64,000 nucleotides of DNA from Amia ocellicauda (taxonomy: Eukaryota; Chordata; Actinopteri; Amiiformes; Amiidae): the NCBI RefSeq assembly GCF_036373705.1, contig NC_089858.1:32714749-32778748 (forward strand). Direction: 5' to 3'. The notes under the pieces were generated by a model that was not told where the DNA came from, made no database searches, and saw nothing but the letters and a program-made list of their open reading frames with translations. Within the stretch, counting starts at the first letter, position 1; each line of letters begins with the position of its first letter. Shown here piece after piece: positions 1 to 64,000 of this stretch. Both the position numbers and the translations under genes were made by a program.

Positions 1-1643
1 GTACCAGACTCTCACTCTGTGCTTCAGCAGAGACGTACCATTTTGGGCAGTGTTGCTGGGTTGAGCTGGCCTCCAGTCCTGGCTATAATATCACCGACTT
101 TAGCCAGGGGTTCACAGGAAGCCAGTGTACATTTAGCCAGTTTGCCCCCAGGGAGCGCTGGGTAGAAGTCAGCTGAAGACTCCTCACATCATCGCACACC
201 AGCGACTCCCTGTGGCTTCAGAGATTGTCATCGTTTCCAGCTGGGCTAGCAGGCCGAAACATATAGGTTAGCATTTGGCTTTTTGTCTCGTCCCTCCTGT
301 AGAAGCACAAAGATTAAATGGTGGGTTGGACTGATTAATTTTCTATTCCAATTTCTCTGAACATAATTGGAAATTCTACATTTATATACATATAAAGGGA
401 AAGTGAGGGAAATGCATGGTTGGGTTTGCATAGCAGAAGGCGATTGTGATTGTGTGCCTGTAGAAACTGTGGACACCCAGATTGAATGCTCGGCAAGGGA
501 ATCTTTCACAATCTTTTTCAGTACACTTGAATCATGAAATCCCTTTTTGACAATTGGGAACCTCCCACAAGAGCGGTTTGATTATTGCGGATTCCATTAA
601 ATATGTTGTGCCTCCTCTCTGCTTTGTGGGTTCCAATGTTAACTCGTTAGCAGGATGACAAAACACTCAGCGACTGAAATAGGGGACCAAATATCAGTGC
701 ACAATTTCCTGCCGCCGATGCCACAGCCCTTTGTCCTCCTACAGCAGTGACAATCATGTTTGTCTTCTCCTGCTAAAGCAAAAGCTCCTGCTCGAACAGC
801 CAGCCACTCTCTCTGACTGCATTAGCAAACCTTCAGACAGCACAGCCCCTGACATGGGAATGCTAGAAGAATGTGTTTTTCCCTGGTGACCACGTCAACT
901 GAGATTTTTCTTTTGCATCTTAATAAACCTCTGGATCTTTTAACACATAGTCCGTAGGGGTATAAAGAGGTCGCATTCAATACCGGCATTTCAGATTAGG
1001 AATGCGTCTCATCTGCAGTATGCCTTGTGAGTTTGTGGATACACGAGTAGAACGAGATTGATTGTGTGTTTGTCGATTTGTGTGGTAAGCACACGCACAT
1101 CTATTTTGAATCCAGTACAGATCTCTTCTTATTTCTCTTGTAATGAAACTGCAATGTGTGATGTACAATATGTATTTATTAATACCAGCAGAGTAGTTTG
1201 AGATTTTACGAGTCACTGTTCTGTTGTAGAATATTCTTAAATTCCAAAAGTGCAATGCAGCTAATTTGTGCTCAACAGAAATTAAAATCTTCAGTGGTCC
1301 TTTATCCCTAATTGTCATGTTATGCCTAAAACCTGCTCTATTGCTAAAAGTTCCTCTACTTAGTAGTATTATTATTAATAATCATAATTATAATAATTAT
1401 TAGTGATTTTGTTTTGTGTCTTGTGGTGTTCTTTGTTTGACCTAATTAAGCCCAATTATATGAGACGGATCTATTGTGTTGTAGTATTAGGAAATCATTG
1501 GTTACTCCACATTTCACTTGTCAGTTGATAGGTGTTAATTAACAAAAGTCGTGCTTGCTGGTAGAGTTATGGCTTGGTACACCTCCCTCTGCCTTCCCCA
1601 CCTCTCTCCTCCACTGACCGCCACTCTGTCCTTCTCTTCACAG
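1..1643. other. Intron or upstream sequence, no gene seen
   Basis: This stretch lies directly upstream of the first readable exon of the hnRNP C/RALY-family gene and is most simply part of an intron of it. I see only short open frames without domain similarity, AT-rich tracts near 1360-1410 and the polypyrimidine tract feeding the acceptor at 1642-1643. No RRM-coding exon is recognisable here. Confidence 0.5.
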
Positions 1644-1694
1644 ATCTGAATTTGATCTGGATTATGACTGCTACCAGGATGACTTCTATGACAG
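1644..1694 (+). CDS. hnRNP C/RALY-family protein, exon encoding the FDLDYD linker (internal exon)
   Basis: First readable exon of a host nuclear RNA-binding protein gene. It sits between a pyrimidine-rich acceptor (ag at 1642-1643) and a GTACGG donor at 1695. The first base completes a codon from an upstream exon; the frame then reads SEFDLDYDCYQDDFYD and ends in two bases of an Arg codon. In hnRNP C the matching segment contains FDLDYD, and in RALY/RALYL it is FDYDYYRDDFYDR, so family placement is strong. These proteins bind U-rich pre-mRNA through an N-terminal RRM, which must be encoded upstream of the window, and assemble in the nucleus through a coiled coil. Which paralogue this is (hnrnpc, raly, ralyl or a fish-specific copy) cannot be settled from the C-terminal half, so no symbol is given. 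Confidence 0.85.
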
Positions 1695-2818
1695 GTACGG
1701 TTTGTAGCTTCGCACACTTGTTGCTTCAGTACTCCCTTTCAAAAAAAGGAGGGGGTATAAAAGTGTAGCTTAGTCCACTGTTTGCCGTGTTTACAGTCTT
1801 TTATGGGGAAAGAGAATTGTATTTGCAGATAATGCAGAGGTGAAGTGGAGATGGATAGGACTGTGGCACAATGCTCTGAATCCCATTGGTGAGGCATTGT
1901 GCTCTGAAGACTTGCACAATAATGTACTCACTGTAATCTGTGCTGTTTTTGTTTATGTTGACAATTGATTTATTCCTACTAGTGAATTAAAACTTATTTA
2001 CACATTCTGACAAATAATATTGAATAAGACATATTAGTAAAGGGGTGCATGTCCCTATAACTCTCCACCACTGGTGCCATATAATTAGCACCTTAATGCA
2101 TCTTAATAATAAGACTAATTGAGACAAGGAATCATCAGATTATTAATCAATAAGTGTATTAATGAAGAACAATACATGGCCACTTTGAGTGGGGAGGAAT
2201 TAACAGCAGACATTGAAAGCATGTTGCCTAAAATGCAGGGCCCAAGATATGAATTATCCTTTAATATATTTAGAAAGAGTAGGTAGTTCTGTGGTCTGTG
2301 CAGAAAATAGACTGATTACTATTTTCCCTCAAAGATAGTCCTTTAATAATGTATATGGATGCATGTAATTAAACAAAACTAGTAAATGGTGGATATTTGT
2401 TATCTCAGTAACTGCAATAAAACCGAAGTCGCTAAACTGTATTACCTCTGTACAGATTGAGTTAAACTGATAGAGTATGAGCTGCAGCTGTTAGGACTCC
2501 TGCTACAGTACAGCACAGCTGACAACGCTTAACTACAGAGGGTACAGGGTCATTCAGAGGAAATTAATCAATGCTAAAATGATAGTATATTCAATAATTG
2601 TACAGTGAGCTGCTATAGGCTCGTTTGTATTTTTGCAAGGGTAATTTAAGCACAGCTAAATGGCTCTAAAATGTCCTAGTGAATGCTGAGTGCTGGTTCT
2701 GCATGGTCCAGTGCTTTACTTTAATTTAATGTAAAGAAAGGTGTTAATTTCTACAGCTGTGTTTCTGTAAAGATGGGCTCCTTGGCACTGTGGGTCTGTG
2801 AAGGCCAGGCAGCATGAA

Positions 2819-3092
2819 AAAATCTGGGTAGTGTGTGAAAAGGGCTCACATTTTAGAACATCACTGTTGTGCTGAAAGAGGGCTATTGTTTTCTTTTAAA
2901 GCACTAATGCAATTCAGTGAATTTCTCCCCTCAATCCTAATTGTGCTTCACTTCATAATTAAACAATTAATGTTGGAGCTCTCTGTATAGGTCCCTTTCA
3001 TTGTTTCATTTTGTGGTAATTCAGGCTGGATGACTGTTGTGGCAGTCAGGGTAGAGTGCGAGGCCAGGATTTCAAATGCTTCTGGACTGAGC
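2819..3092 (+). repeat. Local direct duplication, left copy
   Basis: About 270 bases here match 6411-6659 in the same orientation with small indels. Shared runs include GTGCTGAAAGAGG, TTTTCTTTTAAAGCACTAAT and GGAGCTCTCTGTATAGGTCC. Both copies are followed by a CT-rich microsatellite. No transposon ends or coding potential seen. Confidence 0.85.
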
Positions 3093-3125
3093 TACAAAGG
3101 CTTTTAAAGTGCGAAACTTCTGATT

Positions 3126-3156
3126 TTCTCTCTCTCTCTCTCTGTCTCTCTCTGTC
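3126..3156. repeat. (CT)n microsatellite
   Basis: Runs of CT interrupted by TGTCTCTCTCTG, just after the left copy of the local duplication. Confidence 0.85.
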
Positions 3157-5842
3157 AAATCACTCACTCAAGCAGAGAGGCACTGAAGCAGTCATATTGC
3201 GGTGGTTTGAATTGTATTGAAATTAGAGCGAAGCGGGGGTGAGTGGGGCGAGTTGTAAAATAAGTGAAGGGCCCCTGAGAGAGAACAGTTGTGGGCTGTT
3301 GTGGTTTGAGGGAAAGGAGGGAGTGCAGTCTAAAGATAGAGGACAGAATTGTTTGAAGAGGAAAGGAGTTTTAATGCCCAGATTTGAGGAACCTCCTTTT
3401 ATGCCTTAAAAGATTATATCACCTGCCTCCTTACGCCAATAATGACTGAGGAGAGGAACTGTGCCACCAATTTTAAGTTGTCAATTTGTTTTGCTTAAAA
3501 GCCTGAGAGCTCTAAGGGAATTGGTGAAAGAATAAAATAAAGGAATAAAAGGTTTGCTTTCCAGATCTCGGGACTCAAATGTCTTAGGCTCCCCCTGTCA
3601 GTCTGACAGCCTGGAAGATCTTCATTAGTAGTGATGTGGACTGATGATCTGTATTGGCAGAAGCAAATCTCTTATTGACCAGAGCTTGGAGATGAAACGA
3701 CACAAATGTACAGCTGTCAGTCAACGAGGTTGAGCCGAACTAAACGCATCAACACAAGTCCCTCGCTAAACACACAACTAATAATAAACATGAACACACT
3801 AGCAACTATTCCCAATGTGTAATCCCTTACCGTAATCCAGAGTTCACTCTCTACCACGCCCTCACTCAGGCTCTCCTCCAGTCACTGGGGTCAGGTGTCC
3901 TTCCTGGTGGGCTTCAGTTATTAAGGGTGCAGCCTGAATAGCAGTGTCTTGAGCAGATGCTGGACTTCAGTGAGAGACTTGGAGAGGGCCCAGGACAGAC
4001 CCTTGGGGCATGCCTCACAACAGATGGTGAGGGTTAGTGGACCAGCCACACGTGATATGTTTGTCCAGGGAACTTCCTGGGAACCTTTCTGTGCCAAATA
4101 ACTCTAACACACAAACCATTCCTACCGATGCACATATTACTGGGTTGTACTTTGAATATGTGCAGGGAAACAAATGTCACACAAACCCCATATTCTCTCT
4201 TCCAAGCACTAAACCACTCTCTTCAGCTCTAGTAGTATGTCAGTGTCACCATTGGAAATGTTAGCTTTGTACTTGATACAAATATACATTTTTTTTTTTG
4301 CATGTGTTATAATTTTATTGAGGGTTAATATTTTGGCAGTTTTCCCATGGTAGGTTTAGGGTTATACCACATAGTGGGGAACTAACCTCTCCACCTGCAG
4401 ACTTAATAAAGCTGAAGTTCCCTGCCCAGTTGAATTACTGAGTATACAAAATTAATAAAAAATAGTGTCAATGAGGTTCAGCAAAATAATGTTATATTAT
4501 ATGCTGCTTGGTTACACAGGTAACATATTAGACTTCAAGGGAATTTTCCCCTTCTTCCACTATCTTTTGTCTTTAGTATCCTCATATCTGCAGGATTGGG
4601 ATGCTGTTGCATTAAGGAACAGGTTAGCTGAGCCAGCATGCACTGGAGATCAGGGGTCATATTTTAGGCTATTTTACTTCATCCTTTTGGGTGTGCAGGG
4701 TGATGTTGTATCACTGGTCCTGCTACATATTAAATCACTGTCCCTCCTGGGTTTTCTTTATCAGCTTTAGTGTAGCTTGAGTTTGATTTAAGATTTTTAA
4801 GTGATTAAATAGGGTTAAGTCTATGCCTTTCTTTTAAAATCAGCACTGTCGTCTTAGTATTACGATTCAAGAAGATCTAGACAAGCCCTTCTTGCTGCTC
4901 AAAGACTCCACTCTCTGGAATGAGTGAATCTGCGGACATGTCCTTTGTTGCTCCATCATTGGAGAATTTGCATGGAGCACTTTGACAATTTTATCCTTCC
5001 ATCTAAAGGTCTCCATAGGATAACTTTTGTGTTTCAAGGGAACTGTTACATCTCACCATGCCTAACCATGATTTAAATGTGCTTAATTCACCTTTACTAT
5101 GGTTTTACGATAGTATACTATATATTTGTGTTTACTTTTCCGACAGTTACTGTTTGACACCTGTATCTTCCTAGTAATACAAAAGTGACACTTTTATGAC
5201 AGTGATGCTAATTGGTGTTTCAGTTTAATTAAGTTTTTTCATTGTTTCAGATGGCTCTTTATAATCAGTTTTTCCGTCTCCTGGAGCTTTTTTCCCCCAA
5301 TGCAAATATTTCCACGGGAACCGCTTGTGATGCGTAGGTACGAAAGTGGGAATAAATCCAGCTCCGTCAAGCTGAACCTCAACAAGCACTTTCAAATTTT
5401 TTCCCAGTTATTAATTCAGGGGGGCTTGCTCTCTCGACAGTAATGAAACCTACAAGCGTTTAACTTCTGTAGGGTGGAGAGGGGGTGTGTGTATTCGCCT
5501 ATGCTTCCAACACTTGGGGGTGATTAATCGTTAGGAAAAATGCTGATTTGATTTCACCTCAATCAACTCACCTTCAATTACCATCAAAGCTGTGCAAATA
5601 ACAGACCCTAAACCTTTCATTGTAACATACAAGTGCCCCAAACTGCTGCCCACTCCCTATGGTTACCCTAGACTGTGATCACGTGCCCAAAGAGTCGCCC
5701 CTGATGTGTGATGAGAGTGACATCGGAAATCATTGAATATCACCATTTAGTTCTTCTGACTAATGAGCCGGTTCAACCTGCAACAGAAAGCAAAGCGAGC
5801 TCTCCCAGGCAGCCTCCACAGCAAAACAGCGGTGGGGGTTCA

Positions 5843-5891
<49 letters not shown>
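5843..5891. repeat. (GA)n microsatellite
   Basis: About 23 uninterrupted GA dinucleotides in the 12 kb intron. The Arg-Glu repeat peptides readable here are products of the microsatellite, not a protein. Confidence 0.95.
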
Positions 5892-5895
<4 letters not shown>

Positions 5896-6045
5896 GCGTT
5901 TCATTGGAAACAGCTGACATGAAAAACGAGTCTCTCACTGTGGATCATTGTGAGGACCCTCAAACCTAATCAGCGATAAACACCGGGCTGCCTCAGTCAT
6001 CTTTCAAGTGCAGCACCATGCAAAATGTCTGCCCTTTATTATTCA

Positions 6046-6190
6046 TTTCTTAGAGACCTTAGACACCTTTATCCAGGGCAACTTACAGTTTACACAAGAA
6101 GCATTTTAAAGCATTACAGAAGTGCAGTAGTACACTCAATACAAAATATAATAAGCACACATCCTAGTACAATGAGCTAACGCAACACTT
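6046..6190 (-). repeat. L2-like LINE/SINE 3'-tail fragment
   Basis: Read on the minus strand, it ends in GTTGCCCTGGATAAAGGTGTC. That is the stem-loop tail shared by fish L2-clade LINEs and their SINE partners, and the same tail as in the tandem array near 33574 (GCCCTGGATAAGGGC). It is old and diverged; its left limit is approximate. Confidence 0.6.
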
Positions 6191-6410
6191 GTTTATTTTC
6201 AGTTAGTCTTTAGTGGCACTGTGGGTGGAAGTCCACAATGCAGGGCTCTGGAAAAATAAGAAAACCAAGCCTACCTTCCCTCCTCGAGGTCCCTATAAAC
6301 ATGAAACACTACTACAAACACGCACAGCACACCAACAAAACGGGCAACAACCATCCAGACTGTCCAGATGATTCCTGAAGACAACATCCTTCTCGTCTCT
6401 GCAGTTGGAG

Positions 6411-6659
6411 AAATCAGGATAGTGTGTGAGGAGGCTCACATTTTATAAAATCGCTGTTGTGCTGAAAGAGGACTCTCGTTTTCTTTTAAAGCACTAATGC
6501 AATTTATCGAATTTCTCCCTTCAATCCTAATTGTGCTTCACTTCATAATTAATGTTGGAGCTCTCTGTATAGGTCCCTTTCATTCGGTGTGAATTCAGGC
6601 CTGATGACTGTCTAGGGGGTAGGAGTGCGAGGCCAGGTTTTAAAATGCTTCTGGACTGA
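6411..6659 (+). repeat. Local direct duplication, right copy
   Basis: Partner of 2819-3092, about 3.6 kb away. A short match (TGGCACTGTGGGT) also occurs upstream of both copies, at about 2784 and 6213. This suggests the duplication was longer and that the L2-like fragment and other sequence around the right copy are later changes. Confidence 0.85.
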
Positions 6660-7099
6660 CGTTTAATTATTTCTCTCTCTCTCTCACCTTCTGCTACCCA
6701 TTACTTATACTACTGATAAAAGAAACTCACCTTCTACTCCTTCTTCCCTAACTAACAAGCACTGTACTACTATATTTTTTGTTTCATGTTTGTTCCCAGG
6801 GCAATTATTTGATTATTTAATATTTGGAGGTGTTTTTTAGCATTTGTGATGTTCCCATTATTTTCAATATTTTCTCTAATTAGAAATTAATTGAATTACT
6901 GTCTTGTACAGCTCAATTTAATTAACTTTGTCGTTGATTGGCTTGTTTGGTTTCTTCATTGGTTTCCTTATTTACATTTTGGTATTGAGATTAATTATAC
7001 ACCATTTATAGTAGTGATGAGAGCAGTAAAGAGGAGGTTTCGATGAACACCGGTGAAATACCAGATCTGATTCCAGAAGAAGAAGGTTATACCATAAAG

Positions 7100-7165
7100 A
7101 AGATGAAAAAATAAATAAAAAACTTGGAGATGATGGAATCACAGTGGAGATCCTAAAGAAATATA
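7100..7165 (+). repeat. LINE reverse-transcriptase scrap
   Basis: The + strand reads KLGDDGITVEILKK at 7118-7160, resembling the K.PGxDGI..E.LK motif at the start of the RT domain in non-LTR retrotransposons. No neighbouring RT motifs are recognisable, so it is a short isolated remnant or a partial copy. Confidence 0.4.
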
Positions 7166-7189
7166 ATAAAACCTTTCTATGGTTAAATT

Positions 7190-8110
7190 GTCACCAAATC
7201 GTGCTTCAAACCTCGCCCTCATCTAAGTCATGTACGTCACAAATACACCAGGTCTGTGGTGATCCTTCAAGCTCAGGCCGTTCAGTGCTGACGGGCGCTG
7301 GTTTGGGCACATGGTGTGTGAGCTCTGCACTTCTCAAAACGCTGATCAAAAGCCCCACCTTGCTTTGGAAGGAAAGCACACACTGTAGCACGTCACTCAC
7401 AATTTTAAATTTTCCTTGCAGGGAGAGATTCAGAGCGTTTAATTGTCCAGTTATATCTTAGAGAAAAGCAAGTTTTTATGTCCAGTTAGGATCGAAAAAC
7501 TTTGCCTTGCTCAGATAAAAAATCACAAACTATTGGAAGCAAAGACAAAAAACGTCCACATCCATGACACGACCAACGAATTTAATTTGTGCACTATGAT
7601 ATCGTTGTACTCGGCATTGACTCGTTCAAGTCAGTTATCAGCTGTTCAAATATATCGGAACCAGGATCTTCATATCGCCCTGTTGCTGTTGTGTCCGTTA
7701 GCTGCAAGAGACTGATCTCTCTCAGTATTTTTTCTTTGTTTGGAAAGTTGGCGGAAAGAATTATAGCAGATTCAATTAAGCTCTTTACGATTTCCACATC
7801 ACTCAAAGCCTTCTTGTGTTTGAGTAAAATCCATATAATTCGAAAAGAAGTTTCAAGAACTACCGATTCGTGCCCAGTTGCCTGAATTAACAACTGCTCC
7901 TGGTAATTCAGGGATGTTTTCATTTTCTTCACTTGCTCTTTTCTAATTATAGATCCCATCAGAAGGCGGACTGAATAATCGCTGTGCACTGTTTTGAAAT
8001 GCCTTTGCAGATTGCTCAGTTTCATTACTGACACGGCTTTCTGACAATTCAGACAAATGGGTTTATTTTCTAACTCAATAAAGAAAAACTCATCTTCCCA
8101 GACAGAGTTA
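7190..8110 (-). pseudogene. hAT (Charlie/GTF2IRD2-ZBED-like) transposase relic
   Basis: On the minus strand from about 8110 the frame reads KPICLNCQKAVSVMKLSNLQ followed by RHFKTVH, a BED-like C2H2 finger. It continues to about 7594 with PNKEKILREISLLQL and GSDIFEQLITDLNE, a pattern shared with the hAT-derived N-terminal half of GTF2IRD2/ZBED/FAM200-type proteins. Further down, 7206-7400 reads VSDVLQCVLSFQSKVGLLIS, similar to the LQGK...V.....V.AF..KL segment near the end of these transposases. Most of the catalytic core between these parts is missing and the frame is broken near 7594, so this is an internally deleted, dead copy. A further open minus frame at 8145-8498 may be its 5' part. Terminal repeats were not found. 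Confidence 0.7.
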
Positions 8111-9466
8111 ACATTTCTGTAATTTTTTTAATTAGGCTTACTCTTCACACGTGTGCCTTACTTGTATCGGGTGAAAGTGAGAACTTGCTGTCTGGCACGA
8201 ACCGTCTCCACTCATTGGTTGTACTTTGACTGGGTGCAGAATCGGTGGCTTCAGTCCAAAGCTCTTCATTTTCATCTCTTCTTTGTTTTTTGTGAAAAAT
8301 TATAAAACGCAATTCTTTCAGTCTCTTTTCAACAAACCTCATTGATGCCGGCGGGAAACTGACATGTGGGTCACGCTGCTCTCGATCAAGTAGGCGGGGT
8401 AAGCTTAAGAGCCAGTGGAGTTGGCGAATAGGGAACGACAAGTATGTAGTATGTAGCTTACTAAAAACATTCAACCACTCAAAATGCCTAAAATTCAATT
8501 CTGAAACGAGACCTACACCCCTGAACGTTAGAACAGAATGTGATATTCATTCCAAATGAGGTGCAAACAAAACACATTAAGAATTTGTACACCTTGTATT
8601 TTGATGTTTATCTAATCCACTGTGTAATTGTTTATTCTCACTGAAGGATTAAAAGCTTGTGAACGCTTACTTGGTAATTATGTCTCTGTAATGCAGTGCA
8701 CGATGATGCATGCCAGGAGAAGCTGTTGTGGCAGTGTCTGGATGGGTATTGGTTGGCTTATGTTGAAACGCTAAATGATCAAGAACATTTCCTTGTTGTG
8801 TGTTGGCGTAAAACAGTGGCCACTCACTAACCCTTGATTCCTCACTTGTCCTGATCTTTCTGTAACAGTTCCAGACATGGCATTGTTTAGCTTTAATGAG
8901 ATGCACTTCAAGAAGGGTTTAGGAACATCACCAATCAGTCCTGTAGGCTTAGAACACACTTGTGCTGTGATCTGCTACACTCACCCAAACCGTAAGACCT
9001 TGCGTTCTCCAGCGTGGATGCCTGACACTGGTCCTTATCCCTCCCCGACTCCCTCCCTGCCTCTGCCTGATTGATTGCCTCTTTATTTATCTTGGTTCTG
9101 TGAAGGTGATCAATACCACTTTTAATTAAGATTACTTAATCTGACCTTTCGCTGTCAGAGCAGGAAGTAGGCGCTCTCTGGTCCTGTCCGTCTATGAGAA
9201 GACTCTGTCACATTGAGACTAGCAGGCAGGTTGGAAACACTGAACGTGTGATTTTGTTCCATCTGCCACTGGGAGAAAACAAGATGCTGACTCTCAATCC
9301 AGCCCTCCTCCCCTTATGCTGAGCTTCATCCAAGAGCTTTTGATTCCCACTGAAGACACCAGTTGCAGTCACGGACACAAGGAAATTCGGGAGTTTTCAG
9401 TGACAAGTAGCTCTCTAGGAAAAGCTTTGTTCAATCTCCCAGGTGATTTTTCAGATTATGTACATA

Positions 9467-9672
9467 CAGTTAGGTCCATAAATAGTGACAGTGACACAAT
9501 TGTCATCATTTTGGCTCTGTACGCCACCACAATGGATTCGAAAGGAAACAGTCAAGATGTGCTTTAAGTGTAGACTTTCATCTGCTTTGAGGGTAGTTAC
9601 ATCCAAATTGGGTGAATGGTGTAGGAAATTATGACAATTGTGTCACTGTCCAAATATTTATGGACCTAACTG
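9467..9672. mobile_element. Tc1-type MITE, 206 bp, with TA target duplications
   Basis: Near-perfect terminal inverted repeats of about 45-50 bases start CAGTTAGGTCCATAAATA at the left and end TATTTATGGACCTAACTG at the right. TA dinucleotides sit directly outside (9465-9466 and 9673-9674). The inner TIR contains GACAGTGACACAATTGTCAT on both arms. No transposase is encoded; this is an internally deleted derivative mobilised in trans. The short open frame across it is not a gene. Confidence 0.93.
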
Positions 9673-9913
9673 TATATCTGTATTTTGTTTTTGCAAGACA
9701 TTTTGTTGGTATTTTAGATTCTATTGAAAATTATGTATAACTTGGGATATATAAACATTGTCTTAATAAAATGTCAATAACCTGATAGTTTATGCTAAAA
9801 TACAGCCATAGTTTACAGTATCGCTTATCGCTTACAGTATCACTAATTTCTTAGCATGGTTTCTTTCCTCATATGAAGGTTGAACAATTAACACTGAAAT
9901 GAAAATGTGTATA

Positions 9914-11133
9914 CACTCACCTAAAGGATTATTAGGAACACCATACTAATATGTGTTTGACCCCCTTTCGCCTTCAGAACTGCCTTAATTCTACGTGGCA
10001 TTGATTCAACAAGGTGCTGAAAGCATTCTTTAGAAATGTTGGCCCATATTGATAGGATAGCATCTTGCAGTTGATGGAGATTTGTGGGATGCACATCCAG
10101 GGCACAAAGCTCCCGTTCCACCACATCCCAAAGATGCTCTATTGGGTTGAGATCCGGTGACTGTGGGGGCCAGTTTAGTACAGTGAACTCATTGTCATGT
10201 TCAAGAAACCAATTTAAAATGATTCGACCTTTGTGACATGGTGCTTTATCCTGCTGGAAGTAGCCATCAGAGGATGGGTACATGGTGGTCATAAAGGGAT
10301 GGACATGGTCAGAAACAATGCTCAGGTAGGCCGTGGCATTTAAACGATGCCCAATTGGCACTAAGGGGCCTAAAGTGTGCCAAGAAAACATCCCCCACAC
10401 CATTACACCACCACCACCAGCCTGCACAGTGGTAACAAGGCATGATGGATCCATGTTCTCATTCTGTTTACGCCAAATTCTGACTCTACCATCTGAATGT
10501 CTCAACAGAAATCGAGACTCATCAGACCAGGCAACATTTTTCCAGTCTTCAACTGTCCAATTTTGGTGAGCTTGTGCAAATTGTAGCCTCTTTTTCCTAT
10601 TTGTAGGTGAGATGAGTGGTACCCGGTGGGGTCTTCTGCTGTTGTAGCCCATCCGCTTCAAGGTTGTACGTGTTGTGGCTTCACAAATGCTTTGCTGCAT
10701 ACCTCGGTTGTAACGAGTGGTTATTTCAGTCAAAGTTGCTCTTCTATCAGCTTGAATCAGTCGGCCCATTCTCCTCTGACCTCTAGCATCAACAAGGCAT
10801 TTTCGCCCACAGGACTGCCGCATACTGGATGTTTTTCCCTTTTCACACCATTCTTTGTAAACCCTAGAAATGGTTGTGCGTGAAAATCCCAGTAACTGAG
10901 CAGATGGTGCCAGACGGGCCGGTCTGAGTATTTCACAAACAACCATGCCACGCTCAAAATTGCTTAAATCACCTTTCTTTCCCATTCAGACATTCAGTTT
11001 GGAGTTCAGGAGATTGTCTTGACCAGGACCACACCCCTAAATGCATTGAAGCAACTGCCATGTGATTGGTTGGTTAGATAATTGCATTAATGAGAAATTG
11101 AACAGGTGTTCCTAATAATCCTTTAGGTGAGTG
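9914..11133 (-). mobile_element. Tc1/mariner element with DD36E transposase, copy 1, apparently whole
   Basis: Bounded by the TIR CACTCACCTAAAGGATTATT at the left and its complement ending AGGTGAGTG at the right, with TA on both sides (9912-9913, 11134-11135). Its length is 1,220 bp. It lies head to head with copy 2 (11637-12857), 503 bp apart. A (TA)-rich target is usual for the superfamily. Confidence 0.95.
9921..10985 (-). CDS. Tc1/mariner DD36E transposase, open reading frame
   Basis: A 354-codon open frame starting MGKKGDLSNFERGMVV. The N-terminal 110 residues form the paired-type helix-turn-helix DNA-binding region (QLLGFSRTTISRVYKEW). The catalytic triad is readable: D155 in WSDESRF, D246 in YFQQD and E283 in SPDLNPIEHLW. 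The last spacing is 36 residues, not the 34 of classical Tc1, as in the DD36E (Incomer-type) group. A one-base deletion near the 3' end removes the usual stop after GGQTQ and extends the protein by about ten residues into the TIR. The residue after D246 is Lys where the other two copies have Asn, and NAPCH is the common form, so activity is uncertain. It is the only copy of three here without a premature stop. Confidence 0.9.
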   Translation of the reverse strand: MGKKGDLSNFERGMVVCEILRPARLAPSAQLLGFSRTTISRVYKEWCEKGKTSSMRQSCGRKCLVDARGQRRMGRLIQADRRATLTEITTRYNRGMQQSICEATTRTTLKRMGYNSRRPHRVPLISPTNRKKRLQFAQAHQNWTVEDWKNVAWSDESRFLLRHSDGRVRIWRKQNENMDPSCLVTTVQAGGGGVMVWGMFSWHTLGPLVPIGHRLNATAYLSIVSDHVHPFMTTMYPSSDGYFQQDKAPCHKGRIILNWFLEHDNEFTVLNWPPQSPDLNPIEHLWDVVERELCALDVHPTNLHQLQDAILSIWANISKECFQHLVESMPRRIKAVLKAKGGQTHISMVFLIIL

Positions 11134-11280
11134 TATATAGATGTATAGACCCAGAGACTTTTATTCTGTGATAATTGTCATCCAGAAAAATCAGATGTAT
11201 TACCTAGATCTTATGACAAATGTGTTCCAAGTGCACTTCCAGTAAACTCAAAGTATATTTATAGTAGACAAATATATAAA

Positions 11281-11445
11281 GGGGACCCAGGTTTGATTAT
11301 GGCCTTGGGTGCTGCCTGTTTGGAGTTGGCATGTTATCCCCTTGTTCATGTGGTTTTTCTGGGTGCACTGGGTTCCTCCCACATCAAAAGACTCTCTGCT
11401 GAGGTTGATTGGCTACTCTAGTGGGTGTGAGTATCACAACGCAAT
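11281..11445 (+). repeat. SINE-like conserved fish repeat fragment
   Basis: The stretch TTTGGAGTTGGCATGTTATC, then TGTGGTTTTTCTGGGTGCAC and GGTTCCTCCCACATCAAAAG, is a diverged version of a repeat block found widely in fish genomes (TGGAGTTTGCATGTTCTCCC...GGTTTCCTCCCAC). I cannot assign the family with certainty; no tRNA head or tail is visible. Confidence 0.5.
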
Positions 11446-11636
11446 TACATCCATATAGGCTACTTCTTTCCTACAAATTATGTATTTTGATTGACCCATC
11501 AGATGTTCTGTAAATGCAATTATATGTGCATGCACTTTTTTTTTTTATAAATGTGTACTAATTCTACAACTTAAAAATTAACACACACAAAACAAGTATG
11601 CTTTGTCTAAGTATTCTATATATATATATATATATA

Positions 11637-12850
11637 CACTCACCTAAAGGATTATTAGGAACACCTGTTCAATTTCTCATTAATGCAATTATCTAACCAA
11701 CCAATCACATGGCAGTTGCTTCAATGCATTTAGGGGTGTGGTCCTGGTCAAGACAATCTCCTGAACTCCAAACTGAATGTCTGAATGGGAAAGAAAGGTG
11801 ATTTAAGCAATTTTGAGCGTGGCATGGTTGTTTGTGAAATACTCAGACCGGCCCGTCTGGCACCATCTGCTCAGTTACTGGGATTTTCACGCACAACCAT
11901 TTCTAGGGTTTACAAAGAATGGTGTGAAAAGGGAAAAACATCCAGTATGCGGCAGTCCTGTGGGCGAAAATGCCTTGTTGATGCTTGAGGTCAGAGGAGA
12001 ATGGGCCGACTGATTCAAGCTGATAGAAGAGCAACTTTGACTGAAATAACCACTCGTTTCAACCGAGGTATGCAGCAAAGCATTTGTGAAGCCACAACAC
12101 GTACAACCTTGAAGCGGATGGGCTACAACAGCAGAAGACCCCACCGGGTACCACTCATCTCACCTACAAATAGGAAAAAGAGGCTACAATTTGCACAAGC
12201 TCACCAAAATTGGACAGTTGAAGACTGGAAAAATGTTGCCTGGTCTGATGAGTCTCGATTTCTGTTGAGACATTCAGATGGTAGAGTCAGAATTTGTCGT
12301 AAACAGAATGAGAACATGGATCCATCATGCCTTGTTACCACTGTGCAGGCTGGTGGTGGTGGTGTAATGGTGTGGGGGATGTTTTCTTGGCACACTTTAG
12401 GCCCCTTAGTGCCAATTGGGCATCGTTTAAATGCCACGGCCTACCTGAGCATTGTTTCTGACCATGTCCATCCCTTTATGACCACCATGTACCCATCCTC
12501 TGATGGCTACTTCCAGCAGGATAATGCACCATGTCACAAAGGTCGAATTATTTCAAATTGGTTTCTTGAACATGACAATGAGTTCACTGTACTAAACTGG
12601 CCCCCACAGTCACCGGATCTCAACCCAATAGAGCATCTTTGGGATGTGGTGGAACGGGAGCTTTGTGCCCTGGATGTGCATCCCACAAATCTCCATCAAC
12701 TGCAAGATGCTACCCTATCAATATGGGCCAACATTTCTAAAGAATGCTTTCAGCACCTTGTTGAATCAATGCCACATAGAATTAAGGCAGTTCTGAAGGC
12801 GAAAGGGGGTCAAACACAGTATTAGTATGGTGTTCCTAATAATCCTTTAG

Positions 12851-12857
<7 letters not shown>
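11637..12857 (+). mobile_element. Tc1/mariner DD36E element, copy 2
   Basis: Same TIRs as copy 1, opposite orientation, 1,221 bp. The left flank is (TA)n ending at 11636. The right TIR runs straight into a (TG)n/(TA)n microsatellite, so its TA duplication is not distinguishable. Near-identity with copies 1 and 3 points to recent insertion. Confidence 0.95.
11785..12825 (+). pseudogene. Tc1/mariner DD36E transposase, inactivated by one stop
   Basis: Matches copy 1 from MGKKGDLSNF to GGQTQY and the normal stop. An in-frame TGA at 11986-11988 replaces the Arg codon of VDARGQ, about one fifth of the way in. Downstream the frame is open for 274 codons and keeps all three catalytic acidic residues and the usual NAPCH after the second Asp. 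A WRKQ to CRKQ change is also present. A start after the stop would lack most of the DNA-binding region. Confidence 0.9.

Positions 12858-12914
<57 letters not shown>
12856..12914. repeat. (TG)n(TA)n microsatellite
   Basis: Compound dinucleotide repeat directly abutting the right TIR of Tc1 copy 2 and, on its other side, the large palindrome. Confidence 0.95.
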
Positions 12915-13042
12915 GTCTCTGAAACCAGCCATAAATGTATACTATATGTACTTTTAATATACTTAAAGATAAACTAAGCTTAGTTTATCTTTAAGTATAT
13001 TAAAAGTACATATAGTATACATTTATGGCTGGTTTCAGAGAC
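12915..13042. repeat. Perfect 128-bp palindrome
   Basis: Two 64-base arms with no spacer, centred on AAGCTT between 12978 and 12979. The left arm starts GTCTCTGAAACCAGCCATAA and the right arm ends with its exact complement. I checked the arms base by base and found no mismatch. The outer 16 bases of each arm are the GTCTCTGAAACCAGCC end of the neighbouring MITE-like repeat. Confidence 0.95.
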
Positions 13043-13100
13043 CTTGATTAGCACTAGTGTAGGACTACTCTATAACTAGTGCTAATCTGTGAAACCAGCC
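13027..13100. mobile_element. Short fold-back MITE
   Basis: Starts GGCTGGTTTCAGAGACCTTG and ends TCTGTGAAACCAGCC. The inner part has GATTAGCACTAGT facing ACTAGTGCTAATC with 16 bases between them. It shares its left end with the right arm of the palindrome. Similar CTGGTTTCACAGA...TCTGTGAAACCAG ends are common in fish MITEs. Confidence 0.6.
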
Positions 13101-13762
13101 CAGTGTATTTAACAGAATGTGAACACATTTTTACTTTTTACACAAGGATAGTACATGCAAAAATAATATTCTAGTCCAAAAACTGTATAGTGTATATACT
13201 AGTATAGTATACTAATCTTCATATTTTTTTATCCAGTGTAGGAAGTTGTAATATTTTTTATTAACCTGTAAGAAGAGAACGGTTTGTTTGCTTTTAGTGA
13301 TTACACTACTGTTACTACTGTTTTTACTGTAATCACTTCAGTAGCTGTTCCATTGAGTGCTTTACTAAAAATACATTAATCATGGTATCTGTGTCAATAT
13401 TTTTTTATGATGTTACTTTAAAGCTGTGTTATTTTATTGTGAATCCATAAAAGCTTAAACTACAGTTTCCACACAAATAAAGAGCTTTTGTAGCATTTAT
13501 TTCTCCTGGGGTGTAATAGAGCACCAGTCAATCCTAACTGAAGAATTGGAAAGCATAGAAATATCTGTTAAAGTGTATCAAAGCCAAGTAAATGGGTTTA
13601 TAAGCATAGTCTGGCAGCATTCGGTACACTGGTTTTGTGTGCCTTTTTTTTCTTTTTCAATTGGTTCTGAAAGCTAAAGTATCTTAATTTAGCCTTCTTG
13701 AGCTAGTGGGGGTGAGGGCAGCTTGACTGGCAGAGTTCTGACAGTGTCTTTTCTTTCCACAG

Positions 13763-13935
13763 GGTCTACGACTACCAGCGCGTGCCAGCCTCCCTGCCCC
13801 CCGCCCCTCGCGGCCCTGGCCTGCCCAAACGCTCACGCCAGTCCTCCTCCGGCCTGCGCAGGAGTAGGGACAGCCTGGCGCCCAAGAGCAGCTCCAGGCC
13901 CAGTAGCTCTTCCAGCAACCCAACCAGAGCCAAGT
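13763..13935 (+). CDS. hnRNP C/RALY-family protein, Pro/Ser/Arg-rich basic exon
   Basis: Acceptor AG at 13761-13762. The first base completes the split Arg codon from the exon at 1644, and the frame runs VYDYQRVPASLPPAPRGPG, then LPKRSRQSSSGLRRSRD and a Ser-rich stretch ending TRAK. The donor is GTGAG at 13936. Ending there leaves one T, which joins TG of the next exon to make Leu and gives AKLKAEELQTIKREL, as in the KLKSDELQTIKKEL of family members. The KRSRQ...RRSRD basic patch occupies the place of the basic region before the zipper in hnRNP C and could serve RNA binding or nuclear import. The region is proline-rich and GC-rich, unlike the AT-rich intron around it. The upstream intron is about 12 kb and filled with transposons. 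Confidence 0.85.
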
Positions 13936-15257
13936 GTGAGAGGGACTGTGGGGACCGAGGGGTGTGCGCCACAGATGGGTGTGGTGGGGGGTGGAGGGGA
14001 CATGCACACTTTGACCAGTCTTGGCCATAAAAGCCCTTGCAGAGTTGCCATTGGCCTCTTGATAGTCTTGATTAGTCTCCTTGTTTTGTATTCACATGTC
14101 AATGCTTCTTTGTGTCGTCCACAGTTTCTGCATAATTTAGTATATTCTTTAGTGCTCAGTGTCCAGGTTTTGGAGCCATAGGTGAGCCCGTGCCCTGCCT
14201 TTGCTGAACTATTGTCAACTTCCTTCAGACTCTCCCAGTACAGGACAAAATAACTGACAATTCCCCATGTGTGTTAAAGTAATAAATAAATGTGTGGGAT
14301 TTCCCAGATGATAGAGCCGGGGGAGTGACAAAGCATGTAGTAGTGCTGATCAGTGTGATTCTGGGGAGTAACAGGAGGCTCCTTGCAGAGATGCCATTTT
14401 CTGTGTGTGACTGTGTTTGTATGTCACTTCTCCCTTTCCCTCCTTCAGTAATGGATTGTCTTTATTGGGAGTACTGTGGTAACAGCTTCAGGGCACAGTA
14501 AGAAGCACAGATGGTCCTTTCATTAAAAGCTTCTCCGCTGTGAGCCATTTCCTCTTTTCATGTCTTTTTTTTTCTTATTCTCCTCTTGCCAAGCCTATCA
14601 GGGCTTGCAATTATACCAAATTAATAGTGCATAACAAATAAGAATTGTTTATACTAGTTTATTATGAGCCTTAATAGATTTTGCTGTTAAGTGAGTTGGC
14701 TGCAAAGTAGTGGGCCTTTGCTGTTGCTCAGAGGTCGAAAGCTTTTTCTTGTTTTTTTGTCATTTTTATTTTTTGGTCTCTTTTTCCAGTGAATGGTACA
14801 ATAGTTGAGTTTTGTATTGAAAGTGAAGGGTGGCCCTTGGTATGTATGCTCAAAACAGGAGGGGCTGTGATTGTGAATAGAGATTTTTTTACACTTTTTG
14901 CTCATTGGTATCAGCCACTGGAGTCTATTGCAGTTCTGCACTTCTGATGTGAGTTTCCAAGAGGGACACCCACAGGGCGCACGGCCACAGTGCTGTTGAA
15001 GTGAGGATGACACTTGTAACAACTGAGGTGTAAGCTGACAGTGCAGCACAAGCTGCAAACTGGAGGCAACACTAGAACACAACTTTGGGACTGAAGTGTC
15101 TCTTTCCCCACTTCTGTTTCTCTCTCTTCCTCTGCACCTCATTCTCTCACACACTCTCTCTTCCTCCCCCTCTTTCCTCACTCCCTGTTGCTTGATTTCT
15201 GTCAACTTTTTCCCTTTAACTCTTACCCTCCTCCCTCTCTCCATCTCTCTCTCTCAG

Positions 15258-15371
15258 TGAAGGCTGAGGAGCTGCAGACGATTAAGCGAGAGCTCACCCT
15301 GATCAAGGTTCAGATCGATGGGCTGCTGGAGAATCTGGACAGGATGGACAGACAACGACGGGATCGCACAG
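15258..15371 (+). CDS. hnRNP C/RALY-family protein, leucine-zipper-like coiled-coil exon
   Basis: Acceptor follows a long CT tract (ag at 15256-15257); donor GTGGGA at 15372. The 114-bp exon encodes KAEELQTIKRELTLIKVQID, then a GLLENLDRMDRQRRD segment. This is the most conserved piece in the window and matches the hnRNP C/RALY coiled coil that drives oligomerisation (tetramers in hnRNP C). Hydrophobic residues recur with heptad-like spacing (L, I, L, I, I, L, L). It ends in phase with one base left over for the next exon. The match to this domain is what fixes the gene family. Confidence 0.92.
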
Positions 15372-15454
15372 GTGGGACCCCTTGTAACAGCATTTGGTGG
15401 AGAATTGTTTCTTTAGGGATAAAATCAATGTTGCAGTCTTTCCGTGAACTATTG

Positions 15455-15530
15455 TTATTATTATTATTTAATTAATTAATCAATCGATCAATTAATTAAT
15501 TATTACCCAGGACAACTTAGAGTTTCCAGG
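15455..15530 (-). repeat. AT-rich tract with possible L2-like tail scrap
   Basis: (TTA)n and TTAATTAATTAAT runs are followed by TACCCAGGACAACTTAGAGT. On the minus strand this resembles the TAAGTTGCCCTGGATA tail of L2-like repeats next to its microsatellite. Highly diverged. Confidence 0.3.
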
Positions 15531-16603
15531 GTTGCTATAATATAAAGTTCTCGGGTCTCATCGCAGAGTGTAATTTCAGAGCCTTTACTTTACCTCGGTC
15601 TCATGACCTTTTACCCTTGGGCGCCCCGCAGCTCTGTGTTGTTTTAGAGTGTTTTTGCTTTTTTTATTCTTTTATTTCCATATTAATTATTTTATCTCAG
15701 CAGAGCATGCTGTTCTTTAATTACACCCGCCCCTCAATAACCCAGACATTGATTTTCCCAGCCAAAGGCACCACCCCTGTGCCATTGACAGACAATCAAT
15801 GTTTTAGATTAGATTCACAATTGGAGTACAAAACCCGTACCTGAATTCAATGCTCTCTCTGCTCTGTTACAATGACAGACAACCCTGGTGCTGCAGGGCC
15901 TACAGTTCTGCAGGTTTTGTGGGTCATTTAAAATGTCATCTTCCTTTCTGGAAGTCATGCTTAACTGGTTCAATTTAGCAAATTGAGTTCAGTTTGGTTC
16001 AATTAAGTAATTTGAGTTGAGGACCTTTTACCTGCCCCCAGACCACAGCACTTTAACCTTTTTGTCTTTTCTGTTACTTGCTCTCTCCCCCTATATTCTC
16101 TGCCCCCATCTTTCTCTTCCTCTCTCGATCCTCTTATCTCTGTTAATGTACTTGTTTGTTTATTTTTCTTTCTGTGGTGCCAATTTCCCTAGATGGCTTG
16201 CTGTTAAAAACTTAATGTAATTGTATGAGTGGCTTTGACAAAACCCCAAAACAATCAATTACATTGTGAAGCAATAGTGTGTTGTGTATCTGTTCTCAAG
16301 GTAAAACGTAACTTTCTTATTGCAGTACAGGAGTGTTGTGTATCTTGCGTACAACAACAAATAAAAATGCAAAAGAAAAAAAAAATCGCAAGACAAATTG
16401 CTAACCTCCTTAAAACATGCCCATAGTACGATACTGATACTACATCAGACAATTTGATTACAGTACAATCCACACAGGGGGAGGGTATACAATCATAAAT
16501 AAAACCAATATACCCTCTTTCCCTCCTTGCTTGCCAGGGGGTTTGTTGCAGTGGTTGTTGGTCGTTTGTTGCTCACTGTAACCCCATCTATCTGTCTGTG
16601 CAG

Positions 16604-16770
16604 GGTCCCCTCCCACACAGGAGGGCAGTGCTGGGGCCTCCCCTTTTCACGGCTCGGCCACCAGCCCAGAGGGCTCCCAGACCAGCCACAGCTCTCGCCG
16701 CCGCCCCCGGAGAGACCGAGAAGCGGATGACAGCCTGGAACTGGGCGAGGCCAGCGAGGACGACCACACG
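16604..16770 (+). CDS. hnRNP C/RALY-family protein, Ser/Arg and acidic tail exon
   Basis: Acceptor CAG at 16601-16603 and donor GTAACC at 16771. With the carried-over G, the exon reads GSPPTQEGSAGASPFHGSAT, continues with TSPEGSQTSHSSRRRPRRDR, and ends ADDSLELGEASEDDHT. It is Ser/Pro-rich with one arginine cluster, then acidic. The tails of this family are poorly conserved but are typically acidic, which fits. The RRRPRRDR cluster could act as a nuclear localisation element (inference). The exon is 167 bp, keeps an open frame across its full length, and ends exactly at a codon boundary. Confidence 0.8.
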
Positions 16771-19251
16771 GTAACCATAGTAATGCCAGAGCCCCCGACC
16801 CCAGACCCCAACTCGGAGAAATCCCGTTCTGAAACATGCACACTAACAACAGTGCACCGATCTGAATATTCGGAAGGTGTTTTCTGGCACGGGCATAGAA
16901 TGACATCGCCTGAAGTGACTGAGGCGTTAAATTTGAGTACCAGTAGGAATTTGAGTTGATCAATGAGGAAAGAAATTTAGGGAAACTGATTCATCTGCCA
17001 AGAGGGCCAGGTCAACAATGGAAATGTGGTCAAGCAAAATAATTGTTCTCCACCAGGTAAATCAGTTTCCCCTCATTTCTTCCCAACATGCTGGTTTGTC
17101 AATACAAGCTAATCCAACAATGCTGCCAGAAAACACTGTCTAAAAAGTCAACTAATTTTGTGCAGCACTGATTTGCAGAAGCCCAGTGACTCAACTTCCT
17201 CAAGTCAAATCTTTTTTAATTTCAATCTTTTTTTCTTTTCTTTTTTAGATGCACAAGTTTAACCATACTAAAACACTGGCCTTTTCAAGTAAGCTGTTTC
17301 TCTAGAATTCTCTATTGTACTTCAACATCTTGCATCTCTTGATGATGTACAACTTTGTTTTGCACCTTCTGAAAGCTAACGGCACCGTCCCAGTAGGCTG
17401 AGGTTCTTGCAAAGTACACTGTCTATTTTTAAAAATTGCCACATTGGATTAAGTAATTGTTACTCCTTTGTACTTTTTCAACTCAATGTTTCAAAGAAAG
17501 ACACAATAGACAAGTCATTCTCACAACTGCAATATGTATAATACAAATAATTGTATATTTCACACTTGTTAAAAATGAAAAAAGAAATCCACATTAAAAA
17601 GAAACTGGCAATTTAAGCTTGCTACATTTGGTCTTAATCTGTAGCTCACAGATGTCTGAGTTTCTTATTTCAATGAGCTGTCATCTCTATTCCGACAAAT
17701 GAGAGAAAAACGGGGCTAATTGAACTATGTCTTTGAATGGGATTGAGAATCTTCCTCTTTGTGCAAGAAAAGAGATCAGCTTAATAAAGGGAAGAGTAAT
17801 GTGGTGAATTACACTGACAACTGAGAAATCTGGAGCCAGCGCTCATGAAAAGCCAGGCCAGTGAAGCCTGTGTGGGCTCCATACAGCAGGGTGCAGAGAC
17901 GCACATTTATAGACAGACAGACATACCACCTCGGGTACATGAGCACACTTTCAAATATACAGTGACGGTGACACCCAGAGTCTTTCTCTCTCATTCAAGT
18001 TTAGATCTTTATTTGCAAGTGTTGCTCAAGATATGTAGCTTCTTCTGTATTTTCAGGAGATCATCAGTGTGTTTCAGGGCTCTGGCAAGGTGTTACAAAT
18101 TTCTTCTACCTCCCAAAGTCTTTGTCAGTCACTTTCATTCTCCCTCCAATGTCCACAACACAAGAATGTATTTTTAAGGCTTGTAGGTGAAGCATGCTTT
18201 TTGGGAAAAACAGGAATGTATTCATTAGTTTCAAAAAAGCTTGTTTAGTACGTCACCCAATATTACTGATTAGTTTGTCTCTTAAAACATCTGGCACTTT
18301 GTATCTCTCAGTCAAAACATTTTTCTGGGGAGGGTGTGCAGAAGCCAGCTGCTGAAACCCGAAAGAGAGAGTACAACAGAGGGACGAAGAACAAGAATAA
18401 AAGAAAGAGAGAGAGCAGAAAAGGGACCGTTTTTCCTGTCGGCTCGAGAGATTAATATAGATAGTGTTATTATTATTCCCCCAGCAACAGGAGGGTAATT
18501 ATCTGTAATTACTTTCAAGTGTATTCCTACCTGGGTGACACATTAAGTACCTTCCATTACAACAGTGTCTCGGCACAAAAGCAAGGCATCAATTACCCTG
18601 CTGCTCTGTAGAGACCTACCTGCATCAAGAGCCCCAGTTAGCTTCCACTAATGCAGAGGTCTATTGTTAAACTGACAGACAACAGGGGCTTCACACAGCG
18701 GAGGTCAAAATACCTCCATGGGGCAGGTAAGCCAAAACAGTAACAGTATTCCTCTTATCTATTCTTTTTGATTCATCATGTTTTTTTTTTTTAGGTTTTC
18801 CTTTTCCCTTTTAATGATGAACCTCTACCCGCTCTTGAGAGGGAGATTGTGAAAATGTGAAATTACTTTTTCTTCATTTATTCAGGGCAGTTATTAACAG
18901 GCAGGTGCATCCATTTCAAACAGAGGTGATATATTCTACTGCAGGAGAAAGTACCAAGTCCCCATGCATCTTTTTTTTTTTTTTTTCTATGTAAATGTTA
19001 TGTTTTAGGTTCGGTGTCAACATACACTGGTCTCCCTGTGCTGGTAATAGAGTGTACCACTGGTCAGTGTAGACGTTTTCTGTAAACACAACACGACCAG
19101 GCACTACTGTATTGTGATATTAGATCTGTGGTCTTGTCAGCATTGAATACACAATAAAACACAGTATTACGCAAAATGGTTTCACATTTCAAAGTGTCTG
19201 ATCCTCATAACCTCAAATGAGTGACAAACCTGTTGCCATGTGTCTGTACAG
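16771..19251. other. Last coding intron of the hnRNP C/RALY-family gene
   Basis: 2.5 kb intron with GT/AG ends. It contains homopolymer runs (T17 near 18970) and GA-rich sequence near 18360-18420, but no transposon or RNA gene that I can recognise. Confidence 0.6.
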
Positions 19252-19290
19252 ATTAACAACCACAGCTCTGACCTGGAGGATGACATGTGA
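19252..19290 (+). CDS. hnRNP C/RALY-family protein, terminal coding exon
   Basis: Acceptor GTACAG ends at 19251. The exon reads INNHSSDLEDDM and stops with TGA at 19288-19290, giving an acidic C-terminus. A possible donor (CAG|GTACGA, GT at 19306) lies 15 bases after the stop, with a good acceptor (CTCCTGCAG ending 19717) 410 bases further on, so the 3' UTR may be spliced. At that distance from the stop such an intron would not be expected to trigger decay. The exon is short and its call depends on frame, splice signals and the conserved acidic end. Confidence 0.7.
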   Translation: MNNHSSDLEDDM

Positions 19291-20690
19291 GGAGACACAG
19301 AGCAGGTACGATACAATTGCACTGGACTTTAACGAGCAATTAACCCAGGCACCGCAAAATACAACAGATATATATTATTGTAAAGTATGATGTATAGTCT
19401 TTACTAGAGATCTTATTAACCTAACTTGGATACAGGGTCTGTTACTAAATTTGTTGCATAGACTTTTATTTCTCTCATTATGGATATTTGGTGAAAACCA
19501 GAGCATTGTTTACCACGTTTGACATTTCTCATCTGCAGCCCGAGATCTGTTTTGAGAACGTTACACACTACAGGAGAGTGTCTGTTGCTCCTAAAAGCCC
19601 ACCCTCCTCTTATTCAGCTTGGTGTTGTGGCTCTGTACTGCGGTTCACAGTTCCCAAACCTTGCCTCGCTTTGCAAATGTACGATTCAGCAGACTTGATG
19701 ACTGCTTTCTCCTGCAGATGAGACGGGGAGCCCAGTGTGAGAGCCGAGGGAGAGCACTATACATGGAGGAGTCTCGCCTCTACACTAGTCCACCCCATCC
19801 CACCCCAGCCCAACAATGTTGCTGCACAGGACCTGTCTACAGCTTCACCCACTGTCCTGTGCACCGCAACCCACAGAGGAGAACATCGGCTTCCTCTAAA
19901 ACGGCATTCCCGAGTTCCCCTTCATCTTGTAGTTTTTTTTTTTCTGTGATGGTACAAAGCTGATTTACTCTGTTTGCTGTACTTGCAGTCCCCGTCTCAT
20001 CCCAGTCCATGAACATGTTGTGGGACCTGTGACTTCTCCCAGTCTTAAGGTCTAATGGGCATATTCTGGTTACCTGAAACTCTGACTGAGACGGTTCTGT
20101 ATTTGCCATCTGTAGTTTAGTGACTTCAATTATTAGGAGTTTTCAGTTATTTGGAGTCTTTTCTTGGCTTTCTTGGTAATCTTTCTTATTTTGGAGGCGG
20201 GTGGTTGACGGAGACGATGACTACAACTGAAGAATGGTGGATAAGGTAGCACCTTTGTGGTTCCTGTGGTGCAGTTGTGCCTCTGCAGACTTGCTTTCAT
20301 AAAAGGTGTCCTTCTTTTTTAAACTTCATCCATTCCTCCCCTCTTTAAGACTAGGGCGGTTCTGTACCTTCCCAAGTGCGTAAAGCTACATTCGCAGAAA
20401 TGAGGTTCACCTCGTCTCAAATGGTTGTCCCATTATGATTAGTATCTCAGTGATTATCGGTTCTGTTCCTCCCAAACTCTTGTATTTCTGGTTTGTATTA
20501 CAACTGATTATTTTGGCTTTCTGAACCCCAAATGGAAGCTTCTTATATGTAACATCTACTGTTTGTTTACAGAAATTCACAGAAGCAAAGAAAATTAAAT
20601 CAAACTGAACATGTTTAACATATTGTGGCACCTTGTAGATTGCATTAATTACTCGTACGTGACAGATTAAAGCAGACAGAGATTGGGAAT
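19291..20690 (+). other. Probable 3' UTR of the hnRNP C/RALY-family gene
   Basis: Follows the TGA at 19288-19290. It probably has an intron from 19306 to 19717 (GTACGA donor, CTGCAG acceptor). Possible ATTAAA poly(A) signals lie at 20594-20599 and 20666-20671, and an AATAAA at 21515-21520 falls just after a MITE. The true end cannot be chosen from sequence alone. Confidence 0.4.
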
Positions 20691-23600
20691 TAATGCACAG
20701 TTAATAGCTTAACCAGTTCCATAGGCAATTGTTCAGCAGACCTGGTAGCTGATGTACAGTTGAAAGAAAGGGAGCTCTGAAACACAGCACATGGAAGAGA
20801 GGTTAAGACTAATTTCTAACACTGTCTAGTTTTTTTTAAAAGTGTTTAATCAAGCAAATCCTTTCTAAAGGGGTCAGTTAGCTTTAATGGGATGACCATG
20901 GAGTAGGTTGAGAAACCACGGTAAAGAAAATGCACTGGAGTTGAGTTCATTCTCTGTAAACAGTTATTAATCCAAACGAAATATTAAATATGTACATTTT
21001 TCACAGACCTCAAGAGTCCTTTGTTTGATGATCAATAGGTAATGTGCAGCTGAATTGGTAGCATGGAACAGTGATTGTTTTTCAAGGTGACATGCTTACC
21101 TCTGCTTTAGGATACACAGTTGTTTTTGCCAATTTGCTTATTGAAATGAAAGGTTGAGCAAAATAACTGTCCAGTATAGAGCATTCCCAGCCTTTGCACA
21201 TTTTTTAGTAGTTTGTTCAGTGTTACAAAATATAATTGTATCGTACTAAGACTGTTCTTCACTTTTTCATGCAGCAATTTAAAAAACACAACATTATAGG
21301 AACCATCGGCATAAACCTTGTGTTTTTTTTCAAATCCAGCCCTCAAGGGGCATAATCCGGCAGATTTTCCAAGTCTCTTTAAATCATCAGCTGCAGTCAA
21401 TGTAGAAAGGGGGTTAATTGGTTCTCTTAAGTGAAGTTATTCAGTTAACAAACTAATTACTCATGCTGAATGAAAACCAAAAGGGCCTTGGGGACTCGAT
21501 TTGAAAAACACTCAAATAAAATCTCAAAATATATTTAAAATACATGAACCTTCTCTAAAGGAAATGGATCCATGGCATTTTTTTGTTATTGATTTTTATT
21601 GTTTTTCCTCATTCAAATGTGAAATTTATCACTAGTTGACCTGAACTGTGGCTATTCTGTTACCCAGCTCCTGTACCCCATTCTGCACCGTCATACACTG
21701 TCCTGAGGAAGGTGGATTTTGGTGAAAGGTTTGCTTTTCAACATGATAATGACAGTCAGCACAGCAAGTGTGACACTAATTGAATTATATTGCATAGAAA
21801 CACAGCTTTTGGAATTTATATGGTACATATTGCTGGATCTGAGAATACTAACAAGGGAGTACATTTTGATAAGAAACGGTTGTCCTTTTTAATACAAGTG
21901 TAAATCAGTAACTTCTGCAGATTCCTGCTCTGCCGCAGGATTGTCAGTTGGGTCCCATCATTTTCACATCCAGCCTGTTACTATTTTTTTTCATCATTGA
22001 ATCCATGAAAGTGGTGTTATGCCGTATGTGTTTTCTGTTAAATCAATTTGGTACCCCCATCATTGCCTCCAGTTACTTGAGGCAGAATCTTTCCCAGGTA
22101 CAGCCCTGTGGTGAATCAGAGAACATTTTCTGGGTCCATCTCATTATTTTCCAACCGGGCTATCGAACAGAACATAATGCAGTAGATCAGAGAATCCACA
22201 TAAAGCCTTCTCCTCTGTAATGCTCCCTATAATAATGGTGGCCAAGATTCTGCCTGCACAATTTCATTTAATGTTTATTCTTTTTTGTTTTAAATGATCA
22301 AATGCTAAATACTTTTCAGTTCATAATGCCAGCCATGCCCTTTCAATGGATTTTTGTGACATGCATCATAGAAGGCTGTTGGAAGTATTCAAAAGCTTGT
22401 GAAAAAGATGTACCAGGCTGATTTCTGCCCTAGTCTCCCTTTTAAGAAGGAATTTCAGATCCTTATGATGTGTTCCAGGCAGTGGCCACTGATATCAAGG
22501 CAAGCATTCAGGGAAACATCGCCTCTCATTCCTTTAAAACAAGAAAATCTGCAGATATTACTTAAAAGGAAGTCAGACTTGTCAGTGATGTGTTAATTGA
22601 CAAACAAGATGCATCAAACTCCCTTTTATTTCAATGCAAGTGCTAATAACTGGTATTGAGACTGTTTTCGGTTTGCTTTCAATCTAAAATTTAAATCGGT
22701 TTAAATCCATTGCATATTTCTTTAAATGTTTTTTTTCTAATCACAACAAACGTAGTCACTTGTTTCAATTCAGCAGACACAGCCAATGCAATATTTTGAC
22801 ATAAACCACGCACAGTCAATTCAATGTAGTGCTTTTGTGAAGCATCGCCTCCATTGGGAGGTATCTGTAGGCTTACAGAAGTTTTAAAGGGTTGACAATC
22901 CCCTGAGTGGATGCTTTGTTCATGGTCACAAAACGGGTCTGGTTCCTGGTCCCTATTTTGTTAAAACGTGCATGATGTCGTACTGTGATTGTTGAAGAGA
23001 TGTGTGGTTCTGATTATTTCTGACGTAGGCCTACTTTCTTTCAAAGCATGATGCTGTTTGGACTTGTGAAACCCTAGTCTATCCCGGGCTGGGTGAAACG
23101 TTGACTTCTGGTATAAGGTGACCCAGAGAGCCTCATGTTCCCATTAACAAGAAGATACTTTAGATAAAGCTTTTTAAAGTGATCTCCAAAGAGAAAGAGT
23201 GCATTAAACTGTGGCGTGACCATACAGGAGATATTTTACATTTCATTTCAGCAGGAAAGGTTTCACGCTCATTTTTTCAAGTGTGGGGGCAACATTAAAA
23301 AGCTTTGTCTACAATATCCCCCTGTGTGTAGGGTCTTCTTGTCTCCGTAGTTTATTCCACTACACTGTTTCAGAGTTGTTCATTTCTGATTTGGCCTGGA
23401 TGGGTTCAAAAGAGCAGATCAGTGCTGACCTTTCTCTGTCCCCGTCCACAATACGGGATACAATATCCCCTTGACTTCTCCATGTAGAAGCTGAGCCAGA
23501 CTGACTGTAGTGACTGGGTTAAAGTGTAATATTGTGTAATATTGTAAACTTTCTTGTACTTTGTCAATGCGATCTGGTTTTATCTTGCATTTTCTTAATA

Positions 23601-24239
23601 TTTTGTTGTATTTTATTTCCTTATTTTGTGCTCTTGTTAGACCCGCACACCCCTTTTGTTTCTTTTTGTTTTGGTTTTGTTTTGTTAATTTGTTTGCATT
23701 CATAAAAAACAAAACTGAGTGGAAACAGAAGTGCTTCATTGCAGTAGTAAAAGTATTTTCTTATTGATTACAGATGTCTCTGGGTGCCTTACTTTGGGTT
23801 CCGGCTCTTTCACTGTCTTCTAATTGGTCTGTTTTTGGAAATACTGTACGTTTAGTGCGCATCTTTAAATACAAGTGGGACAACAGAGCAGCGAGAAGCA
23901 CGTTTACAAAAGTTGTAAGTTCCGATCTGGAGTAACAAACATAAAGAGTGAGGCTAGTATCAAACTGTTTGGATTTTCAGTTATTAATGTCTTTATATAC
24001 AGTGACCTTCGTGTATACTTGATTATACAAAGCAGAAGAAATGTATGCAATTATTTTTTGCTCAAATTAATATTTTAATATTTACACTGCAAAAGCATCA
24101 TATATGTTACAAATAATGGCATATCTATTTAATTATTTTTAAAGCATATGTTTGCTATCTGTATACTTTTCTAAAGGTCTGACTCAGGACGGATTGTGGA
24201 CCCCTTTTCCTGACAGGATTTCTCCAGCTTCCTCAGATT
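20690..24239. other. Intergenic stretch without recognised genes
   Basis: Apart from the MITE at 21319-21512 I see no exon with convincing splice sites and conserved reading, no RNA gene and no clear repeat family. The longest open frames (about 90-106 codons) have no recognisable motif. Confidence 0.5.
21319..21512. mobile_element. MITE of about 194 bp with imperfect TIRs
   Basis: Left end TGTGTTTTTTTTCAAATCCA and right end GATTTGAAAAACACTC are imperfect inverted repeats, extended inward by CCCTCAAGGGG versus CCTTGGGGACTC. The middle (TCAGCTGCAGTCA, GGGGGTTAATTGGTTCTCTT) resembles a dispersed fish repeat. No coding capacity. Target duplication not certain. Confidence 0.6.
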
Positions 24240-24640
24240 TCTTGGTTTTCGCTTGTTACTTCTTGCTTTGAGTTCAAACTACAAATGTTCGATCAGATTT
24301 AGGTTTGGAGATTCCGGCATGCAATGTAAATTTGATCGCCAAAATATCTGGCCTAGTACATGCTTGAATCAATCTTCTAGTCCTTCTCCTTGTTAAAATT
24401 GAAGGAAAGATGTAAAACAACCCCAAAACAAAACAGATCCACCTTCATATTCTACAGAACTCCTTGACATGAGCCACATTTTCTGTGCCAAATAACACTG
24501 ATGAACATGTCTGTAAAGCTCAAGGTTTGTTACATTTGACCACAATGGACAGTCCCAAGGTTCATTAAGATGCAGTTTTGGTAAATTCATACTACATGTT
24601 AACAGAAACTGGAAACAACACAAACAAGCATGGGAAGATG
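24240..24640 (-). pseudogene. Decayed Tc1-like transposase, a different family from the DD36E copies
   Basis: The minus strand reads VEYEGGSVLFWGCF (around 24405-24450), matching the HGGGSIMLWGCF motif of Tc1 transposases. A preceding stretch around 24500-24560 is similar to LWSDE...FG...YVW. Further down, SPNLNLIEHL at 24283-24315 matches the SPDLNPIEHLW motif carrying the catalytic Glu. Frames are broken and terminal repeats are not recognisable. Much older than the three DD36E copies. Confidence 0.65.
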
Positions 24641-25394
24641 TCTGCTTGGAATAATAAAAAGATTGGAAAAACAAAAAATGGATCATAGAACAAATAAACA
24701 TATATGAGTGAAGATGTTAAAATAACAATGAGCCGGATGATAATGATCAATAGTGCAGGAGGAAACCCTGCTTCATACATTGCTGGTGAGACTGATCTAC
24801 AGCTATGGCCAGTTGATTATAGTTGGTCTAGTATTATTCTGTAAACACCATAGCTGTATATGTAGAATCAAAATGATCTATGTTCATTTATTTACTGGTT
24901 CTAATTTGTGTACAGGCAGAAGTTTGGCTTTCAATTGATTCTGTATGTCTTTATTTTGTTATTATGCAATGTTTCCACTGGAGGGCAGTAGAGTCTTTGT
25001 CAAAGAAACTAAACTTTCAATGTCCAGGCAATGCTCTGCACATTTCAAGGTGAATGTGATGCTAATATTGTGGAATGAATGTAAATTATATATGCAATGT
25101 ATTTATAGTTCCAAATCAAGAGGTAAAACTGACTTCTAAGTATGTGCTTTCCCTAATTTTGTTTTCTTAGGAGATACTGCAGCAAATGTCAATAGGCTCA
25201 TACAGCATATATTACTATATTACTCCTGGACAGCCCAAATCCAGCAGCTTTTGTAGGTCACCTTTAAATCATCAGTTTGTATAGACCAGGATTTTATTCT
25301 ACAGAAGAGCACTTGAAAGAAAAACAACAACTCTACTACTACTTTAAAACTCCCAATACTGTAGCTCCAACAAATGCAAAGGTCTACAAAATCT

Positions 25395-25560
25395 ACAAAA
25401 TGCCTCCAATAGCAGATCTTGTGAGAATCTACTTTAGACTTGCCTTTAGTAATAGAGATCTTGACAAAGTTTGCAAATGGTCATAGTGTTATTAAAATAA
25501 TATGTCCAAATGCTGTTTGGCATATTGATTTGCATGACAAACTTCAACCATATGGCCAAG
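25395..25560 (+). pseudogene. Integrase-like domain protein remnant
   Basis: Two short matches on the + strand fit a fish family of uncharacterised integrase-core proteins: PPIADLVRIYFRLAFSNRDL near 25401-25460 (compare DLIxxYFxLGFxNxEI) and CPNAVWHIDLHDKLQPYG at 25503-25556 (compare WHIDGxDKLKPYGF). The sequence between and after them does not continue the family pattern. I treat it as a fossil fragment of uncertain class, probably a DNA-transposon-related gene. Confidence 0.45.
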
Positions 25561-26089
25561 TAGGTCTTCAACGCCCCAATCCTGCAGAAAATGAATAGTT
25601 GCTATCTTCAGCCATTTCCACATCTCCGTACAATTCATGGGTGTTAGCACCTCCTAATTTCCAGGACTGAAGATATTTGGAATGACTTGCACAAGACTGT
25701 CAATACACACTGTCTTTTCAATTTGTGCAGTTAGTTTTTGCAGTTCAGTACATTATTACAGTATTTTGTCTGGAGTTTCATTGTCAACACTGCTTTGAGG
25801 TGCTGGCCTTTTCAACCAAAACATGTGCCTTGGTGTGGTCTTTTGTGCTGTTGAACGTAAGGTGCTTTCTTCCTCAGCTGAAGCCTGATTTATGCTTCTG
25901 CATCTGCAGTCATACGCAGACGTTTGTGTAGGTGTCTGCCAACATACTTGCACATAACGTTAACATGTACATAGAGGGCAGTGTCACATTTATCACATCA
26001 TAACCTACAGAAAACGAAGAAGAAACAAACAGAAAAGCCATTTTCTATTGTGTGCTATTTGTGTCATACATCCTTTTGAGAACAAAAGC

Positions 26090-26370
26090 GCTCCTGTGCA
26101 TGAAATGCACATTTCATGCACAGAAGGAACAAATATAGTTTTTTCCACAAAATGAATAATATTTGATGAAACAGGGTTTTCATTTTGACCATGAAATGAA
26201 ACTTACATTTTGTGCACAAAATGTATTTTTCCTGGACATAATGCATATTTGGATGTTCATTTCATCCATGGATGGCAAAGTACATTTTACTTTTTATCCA
26301 CAAAATTGCTCAGCACAAAATAAGAATTTTGTAGGACAAAATACTCATTATGTGCACGAAATGATGTAAG
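26090..26370. repeat. Tract of short palindromes around GTGCAC/ATTTTGTGCACAAAAT
   Basis: Includes TGTGCATGAAATG facing CATTTCATGCACA with a CA spacer (26095-26122), the perfect 20-bp palindrome ACATTTTGTGCACAAAATGT (26205-26224), CATCCATGGATG near 26265, and decayed relatives (CTCAGCACAAAATAAG, TTATGTGCACGAAATGAT). It looks like a degenerate tandem repeat with a palindromic core. Confidence 0.7.
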
Positions 26371-26814
26371 ACACAAACAGTGTCCTATACTTTTGTGAGA
26401 CTTTTGCATGTGAGGGGAAGTACAGTCTGTTAGTGTGACAACTGTGTTTTGTGGATGAGGAAATGCATTTTAAATACTTGTGTACTTCACCACATAATTT
26501 TTCTGACCTGTTGCAGTGACTACAGCCACATTGTACACCAGTCGACACACCACTCGCCAATCAGCACAGCTGAGCAAGTGGCCGTGGCTCTCAGAATCTC
26601 CCTGCTCAACCAATCAGCAGTTGTTTCACACACAGGACCACAGACTTTTGGGACATTATGGAGGATTCTTCTCCTTAAACAGTTGGAGAAGGTCCATAGC
26701 ACCATGACTCTGAACTCTTCCTTGCAGTAGATGAGACTCTGCTCTGTCTTCAGCTTACTTCCACTGAGCACTGGATAGGCCTTCAAAGGTAACCGTACCA
26801 TCATTAGCAAAATG

Positions 26815-26970
26815 CAGAGGTGGAAAGAGTACTGAAAAATCCTACTCGAGTACAAGTGCTGTTACTTTGATTAACTTTTCAACAAGTACAAGTAAGTACT
26901 GCTATAAAAAATACTCTAGTAAAAGTAAAAATTAGCTCATTTAAAAAGTACTTGGAGTACAAGTTACATA
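26815..26970 (+). mobile_element. hAT-type MITE end, interrupted by a LINE
   Basis: GCAGAGGTGGAAAGAGTACT followed by repeated CTCGAGTACAAGTGCTGTTAC and CTAGTAAAAGTAAAAATTAG is a common fish nonautonomous repeat (CAGAGGTGG...AGTACT...CAAGTAAAAGTA), probably hAT-related. Its right end is not seen. The CR1-like LINE follows, and AGTTACTTTTAACAAAACC after that LINE (about 28519) may be the continuation. Confidence 0.55.
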
Positions 26971-26971
26971 G

Positions 26972-28516
26972 TTGTAAGGGTCTAGTAGAATTAAAAAACA
27001 ACAAATCACCTGGGCCAGATGGGATATTTCCAACAGTACTTAAAGAAATGAGGGAAATGATTTATAGGCCGCTAAGTCAAATATTCCAAATGACACTTAG
27101 AACAGGGGATGTCCCCACTGACTGGAAGACATTAAATGTCAAACCAATCCACAAGAAAGGGGACAAAACAGAGCCAGGAAATTACAGACCAATCAGTCTC
27201 ACCTGCATCACCTGTAAAATGTTGGAAAAAATGAATAGACAGAAAATAGAGGAGCATCTTAATGAAAACCATATTCTTGGAGATAATCAACATGGGTTTA
27301 GACGAGGAAGATCATGTCTTACTAATTTATTAGAATTTCTTGAACATGCAACTGCAGCTGTAGACCATGTGAAAGCATATGATATGATATACTTAGATTT
27401 CCAAAAAGCTTTTGATAAGGTTCCACACCAAAGACTGATCCTCAAATTGGAAGCTGTAGGCATTCAGGGTAATGTAAGTTGATGGATTATGAACTGGTTG
27501 ATGTATAGGAAACAGAGGGTGTCGATTAGAGGAGTCGCTTCTAACTGGAGTGAGGTTGTTAGTGGAGTTCCACAGGGAGCAGTACTAGGGCCTTCGCTTT
27601 TTCTAATCTATATTAATGATCTGGACTCTGCGATAGCAAACTTGTCAAATGTGATGATGATACTAAAATAGGTGGCTCAGCAGATACCATCTCGGCAGCA
27701 CAGGTTATTCAAAGGGACTTAGATAATATTCAGTTGTGGGCCAACACCTGGCAGATGAAATTCAATGTGGAAAAGTGCAAGGTATTACATGCAGGTAACA
27801 AAAATGTCCACTATAATTACACTATGGGAGGTACAGATCTAGACGAAGTAACACATGAGAAAGACCGAGGAGTCTATGTGGACTCCTCACTTTCTCCATC
27901 CAAGCAATGTGGGGATGCAATAAAAGGCAAACAGGATGTTAGGGTATATTGTCAAAAGTGTAGAATTGAGAACAAGGGCAGTGATGTTCAGACTGTACAA
28001 TGCACTAGTTAGAGCTCATCTGGATACTGTGGACAGTTCTGGGCTCCACACTTCAAGAAAGATATCGCTGCTCTAGAGGCAGTTCAGAGGAGAGCAACCA
28101 GACTTATCCCAGGTCTGAAGGGAATGTCCTACTGAGAGACTGAGGAACTGAACCTTTTCACCCTGGAACAGAGGAGACTACGTGGGGACTTGATCCAAGT
28201 CTTCAAAATCATGAAAGGCATCGACCACATCAGACCAGAGGAGCTTTTCCAGATCAGCAGGGACACACGCACCTGGGGACACAAATGGAAACTGGGCTTC
28301 AAGGCATTCAAGACAGAAAACAGGAGACACTTCTTCACACAGAGCGGCGTCACAAACTGGAACAAACTCCCCAGCGATGTGATAGAAGCTGAAAGTTTGG
28401 GAACATTTAAAATTAGACAGGATTTGATCCTTGGATCACTTAGTTATTAATGGACACCGAACGAGCATGATGGGTCGAATGGCCCCCTCTCGTTTGTAAA
28501 CTTTCTTATGTTCTTA
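26972..28516 (+). pseudogene. CR1-like LINE, 5'-truncated reverse transcriptase and 3' end
   Basis: Coding remnants run in order on the + strand. They begin with NNKSPGPDGIFPTVLKEM, GDKTEPGNYRPISLTCITCK and HGFRRGRSCLTNLLEF, followed by YLDFQKAFDKVPHQRL and [20 protein letters not shown]. After a break comes the C-terminal part with LWANTWQMKFNVEKCKVLHA and LRGDLIQVFKIMKG. Stops include a TGA after GIQGNVS (about 27480), and there are frameshifts near the expected YADD box around 27640-27670, so the catalytic Asp pair is not readable in one frame. The endonuclease is missing. The 3' end reads GGGTCGAATGGCCCCCTCTC then TTATGTTCTTAT, the same terminus found inverted in every unit of the tandem array. 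Confidence 0.85.
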
Positions 28517-28590
28517 TAGTTACTTTTAACAAAACCTTGTCACATCATCTCCAAGCAAACCCTAACACTAATTATATATATATATATATA

Positions 28591-29808
28591 CACTCACCTA
28601 AAGGATTATTAGGAACACCATACTAATACTGTGTTTGACCCCCTTTCGCCTTCAGAACTGCCTTAATTCTACGTGGCATTGATTCAACAAGGTGCTGAAA
28701 GCATTCTTTAGAAATGTTGGCCCATATTGATAGGATAGCATCTTGCAGTTGATGGAGATTTGTGGGATGCACATCCAGGGCACGAAGCTCCCGTTCCACC
28801 ACATCCCAAAGATGCTCTATTGGGTTGAGATCTGGTGACTGTGGGGGCCAGTTTAGTACAGTGAACTCATTGTCATGTTCAAGAAACCAATTTGAAATAA
28901 TTCGACCTTTGTGACATGGTGCATTATCCTGCTGGAAGTAGCCATCAGAGGATGGGTACATGGTGGTCATAAAGGGATGGACATGGTCAGAAACAATGCT
29001 CAGGTAGGCCGTGGCATTTAAACGATGCCCAATTGGCACTAAGGGGCCTAAAGTGTGCCAAGAAAAAATCCCCCACACCATTACACCACCACCACCAGCC
29101 TGCACAGTGGTAACAAGGCATGATGGATCCATGTTCTCATTCTGTTTACGCCAAATTCTGACTCTACCATCTGAATGTCTCAACAGAAATCGAGACTCAT
29201 GAGACCAGGCAACATTTTTCCAGTCTTCAACTGTCCAATTTTGGTGAGCTTGTGCAAATTGTAGCCTCTTTTTCCTATTTGTAGTGGAGATGAGTGGTAC
29301 CCGGTGGGGTCTTCTGCTGTTGTAGCCCATCCGCCTCAAGGTTGTACGTGTTGTGGCTTCACAAATGCTTTGCTGCATACCTCGGTTGTAACGAGTGGTT
29401 ATTTCAGTCAAAGTTGCTCTTCTATCAGCTTGAATCAGTCGGCCCATTCTCCTCTGACCTCTAGCATCAACAAGGCATTTTCGCCCACAGGACTGCCGCA
29501 TACTGGATGTTTTTCCCTTTTCACACTATTCTTTGTAAACCCTAGAAATGGTTGTGCGTGAAAATCCCAGTAACTGAGCAGATTGTGAAATACTCAGACC
29601 GGCCCGTCTGGCACCAACAACCATGCCACGCTCAAAATTGCTTAAATCACCTTTCTTTCCCATTCAGACATTCAGTTTGGAGTTCAGGAGATTGTCTTGA
29701 CCAGGACCACACCCCTAAATGCATTGAAGCAACTGCCATGTGATTGGTTGGTTAGATAATTGCATTAATGAGAAATTGAACAGGTGTTCCTAATAATCCT
29801 TTAGGTGA

Positions 29809-29811
<3 letters not shown>
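28591..29811 (-). mobile_element. Tc1/mariner DD36E element, copy 3, with internal inversion
   Basis: Complete ends CACTCACC...GGTGAGTG, 1,221 bp, TA on both sides (28589-28590, 29812-29813), sitting in a (TA)n tract at the left edge of the tandem array. Bases 29583-29616 are the exact reverse complement of the corresponding 34 bases in copies 1 and 2. Confidence 0.95.
28623..29663 (-). pseudogene. Tc1/mariner DD36E transposase, dead copy
   Basis: The frame starts at ATG 29661-29663 but meets TAG at 29526-29528 in place of the Trp of YKEWC. The 34-bp inversion replaces CEILRPARLAPS with GARRAGLSISQS without shifting the frame. The first catalytic Asp is changed to His (WSHES, codon at 29199-29201), so the enzyme would be inactive even without the stop. 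The second Asp (QQDNAPCH) and the Glu remain. From the internal Met at 29501 the frame is open for 292 codons to GGQTQY. Confidence 0.92.

Positions 29812-29874
<63 letters not shown>
29812..29874. repeat. (TA)n microsatellite at the array edge
   Basis: About 28 TA units between Tc1 copy 3 and the first array unit. Shorter (TA)n tracts lie at every later unit junction (ending near 34456, 43520, 48116, 52708, 62755). Confidence 0.95.
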
Positions 29875-29876
<2 letters not shown>

Positions 29877-30290
29877 GCTTTTCTTTCCTCAGTCTTGCCC
29901 AGAGTGCAGAGGTGTGTAGCAATAAAGTCACAGTTGTCTTGACTGAACAGTGTGGGTTATTATTGTTAAGTCCTGATGGCTGTAGCTGATGTTTAAATAA
30001 ATCAATGGAGATAAAATGACAAGACCGACTTAGCTAGAACACACAGAAATGTTGATGCCGCAGCGGAGGAGGGGCGGGACCAGTAGCACAGCGGCCGGCC
30101 GTCCTGTGTCTCTGCGCGCTTCAGCCTTCGCTTCATGCAGAGCAAGAGCCGCAGCGATTTTGTTCCCCAAAACAGCAGATCCCTCGTCCCACGTTCAAGT
30201 TGCCGAGTGGATGGTCGTGCTGGTGAGTTTTATGCCATGGAAATGCAGTGCAATAAATAAGACGTGATCTTTCACAATGTCCAAAAAGAT

Positions 30291-30361
30291 GGAAGCACCT
30301 GGACTCGAACCAGGGACGTAATGAGTTATAGTCACCTGCTCTGCCGCTGAGCTATACTCCC
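30291..30361 (-). tRNA. Cys-tRNA-like gene with AUA anticodon (U1)
   Basis: A 71-nt cloverleaf: acceptor GGGAGTA/TGCTTCC (7 pairs with wobbles), D arm GCTC-AGCGGCA-GAGC, anticodon stem GGTGA/TCATT with loop CTATAAC, five-base variable region, and T arm CCTGG-TTCGAGT-CCAGG. Box A (TAGCTCAGCGG) and box B (GGTTCGAGTCC) are intact, and TTTTT (30283-30287) lies three bases past the 3' end as a Pol III terminator. The body matches vertebrate tRNA-Cys (GGGGGTATAGCTCAG...GTCCCTGGTTCAAATCCAGG) at most positions, but the anticodon position reads ATA where Cys has GCA. It may be a transcribed tRNA, a tRNA pseudogene or a structural RNA; charging identity is unknown. Confidence 0.8.
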
Positions 30362-30543
30362 ACCATGGATGAGTCTGGCTCGTATGGGGCTGATAAAGTT
30401 GTGTGAACGCGTGTGAACTGGTTTCACATGGCTATTGAAATGGGTGGTGACGTGATGCTTCTTGCTTTCCATGACGGCACATTCGGCCTCTATCGTCTTG
30501 TTCTCTGCACATCAGCCCCACAAGGGACGATCCAGGCATTGAG

Positions 30544-30551
30544 TGACGTCA
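30544..30551. promoter_or_regulatory. CRE palindrome TGACGTCA (U1)
   Basis: Consensus CREB/ATF site inside the CpG-rich block. It is repeated at 44193-44200 (U3), 48784-48791 (U4) and 63427-63434 (U6), and absent from U2 and U5, where it fell within the 366 bases lost at the LINE. Confidence 0.55.
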
Positions 30552-30909
30552 GCGCTAAACCAGAACACTCCCAGCAGCCCCTGCGCCAGAGACAGCCCGT
30601 CTCCGTGTCCGGCCCGTGTCTGATGGCGTCTCTAAAGCTGCCGCTGCCGCTTCATGTCCCGGGAACAGCCCTGTGGCTTTTGTAGACGCCAGAGAGGCTG
30701 TGGCTTGTATAGGACTGCTATGCTAGGAGCACCGGTGAGTGGAGTAGCCGCAGCACTCCCGGGGTGCGAGTGAGCGAGTGCTTGTACTTGCTTTTGTGGG
30801 GACAGTTTTATGGCTGCACACCAACAACGTGGGGACAGAAATCGAGGTCCCCACTGTCCCGCCTATTGCAGTGAGTAGCGCAAGTCTCAAAAACATGTGC
30901 GCCATCAAA

Positions 30910-30950
30910 ATGTCAGCTGCCGCCAGCGGTGCCGCTCCGCGGATAAAGCT
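30910..30950 (+). other. Possible first coding exon of an unknown + strand gene
   Basis: An ATG in good context (TCAAAATGT) opens a frame reading MSAAASGAAPRIK and running to a consensus donor GTGAGT at 30951, at the edge of the CpG-rich block. The same ATG occurs at 41271, 44559, 49150, 59525 and 63793, all with the donor. I do not recognise the peptide and found no convincing second exon. A strong acceptor (CTTTTCTTTCCTCAG) and an AATAAA sit at the start of each unit and could end such a transcript. Speculative. Confidence 0.3.
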
Positions 30951-31457
30951 GTGAGTGAAGACTCTGCCCCAGAGGCGCGCATGTGCGCTGCAGCTGTGAC
31001 GCCCTTCGGTCACATGACGGGAAATGCAGGAGGGGAGGTGCAGATCGGTCATTGCTTTTCCAGCTGGAAATACAGTGATTTTTACATACACACACGTTTT
31101 ACCATACACTGATGTACATGATGTAGCCTGTTAGTTGTATGGGTTTTTTTTTTGTCAGTGAAAGAAACGATCTATTTCTGCTGCGTTTAGCCTTTTAATC
31201 AGCTTTTGATGTGCTACGATTTTGCAACGAAAGCTGTCAGTTTGACTGATTTGTTTTTCGAATGTATATTGTCATGCTAGCTATGCATCCGGAAGTATGT
31301 ATGTCTAATTGAAAGTATTTTTAAATGGGTGTGTTTAGAATGTGCAGAATAGTCCATGTGATCGTAGGGAGTGTTGTGTAGATGCAGTGCTCTGCTGTGG
31401 CTTCTTGGCGTAGTTAAGGCAGATACAGGCCTCGTTTATGTCTTACTAATGCAGTTG

Positions 31458-31795
31458 GAACATAAGAAACATAAGAGTTTACAAACGAGAGGAGGCCATT
31501 CGAGCCATCGTGCTCGTTTGGTGATCCAAGGATCCTATCCAGTCTGATTTTAAATGTCCCCAAATGTTCAGCTTGCACCCCATCGCCGGGGAGTTTGTTC
31601 AGACTGTGACGCCCCTCCGTGTGAAGGAGTGTCTCCTGTTTTCCGTCTCGAAAGCCCTGAAGCCCGATTTCCATGTGTGTCCCCGCTGATCTGGAAAAGC
31701 TCCTCTGGTCTGATGTGGTCGGTGCCTTTCATGATTTCCAAGACTTGATTCAAGTCCCCACTGTTCTGCAGTGTGCTGAAACTGAACACGTGTAC
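31458..31795 (-). repeat. CR1-like LINE 3' fragment (U1)
   Basis: The minus strand reads LQNSGDLNQVLEIMKGTDHI, then RPEELFQISGDT and, after shifts, LGTFKIRLDRILGS, matching the end of the LINE at 26972-28516. It ends in the family 3' terminus (TTTGTAAACTCTTATGTTTC on the minus strand). A 5'-truncated insertion fixed before the array expanded. Confidence 0.85.
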
Positions 31796-32439
31796 TGTAG
31801 CAAGTACATTCACTTCTCATTTTCACACTCATTTGGGCTCAGCTGTACCTTTTGATATTGATGTACCATTTCCGTCTGCTTTCATACCCGTGTACAGTAA
31901 ATGGACGAAGGATGACTTGCTTACACGTAGCGATGCATCTTGAATTCAAACTGCAGTGCCCTGTGACTGGCGTGTATTATTTTCAGTAGTATTGTAGCGC
32001 TCGGAGGGTCTTCCAATAGATAAGCCCAAGTCATATTTCAGGGTGCAACAGTGCGCCCTTTCCATTGTTTATGTAATGCCGCGCTGCTCGTATTCGGGTT
32101 TTTCCTGGCTCAGAATGGGCCCTTGGGGGGTGACTACACACGACAGTAGGCATGATCGGTCCACGTACAGTAAAGGCAGTGAGTTACCTTATGACAGAAA
32201 TCGATGCGTTTTCTTGTTATTTCTGACCGTTGGATAAACACAAATGTCTGTCATGCTTGAATAAATGAATCCCCATTAACAAAACTGGTTGAAACCAAAA
32301 AAGAATTGTATTACAACACTGGAAGGTGGGCAGGGGAGGGAGTTTGAGGGAGAGGGGTGTGGGGTTGGGAGAGGGGAGGCTGTCAGTTGCAGAGGTCACA
32401 TCCTGCTTCAGAGCATTTCACTGTCCTCTTTGTATTAAA

Positions 32440-33613
32440 TCAACTCAATGAAAAGGATCTGACAAGGCCACGGTAGTCTATCTCGTCAGCCTCCGGTCCG
32501 ACAGTGGCCACCCTGCAGCACACGTCGAGGTGGTCATTCTTGAGCCGGTTCCTCAATGGCGTTTTCACCTGTTGAGAATTGAATGGAGAATGCAGTGATT
32601 GTGCCGTCGGCATATAATATGAACAATCCTGGAACGTTCTGGGGTGGGGCATATACTGTATATTGCAGATTACACATCATGTTAACTTTATTTTTCCAGC
32701 TTGAGGGCAGAGAACAACCGCTCAACGTCTGCGGTCTGGACGGGGGCGGTGAGGGCAACGGCTGCTGCCAGGCTGAGGCGGGGATAAGTGACTGAGGCCT
32801 CCGGAGACACCAGCCAGAGGAGAACCTCCTCCGGTGATTTAGACTGCAAGCAAAGAAAAACGATGGAATAATGTCATTTGAGTATGAAGACTTATTTCCA
32901 TGTTGAATGGTAGTTATGAAACGTACTGCAAATTGTCACTGACCCTTAGGTCTGGGCTCTTGACCCTGTCCGTGAGTACGTCCCACTCTTGGAGTAGGAC
33001 AGACTCCTCCAGTCTGGGGCTCTGCTTAGCCAGAGCCCGCATCTCCTTCAGACCAAAGTTTGGAGCGGGGTTTGCCAGCAGTTTACTCACTGTGAAAACA
33101 CCAACGTTTTGCAGGGCACTGGTGCCGGGGTAGCGGTTATCGATGTTTTCCACAAGCATAGAGAGGAATGGTTCCATCGCCTAGAATGAAAATAAATCAT
33201 GTCAAATTCATGGATTATAAATATTATATATAGAGAGAGTATATACACTGTATAGTACTTGTAATAGGAGTGCTGTATCCCTGCTAGATAGCACTTCTCA
33301 GTTTTATCATGCTTCTTGTGTTTTCGATTTTGTTTTCCTGCTTGCTCCCTTTCCCGTAGCCCTTGACTGTGACCCTACATCTTGACAGCACTTAGCTTTC
33401 ACCGTCCAGGATGTAGGGCCTCACTTACTGTACTTGCTTGTTTCAATTATAAATTGGAATTTGTCAAATGTATTTTGAATTGCTATGTTTCGTTTAATTG
33501 AATTTGTAATGATTGATGCCTTTTACTTAACTGTATTTTTTTTGCACTTTGTTTTACACTTATGTTGTAAGTCGCCCTGGATAAGGGCATCTGCCAATAA
33601 AAATAATAATAAC

Positions 33614-33650
<37 letters not shown>

Positions 33651-34295
33651 GTAATAATAATATATCTATACTGTATATATCTCATACCGTTTTCCGGAAC
33701 CTCTCCCAGATGCCCTCTTTTAAGTGGGCAGGAATTTCTTCCTGGAGTGCCTTCAGCCCGGTGTCGGAGGTCAGTCAGGACTTCCACCTGTCCCTAACTT
33801 GGGTCTTCTCCTTAAATAGGACCAAGGATGCCTTCAGTGCTGTCACCTATAATACATACTTACAACACAATCATGTCACAGATGGCGGAGTCATCCTTCC
33901 ATTGTTATAGACGTATACCGTTTTAGACTTTTATTGTCGACAACTACATACATACCTCCTGATCCACTTGAGAGAAGATAGGGGCTCTTGTTTGGAAGAT
34001 CTGGAACTGCCTGTGCAGCTTCTCGTGCAGCACCTTAAAAGTCAGTTCATAGTAGAAAAGTACAGTAACGGTGTAGAAATAGAAAGTACAAATGCTATGA
34101 AGAAAAGTCACTGTCTTACCTGCATCAGACACAGGGCCGGGGGGGAAAGAACTCATTTGTGGCAAAGTTGAAGGGCCCATGAGCAGTGGGCTCCTTCCTG
34201 GCCTGCAGAGACAGGTCTGCCGACAGAGCTGGGAGGATCCGGCGGACAACATCTGTCGCCTCCTTGCTGCTCTCCCACCTTGTCTGATTGCCTCC
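32440..34295 (-). pseudogene. hAT-transposase-related multi-exon gene, C-terminal half (U1)
   Basis: Six exon-like blocks on the minus strand: 34120-34295 (GGNQTRWESSKEATDVVRRI), 33956-34033 (VLHEKLHRQFQIFQTRAPIF), 33688-33831, 32944-33180 (EPFLSMLVENIDNRYPG), 32700-32843 (PVQTADVERLFSALK) and 32440-32568 (VKTPLRNRLKNDHLDVCCRV, stop TGA). Every block keeps phase 0 at both ends, and most have consensus signals (CAG|GTAAGA, GAG|GTATGT, ACG|GTATGA). The last two form the hAT C-terminal dimerisation domain (ERLFS..K..R..L). It resembles intron-bearing hAT-derived host proteins such as ZNF862/KIAA1586-like ones. Defects: a frameshift in the C7 run of the first block, TGA in the third block, and CT instead of GT after 32700. 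Upstream exons not found. Confidence 0.75.
33500..33664 (+). repeat. L2-like tail with stem-loop and (AAT)n (U1)
   Basis: TTGTAAGTCGCCCTGGATAA continues to GGGCATCTGCCAATAAAA and a (TAA)n run. GCCCT/AGGGC at 33574-33588 forms the short hairpin that L2-clade reverse transcriptases recognise. It lies in the intron between two hAT-related exons. The left limit is approximate. Confidence 0.75.
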
Positions 34296-34870
34296 CTGAA
34301 AAGCAAAGGTAACACTTTGCAATCAAAGTCGCTTGGTTATGTAATAAAGATATGTATCGCACATTATGGCAGTTAATCGAACCTGCAGTTTTAATTGTTG
34401 GAGATTGAACACTTTTTCCATCCTGCCTGTCATTACCAATATATATATATATATATGCTTTTCTTTCCTCAGTCTTGCCCAGAGTGCAGAGGTGTGTAGC
34501 AATAAAGTCACAGTTGTCTTGACTGAACAGTGTGGGTTATTATTGTTATGTCCTGATGGCTGTAGCTGATGTTTAAATAAATCAATGGAGATAAAATGAC
34601 AAGACCGACTTAGCTAGAACACACAGAAATGTTGATGCCGCAGCGGAGGAGGGGCGGGACCAGTAGCACAGCGGCCGGCCGTCCTGTGTCTCTGCGCGCT
34701 TCAGCCTTCGCTTCATGCAGAGCAAGAGCCGCAGCGATTTTGTTCCCCAAAACAGCAGATCCCTCGTCCCACGTTCAAGTTGCCGAGTGGATGGTCGTGC
34801 TGGTGAGTTTTATGCCATGGAAATGCAGTGCAATAAATAAGACGTGATCTTTCACAATGTCCAAAAAGAT

Positions 34871-34941
34871 GGAAGCACCTGGACTCGAACCAGGGACGTA
34901 ATGATTTATAGTCACCTGCTCTGCCGCCGAGCTATACTCCC
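34871..34941 (-). tRNA. Cys-tRNA-like gene with AUA anticodon (U2)
   Basis: Same cloverleaf and terminator as the U1 copy. D loop reads GGCGGCA and anticodon loop CTATAAA. The D-loop base is shared with U5 only. Confidence 0.8.
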
Positions 34942-35618
34942 ACCATGGATGAGAGTCCGGCTCGTATGGGGCTGATAAAGTTGTGTGAACGCGTGTGAAC
35001 TGGTTTCACATGGCTATTGAAATGGGTGGTGACGTGATGCTTCTTGCTTTCCATGACGGCACATTCGGCCTCTATCGTCCAATAGTGAGAGAAACCTTTG
35101 TCCAGCAGGGGGCTTTTAGAGCTGTATTTGACAGTCTTTCTTTTTTCCTTGCAGGGAGCTGATCCATCAGGCCAGACCAGACGAGACGGGGAGGTGCCGG
35201 TTGACAGAGCTGCAGAGTCCTGGGTCCTTGGAGCGGTCCGGAGGCCGAGGCGAGTGGAGATTGGGACGGACCGGGAGCGACAGGGGACCTAGCCAGAGGA
35301 GTCGGAGGACTCCTCACGGAGTGGTTCCCATCCAGAAGCCCGGCCGACCATCTACCCGGAGCCCGGCCTGACCAGGACTGCTCCCCGCTGACGTCACCAG
35401 CCAGGATCCAGGAGAGGCCTCGGATTCCAGGGACCGAACAGGCCGATCGGCAACGTCCCTGAGGGAGGCCTCCTGCAGCCAGGGCCCGGACTTCTCCCCG
35501 CCAGGCCCGCTCCCTGCAAGAGCCCCGGAGGTGGAAGCTGCTCCCCAGCCAGGTGGACTTGCCCCGACCTCCGGATTGAGAGCCTCCCGACCCTTCTCCC
35601 AGGTAGGAAAAGCGCAGC

Positions 35619-37256
35619 ATGGCCCAGCGAACCGCCGGTGTGAGGCGCCATAATGCGGTGCGCTTCAGCCGTGAGGCTGGAGCCGAGACCGCGGCCCTCA
35701 CCCGGCTGGAGTTCAGCAGGTCCGTGCTGCAGAGGGGCCTGGGCTTTGCCCCTTCTGAGCTGAACTGTGTGGTAAAACTGCCTGGACCTAGGGACGTGTT
35801 CGAGGTGAGCTTTAAGAACCCTCAAGTGCTGGAGAGTTTTTGGAACCTGTATAGGGAAAAAAAAGACAGCATGCCCCTGAATGACTTTGTGGTCGATGCC
35901 CTGACAGATAGAGAAATTAAAATTGTAACAATTCAGTTTTACAACGAAGCAGTGGCAGAGTACGACGTAGAAGTATGGCTGAGGAGACACTGTGAGATCC
36001 TGTCTGAAAGCAGGAGAGTTAATGATGAGGATGGGGTCTGGACCGGTGCTCGGCGGTGGCAGGTGCGCCTGCAGGTGGAAGTGGCCGCCATCGGCGGAGT
36101 ACGCCATCTACCAAGCACCGTGGTTTTAGGAGCAAATAGGGGGCTTGTCTTCTATCATGGCATGCCCAAATTATGTAGAAACTGCGGGGCCCTGGGTCAT
36201 TTAGCCGCAGCCTGTACTGTTGTTAAGTGCAAGGTCTGCGGCGGAGAACATCAGACCAGGGCCTGCAAGCAGGAGAGGGCCTGCAACCTGTGCGGTGGGG
36301 GAGGGCATCTCTTTAGGAATTGTCCCTCCTCCTATGCAAACAGGGCGCGGGCCCTCGGGGGTGGTGGAGAGAGAGAAAATCAAGCGGAGGCTCCTCCAAA
36401 GGTGATACCCCAAGATGGGGGTAGAGAGGAAACAATCCTCAGGAGCCTCATAGGTTCCCTCTCTGACTCTGGGTCAGAAGTGGAGGCAGAGGGAGAGTGG
36501 ACAGTGGTAGCGGGGAAGAGAAGGAGGGCAGAGAAGAGGAGCATGGGTAGGGGGGGTATGATGAAAAAAAGGGTCCATTCTGCAGATTCTCCCCCCCCTG
36601 CCGGCTCCTCCCCCGCTCCAGAGTCCCCTCCCTCTAATTTCTATACGCCCCACTCTGACTCCGGAGAGGAGAGTGGTGGGCCTTCTCCACTGCCCCGAGT
36701 GGGCAGCCTGGTAGATGAGAGGCCCCCTAGAAATAACATTCCTCCTGCCCCACAACTGAGACTCTCCCAGGGGAGGGGTCAGGTATGCCCTCCCGGCAGT
36801 AGTGGGAGAGCCGCAGGTCCTCAGGAGATGAGAGTCGGCGCCAGTGTCCTTTCCCAGAAAGACATCAGGGACGTGATGGCAAGGTCACTGGCGCTGGGGG
36901 AGGAGGCCTGCGGCGGCAGACAGCCGGGAAGGGAGAGACCACCCCCTCCCCCACCATTAGTTAAAAGAACAACTAGCGGGGTCTACACAGTTTTCTCCCC
37001 AGTTGTACATAAAGCCTCTGCCCTGCCATCTGTTCGTCGGGCCTCGGCCTCAAAGGAACCAGGGAGAACCTCCAGCACCACGGGCCCTGAGCCCAGTGGA
37101 GTTTTGCCAGCCTTACCGGGTGGCGGGAGCCGAGCCCCCCCCATAGTCTTCCTAGAGGATCAAGCGGTGAGGCAAATGATTGAAATGATGGGTGCTAGCG
37201 CTAAGCTAGGTGAGGGAGAAGAGAGGAGTGGGGAAGAGAAAGGTTTCTTTACATGA
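35619..37256 (+). CDS. LINE ORF1 protein with three CCHC zinc knuckles (copy A)
   Basis: 545 codons starting MAQRTAGVRRHNAVRFSREA. The ATG at 35619 follows the GC-rich leader, and AGCATGG gives a fair start context. Residues about 186-235 hold three zinc knuckles: CRNCGALGHLAAAC, the variant CKVCGGEHQTRAC and CNLCGGGGHLFRNC. The second half is Pro/Ser/Gly-rich and probably disordered. Fish copies of such ORF1s are often annotated as zinc finger CCHC domain-containing protein 3-like. The product is expected to be an RNA-binding protein that packages LINE RNA. It ends with TGA at 37254-37256; ORF2 follows immediately in the same frame. Undamaged and identical in amino acid sequence, as far as I compared, to the copy at 53873. 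Confidence 0.9.
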   Translation: MAQRTAGVRRHNAVRFSREAGAETAALTRLEFSRSVLQRGLGFAPSELNCVVKLPGPRDVFEVSFKNPQVLESFWNLYREKKDSMPLNDFVVDALTDREIKIVTIQFYNEAVAEYDVEVWLRRHCEILSESRRVNDEDGVWTGARRWQVRLQVEVAAIGGVRHLPSTVVLGANRGLVFYHGMPKLCRNCGALGHLAAACTVVKCKVCGGEHQTRACKQERACNLCGGGGHLFRNCPSSYANRARALGGGGERENQAEAPPKVIPQDGGREETILRSLIGSLSDSGSEVEAEGEWTVVAGKRRRAEKRSMGRGGMMKKRVHSADSPPPAGSSPAPESPPSNFYTPHSDSGEESGGPSPLPRVGSLVDERPPRNNIPPAPQLRLSQGRGQVCPPGSSGRAAGPQEMRVGASVLSQKDIRDVMARSLALGEEACGGRQPGRERPPPPPPLVKRTTSGVYTVFSPVVHKASALPSVRRASASKEPGRTSSTTGPEPSGVLPALPGGGSRAPPIVFLEDQAVRQMIEMMGASAKLGEGEERSGEEKGFFT

Positions 37257-37289
37257 TTGTTACGGAGCGGGTATGCCCTCACAGCCATT

Positions 37290-40200
37290 ATGGCATTAAC
37301 CATTATTTCAATAAATGTGAGGAGCATTGCTGAGGTGAAAAAGAGGACCGATGTTTTAAACTCTCTGGCTGGAATGAAGGCGGATATTATCTGTTTGCAG
37401 GAGTGCGGCATCCCGTTCCAAAAAGAATATAAAGATCTCCGGGACACTTGGACCCTAGGAGAATCCTTCTGGTCGAGGTCCAATGTGTCCCGAGCGGACG
37501 GGATTGCCGTACTCCTGAAAAACCCCTTCTTAACAGTTAAAACATTTAAGGTTATAGAGGCGGGCAGACTGGCCAGCCTCGATTTTAAATACAAGGGGGC
37601 TGTATTGAGGCTGGTCAATGTCTATGCCCCCACCAGCCAGAGAGAGAGAGTCCTCTTTCTCCCTCAGCTACGCCCGCTCCTGATCGGCACCTTGCCAGTT
37701 ATCATTTCAGGTGATTTCAACTGTGCTCTGAGGGATGTAGACCGGAGTAAGCCCCGCAACGATAGATCCAGCAGGGACCTCGCTGCGTTCGTGGAGGACT
37801 TTGAACTCTGCAACGCAGGTCGGGACCTGGTCCCCTTGTTCACCTGGGTGAGTTCTTCTGGCTCCTCCTTCTCCAGGATAGATCTCGTCCTCCTCAGCAA
37901 GCCACTGGAGAGGACCGCCATGTCTTCGGAGGCGGTCTTCTTTTCAGACCACAGGCTCCTGACGACAGAGGTGCTCATTCCGAGCACACGGGAGTCGGGG
38001 CCTGGGGTCTGGAAGCTCAACACCTCTCTGCTCGATGACCCTCGTGTGATTAAGACCTTTAGCAGACGCCTCGAGGAGTGGAGGACCCTGAAGGACCTTT
38101 TTGATTCTCCCATAGAGTGGTGGGAGATGATGAAGAAAAGAACCAAGGGCTACTTCATTCAGCTGGGGAAACGGAAAGCTCGCGAGAGGCGGGCGAGATA
38201 TTCCCATCTAAACGCCCACCTCCAGCGCCTGAGTCTTTTACAGCTCAGAGGCTTCGACCTAGCTGAGGAGGTGGCCCGGGTCAAACTGAGTCTCTCCGCC
38301 CTCTATCGGGAGGAGCAAGAAAAGATCAAGGTCCTTTCCAGGGTCCGCATCATGGAGGACGATGAGAAATGCAGCCGCTTCTTCTTCAAGAAAACGAAGG
38401 AGAGGCGGCCTGCAATGTCCTCCATGATCGACTCCTCGGGGCAAGAGGTGGAGGGCAGAGAGGCTGTTGAGACAGTGGTGCGGGATTTCTACAGGGAGTT
38501 GTACTACCAGAAGGTGGTGGATCAAAATCTGATCCATCACTTTCTGTCCCTGTTGGAGTCCCGCAATGAGGGGGACGAGGAGGAGGAGGAGGATCCAGAG
38601 ATCACCACCACTGAACTCTCCCAGGTGATAAAGAGTCTTAACTCTGGAAGGACACCGGGTCCCGACGGGATCCCTGCTGAGTTCTATAAGATCTTTTGGG
38701 AGGTGCTTAAGGAAGATCTGGGCCAGGTCCTGGGGTCGATGTACAGAGAGGGCAGATTGGCCCCTTCGATGAAGAAGAGTATCCTCTCCCTTCTTCACAA
38801 GAAGGGAGACCCGAAAGATCTGAGGAACTGGCGGCCAGTCAGCCTCCTGTGCACCGACTACAAGATACTGGCCAAAGCACTGACGCTCCGGCTGCAGCGG
38901 CCACTCCCTCAAGTCGTGGGTCCCGACCAGGTCTGTGGTGCCCGGGGGAGATCGGCGGCCGACAACGCCATGCTGCTCAGGGATGTCGTGGCCTACTCGA
39001 ACGAGAGAGGGCTTCCCCTGGTCCTAATCAGCTTGGACCAGGAGAAAGCCTTCGACAGAGTGGGCCACGAATACCTGCAGCTTGTTATGGAGAGGATGGG
39101 TCTCGCTCTTGGCCTGAGGAAGTGGGTCAAGATCATCTACAGCGGCCTAAGCAGCAGGGTCCTTGTGAACCGCCACCTGACCGAACCATTTCCGGTCAGG
39201 TCGGGGGTCCGGCAGGGTTGTCCCCTGTCGGCCCTGCTGTACGTCCTCTGCTTGGAGCCGTTCATGCAGGCGATCCGCCGGGACGTCCGGGTGACAGGTT
39301 TCCATCTCCCGGGTTCCGGCGGAGAGCAACTGAAGGCCCTGGCCTATATGGACGACGTGGCCGTGGTCTGCACGGACGCTCCGTCCGTGGCCAGGGTCGA
39401 GGAACTGCTGGACGGCTTCTGCAGGGCGACGGGGGCCGCTGTGAACAAGGCCAAGAGCGAGGTCTACCTCTCCAGGGCATGGCCTGTCGGCCGGGGCCCG
39501 CCGACCGTGTTCCCTGTGAAGCCGTTTATCAAGGTTCTGGGGATCACGATCGACGGGACCAACACGGGCACCCGGAGCTGGGAGGAGGCCATAGCAAAGG
39601 TCCAAAGGAAGATCCACGGCTGGAGCACAAGGACCTTGACGATGGCCGGTAAGGTGCTGGTCGTAAAGGCCATCCTCTTCCCGATACTCCTCTACGTAGG
39701 AATGATCTTCCCCCCAGACAAGGTTATCGCAAAACTAGTGACCCGAATTATATTTCGGTTTGTCTGGGGGAGCAAAATGGAGAGGCTGAAAAGAGTGCAG
39801 ATGGTGAAGGGTACCCTGGATGGAGGCAGGGGGGTCCCGGACGTTGTGCGGCTGATAAAGGCGCAGGGGCTGGCCTATGTGGTCAAGAACATCCAGGCTG
39901 CTGGCAAGAACGTGAGTTTCATGAACCGCTTTTATTTTGCCAGCAGCCTGAGACCATTCGGCCTCTGCGCCATGGATAACACCAGGCCGCACTCGTGGGA
40001 TCCCCCGCCGTTCTACAGGGCGCTCCGAGCCTTTGCGCTCGAAGTAGGCCTCCATAAAGTCGTGCTGGCCTCCTGGGATTATAAGACCATCTGTAGTCAG
40101 ATGAGATCTACCCAGGAGACCAGCCGGATAGAAGATTTCCCTCCCGAAACCTGCCGGTTTATCTGGGCTAACGCTACGCACGTTTGCCTCACGAACACGC

Positions 40201-40685
40201 AGAAAGATGTCTCCTGGATGGCTGTGAGTCGGTGTCTCCCCACCCGAGTGTTCATGCACAGAAGGGGCATAGCTCCTTATGACACCTGCCCCTATAAGGG
40301 TTGCCTGGGGAAGGAGACGGAGGCTCACATCTTTAGTGAGTGCCCCTCCGCCCACAGGGTCTGGCTCCTGTTTTCTCCGTTCCTCCACAGGTTCGCCGTT
40401 CCTGCGCGGGCGACCGCCCAGCAGATCCTATACGGTCCAGCCAAGGGAATCTCTTCATCTACCTTGAGGTGCTGGTGGCTTGTCGTCTGCGCAGTGAAGC
40501 AGGCACTGTGGGAGGGACGGAACATCTGTTTGTTCAATAAGCAGGAGCTGGACCCGATCGTCATCGCGCGGAGGGGCATGGTGTTTGTAAGAGACTATGT
40601 CAATCTGGAGGTCCATCAGAGGGGCAAGGAGGAAGCCTACAAGAACTGGCGCATACAAGATCTGGGGGAGCTCAGGATCCCATGA
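37290..40685 (+). CDS. LINE ORF2: APE endonuclease and reverse transcriptase (copy A)
   Basis: 1,131 codons from the first ATG (37290); the frame is open back to the ORF1 stop at 37256. The N-terminal APE-type endonuclease shows N9 in SINVRS, E38 in CLQECG, GDFNCALRDV and SDHRLL. The RT domain follows: TPGPDGIPAEFYK, NWRPVSLLCTDYKILAKAL, SLDQEKAFDRV, GVRQGCPLSALLYVL and the active site AYMDDVAVV (YMDD codons at 39345-39356). The C-terminus has a CCHC-like motif, CPYKGCLGKETEAHIFSEC. This layout and motif wording fit the Tx1 clade of the L1 group, some members of which insert at fixed sites in repeated genes. No disruption seen. It differs from copy B at five residues (for example ELYYQK versus ELYDQK). 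Confidence 0.93.
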   Translation: MALTIISINVRSIAEVKKRTDVLNSLAGMKADIICLQECGIPFQKEYKDLRDTWTLGESFWSRSNVSRADGIAVLLKNPFLTVKTFKVIEAGRLASLDFKYKGAVLRLVNVYAPTSQRERVLFLPQLRPLLIGTLPVIISGDFNCALRDVDRSKPRNDRSSRDLAAFVEDFELCNAGRDLVPLFTWVSSSGSSFSRIDLVLLSKPLERTAMSSEAVFFSDHRLLTTEVLIPSTRESGPGVWKLNTSLLDDPRVIKTFSRRLEEWRTLKDLFDSPIEWWEMMKKRTKGYFIQLGKRKARERRARYSHLNAHLQRLSLLQLRGFDLAEEVARVKLSLSALYREEQEKIKVLSRVRIMEDDEKCSRFFFKKTKERRPAMSSMIDSSGQEVEGREAVETVVRDFYRELYYQKVVDQNLIHHFLSLLESRNEGDEEEEEDPEITTTELSQVIKSLNSGRTPGPDGIPAEFYKIFWEVLKEDLGQVLGSMYREGRLAPSMKKSILSLLHKKGDPKDLRNWRPVSLLCTDYKILAKALTLRLQRPLPQVVGPDQVCGARGRSAADNAMLLRDVVAYSNERGLPLVLISLDQEKAFDRVGHEYLQLVMERMGLALGLRKWVKIIYSGLSSRVLVNRHLTEPFPVRSGVRQGCPLSALLYVLCLEPFMQAIRRDVRVTGFHLPGSGGEQLKALAYMDDVAVVCTDAPSVARVEELLDGFCRATGAAVNKAKSEVYLSRAWPVGRGPPTVFPVKPFIKVLGITIDGTNTGTRSWEEAIAKVQRKIHGWSTRTLTMAGKVLVVKAILFPILLYVGMIFPPDKVIAKLVTRIIFRFVWGSKMERLKRVQMVKGTLDGGRGVPDVVRLIKAQGLAYVVKNIQAAGKNVSFMNRFYFASSLRPFGLCAMDNTRPHSWDPPPFYRALRAFALEVGLHKVVLASWDYKTICSQMRSTQETSRIEDFPPETCRFIWANATHVCLTNTQKDVSWMAVSRCLPTRVFMHRRGIAPYDTCPYKGCLGKETEAHIFSECPSAHRVWLLFSPFLHRFAVPARATAQQILYGPAKGISSSTLRCWWLVVCAVKQALWEGRNICLFNKQELDPIVIARRGMVFVRDYVNLEVHQRGKEEAYKNWRIQDLGELRIP

Positions 40686-41224
40686 TGGGACCCACCTCCG
40701 GGGACGGTTAGTTCCCCCTGCTGGAGCCCGAGTCCAAGATCTTTTAAAGATTTTACGGATGACTGTTTTAAAAAGATTTTAAAAAACGAATCTTAATTGT
40801 TTTTAAAGATTTAGTTGTTTTTAATTCACATTGTTCAGGTTTTTTTTTTTAATAGTTTTGTTATATTTTGTTGTCAAATACATTGACCGTTTTGGGTTTA
40901 ATTTAAAATGCATTGGACTTTTTTTGTTTGTTTTTTATTTTTTCCTTTTTAATTGTTTTTTTAATTTGTTCAATGCATTTTCAGTTATTTTCAATGTATT
41001 TGACTCTTTTGTTGGTGTGCAATTTTTTGCTTTTATCACGTTTTGTTTATTTGATTTGAGCACGTTTATTTTAAAGTTAATTGTTTTAGTTAAAATCACA
41101 AAGATTTTAAAATTTTTTAAGTGATTTTAATGATTGATATTTTAAATGATTTTAATCATAAGTATTAAAATTGGAATTGTTTTATTTTAAGAAATGTAAA
41201 ATACTCAACCTAATAAACAGTATT
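40686..41224 (+). other. T-rich 3' UTR of LINE copy A
   Basis: After GGACCCACCTCCGGGGACGG the composition switches abruptly to T-rich with recurring AAAGATTTTA, AAGATTTTAAA and GTGATTTTAATGATT. It ends CCTAATAAACAGTATTTA. The counterpart in copy B is 58940-59478. The long open frame at 40831-41124 is a product of low complexity. Confidence 0.8.
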
Positions 41225-41820
41225 TATTGCAGTGAGTAGCGCAAGTCTCAAAAACATGTGCGCCATCAAAATGTCAGCTGCCGCCAGCGGTGCCGCTCCG
41301 CGGATAAAGCTGTGAGTGAAGACTCTGCCCCAGAGGCGCGCATGTGCGCTGCAGCTGTGACGCCCTTCGGTCACATGACGGGAAATGCAGGAGGGGAGGT
41401 GCAGATCGGTCATTGCTTTTCCAGCTGGAAATACAGTGATTTTTACATACACACACGTTTTACCATACACTGATGTACATGATGTAGCCTGTTAGTTGTA
41501 TGTTTTTTTTTTTTTTGTCAGTGAAAGAAACAATCTATTTCTGCTGCGTTTAGCCTTTTAATCAGCTTTTGATGTGCTACGATTTTGCAACGAAAGCTGT
41601 CAGTTTGACTGATTTGTTTTTCGAATGTATATTGTCATGCTAGCTATGCATCCGGAAGTATGTATGTCTAATTGAAAGTATTTTTAAATGGGTGTGTTTA
41701 GAATGTGCAGAATAGTCCATGTGATCGTAGGGAGTGTTGTGTAGATGCAGTGCTCTGCTGTGGCTTCTTGGCGTAGTTAAGGCAGATACAGGCCTCGTTT
41801 ATGTCTTACTAATGCAGTTG

Positions 41821-42158
41821 GAACATAAGAAACATAAGAGTTTACAAACGAGAGGAGGCCATTCGAGCCATCGTGCTCGTTTGGTGATCCAAGGATCCTA
41901 TCCAGTCTGATTTTAAATGTCCCCAAATGTTCAGCTTGCACCCCATCGCCGGGGAGTTTGTTCAGACTGTGACGCCCCTCCGTGTGAAGGAGTGTCTCCT
42001 GTTTTCCGTCTCGAAAGCCCTGAAGCCCGATTTCCATGTGTGTCCCCGCTGATCTGGAAAAGCTCCTCTGGTCTGATGTGGTCGGTGCCTTTCATGATTT
42101 CCAAGACTTGATTCAAGTCCCCACTGTTCTGCAGTGTGCTGAAACTGAACACGTGTAC
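41821..42158 (-). repeat. CR1-like LINE 3' fragment (U2)
   Basis: Same fragment as in U1, at the same position of the unit. Confidence 0.85.
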
Positions 42159-42802
42159 TGTAGCAAGTACATTCACTTCTCATTTTCACACTCATTTGGG
42201 CTCAGCTGTACCTTTTGATATTGATGTACCATTTCCGTCTGCTTTCATACCCGTGTACAGTAAATGGACGAAGGATGACTTGCTTACACGTAGCGATGCA
42301 TCTTGAATTCAAACTGCAGTGCCCTGTGACTGGCGTGTATTATTTTCAGTAGTATTGTAGCGCTCGGAGGGTCTTCCAATAGATAAGCCCAAGTCATATT
42401 TCAGGGTGCAACAGTGCGCCCTTTCCATTGTTTATGTAATGCCGCGCTGCTCGTATTCGGGTTTTTCCTGGCTCAGAATGGGCCCTTGGGGGGTGACTAC
42501 ACACGACAGTAGGCATGATCGGTCCACGTACAGTAAAGGCAGTGAGTTACCTTATGACAGAAATCTATGCGTTTTCTTGTTATTTCTGACCGTTGGATAA
42601 ACACAAATGTCTGTCATGCTTGAATAAATGAATCCCCATTAACAAAACTGGTTGAAACCAAAAAAGAATTGTATTACAACACTGGAAGGTGGGCAGGGGA
42701 GGGAGTTTGAGGGAGAGGGGTGTGGGGTTGGGAGAGGGGAGGCTGTCAGTTGCAGAGGTCACATCCTGCTTCAGAGCATTTCACTGTCCTCTTTGTATTA
42801 AA

Positions 42803-43362
42803 TCAACTCAATGAAAAGGATCTGACAAGGCCACGGTAGTCTATCTCGTCAGCCTCCGGTCCGACAGTGGCCACCCTGCAGCACACGTCGAGGTGGTCAT
42901 TCTTGAGCCGGTTCCTCAATGGCGTTTTCACCTGTTGAGAATTGAATGGAGAATGCAGTGATTGTGCCGTCGGCAAATAATATGAACAATCCTGGAACGT
43001 TCTGGGGTGGGGCATATACTGTATATTGCAGATTACACATCATGTTAACTTTATTTTTCCAGCTTGAGGGCAGAGAACAACCGCTCAACGTCTGCGGTCT
43101 GGACGGGGGCGGTGAGGGCAACGGCTGCTGCCAGGCTGAGGCGGGGATAAGTGACTGAGGCCTCCGAAGAAAAGTCACTGTCTTACCTGCATCAGACACA
43201 GGGCCGGGGGGGAAAGAACTCATTTGTGGCAAAGTTGAAGGGCCCATGAGCAGTGGGCTCCTTCCTGGCCTGCAGAGACAGGTCTGCCGACAGAGCTGGG
43301 AGGATCCGGCGGACAACATCTGTCGCCTCCTTGCTGCTCTCCCACCTTGTCTGATTGCCTCC
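42803..43362 (-). pseudogene. hAT-related gene remnant (U2), mostly deleted
   Basis: Keeps the last exon (42803-42931), part of the penultimate (43063-43166) and the first block (43187-43362). The three exons between them are lost in the 1,296-bp deletion private to this unit. Confidence 0.75.
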
Positions 43363-43937
43363 CTGAAAAGCAAAGGTAACACTTTGCAATCAAAGTCGCT
43401 TGGTTATGTAATAAAGATATGTATCGCACATTATGGCAGTTAATCGAACCTGCAGTTTTAATTGTTGGAGATTGAACACTTTTTCCATCCTGCCTGTCAT
43501 TACCAATATATATATATTTATATGCTTTTCTTTCCTCAGTCTTGCCCAGAGTGCAGAGGTGTGTAGCAATAAAGTCACAGTTGTCTTGACTGAACAGTGT
43601 GGGTTATTATTGTTAAGTCCTGATGGCTGTAGCTGATGTTTAAATAAATCAATGGAGATAAAATGACAAGACCGACTTAGCTAGAACACACAGAAATGTT
43701 GATGCCGCAGCGGAGGAGGGGCGGGACCAGTAGCACAGCGGCCGGCCGTCCTGTGTCTCTGCGCGCTTCAGCCTTCGCTTCATGCAGAGCAAGAGCCGCA
43801 GCGATTTTGTTCCCCAAAACAGCAGATCCCTCGTCCCACGTTCAAGTTGCCGAGTGGATGGTCGTGCTGGTGAGTTTTATGCCATGGAAATGCAGTGCAA
43901 TAAATAAGACGTGATCTTTCACAATGTCCAAAAAGAT

Positions 43938-44008
43938 GGAAGCACCTGGACTCGAACCAGGGACGTAATGATTTATAGTCACCTGCTCTGCCGCTGAGCT
44001 ATACTCCC
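43938..44008 (-). tRNA. Cys-tRNA-like gene with AUA anticodon (U3)
   Basis: D loop AGCGGCA, anticodon loop CTATAAA, intact box B and following T5 terminator. Confidence 0.8.
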
Positions 44009-45106
44009 ACCATGGATGAGAGTCCGGCTCGTATGGGGCTGATAAAGTTGTGTGAACGCGTGTGAACTGGTTTCACATGGCTATTGAAATGGGTGGTGAC
44101 GTGATGCTTCTTGCTTTCCATGACGGCACATTCAGCCTCTATCGTCTTGTTCTCTGCACATCAGCCCCACAAGGGACGATCCAGGCATTGAGTGACGTCA
44201 GCGCTAAACCAGAACACTCCCAGCAGCCCCTGCGCCAGAGACAGCCCGTCTCCGTGTCCGGCCCGTGTCTGATGGCGTCTCTAAAGCTGCCGCTGCCGCT
44301 TCATGTCCCGGGAACAGCCCTGTGGCTTTTGTAGACGCCAGAGAGGCTGTGGCTTGTATACGACTGCTATGCTAGGAGCACCGGTGAGTGGAGTAGCCGC
44401 AGCACTCCCGGGGTGCGAGTGAGCGAGTGCTTGTACTTGCTTTTGTGGGGACAGTTTTATGGCTGCACACCAACAACGTGGGGACAGAAATCGAGGTCCC
44501 CACTGTCCCGCCTATTGCAGTGAGTAGCGCAAGTCTCAAAAACATGTGCGCCATCAAAATGTCAGCTGCCGCCAGCGGTGCCGCTCCGCGGATAAAGCTG
44601 TGAGTGAAGACTCTGCCCCAGAGGCGCGCATGTGCGCTGCAGCTGTGACGCCCTTCGGTCACATGACGGGAAATGCAGGAGGGGAGGTGCAGATCGGTCA
44701 TTGCTTTTCCAGCTGGAAATACAGTGATTTTTACATACACACACGTTTTACCACACACTGATGTACATGATGTAGCCTGTTAGTTGTATGGGTTTTTTTT
44801 TTGTCAGTGAAAGAAACGATCTATTTCTGCTGCGTTTAGCCTTTTAATCAGCATTTGATGTGCTACGATTTTGCAACGAAAGCTGTCAGTTTGACTGATT
44901 TGTTTTTCGAATGTATATTGTCATGCTAGCTATGCATCCGGAAGTATGTATGTCTAATTGAAAGTATTTTTAAATGGGTGTGTTTAGAATGTGCAGAATA
45001 GTCCATGTGATCGTAGGGAGTGTTGTGTAGATGCAGTGCTCTGCTGTGGCTTCTTGGCGTAGTTAAGGCAGATACAGGCCTCGTTTATTTCTTACTAATG
45101 CAGTTG

Positions 45107-45444
45107 GAACATAAGAAACATAAGAGTTTACAAACGAGAGGAGGCCATTCGAGCCATCGTGCTCGTTTGGTGATCCAAGGATCCTATCCAGTCTGATTTT
45201 AAATGTCCCCAAATGTTCAGCTTGCACCCCATCGCCGGGGAGTTTGTTCAGACTGTGACGCCCCTCCGTGTGAAGGAGTGTCTCCTGTTTTCCGTCTCGA
45301 AAGCCCTGAAGCCCGATTTCCATGTGTGTCCCCGCTGATCTGGAAAAGCTCCTCTGGTCTGATGTGGTCGCTGCCTTTCATGATTTCCAAGACTTGATTC
45401 AAGTCCCCACTGTTCTGCAGTGTGCTGAAACTGAACACGTGTAC
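45107..45444 (-). repeat. CR1-like LINE 3' fragment (U3)
   Basis: Same fragment as in U1; differs by a few bases (for example KGSDHI in place of KGTDHI). Confidence 0.85.
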
Positions 45445-46088
45445 TGTAGCAAGTACATTCACTTCTCATTTTCACACTCATTTGGGCTCAGCTGTACCTT
45501 TTGATATTGATGTACCATTTCCGTCTGCTTTCATACCCGTGTACAGTAAATGGACGATGGATGACTTGTTTACACGTAGCGATGCATCTTGAATTCAAAC
45601 TGCAGTGCCCTGTGACTGGCGTGTATTATTTTCAGTAGTATTGTAGCGCTCGGAGGGTCTTCCAATAGATAAGCCCAAGTCATATTTCAGGGTGCAACAG
45701 TGCGCCCTTTCCATTGTTTATGTAATGCCGCGCTGCTCGTATTCGGGTTTTTCCTGGCTCAGAATGGGCCCTTGGGGGGTGACTACACACGACAGTAGGC
45801 ATGATCGGTCCACGTACAGTAAAGGCAGTGAGTTACCTTATGACAGAAATCTATGCGTTTTCTTGTTATTTCTGACCGTTGGATAAACACAAATGTCTGT
45901 CATGCTTGAATAAATGAATCCCCATTAACAAAACTGGTTGAAACCAAAAAAGAATTGTATTACAACACTGGAAGGTGGGCAGGGGAGGGAGTTTGAGGGA
46001 GAGGGGTGTGGGGTTGGGAGAGGGGAGGCTGTCAGTTGCAGAGGTCACATCCTGCTTCAGAGCATTTCACTGCCCTCTTTGTATTAAA

Positions 46089-47935
46089 TCAACTCAATGA
46101 AAAGGATCTGACAAGGCCACGGTAGTCTATCTCGTCAGCCTCCGGTCCGTCAGTGGCCACCCTGCAGCACACGTCGAGGTGGTCATTCTTGAGCCGGTTC
46201 CTCAATGGCGTTTTCACCTGTTGAGAATTGAATGGAGAATGCAGTGATTGTGCCGTCGGCATATAATATGAACAATCCTGGAACGTTCTGGGGTGGGGCA
46301 TATACTGTATATTGCAGATTACACATCATGTTAACTTTATTTTTCCAGCTTGAGGGCAGAGAACAACCGCTCAACGTCTGCGGTCTGGACGGGGGCGGTG
46401 AGGGCAACGGCTGCTGCCAGGCTGAGGCGGGGATAAGTGACTGAGGCCTCCGGAGACACCAGCCAGAGGAGAACCTCCTCCGGTGATTTAGACTGCAAGC
46501 AAAGAAAAACGATGGAATAATGTCATTTGAGTATGAAGACTTATTTCCATGTTGAATGGTAGTTATGAAACGTACTGCAAATTGTCACTGACCCTTAGGT
46601 CTGGGCTCTTGACCCTGTCCGTGAGAACGTCCCACTCTTGGAGTAGGACAGACTCCTCCAGTCTGGGGCTCTGCTTAGCCAGAGCCCGCATCTCCTTCAG
46701 ACCAAAGTTTGGAGCGGGGTTTGCCAGCAGTTTACTCACTGTGAAAACACCAACGTTTTGCAGGGCACTGGTGCCGGGGTAGCGGTTATCGATGTTTTCC
46801 ACAAGCATAGAGAGGAATGGTTCCATCGCCTAGAATGAAAATAAATCATGTCAAATTCATGGATTATAAATATTATATATAGAGAGAGTATATACACTGT
46901 ATAGTACATGTAATAGGAGTGCTGTATCCCTGCTAGATAGCACTTCTCAGTTTTATCATGCTTCTTGTGTTTTCGATTTTGTTTTCCTCCTTGCTCCCTT
47001 TCCCGTAGCCCTTGACTGTGACCCTACATCTTGACAGCACTTAGCTTTCACCGTCCAGGATGTAGGGCCTCACTTACTGTACTTGTTTGTTTCAATTATT
47101 AATTGGAATTTGTCAAATGCATTTTGAATTGCTATGTTTCGTTTAATTGAATTTGTAATGATTGATGCCTTTTACTTAACTGTATTTTTTTTGCACTTTG
47201 TTTTACACTTATGTTGTAAGTCGCCCTGGATAAGGGCATCTGCCAATAAAAATAATAATAACAATAATAATAATAATAATAATAATAATAGTAATAATAA
47301 TATATCTATACTGTATATATCTCATACCGTTTTCCGGAACCTCTCCCAGATGCCCTCTTTTAAGTGGGCAGGAATTTCTTCCTGGAGTGCCTTCAGCCCG
47401 GTGTCGGAGGTCAGTCAGGACTTCCACCTGTCCCTAACTTGGGTCTTCTCCTTAAATAGGACCAAGGATGCCTTCAGTGCTGTCACCTATAATACATACT
47501 TACAACACAATCATGTCACAGATGGCGGAGTCATCGTTCCATTGTTATAGACGTATACCGTTTTAGACTTTTATTGTCGACAACTACATACATACCTCCT
47601 GATCCACTTGAGAGAAGATAGGGGCTCTTGTTTGGAAGATCTGGAACTGCCTGTGCAGCTTCTCGTGCAGCACCTTAAAAGTCAGTTCATAGTAGAAAAG
47701 TACAGTAACGGTGTAGAAATAGAAAGTACAAATGCTATGAAGAAAAGTCACTGTCTTACCTGCATCAGACACAGGGCCGGGGGGGAAAGAACTCATTTGT
47801 GGCAAAGTTGAAGGGCCCATGAGCAGTGGGCTCCTTCCTGGCCTGCAGAGACAGGTCTGCCGACAGAGCTGGGAGGATCCGGCGGACAACATCTGTCGCC
47901 TCCTTGCTGCTCTCCCACCTTGTCTGATTGCCTCC
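46089..47935 (-). pseudogene. hAT-related gene (U3)
   Basis: All six blocks: 47760-47935, 47596-47673, 47328-47471, 46593-46829, 46349-46492, 46089-46217. Same TGA in the third block and same non-GT junction as U1. Confidence 0.75.
47140..47302 (+). repeat. L2-like tail with (AAT)n (U3)
   Basis: Same insertion as in U1 with a shorter trinucleotide run. Confidence 0.75.
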
Positions 47936-48075
47936 CTGAAAAGCAAAGGTAACACTTTGCAATCAAAGTCGCTTGGTTATGTAATAAAGATATGTATCAC
48001 ACATTATGGCAGTTAATCGAACCTGCAGTTTTAATTGTTGGAGATTGAACACTTTTTCCATACTGCCTGTCATTA

Positions 48076-48118
<43 letters not shown>

Positions 48119-48530
48119 TTTTCTTTCCTCAGTCTTGCCCAGAGTGCAGAGGTGTGTAGCAATAAAGTCACAGTTGTCTTGACTGAACAGTGTGGGTTAT
48201 TATTGTTAAGTCCTGATGGCTGTAGCTGATGTTTAAATAAATCAATGGAGATAAAATGACAAGACCGACTTAGCTAGAACACACAGAAATGTTGATGCCG
48301 CAGCGGAGGAGGGGCGGGACCAGTAGCACAGCGGCCGGCCGTCCTGTGTCTCTGCGCGCTTCAGCCTTCGCTTCATGCAGAGCAAGAGCCGCAGCGATTT
48401 TGTTCCCCAAAACAGCAGATCCCTCGTCCCACGTTCAAGTTGCCGAGTGGATGGTCGTGCTGGTGAGTTTTATGCCATGGAAATGCAGTGCAATAAATAA
48501 GACGTGATCTTTCACAATGTCCAAAAAGAT

Positions 48531-48601
48531 GGAAGCACCTGGACTCGAACCAGGGACGTAATGATTTATAGTCACCTGCTCTGCCGCTGAGCTATACTCC
48601 C
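48531..48601 (-). tRNA. Cys-tRNA-like gene with AUA anticodon (U4)
   Basis: Identical in sequence to the U3 copy, with the T5 terminator. Confidence 0.8.
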
Positions 48602-49697
48602 ACCATGGATGAGTCTGGCTCGTATGGGGCTGATAAAGTTGTGTGAACGCGTGTGAACTGGTTTCACATGGCTATTGAAATGGGTGGTGACGTGATGCTT
48701 CTTGCTTTCCATGACGGCACATTCGGCCTCTATCGTCTTGTTCTCTGCACATCAGCCCCACAAGGGACGATCCAGGCATTGAGTGACGTCAGCGCTAAAC
48801 CAGAACACTCCCAGCAGCCCCTGCGCCAGAGACAGCCCGTCTCCGTGTCCGGCCCGTGTCTGATGGCGGCTCTAAAGCTGCCGCTGCCGCTTCATGTCCC
48901 GGGAACAGCCCTGTGGCTTTTGTAGACGCCAGAGAGGCTGTGGCTTGTATACGACTGCTATGCTAGGAGCACAGGTGAGTGGAGTAGCCGCAGCACTCCC
49001 GGGGTGCGAGTGAGCGAGTGCTTGTACTTGCTTTTGTGGGGACAGTTTTATGGCTGCACACCAACAACGTGGGGACAGAAATCGAGGTCCCCACTTTCCC
49101 GCCTATTGCAGTGAGTAGCGCAAGTCTCAAAAACATGTGCGCCATCAAAATGTCAGCTGCCGCCAGCGGTGCCGCTCCGCGGATAAAGCTGTGAGTGAAG
49201 ACTCTGCCCCAGAGGCGCGCATGTGCGCTGCAGCTGTGACGCCCTTCGGTCACATGACGGGAAATGCAGGAGGGGAGGTGCAGATCGGTCATTGCTTTTC
49301 CAGCTGGAAATACAGTGATTTTTACATACACACACGTTTTACCATACACTGATGTACATGATGTAGCCTGTTAGTTGTATGGTTTTTTTTTTTGTCAGTG
49401 AAAGAAACGATCTATTTCTGCTGCGTTTAGCCTTTTAATCAGCTTTTGATGTGCTACGATTTTGCAACGAAAGCTGTCAGTTTGACTGATTTGTTTTTCG
49501 AATGTATATTGTCATGCTAGCTATGCATCCGGAAGTATGTATGTCTAATTGAAAGTATTTTTAAATGGGTGTGTTTAGAATGTGCAGAATAGTCCATGTG
49601 ATCGTAGGGAGTGTTGTGTAGATGCAGTGCTCTGCTGTGGCTTCTTGGCGTAGTTAAGGCAGATACAGGCCTCGTTTATTTCTTACTAATGCAGTTG

Positions 49698-50035
49698 GAA
49701 CATAAGAAACATAAGAGTTTACAAACGAGAGGAGGCCATTCGAGCCATCGTGCTCGTTTGGTGATCCAAGGATCCTATCCAGTCTGATTTTAAATGTCCC
49801 CAAATGTTCAGCTTGCACCCCATCGCCGGGGAGTTTGTTCAGACTGTGACGCCCCTCCGTGTGAAGGAGTGTCTCCTGTTTTCCGTCTCGAAAGCCCTGA
49901 AGCCCGATTTCCATGTGTGTCCCCGCTGATCTGGAAAAGCTCCTCTGGTCTGATGTGGTCGGTGCCTTTCATGATTTCCAAGACTTGATTCAAGTCCCCA
50001 CTGTTCTGCAGTGTGCTGAAACTGAACACGTGTAC
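49698..50035 (-). repeat. CR1-like LINE 3' fragment (U4)
   Basis: Same fragment as in U1, at the same position of the unit. Confidence 0.85.
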
Positions 50036-50679
50036 TGTAGCAAGTACATTCACTTCTCATTTTCACACTCATTTGGGCTCAGCTGTACCTTTTGATATTG
50101 ATGTACCATTTCCGTCTGCTTTCATACCCGTGTACAGTAAATGGACGAAGGATGACTTGCTTACACGTAGCGATGCATCTTGAATTCAAACTGCAGTGCC
50201 CTGTGACTGGCGTGTATCATTTTCAGTAGTATTGTAGCGCTCGGAGGGTCTTCCAATAGATAAGCCCAAGTCATATTTCAGGGTGCAACAGTGCGCCCTT
50301 TCCATTGTTTATGTAATGCCGCGCTGCTCGTATTCGGGTTTTTCCTGGCTCAGAATGGGCCCTTGGGGGGTGACTACACACGACAGTAGGCATGATCGGT
50401 CCACGTACAGTAAAGGCAGTGAGTTACCTTATGACAGAAATCTATGCGTTTTCTTGTTATTTCTGACCGTTGGATAAACACAAATGTCTGTCATGCTTGA
50501 ATAAATGAATCCCCATTAACAAAACTGGTTGAAACCAAAAAAGAATTGTATTACAACACTGGAAGGTGGGCAGGGGAGGGAGTTTGAGGGAGAGGGGTGT
50601 GGGGTTGGGAGAGGGGAGGCTGTCAGTTGCAGAGGTCACATCCTGCTTCAGAGCATTTCACTGTCCTCTTTGTATTAAA

Positions 50680-51852
50680 TCAACTCAATGAAAAGGATCT
50701 GACAAGGCCACGGTAGTCTATCTCGTCAGCCTCCGGTCCGTCAGTGGCCACCCTGCAGCACACGTCGAGGTGGTCATTCTTGAGCCGGTTCCTCAATGGC
50801 GTTTTCACCTGTTGAGAATTGAATGGAGAATGCAGTGATTGTGCCGTCGGCATATAATATGAACAATCCTGGAACGTTCTGGGGTGGGGCATATACTGTA
50901 TATTGCAGATTACACATCATGTTAACTTTATTTTTCCAGCTTGAGGGCAGAGAACAACCGCTCAACGTCTGCGGTCTGGACGGGGGCGGTGAGGGCAACG
51001 GCTGCTGCCAGGCTGAGGCGGGGATAAGTGACTGAGGCCTCCGGAGACACCAGCCAGAGGAGAACCTCCTCCGGTGATTTAGACTGCAAGCAAAGAAAAA
51101 CGATGGAATAATGTCATTTGAGTATGAAGACTTATTTCCATGTTGAATGGTAGTTATGAAACGTACTGCAAATTGTCACTGACCCTTAGGTCTGGGCTCT
51201 TGACCCTGTCCGTGAGTACGTCCCACTCTTGGAGTAGGACAGACTCCTCCAGTCTGGGGCTCTGCTTAGCCAGAGCCCGCATCTCCTTCAGACCAAAGTT
51301 TGGAGCGGGGTTTGCCAGCAGTTTACTCACTGTGAAAACACCAACGTTTTGCAGGGCACTGGTGCCGGGGTAGCGGTTATCGATGTTTTCCACAAGCATA
51401 GAGAGGAATGGTTCCATCGCCTAGAATGAAAATAAATCATGTCAAATTCATGGATTATAAATATTATATATAGAGAGAGTATATACACTGTATAGTACTT
51501 GTAATACGAGTCCTCTATCCCTGCTAGATAGCACTTCTCAGTTTTATCATGCTTCTTGTGTTTTGGATTTGTTTTCCTGCTTGCTCCCTTTCCCGTAGCC
51601 CTTGACTGTGACCCTACATCTTGACAGCACTTAGCTTTTACCGTCCAGGATGTAGGGCGTCACTTACTGTACTTGCTTGTTTCAATTATAAATTGGAATT
51701 TGTCAAATGTATTTTGAATTGCTATGTTTCGTTTAATTGAATTTGTAATGATTGATGCCTTTTACTTAACTGTATTTTTTTTGCACTTTGTTTTACACTT
51801 ATGTTGTAAGTCGCCCTGGATAAGGGCATCTGCCAATAAAAATAATAATAAC

Positions 51853-51892
<40 letters not shown>

Positions 51893-52537
51893 GTAATAAT
51901 AATATATCTATACTGTATATATCTCATACCGTTTTCCGGAACCTCTCCCAGATGCCCTCTTTTAAGTGGGCAGGAATTTCTTCCTGGAGTGCCTTCAGCC
52001 CGGTGTCGGAGGTCAGTCAGGACTTCCACCTGTCCCTAACTTGGGTCTTCTCCTTAAATAGGACCAAGGATGCCTTCAGTGCTGTCACCTATAATACATA
52101 CTTACAACACAATCATGTCACAGATGGCGGAGTCATCGTTCCATTGTTATAGACGTATACCGTTTTAGACTTTTATTGTCGACAACTACATACATACCTC
52201 CTGATCCACTTGAGAGAAGATAGGGGCTCTTGTTTGGAAGATCTGGAACTGCCTGTGCAGCTTCTCGTGCAGCACCTTAAAAGTCAGTTCATAGTAGAAA
52301 AGTACAGTAACGGTGTAGAAATAGAAAGTACAAATGCTATGAAGAAAAGTCACTGTCTTACCTGCATCAGACACAGGGCCGGGGGGGAAAGAACTAATTT
52401 GTGGCAAAGTTGAAGGGCCCATGAGCAGTGGGCTCCTTCCTGGCCTGCAGAGACAGGTCTGCCGACAGAGCTGGGAGGATCCGGCGGACAACATCTGTCG
52501 CCTCCTTGCTGCTCTCCCACCTTGTCTGATTGCCTCC
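50680..52537 (-). pseudogene. hAT-related gene (U4)
   Basis: All six blocks: 52362-52537, 52198-52275, 51930-52073, 51184-51420, 50940-51083, 50680-50808. Same defects as U1. Confidence 0.75.
51730..51904 (+). repeat. L2-like tail with (AAT)n (U4)
   Basis: Same insertion as in U1 with a longer trinucleotide run. Confidence 0.75.
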
Positions 52538-52678
52538 CTGAAAAGCAAAGGTAACACTTTGCAATCAAAGTCGCTTGGTTATGTAATAAAGATATGTATC
52601 GCACATTATGGCAGTTAATCGAACCTGCAGTTTTAATTGTTGGAGATTGAACACTTTTTCCATCCTGCCTGTCATTAC

Positions 52679-52709
<31 letters not shown>

Positions 52710-53124
52710 TGCTTTTCTTTCCTCAGTCTTGCCCAGAGTGCAGAGGTGTGTAGCAATAAAGTCACAGTTGTCTTGACTGAACAGTGTGGGTTATTATTGT
52801 TATGTCCTGATGGCTGTAGCTGATGTTTAAATAAATCAATGGAGATAAAATGACAAGACCGACTTAGCTAGAACACACAGAAATGTTGATGCCGCAGCGG
52901 AGGAGGGGCGGGACCAGTAGCACAGCGGCCGGCCGTCCTGTGTCTCTGCGCGCTTCAGCCTTCGCTTCATGCAGAGCAAGAGCCGCAGCGATTTTGTTCC
53001 CCAAAACAGCAGATCCCTCGTCCCACGTTCAAGTTGCCGAGTGGATGGTCGTGCTGGTGAGTTTTATGCCATGGAAATGCAGTGCAATAAATAAGACGTG
53101 ATCTTTCACAATGTCCAAAAAGAT

Positions 53125-53195
53125 GGAAGCACCTGGACTCGAACCAGGGACGTAATGATTTATAGTCACCTGCTCTGCCGCCGAGCTATACTCCC
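53125..53195 (-). tRNA. Cys-tRNA-like gene with AUA anticodon (U5)
   Basis: Identical to the U2 copy, including the GGCGGCA D loop. It lies about 140 bp from the LINE 5' junction. Confidence 0.8.
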
Positions 53196-53872
53196 ACCAT
53201 GGATGAGAGTCTGGCTCGTATGGGGCTGATAAAGTTGTGTGAACGCGTGTGAACTGGTTTCACATGGCTATTGAAATGGGTGGTGACGTGATGCTTCTTG
53301 CTTTCCATGACGGCACATTCGGCCTCTATCGTCCAATAGTGAGAGAAACCTTTGTCCAGCAGGGGGCTTTTAGAGCTGTATTTGACAGTCTTTCTTTTTT
53401 CCTTGCAGGGAGCTGATCCATCAGGCCAGACCAGACGAGACGGGGAGGTGCCGGTTGACAGAGCTGCAGAGTCCTGGGTCCTTGGAGCGGTCCGGAGGCC
53501 GAGGCGAGTGGAGATTGGGACGGACCGGGAGCGACAGGGGACCTAGCCAGAGGAGTCGGAGGACTCCTCACGGAGTGGTTCCCATCCAGAAGCCCGGCCG
53601 ACCATCTACCCGGAGCCCGGCCTGACCAGGACTGCTCCCCGCTGACGTCACCAGCCAGGATCCAGGAGAGGCCTCGGATTCCAGGGACCGAACAGGCCGA
53701 TCGGCAACGTCCCTGAGGGAGGCCTCCTGCAGCCAGGGCCCGGACTTCTCCCCGCAAGGCCCGCTCCCTGCAAGAGCCCCGGAGGTGGAAGCTGCTCCCC
53801 AGCCAGGTGGACTTGCCCCGACCTCCGGATTGAGAGCCTCCCGACCCTTCTCCCAGGTAGGAAAAGCGCAGC

Positions 53873-55510
53873 ATGGCCCAGCGAACCGCCGGTGTGAGGC
53901 GCCATAATGCGGTGCGCTTCAGCCGTGAGGCTGGAGCCGAGACCGCGGCCCTCACCCGGCTGGAGTTCAGCAGGTCCGTGCTGCAGAGGGGCCTGGGCTT
54001 TGCCCCTTCTGAGCTGAACTGTGTGGTAAAACTGCCTGGACCTAGAGACGTGTTCGAGGTGAGCTTTAAGAACCCTCAAGTGCTGGAGAGTTTTTGGAAC
54101 CTGTATAGGGAAAAAAAAGACAGCATGCCCCTGAATGACTTTGTGGTCGATGCCCTGACAGATAGAGAAATTAAAATTGTAACAATTCAGTTTTACAACG
54201 AAGCAGTGGCAGAGTACGACGTAGAAGTATGGCTGAGGAGACACTGTGAGATCCTGTCTGAAAGCAGGAGAGTTAATGATGAGGATGGGGTCTGGACCGG
54301 TGCTCGGCGGTGGCAGGTGCGCCTGCAGGTGGAAGTGGCCGCCATCGGCGGAGTACGCCATCTACCAAGCACCGTGGTTTTAGGAGCAAATAGGGGGCTT
54401 GTCTTCTATCATGGCATGCCCAAATTATGTAGAAACTGCGGGGCCCTGGGTCATTTAGCCGCAGCCTGTACTGTTGTTAAGTGCAAGGTCTGCGGCGGAG
54501 AACATCAGACCAGGGCCTGCAAGCAGGAGAGGGCCTGCAACCTGTGCGGTGGGGGAGGGCATCTCTTTAGGAATTGTCCCTCCTCCTATGCAAACAGGGC
54601 GCGGGCCCTCGGGGGTGGTGGAGAGAGAGAAAATCAAGCGGAGGCTCCTCCAAAGGTGATACCCCAAGATGGGGGTAGAGAGGAAACAATCCTCAGGAGC
54701 CTCATAGGTTCCCTCTCTGACTCTGGGTCAGAAGTGGAGGCAGAGGGAGAGTGGACAGTGGTAGCGGGGAAGAGAAGGAGGGCAGAGAAGAGGAGCATGG
54801 GTAGGGGGGGTATGATGAAAAAAAGGGTCCATTCTGCAGATTCTCCCCCCCCTGCCGGCTCCTCCCCCGCTCCAGAGTCCCCTCCCTCTAATTTCTATAC
54901 GCCCCACTCTGACTCCGGAGAGGAGAGTGGTGGGCCTTCTCCACTGCCCCGAGTGGGCAGCCTGGTAGATGAGAGGCCCCCTAGAAATAACATTCCTCCT
55001 GCCCCACAACTGAGACTCTCCCAGGGGAGGGGTCAGGTATGCCCTCCCGGCAGTAGTGGGAGAGCCGCAGGTCCTCAGGAGATGAGAGTCGGCGCCAGTG
55101 TCCTTTCCCAGAAAGACATCAGGGACGTGATGGCAAGGTCACTGGCGCTGGGGGAGGAGGCCTGCGGCGGCAGACAGCCGGGAAGGGAGAGACCACCCCC
55201 TCCCCCACCATTAGTTAAAAGAACAACTAGCGGGGTCTACACAGTTTTCTCCCCAGTTGTACATAAAGCCTCTGCCCTGCCATCTGTTCGTCGGGCCTCG
55301 GCCTCAAAGGAACCAGGGAGAACCTCCAGCACCACGGGCCCTGAGCCCAGTGGAGTTTTGCCAGCCTTACCGGGTGGCGGGAGCCGAGCCCCCCCCATAG
55401 TCTTCCTAGAGGATCAAGCGGTGAGGCAAATGATTGAAATGATGGGTGCTAGCGCTAAGCTAGGTGAGGGAGAAGAGAGGAGTGGGGAAGAGAAAGGTTT
55501 CTTTACATGA
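53873..55510 (+). CDS. LINE ORF1 protein with three CCHC zinc knuckles (copy B)
   Basis: 545 codons. I see no amino acid difference from the copy at 35619; all three knuckles and the TGA directly before the ORF2 frame are kept. A few synonymous or leader changes exist (for example CCTAGAGACG versus CCTAGGGACG). Confidence 0.9.
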   Translation: MAQRTAGVRRHNAVRFSREAGAETAALTRLEFSRSVLQRGLGFAPSELNCVVKLPGPRDVFEVSFKNPQVLESFWNLYREKKDSMPLNDFVVDALTDREIKIVTIQFYNEAVAEYDVEVWLRRHCEILSESRRVNDEDGVWTGARRWQVRLQVEVAAIGGVRHLPSTVVLGANRGLVFYHGMPKLCRNCGALGHLAAACTVVKCKVCGGEHQTRACKQERACNLCGGGGHLFRNCPSSYANRARALGGGGERENQAEAPPKVIPQDGGREETILRSLIGSLSDSGSEVEAEGEWTVVAGKRRRAEKRSMGRGGMMKKRVHSADSPPPAGSSPAPESPPSNFYTPHSDSGEESGGPSPLPRVGSLVDERPPRNNIPPAPQLRLSQGRGQVCPPGSSGRAAGPQEMRVGASVLSQKDIRDVMARSLALGEEACGGRQPGRERPPPPPPLVKRTTSGVYTVFSPVVHKASALPSVRRASASKEPGRTSSTTGPEPSGVLPALPGGGSRAPPIVFLEDQAVRQMIEMMGASAKLGEGEERSGEEKGFFT

Positions 55511-55543
55511 TTGTTACGGAGCGGGTATGCCCTCACAGCCATT

Positions 55544-58500
55544 ATGGCATTAACCATTATTTCAATAAATGTGAGGAGCATTGCTGAGGTGAAAAAGAGG
55601 ACCGATGTTTTAAACTCTCTGGCTGGAATGAAGGCGGATATTATCTGTTTGCAGGAGTGCGGCATCCCGTTCCAAAAAGAATATAAAGATCTCCGGGACA
55701 CTTGGACCCTAGGAGAATCCTTCTGGTCGAGGTCCAATGTGTCCCGAGCGGACGGGATTGCCGTACTCCTGAAAAACCCCTTTTTAACAGTTAAAACATT
55801 TAAGGTTATAGAGGCGGGCAGACTGGCCAGCCTCGATTTTAAATACAAGGGGGCTGTATTGAGGCTGGTCAATGTCTATGCCCCCACCAGCCAGAGAGAG
55901 AGAGTCCTCTTTCTCCCTCAGCTACGCCCGCTCCTGATCGGCACCTTGCCAGTTATCATTTCAGGTGATTTCAACTGTGCTCTGAGGGATGTAGACCGGA
56001 GTAAGCCCCGCAACGATAGATCCAGCAGGGACCTCGCTGCGTTCGTGGAGGACTTTGAACTCTGCGACGCAGGTCGGGACCTGGTCCCCTTGTTCACCTG
56101 GGTGAGTTCTTCTGGCTCCTCCTTCTCCAGGATAGATCTCGTCCTCCTCAGCAAGCCACTGGAGAGGACCGCCATGTCTTCGGAGGCGGTCTTCTTTTCA
56201 GACCACAGGCTCCTGACGACAGAGGTGCTCATTCCGAGCACACGGGAGTCGGGGCCTGGGGTCTGGAAGCTCAACACCTCTCTGCTCGATGACCCTCGTG
56301 TGATTAAGACCTTTAGCAGACGCCTCGAGGAGTGGAGGACCCTGAAGGACCTTTTTGATTCTCCCATAGAGTGGTGGGAGATGATGAAGAAAAGAACCAA
56401 GGGCTACTTCATTCAGCTGGGGAAACGGAAAGCTCGCGAGAGGCGGGCGAGATATTCCCATCTAAACGCCCGCCTCCAGCGCCTGAGTCTTTTACAGCTC
56501 AGAGGCTTCGACCTAGCTGAGGAGGTGGCCCGGGTCAAACTGAGTCTCTCCACCCTCTATCGGGAGGAGCAAGAAAAGATCAAGGTCCTTTCCAGGGTCC
56601 GCATCATGGAGGACGATGAGAAATGCAGCCGCTTCTTCTTCAAGAAAACGAAGGAGAGGCGGCCTGCAATGTCCTCCATGATCGACTCCTCGGGGCAAGA
56701 GGTGGAGGGCAGAGAGGCTGTTGAGACAGTGGTGCGGGATTTCTACAGGGAGTTGTACGACCAGAAGGTGGTGGATCAAAATCTGATCCATCACTTTCTG
56801 TCCCTGTTGGAGTCCCGCAATGAGGGGGACGAGGAGGAGGAGGAGGATCCAGAGATCACCACCACTGAACTCTCCCAGGTGATAAAGAGTCTTAACTCTG
56901 GAAGGACACCGGGTCCCGACGGGATCCCTGCTGAGTTCTATAAGATCTTTTGGGAGGTGCTTAAGGAAGATCTGGGCCAGGTCCTGGGGTCGATGTACAG
57001 AGAGGGCAGATTGGCCCCTTCGATGAAGAAGAGTATCCTCTCCCTTCTTCACAAGAAGGGAGACCCGAAAGATCTGAGGAACTGGCGGCCAGTCAGCCTC
57101 CTGTGCACCGACTACAAGATACTGGCCAAAGCACTGACGCTCCGGCTGCAGCGGCCACTCCCTCAAGTCGTGGGTCCCGACCAGGTCTGTGGTGCCCGGG
57201 GGAGATCGGCGGCCGACAATGCCATGCTGCTCAGGGATGTCGTGGCCTACTCGAACGAGAGAGGGCTTCCCCTGGTCCTAATCAGCTTGGACCAGGAGAA
57301 AGCCTTCGACAGAGTGGGCCACGAATACCTGCAGCTTGTTATGGAGAGGATGGGTCTCGCTCTTGGCCTGAGGAAGTGGGTCAAGATCATCTACAGCGGC
57401 CTAAGCAGCAGGGTCCTTGTGAACCGCCACCTGACCGAACCATTTCCGGTCAGGTCGGGGGTCCGGCAGGGTTGTCCCCTGTCGGCCCTGCTGTACGTCC
57501 TCTGCTTGGAGCCGTTCATGCAGGCGATCCGCCGGGACGTCCGGGTGACAGGTTTCCATCTCCCGGGTTCCGGCGGAGAGCAACTGAAGGCCCTGGCCTA
57601 TATGGACGACGTGGCCGTGGTCTGCACGGACGCTCCGTCCGTGGCCAGGGTCGAGGAACTGCTGGACGGCTTCTGCAGGGCGACGGGGGCCGCTGTGAAC
57701 AAGGCCAAGAGCGAGGTCTACCTCTCCAGGGCATGGCCTGTCGGCCGGGGCCCGCCGACCGTGTTCCCTGTGAAGCCGTTTATCAAGGTTCTGGGGATCA
57801 CGATCGACGGGACCAACACGGGCACCCGGAGCTGGGAGGAGGCCATAGCAAAGGTCCAAAGGAAGATCCACGGCTGGAGCACAAGGACCTTGACGATGGC
57901 CGGTAAGGTGCTGGTCGTAAAGGCCATCCTCTTCCCGATACTCCTCTACGTAGGAATGATCTTCCCCCCAGACAAGGTTATCGCAAAACTAGTGACCCGA
58001 ATTATATTTCGGTTTGTCTGGGGGAGCAAAATGGAGAGGCTGAAAAGAGTGCAGATGGTGAAGGGTACCCTGGATGGAGGCAGGGGGGTCCCGGACGTTG
58101 TGCGGCTGATAAAGGCGCAGGGGCTGGCCTATGTGGTCAAGAACATCCAGGCTGCTGGCAAGAAAGTGAGTTTCATGAACCGCTTTTATTTTGCCAGCAG
58201 CCTGAGACCATTCGGCCTCTGCGCCATGGATAACACCAGGCCGCACTCGTGGGATCCCCCGCCGTTCTACAGGGCGCTCCGAGCCTTTGCGCTCGAAGTA
58301 GGCCTCCATAAAGTCGTGCTGGCCTCCTGGGATTATAAGACCATCTGTAGTCAGATGAGATCTACCCAGGAGACCAGCCGGATAGAAGATTTCCCTCCCG
58401 AAACCTGCCGGTTTATCTGGGCTAACGCTACGCACGTTTGCCTCACGAACACGCAGAAAGATGTCTCCTGGATGGCTGTGAGTCGGTGTCTCCCCACCCG

Positions 58501-58939
58501 AGTGTTCATGCACAGAAGGGGCATAGCTCCTTATGACACCTGCCCCTATAAGGGTTGCCTGGGGAAGGAGACGGAGGCTCACATCTTTAGTGAGTGCCCC
58601 TCCGCCCACAGGGTCTGGCTCCTGTTTTCTCCGTTCCTCCACAGGTTCGCCGTTCCTGCGCGGGCGACCGCCCAGCAGATCCTATACGGTCCAGCCAAGG
58701 GAATCTCTTCATCTACCTTGAGGTGCTGGTGGCTTGTCGTCTGCGCAGTGAAGCAGGCACTGTGGGAGGGACGGAACATCTGTTTGTTCAATAAGCAGGA
58801 GCTGGACCCGATCGTCATCGCGCGGAGGGGCATGGTGTTTGTAAGAGACTATGTCAATCTGGAGGTCCATCAGAGGGGCAAGGAGGAAGCCTACAAGAAC
58901 TGGCGCATACAAGATCTGGGGGAGCTCAGGATCCCATGA
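55544..58939 (+). CDS. LINE ORF2: APE endonuclease and reverse transcriptase (copy B)
   Basis: 1,131 codons, all endonuclease and RT motifs as in copy A, YMDD intact. Differences from copy A: Asp for Asn in FELCDAGRD, Arg for His in LNARLQ, Thr for Ala in LSTLYRE, Asp for Tyr in ELYDQK and Lys for Asn in GKKVSF. With no stop or shift in either copy, both could in principle be translated. Confidence 0.93.
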   Translation: MALTIISINVRSIAEVKKRTDVLNSLAGMKADIICLQECGIPFQKEYKDLRDTWTLGESFWSRSNVSRADGIAVLLKNPFLTVKTFKVIEAGRLASLDFKYKGAVLRLVNVYAPTSQRERVLFLPQLRPLLIGTLPVIISGDFNCALRDVDRSKPRNDRSSRDLAAFVEDFELCDAGRDLVPLFTWVSSSGSSFSRIDLVLLSKPLERTAMSSEAVFFSDHRLLTTEVLIPSTRESGPGVWKLNTSLLDDPRVIKTFSRRLEEWRTLKDLFDSPIEWWEMMKKRTKGYFIQLGKRKARERRARYSHLNARLQRLSLLQLRGFDLAEEVARVKLSLSTLYREEQEKIKVLSRVRIMEDDEKCSRFFFKKTKERRPAMSSMIDSSGQEVEGREAVETVVRDFYRELYDQKVVDQNLIHHFLSLLESRNEGDEEEEEDPEITTTELSQVIKSLNSGRTPGPDGIPAEFYKIFWEVLKEDLGQVLGSMYREGRLAPSMKKSILSLLHKKGDPKDLRNWRPVSLLCTDYKILAKALTLRLQRPLPQVVGPDQVCGARGRSAADNAMLLRDVVAYSNERGLPLVLISLDQEKAFDRVGHEYLQLVMERMGLALGLRKWVKIIYSGLSSRVLVNRHLTEPFPVRSGVRQGCPLSALLYVLCLEPFMQAIRRDVRVTGFHLPGSGGEQLKALAYMDDVAVVCTDAPSVARVEELLDGFCRATGAAVNKAKSEVYLSRAWPVGRGPPTVFPVKPFIKVLGITIDGTNTGTRSWEEAIAKVQRKIHGWSTRTLTMAGKVLVVKAILFPILLYVGMIFPPDKVIAKLVTRIIFRFVWGSKMERLKRVQMVKGTLDGGRGVPDVVRLIKAQGLAYVVKNIQAAGKKVSFMNRFYFASSLRPFGLCAMDNTRPHSWDPPPFYRALRAFALEVGLHKVVLASWDYKTICSQMRSTQETSRIEDFPPETCRFIWANATHVCLTNTQKDVSWMAVSRCLPTRVFMHRRGIAPYDTCPYKGCLGKETEAHIFSECPSAHRVWLLFSPFLHRFAVPARATAQQILYGPAKGISSSTLRCWWLVVCAVKQALWEGRNICLFNKQELDPIVIARRGMVFVRDYVNLEVHQRGKEEAYKNWRIQDLGELRIP

Positions 58940-60072
58940 TGGGACCCACCTCCGGGGACGGTTAGTTCCCCCTGCTGGAGCCCGAGTCCAAGATCTTTTA
59001 AAGATTTTACGGATGACTGTTTTAAAAAGATTTTAAAAAACGAATCTTAATTGTTTTTAAAGATTTAGTTGTTTTTAATTCACATTGTTCAGGTTTTTTT
59101 TTTAAATAGTTTTGTTATATTTTGTTGTCAAATACATTGACCGTTTTGGGTTTAATTTAAAATGCATTGGACTTTTTTTGTTTGTTTTTTATTTTTTCCT
59201 TTTTAATTGTTTTTTTAATTTGTTCAATGCATTTTCAGTTATTTTCAATGTATTTGACTCTTTTGTTGGTGTGCAATTTTTTGCTTTTATCACGTTTTGT
59301 TTATTTGATTTGAGCACGTTTATTTTAAAGTTAATTGTTTTAGTTAAAATCACAAAGATTTTAAAAAATTTTAAGTGATTTTAATGATTGATATTTTAAA
59401 TGATTTTAATCATAAGTATTAAAATTGGAATTGTTTTATTTTAAGAAATGTAAAATACTCAACCTAATAAACAGTATTTATTGCAGTGAGTAGCGCAAGT
59501 CTCAAAAACATGTGCGCCATCAAAATGTCAGCTGCCGCCAGCGGTGCCGCTCCGCGGATAAAGCTGTGAGTGAAGACTCTGCCCCAGAGGCGCGCATGTG
59601 CGCTGCAGCTGTGACGCCCTTCGGTCACATGACGGGAAATGCAGGAGGGGAGGTGCAGATCGGTCATTGCTTTTCCAGCTGGAAATACAGTGATTTTTAC
59701 ATACACACACGTTTTACCACACACTGATGTACATGATGTAGCCTGTTAGTTGTATGTTTTTTTTTTTTGTCAGTGAAAGAAACGATCTATTTCTGCTGCG
59801 TTTAGCCTTTTAATCAGCATTTGATGTGCTACGATTTTGCAACGAAAGCTGTCAGTTTGACTGATTTGTTTTTCGAATGTATATTGTCATGCTAGCTATG
59901 CATCCGGAAGTATGTATGTCTAATTGAAAGTATTTTTAAATCGGTGTGTTTAGAATGTGCAGAATAGTCCATGTGATCGTAGGGAGTGTTGTGTAGATGC
60001 AGTGCTCTGCTGTGGCTTCTTGGCGTAGTTAAGGCAGATACAGGCCTCGTTTATTTCTTACTAATGCAGTTG

Positions 60073-60410
60073 GAACATAAGAAACATAAGAGTTTACAAA
60101 CGAGAGGAGGCCATTCGAGCCATCGTGCTCGTTTGGTGATCCAAGGATCCTATCCAGTCTGATTTTAAATGTCCCCAAATGTTCAGCTTGCACCCCATCG
60201 CCGGGGAGTTTGTTCAGACTGTGACGCCCCTCCGTGTGAAGGAGTGTCTCCTGTTTTCCGTCTCGAAAGCCCTGAAGCCCGATTTCCATGTGTGTCCCCG
60301 CTGATCTGGAAAAGCTCCTCTGGTCTGATGTGGTCGGTGCCTTTCATGATTTCCAAGACTTGATTCAAGTCCCCACTGTTCTGCAGTGTGCTGAAACTGA
60401 ACACGTGTAC
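60073..60410 (-). repeat. CR1-like LINE 3' fragment (U5)
   Basis: Same fragment as in U1, at the same position of the unit. Confidence 0.85.
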
Positions 60411-61054
60411 TGTAGCAAGTACATTCACTTCTCATTTTCACACTCATTTGGGCTCAGCTGTACCTTTTGATATTGATGTACCATTTCCGTCTGCTTTCAT
60501 ACCCGTGTACAGTAAATGGACGAAGGATGACTTGCTTACACGTAGCGATGCATCTTGAATTCAAACTGCAGTGCCCTGTGACTGGCGTGTATCATTTTCA
60601 GTAGTATTGTAGCGCTCGGAGGGTCTTCCAATAGATAAGCCCAAGTCATATTTCAGGGTGCAACAGTGCGCCCTTTCCATTGTTTATGTAATGCCGCGCT
60701 GCTCGTATTCGGGTTTTTCCTGGCTCAGAATGGGCCCTTGGGGGGTGACTACACACGACAGTAGGCATGATCGGTCCACGTACAGTAAAGGCAGTGAGTT
60801 ACCTTATGACAGAAATCTATGCGTTTTCTTGTTATTTCTGACCGTTGGATAAACACAAATGTCTGTCATGCTTGAATAAATGAATCCCCATTAACAAAAC
60901 TGGTTGAAACCAAAAAAGAATTGTATTACAACACTGGAAGGTGGGCAGGGGAGGGAGTTTGAGGGAGAGGGGTGTGGGGTTGGGAGAGGGGAGGCTGTCA
61001 GTTGCAGAGGTCACATCCTGCTTCAGAGCATTTCACTGTCCTCTTTGTATTAAA

Positions 61055-62596
61055 TCAACTCAATGAAAAGGATCTGACAAGGCCACGGTAGTCTATCTCG
61101 TCAGCCTCCGGTCCGACAGTGGCCACCCTGCAGCACACGTCGAGGTGGTCATAATGTCATTTGAGTATGAAGACTTATTTCCATGTTGAATGGTAGTTAT
61201 GAAACGTACTGCAAATTGTCACTGACCCTTAGGTCTGGGCTCTTGACCCTGTCCGTGAGTACGTCCCACTCTTGGAGTAGGACAGACTCCTCCAGTCTGG
61301 GGCTCTGCTTAGCCAGAGCCCGCATCTCCTTCAGACCAAAGTTTGGAGCGGGGTTTGCCAGCAGTTTACTCACTGTGAAAACACCAACGTTTTGCAGGGC
61401 ACTGGTGCCGGGGTAGCGGTTATCGATGTTTTCCACAAGCATAGAGAGGAATGGTTCCATCGCCTAGAATGAAAATAAATCATGTCAAATTCATGGATTA
61501 TAAATATTATATATAGAGAGAGTATATACACTGTATAGTACATGTAATAGGAGTGCTGTATCCCTGCTAGATAGCACTTCTCAGTTTTATCATGCTTCTT
61601 GTGTTTTCGATTTTGTTTTCCTCCTTGCTCCCTTTCCCGTAGCCCTTGACTGTGACCCTACATCTTGACAGCACTTAGCTTTTACCGTCCAGGATGTAGG
61701 GCCTCACTTACTGTACTTGCTTGTTTCAATTATAAATTGGAATTTGTCAAATGTATTTTGAATTGCTATGTTTCGTTTAATTGAATTTGTAATGATTGAT
61801 GCCTTTTACTTAACTGTATTTTTTTTGCACTTTGTTTTACACTTATGTTGTAAGTCGCCCTGGATAAGGGCATCTGCCAAAAAAAAAAATAATAACAATA
61901 ATAATAATTATAATAATAATAATAATAATTATAATAATAATAATAATAATAGTAATAATAATATATCTATACTGTATATATCTCATACCGTTTTCCAGAA
62001 CCTCTCCCAGATGCCCTCTTTTAAGTGGGCAGGAATTTCTTCCTGGAGTGCCTTCAGCCCGGTGTCGGAGGTCAGCCAGGACTTCCACCTGTCCCTAACT
62101 TGGGTCTTCTCCTTAAATAGGACCAAGGATGCCTTCAGTGCTGTCACCTATAATACATACTTACAACACAATCATGTCACAGATGGCGGAGTCATCCTTC
62201 CATTGTTATAGACGTATACCGTTTTAGACTTTTATTGTCGACAACTACATACATACCTCCTGATCCACTTGAGAGAAGATAGGGGCTCTTGTTTGGAAGA
62301 TCTGGAACTGCCTGTGCAGCTTCTCGTGCAGCACCTTAAAAGTCAGTTCATAGTAGAAAAGTACAGTAACGGTGTAGAAATAGAAAGTACAAATGCTATG
62401 AAGAAAAGTCACTGTCTTACCTGCATCAGACACAGGGCCGGGGGGGAAAGAACTAATTTGTGGCAAAGTTGAAGGGCCCATGAGCAGTGGGCTCCTTCCT
62501 GGCCTGCAGAGACAGGTCTGCCGACAGAGCTGGGAGGATCCGGCGGACAACATCTGTCGCCTCCTTGCTGCTCTCCCACCTTGTCTGATTGCCTCC
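61055..62596 (-). pseudogene. hAT-related gene (U5), lacking the penultimate exon
   Basis: Blocks 62421-62596, 62257-62334, 61989-62132 and 61227-61463 are present. The penultimate exon and the start of the last are removed by the 332-bp deletion (last exon remnant 61055-61152). The third block reads WKSWLTSD here, with TGG where the other units have TGA. Confidence 0.75.
61775..61963 (+). repeat. L2-like tail with interrupted (AAT)n (U5)
   Basis: Same insertion. The run is interrupted by TTATAAT blocks and preceded by an A9-10 stretch not seen in the other units. Confidence 0.75.
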
Positions 62597-62755
62597 CTGA
62601 AAAGCAAAGGTAACACTTTGCAATCAAAGTCGCTTGGTTATGTAATAAAGATATGTATCGCACATTATGGCAGTTAATCGAACCTGCAGTTTTAATTGTT
62701 GGAGATTGAACACTTTTTCCATCCTGCCTGTCATTACCAATATATATATATTTAT

Positions 62756-64000
62756 ATGCTTTTCTTTCCTCAGTCTTGCCCAGAGTGCAGAGGTGTGTAG
62801 CAATAAAGTCACAGTTGTCTTGACTGAACAGTGTGGGTTATTATTGTTAAGTCCTGATGGCTGTAGCTGATGTTTAAATAAATCAATGGAGATAAAATGA
62901 CAAGACCGACTTAGCTAGAACACACAGAAATGTTGATGCCGCAGCGGAGGAGGGGCGGGACCAGTAGCACAGCGGCCGGCCGTCCTGTGTCTCTGCGCGC
63001 TTCAGCCTTCGCTTCATGCAGAGCAAGAGCCGCAGCGATTTTGTTCCCCAAAACAGCAGATCCCTCGTCCCACGTTCAAGTTGCCGAGTGGATGGTCGTG
63101 CTGGTGAGTTTTATGCCATGGAAATGCAGTGCAATAAATAAGACGTGATCTTTCACAATGTCCAAAAAGATGGAAGCACCTGGACTCGAACCAGGGACGT
63201 AATGATTTATAGTCACCTGCTCTGCCGCTGAGCTATACTCCCACCATGGATGAGAGTCCAGCTCGTATGGGGCTGATAAAGTTGTGTGAACGCGTGTGAA
63301 CTGGTTTCACATGGCTATTGAAATGGGTGGTGACGTGATGCTTCTTGCTTTCCATGACGGCACATTCGGCCTCTATCGTCTTGTTCTCTGCACATCAGCC
63401 CCACAAGGGACGATCCAGGCATTGAGTGACGTCAGCGCTAAACCAGAACACTCCCAGCAGCCCCTGCGCCAGAGACAGCCCGTCTCCGTGTCCGGCCCGT
63501 GTCTGATGGCGTCTCTAAAGCTGCCGCTGCCGCTTCATGTCCCGGGAACAGCCCTGTGGCTTTTGTAGACGCCAGAGAGGCTGTGGCTTGTATACGACTG
63601 CTATGCTAGGAGCACCGGTGAGTGGAGTAGCCGCAGCACTCCCGGGGTGCGAGTGAGCGAGTGCTTGTACTTGCTTTTGTGGGGACAGTTTTATGGCTGC
63701 ACACCAACAACGTGGGGACAGAAATCGAGGTCCCCACTGTCCCGCCTATTGCAGTGAGTAGCGCAAGTCTCAAAAACATGTGCGCCATCAAAATGTCAGC
63801 TGCCGCCAGCGGTGCCGCTCCGCGGATAAAGCTGTGAGTGAAGACTCTGCCCCAGAGGCGCGCATGTGCGCTGCAGCTGTGACGCCCTTCGGTCACATGA
63901 CGGGAAATGCAGGAGGGGAGGTGCAGATCGGTCATTGCTTTTCCAGCTGGAAATACAGTGATTTTTACATACACACACGTTTTACCACACACTGATGTAC
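62756..64000 (+). repeat. Tandem array unit U6, cut by window end
   Basis: First 1,245 bp of a further unit, up to just after the possible first exon. It carries no LINE at the insertion point (LINE-free sequence through 63380-63745) and pairs with U3 by shared variants. Confidence 0.95.
63172..63242 (-). tRNA. Cys-tRNA-like gene with AUA anticodon (U6)
   Basis: Identical to the U3 and U4 copies, with the T5 terminator. Confidence 0.8.

Follow-up and report, generated by a model that had tools for sequence, protein, structure and literature searches.

Why should a tandem array of complex, nearly identical units seem to repeat in threes? Such was the sequence-only reading of the window (the whole 64,000-nucleotide stretch of DNA analysed here): units of about 4.6 kb paired as U1/U4, U2/U5 and U3/U6 in a higher-order structure with a period of 18,254 bp. 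Another answer is very probably the right one: the window holds part of a small tRNA-bearing macrosatellite that took a single LINE insertion and was shuffled in variable register, without a three-unit higher-order unit.

What had been said of the units themselves, that five full ones and a partial sixth stand in tandem and are near-identical, is borne out by BLAST and alignment. The array starts at about 29839, with a (TA)n tract as its left border, runs head to tail and reaches the window's end 1261 bp into the sixth unit; (TA)n flanks the Tc1-like transposon of this border at both ends.

28587..29831, minus strand: Tc1-like transposon within the (TA)n tract at the array's left edge (Pfam HTH_Tnp_Tc3_2 and DDE_3)
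29839..34438, no strand: unit 1 (BLAST and alignment)
34439..43505, no strand: unit 2, with LINE and 1.3-kb deletion (BLAST and alignment)
43506..48078, no strand: unit 3 (BLAST and alignment)
48079..52680, no strand: unit 4 (BLAST and alignment)
52681..62739, no strand: unit 5, LINE-bearing, its deletion distinct and of 0.33 kb (BLAST and alignment)
62740..64000, no strand: unit 6, truncated by the window's end

The expected size holds for U1, U3 and U4 (4.57-4.60 kb) but not for U2 (9067 bp, or 9.07 kb) and U5 (10,059 bp, or 10.06 kb), which are oversized because each holds a 6145-bp LINE; each also has a deletion that the other lacks. Past the window's end the array continues for 28.3 kb on the same vertebrate chromosome (repeat content and genome size point to a ray-finned fish, possibly outside the teleosts), to C9:32807061, and comprises ten full units and a partial eleventh over about 62.5 kb in this assembly (one assembly, the copy number being as assembled).

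The LINE is the most informative passenger:

35080..41224, plus strand: U2 copy of the full-length LINE, predicted L1/Tx1 type, in place of 366 bp of unit sequence (Pfam, PDB match, junctions, ends common to copies elsewhere)
35607..37253, plus strand: LINE ORF1, open, 549 codons, with two ZCCHC3-type RNA-binding domains and a CCHC zinc knuckle (Pfam)
37257..40682, plus strand: LINE ORF2, open, 1142 codons, with endonuclease, reverse transcriptase and zf-RVT (Pfam, PDB)
53334..59478, plus strand: U5 copy of that insertion (12 differences between it and the U2 copy)

Judged by its predicted proteins (an AP-like endonuclease and reverse transcriptase in ORF2, a CCHC motif in ORF1), the element is of L1/Tx1 type; in the PDB it matches the LINE-1 ORF2 protein (E 1.7e-75). 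The combination of zf-RVT with a ZCCHC3-type ORF1 we take to do no more than suggest placement in the Tx1 clade. Units 2, 5 and 7 carry the element at the same junctions, and both ORFs are open in all three copies. Over 6145 bp, U2 and U7 differ at 5 positions, U2 and U5 at 12, and U5 and U7 at 11; the ORFs of U2 and U5 are separated by 5 nonsynonymous and 3 synonymous changes, a small count for judging selection. U2 and U7 also share a single 1.3-kb deletion junction, and U5 has its different one. Thus the sister of U2 is U7 and not, as had been supposed, U5.

What, then, of the 18,254 bp? No other self-match distance is as frequent (6744 24-mers in common), and U1+U2 match U4+U5 over 13 kb at 99.56%; but 18,254 bp is also the distance between two LINE copies, and much of the match is there because of the LINEs in U2 and U5. 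The apparent period is the spacing of these two copies, not a repeating higher-order unit. Within the window, the pairing of units has as its basis the LINE copies of U2 and U5 together with four informative sites, all in the unit's first 1.3 kb. In that segment, 10 of 12 comparisons fit U1/U4, U2/U5, U3/U6, which heads the 15 possible pairings of the six window units. Elsewhere in the unit this pairing drops to eighth of 15, and with all 15 informative sites taken together it leads narrowly (17/30 vs 16/30). The three-unit order ends directly past the window: the LINE sits in units 2, 5 and 7 of 11, not in every third. The marks on which the pairing was founded have a similar fate: the 2-bp GATGAGTCTGG is indeed in U1 and U4 but also in units 8 and 11, and the short TA boundary, present in both U3 and U6, recurs in six of the eleven units (3, 6, 8, 9, 10 and 11). 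Sisterhood of U2/U5 and of U3/U6 had been set beforehand as the test: the former fails, and by that test the array has had a different history, although U3 and U6 are mutually closest in the first 1.3 kb (2 differences in 1260). Nor are units three apart the most alike: mean difference by unit offset is 0.413% at offset 1, 0.426% at 2, 0.427% at 3 (8 pairs), 0.459% at 4 and 0.377% at 5, and lies between 0.33 and 0.46% over offsets 1-9, without a dip at 3 (offsets 1-10 were compared).

A true three-unit repeat, amplified in 18.25-kb blocks, is therefore very improbable and survives only as a possible local event; as the general structure, examined through all 15 pairings in the window and offsets 1-10 across the array, it is refuted by the units past the window. 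Amplification in blocks of three is likewise no general rule, given the LINE positions, the sisterhood of U2 and U7 and the divergence by offset. Among several events, one may have been an exchange that spanned three units, from U1-U3 to U4-U6. The LINE copies of U2 and U5 are less diverged (12/6145) than U1 and U4 (19/4599; Fisher p 0.045), which a single block copy does not predict but which may be due to chance.

If not in threes, how are the units related? They were aligned after the LINE had been cut out of U2, U5 and U7 (to be compared separately) and the TA tract at the unit start removed (35 columns in the window site counts, 40 in the whole-array distances); U6 is present over 1261 bp only in the window alignments and site counts, and U11 over 2144 bp only in the whole-array distances. 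The window units are 99.30-99.84% identical (15 pairs), with 46 biallelic sites in about 4.6 kb. Across the eleven units, one of them partial, pairwise difference is 0.04-0.70%, and adjacent units are as divergent as distant ones. Variants along the array are mosaic: the four-gamete test is violated by 235 of 528 informative-site pairs in the whole array (56 of 105 in the window units alone), and the closest partner shifts along the unit, from U9/U10 (+1) to U3/U6 and U2/U5 (+3), U4/U8 (+4), and U1/U6 and U2/U7 (+5).

Might the array instead be an artefact, two haplotypes or looped graph paths having been placed end to end by the assembler? Differences between units, mostly 0.2-0.7%, are within the possible range of heterozygosity, and U9 and U10 differ by a mere 0.04%. 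Against this stand the structural differences (the 1.3- and 0.33-kb deletions, a LINE in 3 of 11 units, unequal microsatellite lengths), the fact that all ten unit-to-unit boundaries are in register with no N in the 114 kb read, and the equal divergence of adjacent and distant units, which haplotype duplication of a short array does not readily give. We regard an artefact as unlikely.

The macrosatellite shuffled in variable register would have arisen as follows: 1) The array grew, and its units were kept alike, through unequal crossing-over or gene conversion in variable register. 2) In what was presumably a single event, a full-length L1/Tx1-type LINE entered one unit and displaced 366 bp of it. 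3) The LINE-bearing unit would then have been copied within the array, to end up at positions 2, 5 and 7. 4) These copies would have taken different deletions. The array with its assembled length, the LINE junctions held in common, the deletions and the mosaic of variants are observed directly. Exchange or conversion as the mechanism, and the order of events, we infer; either process is compatible with these data. Unequal exchange had already been offered as the means by which such complex units spread, and that part of the proposal fits; its block-of-three register does not.

The LINE's place in the unit, 137 bp upstream of a tRNA-like gene, raises a further question. Some Tx1-clade elements target repeated RNA genes. 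Could this one be specific for tRNA-bearing or multicopy units? Its L1/Tx1-type protein and its position beside a tRNA-like gene in a tandem array would be in keeping with that. In conflict with it are the single insertion event in the array and the dispersal of at least 37 further copies elsewhere in the genome, over many contigs. Seven of these were compared; the six with a readable 3' end (L032-L037; L031 had none by the pattern used) have five different flanks, those of L033 and L034 being identical, so that five independent sites, a small sample, have no common target by eye and contradict a fixed one. Target specificity is the least credible of the explanations weighed here.

The rest of the unit is as complex as had been claimed, with a tRNA-like gene called in 6 of 6 window units, a block of raised CpG observed/expected ratio (o/e), and a decayed multi-exon gene recognised by its hAT domain and a stop:

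30288..30362, minus strand: tRNA-like gene of U1, AUA anticodon (ARAGORN, Rfam)
34868..34942, minus strand: tRNA-like gene of U2 (ARAGORN, Rfam)
43935..44009, minus strand: tRNA-like gene of U3 (ARAGORN, Rfam)
48528..48602, minus strand: tRNA-like gene of U4 (ARAGORN, Rfam)
53122..53196, minus strand: tRNA-like gene of U5 (ARAGORN, Rfam)
63169..63243, minus strand: tRNA-like gene of U6 (ARAGORN, Rfam)
48279..49378, no strand: CpG-rich block with CRE-, NRF1- and Sp1-like words, shown for U4 (CpG o/e; word patterns)
50931..52564, minus strand: decayed gene of several exons, derived from a hAT transposase, as it stands in U4 with exons delimited by eye (Pfam Dimer_Tnp_hAT)
51794..51845, plus strand: UnaL2-type SINE/LINE tail, then (AAT)n microsatellite (Rfam UnaL2, TRF)

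CpG o/e is 0.74 in the first 1.3 kb of U4 and 0.65 over all of U4. The left flank averages 0.32 (28 one-kb windows); the right is CpG-richer, 0.16-0.64 in 21 one-kb windows except the first, at 0.96. Bearing on germline hypomethylation, 15 of the 46 biallelic sites lie in CpG, and only 7 of these 15 are transitions. The hAT match (E 1.4e-7, in 50931-51113) was the only family match among five unit pieces tried; one exon has an in-frame stop in U1, U3 and U4, and another has two relatives, 78-80% identical, on contig C349. The UnaL2 match scores 42.4 bits in Rfam, under the gathering score of 55.

The tRNA-like cloverleaf is called by ARAGORN in 11 of 11 units (and by Rfam in the six of the window, each of which has a TTTTT run immediately behind the gene). 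Words resembling box A and box B are present. The body matches Cys at 56 of 72 positions, Tyr at 48 of 73 and five other isotypes at 47-50 (of the reference sequences, the Cys one is present 72/72 in the genome). As to tRNA-Tyr membership, cloverleaf and terminator are present but the Tyr body is not matched; the gene has a clearly Cys-like body with an odd AUA anticodon. Three relatives were found elsewhere in the genome, two of them decayed (no ARAGORN call); the nearest, on C20, reads UUA, and its isotype match is far less clear (Cys 53/72, Ala 51/72, Ile 51/76). A SINE origin is not favoured, because the TTTTT run directly follows the gene. By eye, L027, L068 and L069 share flanking sequence past that run, so a low-copy dispersed element is possible.

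Is the array kept for this gene, with a Pol III RNA made abundantly, whether as a tRNA-Cys body that reads UAU or as an RNA without a decoding role? Cloverleaf, TTTTT run, box-like words and CpG-rich surroundings would suit that. Yet AUA is an unexpected anticodon, of a kind flagged by filters (PMC8450103), the relatives read UUA or yield no tRNA by ARAGORN, and the gene is no less variable than the remaining unit sequence, with 2 of its 75 positions differing among the six copies of the window. We consider the proposal doubtful. A little more doubtful still is the fuller version, in which a Pol III gene of tRNA-Cys descent exchanged the Cys anticodon for another (AUA; UUA in the C20 relative), kept its cloverleaf and was amplified in tandem within a domain rich in CpG and perhaps unmethylated, its product being a missense-reading tRNA or a small RNA that does not decode. 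Of the whole array, only the tRNA-like gene with its altered anticodon, carried by each of the eleven units, would merit a check at the bench.

The macrosatellite hit once by a LINE carries a general caution: a single transposon insertion in a tandem array can mimic a higher-order repeat if only two copies are in view, and its three same-site copies serve as markers of exchange between units. The units had also been called "not a usual satellite." Complex they are, but complex tRNA-bearing macrosatellites are already known, from human 1q23.3 (PMC4041453), and with kilobase-scale, near-identical tandem units and a tRNA-like gene in 11 of 11, this array belongs, as an ordinary case, to a class of repeat already described. 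No description of this particular array stands among the literature matches listed, and none was found by repeat or tRNA letters.

In the fish L1/Tx1-group LINEs (PMC7140322, PMC4640811, PMC9004415), ORF2 has endonuclease and reverse transcriptase, as here; fish are known to carry Tx1 elements, and four of these are GC-rich (PMC7140322). The LINE of the array, whose domains suggest the clade, shows no target specificity in a small sample. DXZ4 and other mammalian macrosatellites (PMC8662614; see also PMC3218863) have CpG-rich tandem units of about 3-6 kb, uneven in length in mouse. Tandem, CpG-rich kilobase units are common to both, but the passages of PMC8662614 compared here mention no tRNA gene, and DXZ4 has an X-chromosome function. 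The human 1q23.3 tRNA repeat (PMC4041453) has GC-rich 7.3-kb units, 98% identical, that hold five tRNA genes each, a partial LINE, an LTR fragment and simple repeats, and bind CTCF. Here a single tRNA-like gene with an unusual anticodon stands in place of five, the unit includes the decayed hAT gene, and 3 of 11 units carry a LINE at full length; the CTCF core word occurs in the window only within the two LINE copies (a second pattern matched LINE ORF2 only). The present array and the human one have in common kilobase-scale, near-identical units in tandem, with a tRNA or tRNA-like gene in each.

The window carries a head-to-tail array that, by self-comparison, runs from about 29839 to the window's end, and this array is a tRNA-bearing macrosatellite. 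When the LINE (an L1/Tx1-type element found inside some units) is left out of the alignment, the units are 99.30-99.84% identical in all 15 pairs (five complete units, with the sixth covered over 1261 bp); a count of five full units and a partial sixth, made in a sequence-only reading, is borne out by self-comparison and unit alignment alike. The unit size of about 4.6 kb given there holds for U1, U3 and U4 (4.57-4.60 kb; units are numbered in succession) but not for U2 (9067 bp) or U5 (10,059 bp): unit length is uneven. In the species' own genome (988 Mb searched in 385 contigs, the window being C9:32714749-32778748) the array ends at C9:32807061, 28.3 kb beyond the window, after ten complete units and part of an eleventh. 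Successive unit-to-unit distances are 4580, 9067, 4593, 4594, 10047, 4619, 9067, 4580, 4582 and 4582 bp, and the 114 kb of C9 covering the array contains no N.

Does this array have a three-unit higher-order structure, as was proposed from marks that pair U1 with U4, U2 with U5 and U3 with U6? Among the 15 ways of pairing the six window units, that pairing ranks first over all 15 informative sites, narrowly (17/30 vs 16/30); it also ranks first in the initial 1.3 kb of the unit (10/12, four sites), and eighth in the remainder (7/18, eleven sites). One earlier exchange of a three-unit block (U1-U3/U4-U6) is possible. Eleven units permit a broader view. Mean differences at offsets of one to five units are 0.413, 0.426, 0.427, 0.459 and 0.377%: a dip at offset 3 was looked for among the 11 units and is absent, the smallest values being at offset 8 (0.334%, three pairs) and offset 10 (0.235%, one pair). 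The marks used for the pairing recur aperiodically: the 2-bp deletion in units 1, 4, 8 and 11; the short TA boundary in units 3, 6, 8, 9, 10 and 11; the U2/U5 marks in units 2, 5 and 7. With no dip at offset 3, with aperiodic marks, and with the LINE in U2, U5 and U7, the three-unit structure does not stand as a general pattern. The closest partner of a unit shifts along its length, and 235 of 528 pairs of informative sites are incompatible with a single tree; this is the kind of trace that exchange or conversion in variable register would leave.

The LINE occupies three of the eleven units, and its spacing is therefore 18,254 bp, then 14,666 bp. The 18.25-kb period is thus explained, and is rejected as a higher-order unit. 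Features of the element are as follows:

35080-41224 (U2) and 53334-59478 (U5): LINE copies, 6145 bp each; absent from other window units
First open frame, 549 codons: two ZCCHC3-type RNA-binding domains and a zinc knuckle
Second open frame, 1142 codons: endonuclease, reverse transcriptase and zf-RVT

LINE-1 ORF2 proteins are the top matches among solved structures (E 1.7e-75), and the frames are open in all three array copies. In U2 and U5 alike the element has taken the place of one 366-bp stretch of the unit, and its junctions are identical in the two. Copies differ at 5 positions (U2/U7), 12 (U2/U5, of 6145) and 11 (U5/U7); the junction of a 1.3-kb deletion in U2 is matched exactly in U7, and that of the U5 deletion differs. 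The element would have entered the array once and then been copied along with its unit. It is also dispersed in the genome, with at least 37 matches outside the array to its 3' part (95-99% identity) and at least 37 to its 5' part (98-99%); the array copies are full length, since 36 of the 37 listed 5' matches start at window positions 35078-35082. Six copies elsewhere whose 3' end could be read have five different flanks, and comparison by eye found no common target among them. A CTCF-core-like word lies in the LINE 5' end at 35102 and 53356, the pattern's sole matches in the window.

The unit includes a CpG-rich block: observed/expected CpG is 0.65 over the whole of U4 and 0.74 over its first 1.3 kb, against a left-flank mean of 0.32; the right flank is less CpG-depleted than the left. 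Words resembling CRE, NRF1 and ETS sites occur in the unit and are absent from the left flank. The minus strand carries exons of a hAT-derived gene: of five pieces of the unit compared with protein families, one matches Dimer_Tnp_hAT (E 1.4e-7). One exon has an in-frame stop, in a frame of our choosing, in all three units examined (U1, U3, U4). A second exon has two relatives (78-80%) at C349:506360-506617 and 566016-566273, in opposite orientation and 60 kb apart, which are perhaps the parent genes. The unit's CpG part also has a diverged counterpart (76-81%, forward and reverse pieces) at C19:26913112-26914968, from which the tRNA-like gene is absent.

The left array edge is a (TA)n tract with an inserted Tc1-like element, one of three copies in the window:

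9913-11147, 11623-12858 and 28587-29831: Tc1-like transposon copies, about 97-99% identical

One of these copies has a 354-codon open frame (9921-10985). Elsewhere in the left flank, a CpG-richer patch includes a 177-codon minus-strand open frame (7594-8127) with a Spin-doc zinc-finger match of 26.5 bits (cut-off 27.3), and a piece of another reverse transcriptase lies at 26871-27482 (RVT_1, E 9.9e-18). The right edge falls within unit 11, and the next kilobase is CpG-rich (o/e 0.96). Some 17.6 kb further right, of four open frames tried on the minus strand, one resembles an AMP-binding enzyme (27.0 bits vs a family cut-off of 29.9).

All 11 units carry the minus-strand tRNA-like gene, which has a full cloverleaf and an AUA anticodon. 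Three bases past the acceptor arm a TTTTT run starts in each of the six units of the window. The body of the gene is closest to tRNA-Cys (56/72; five other isotypes give 47-50 matches). The tRNA-Cys used as reference is found at 72/72 in four genome places, inside a tRNA-Cys cluster on C27. That cluster, a large one of tRNA-Cys(GCA) genes (C27:4241634-4550512, partly loci L038-L067), holds within 0.31 Mb 39 of the best 40 matches of the tRNA-Cys search; among the matches listed, spacing is often about 1.57, 2.48 or 3.15 kb. A genome search finds three relatives of the tRNA-like gene outside the array. ARAGORN calls no tRNA in two of them (73-74% identical); the third is

L027:1503-1577 (C20:28530682): 91% identical, called as a tRNA with a UUA anticodon

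This C20 relative lies in a CpG-rich setting, its likeness to Cys is weak (53/72 vs Ala 51/72), and its anticodon, on sequence, would read a stop codon. Of four stem pairs that differ between the array and C20 genes, one has lost its pairing and three have kept it, one of these three with both bases changed.

The tRNAscan-SE paper (PMC8450103) lists Tyr-ATA among the unexpected anticodons, which it marks as unusual and unlikely to be functional. Tandem arrays of this kind are known from human 1q23.3 (PMC4041453), a tRNA-bearing macrosatellite like the array on C9.
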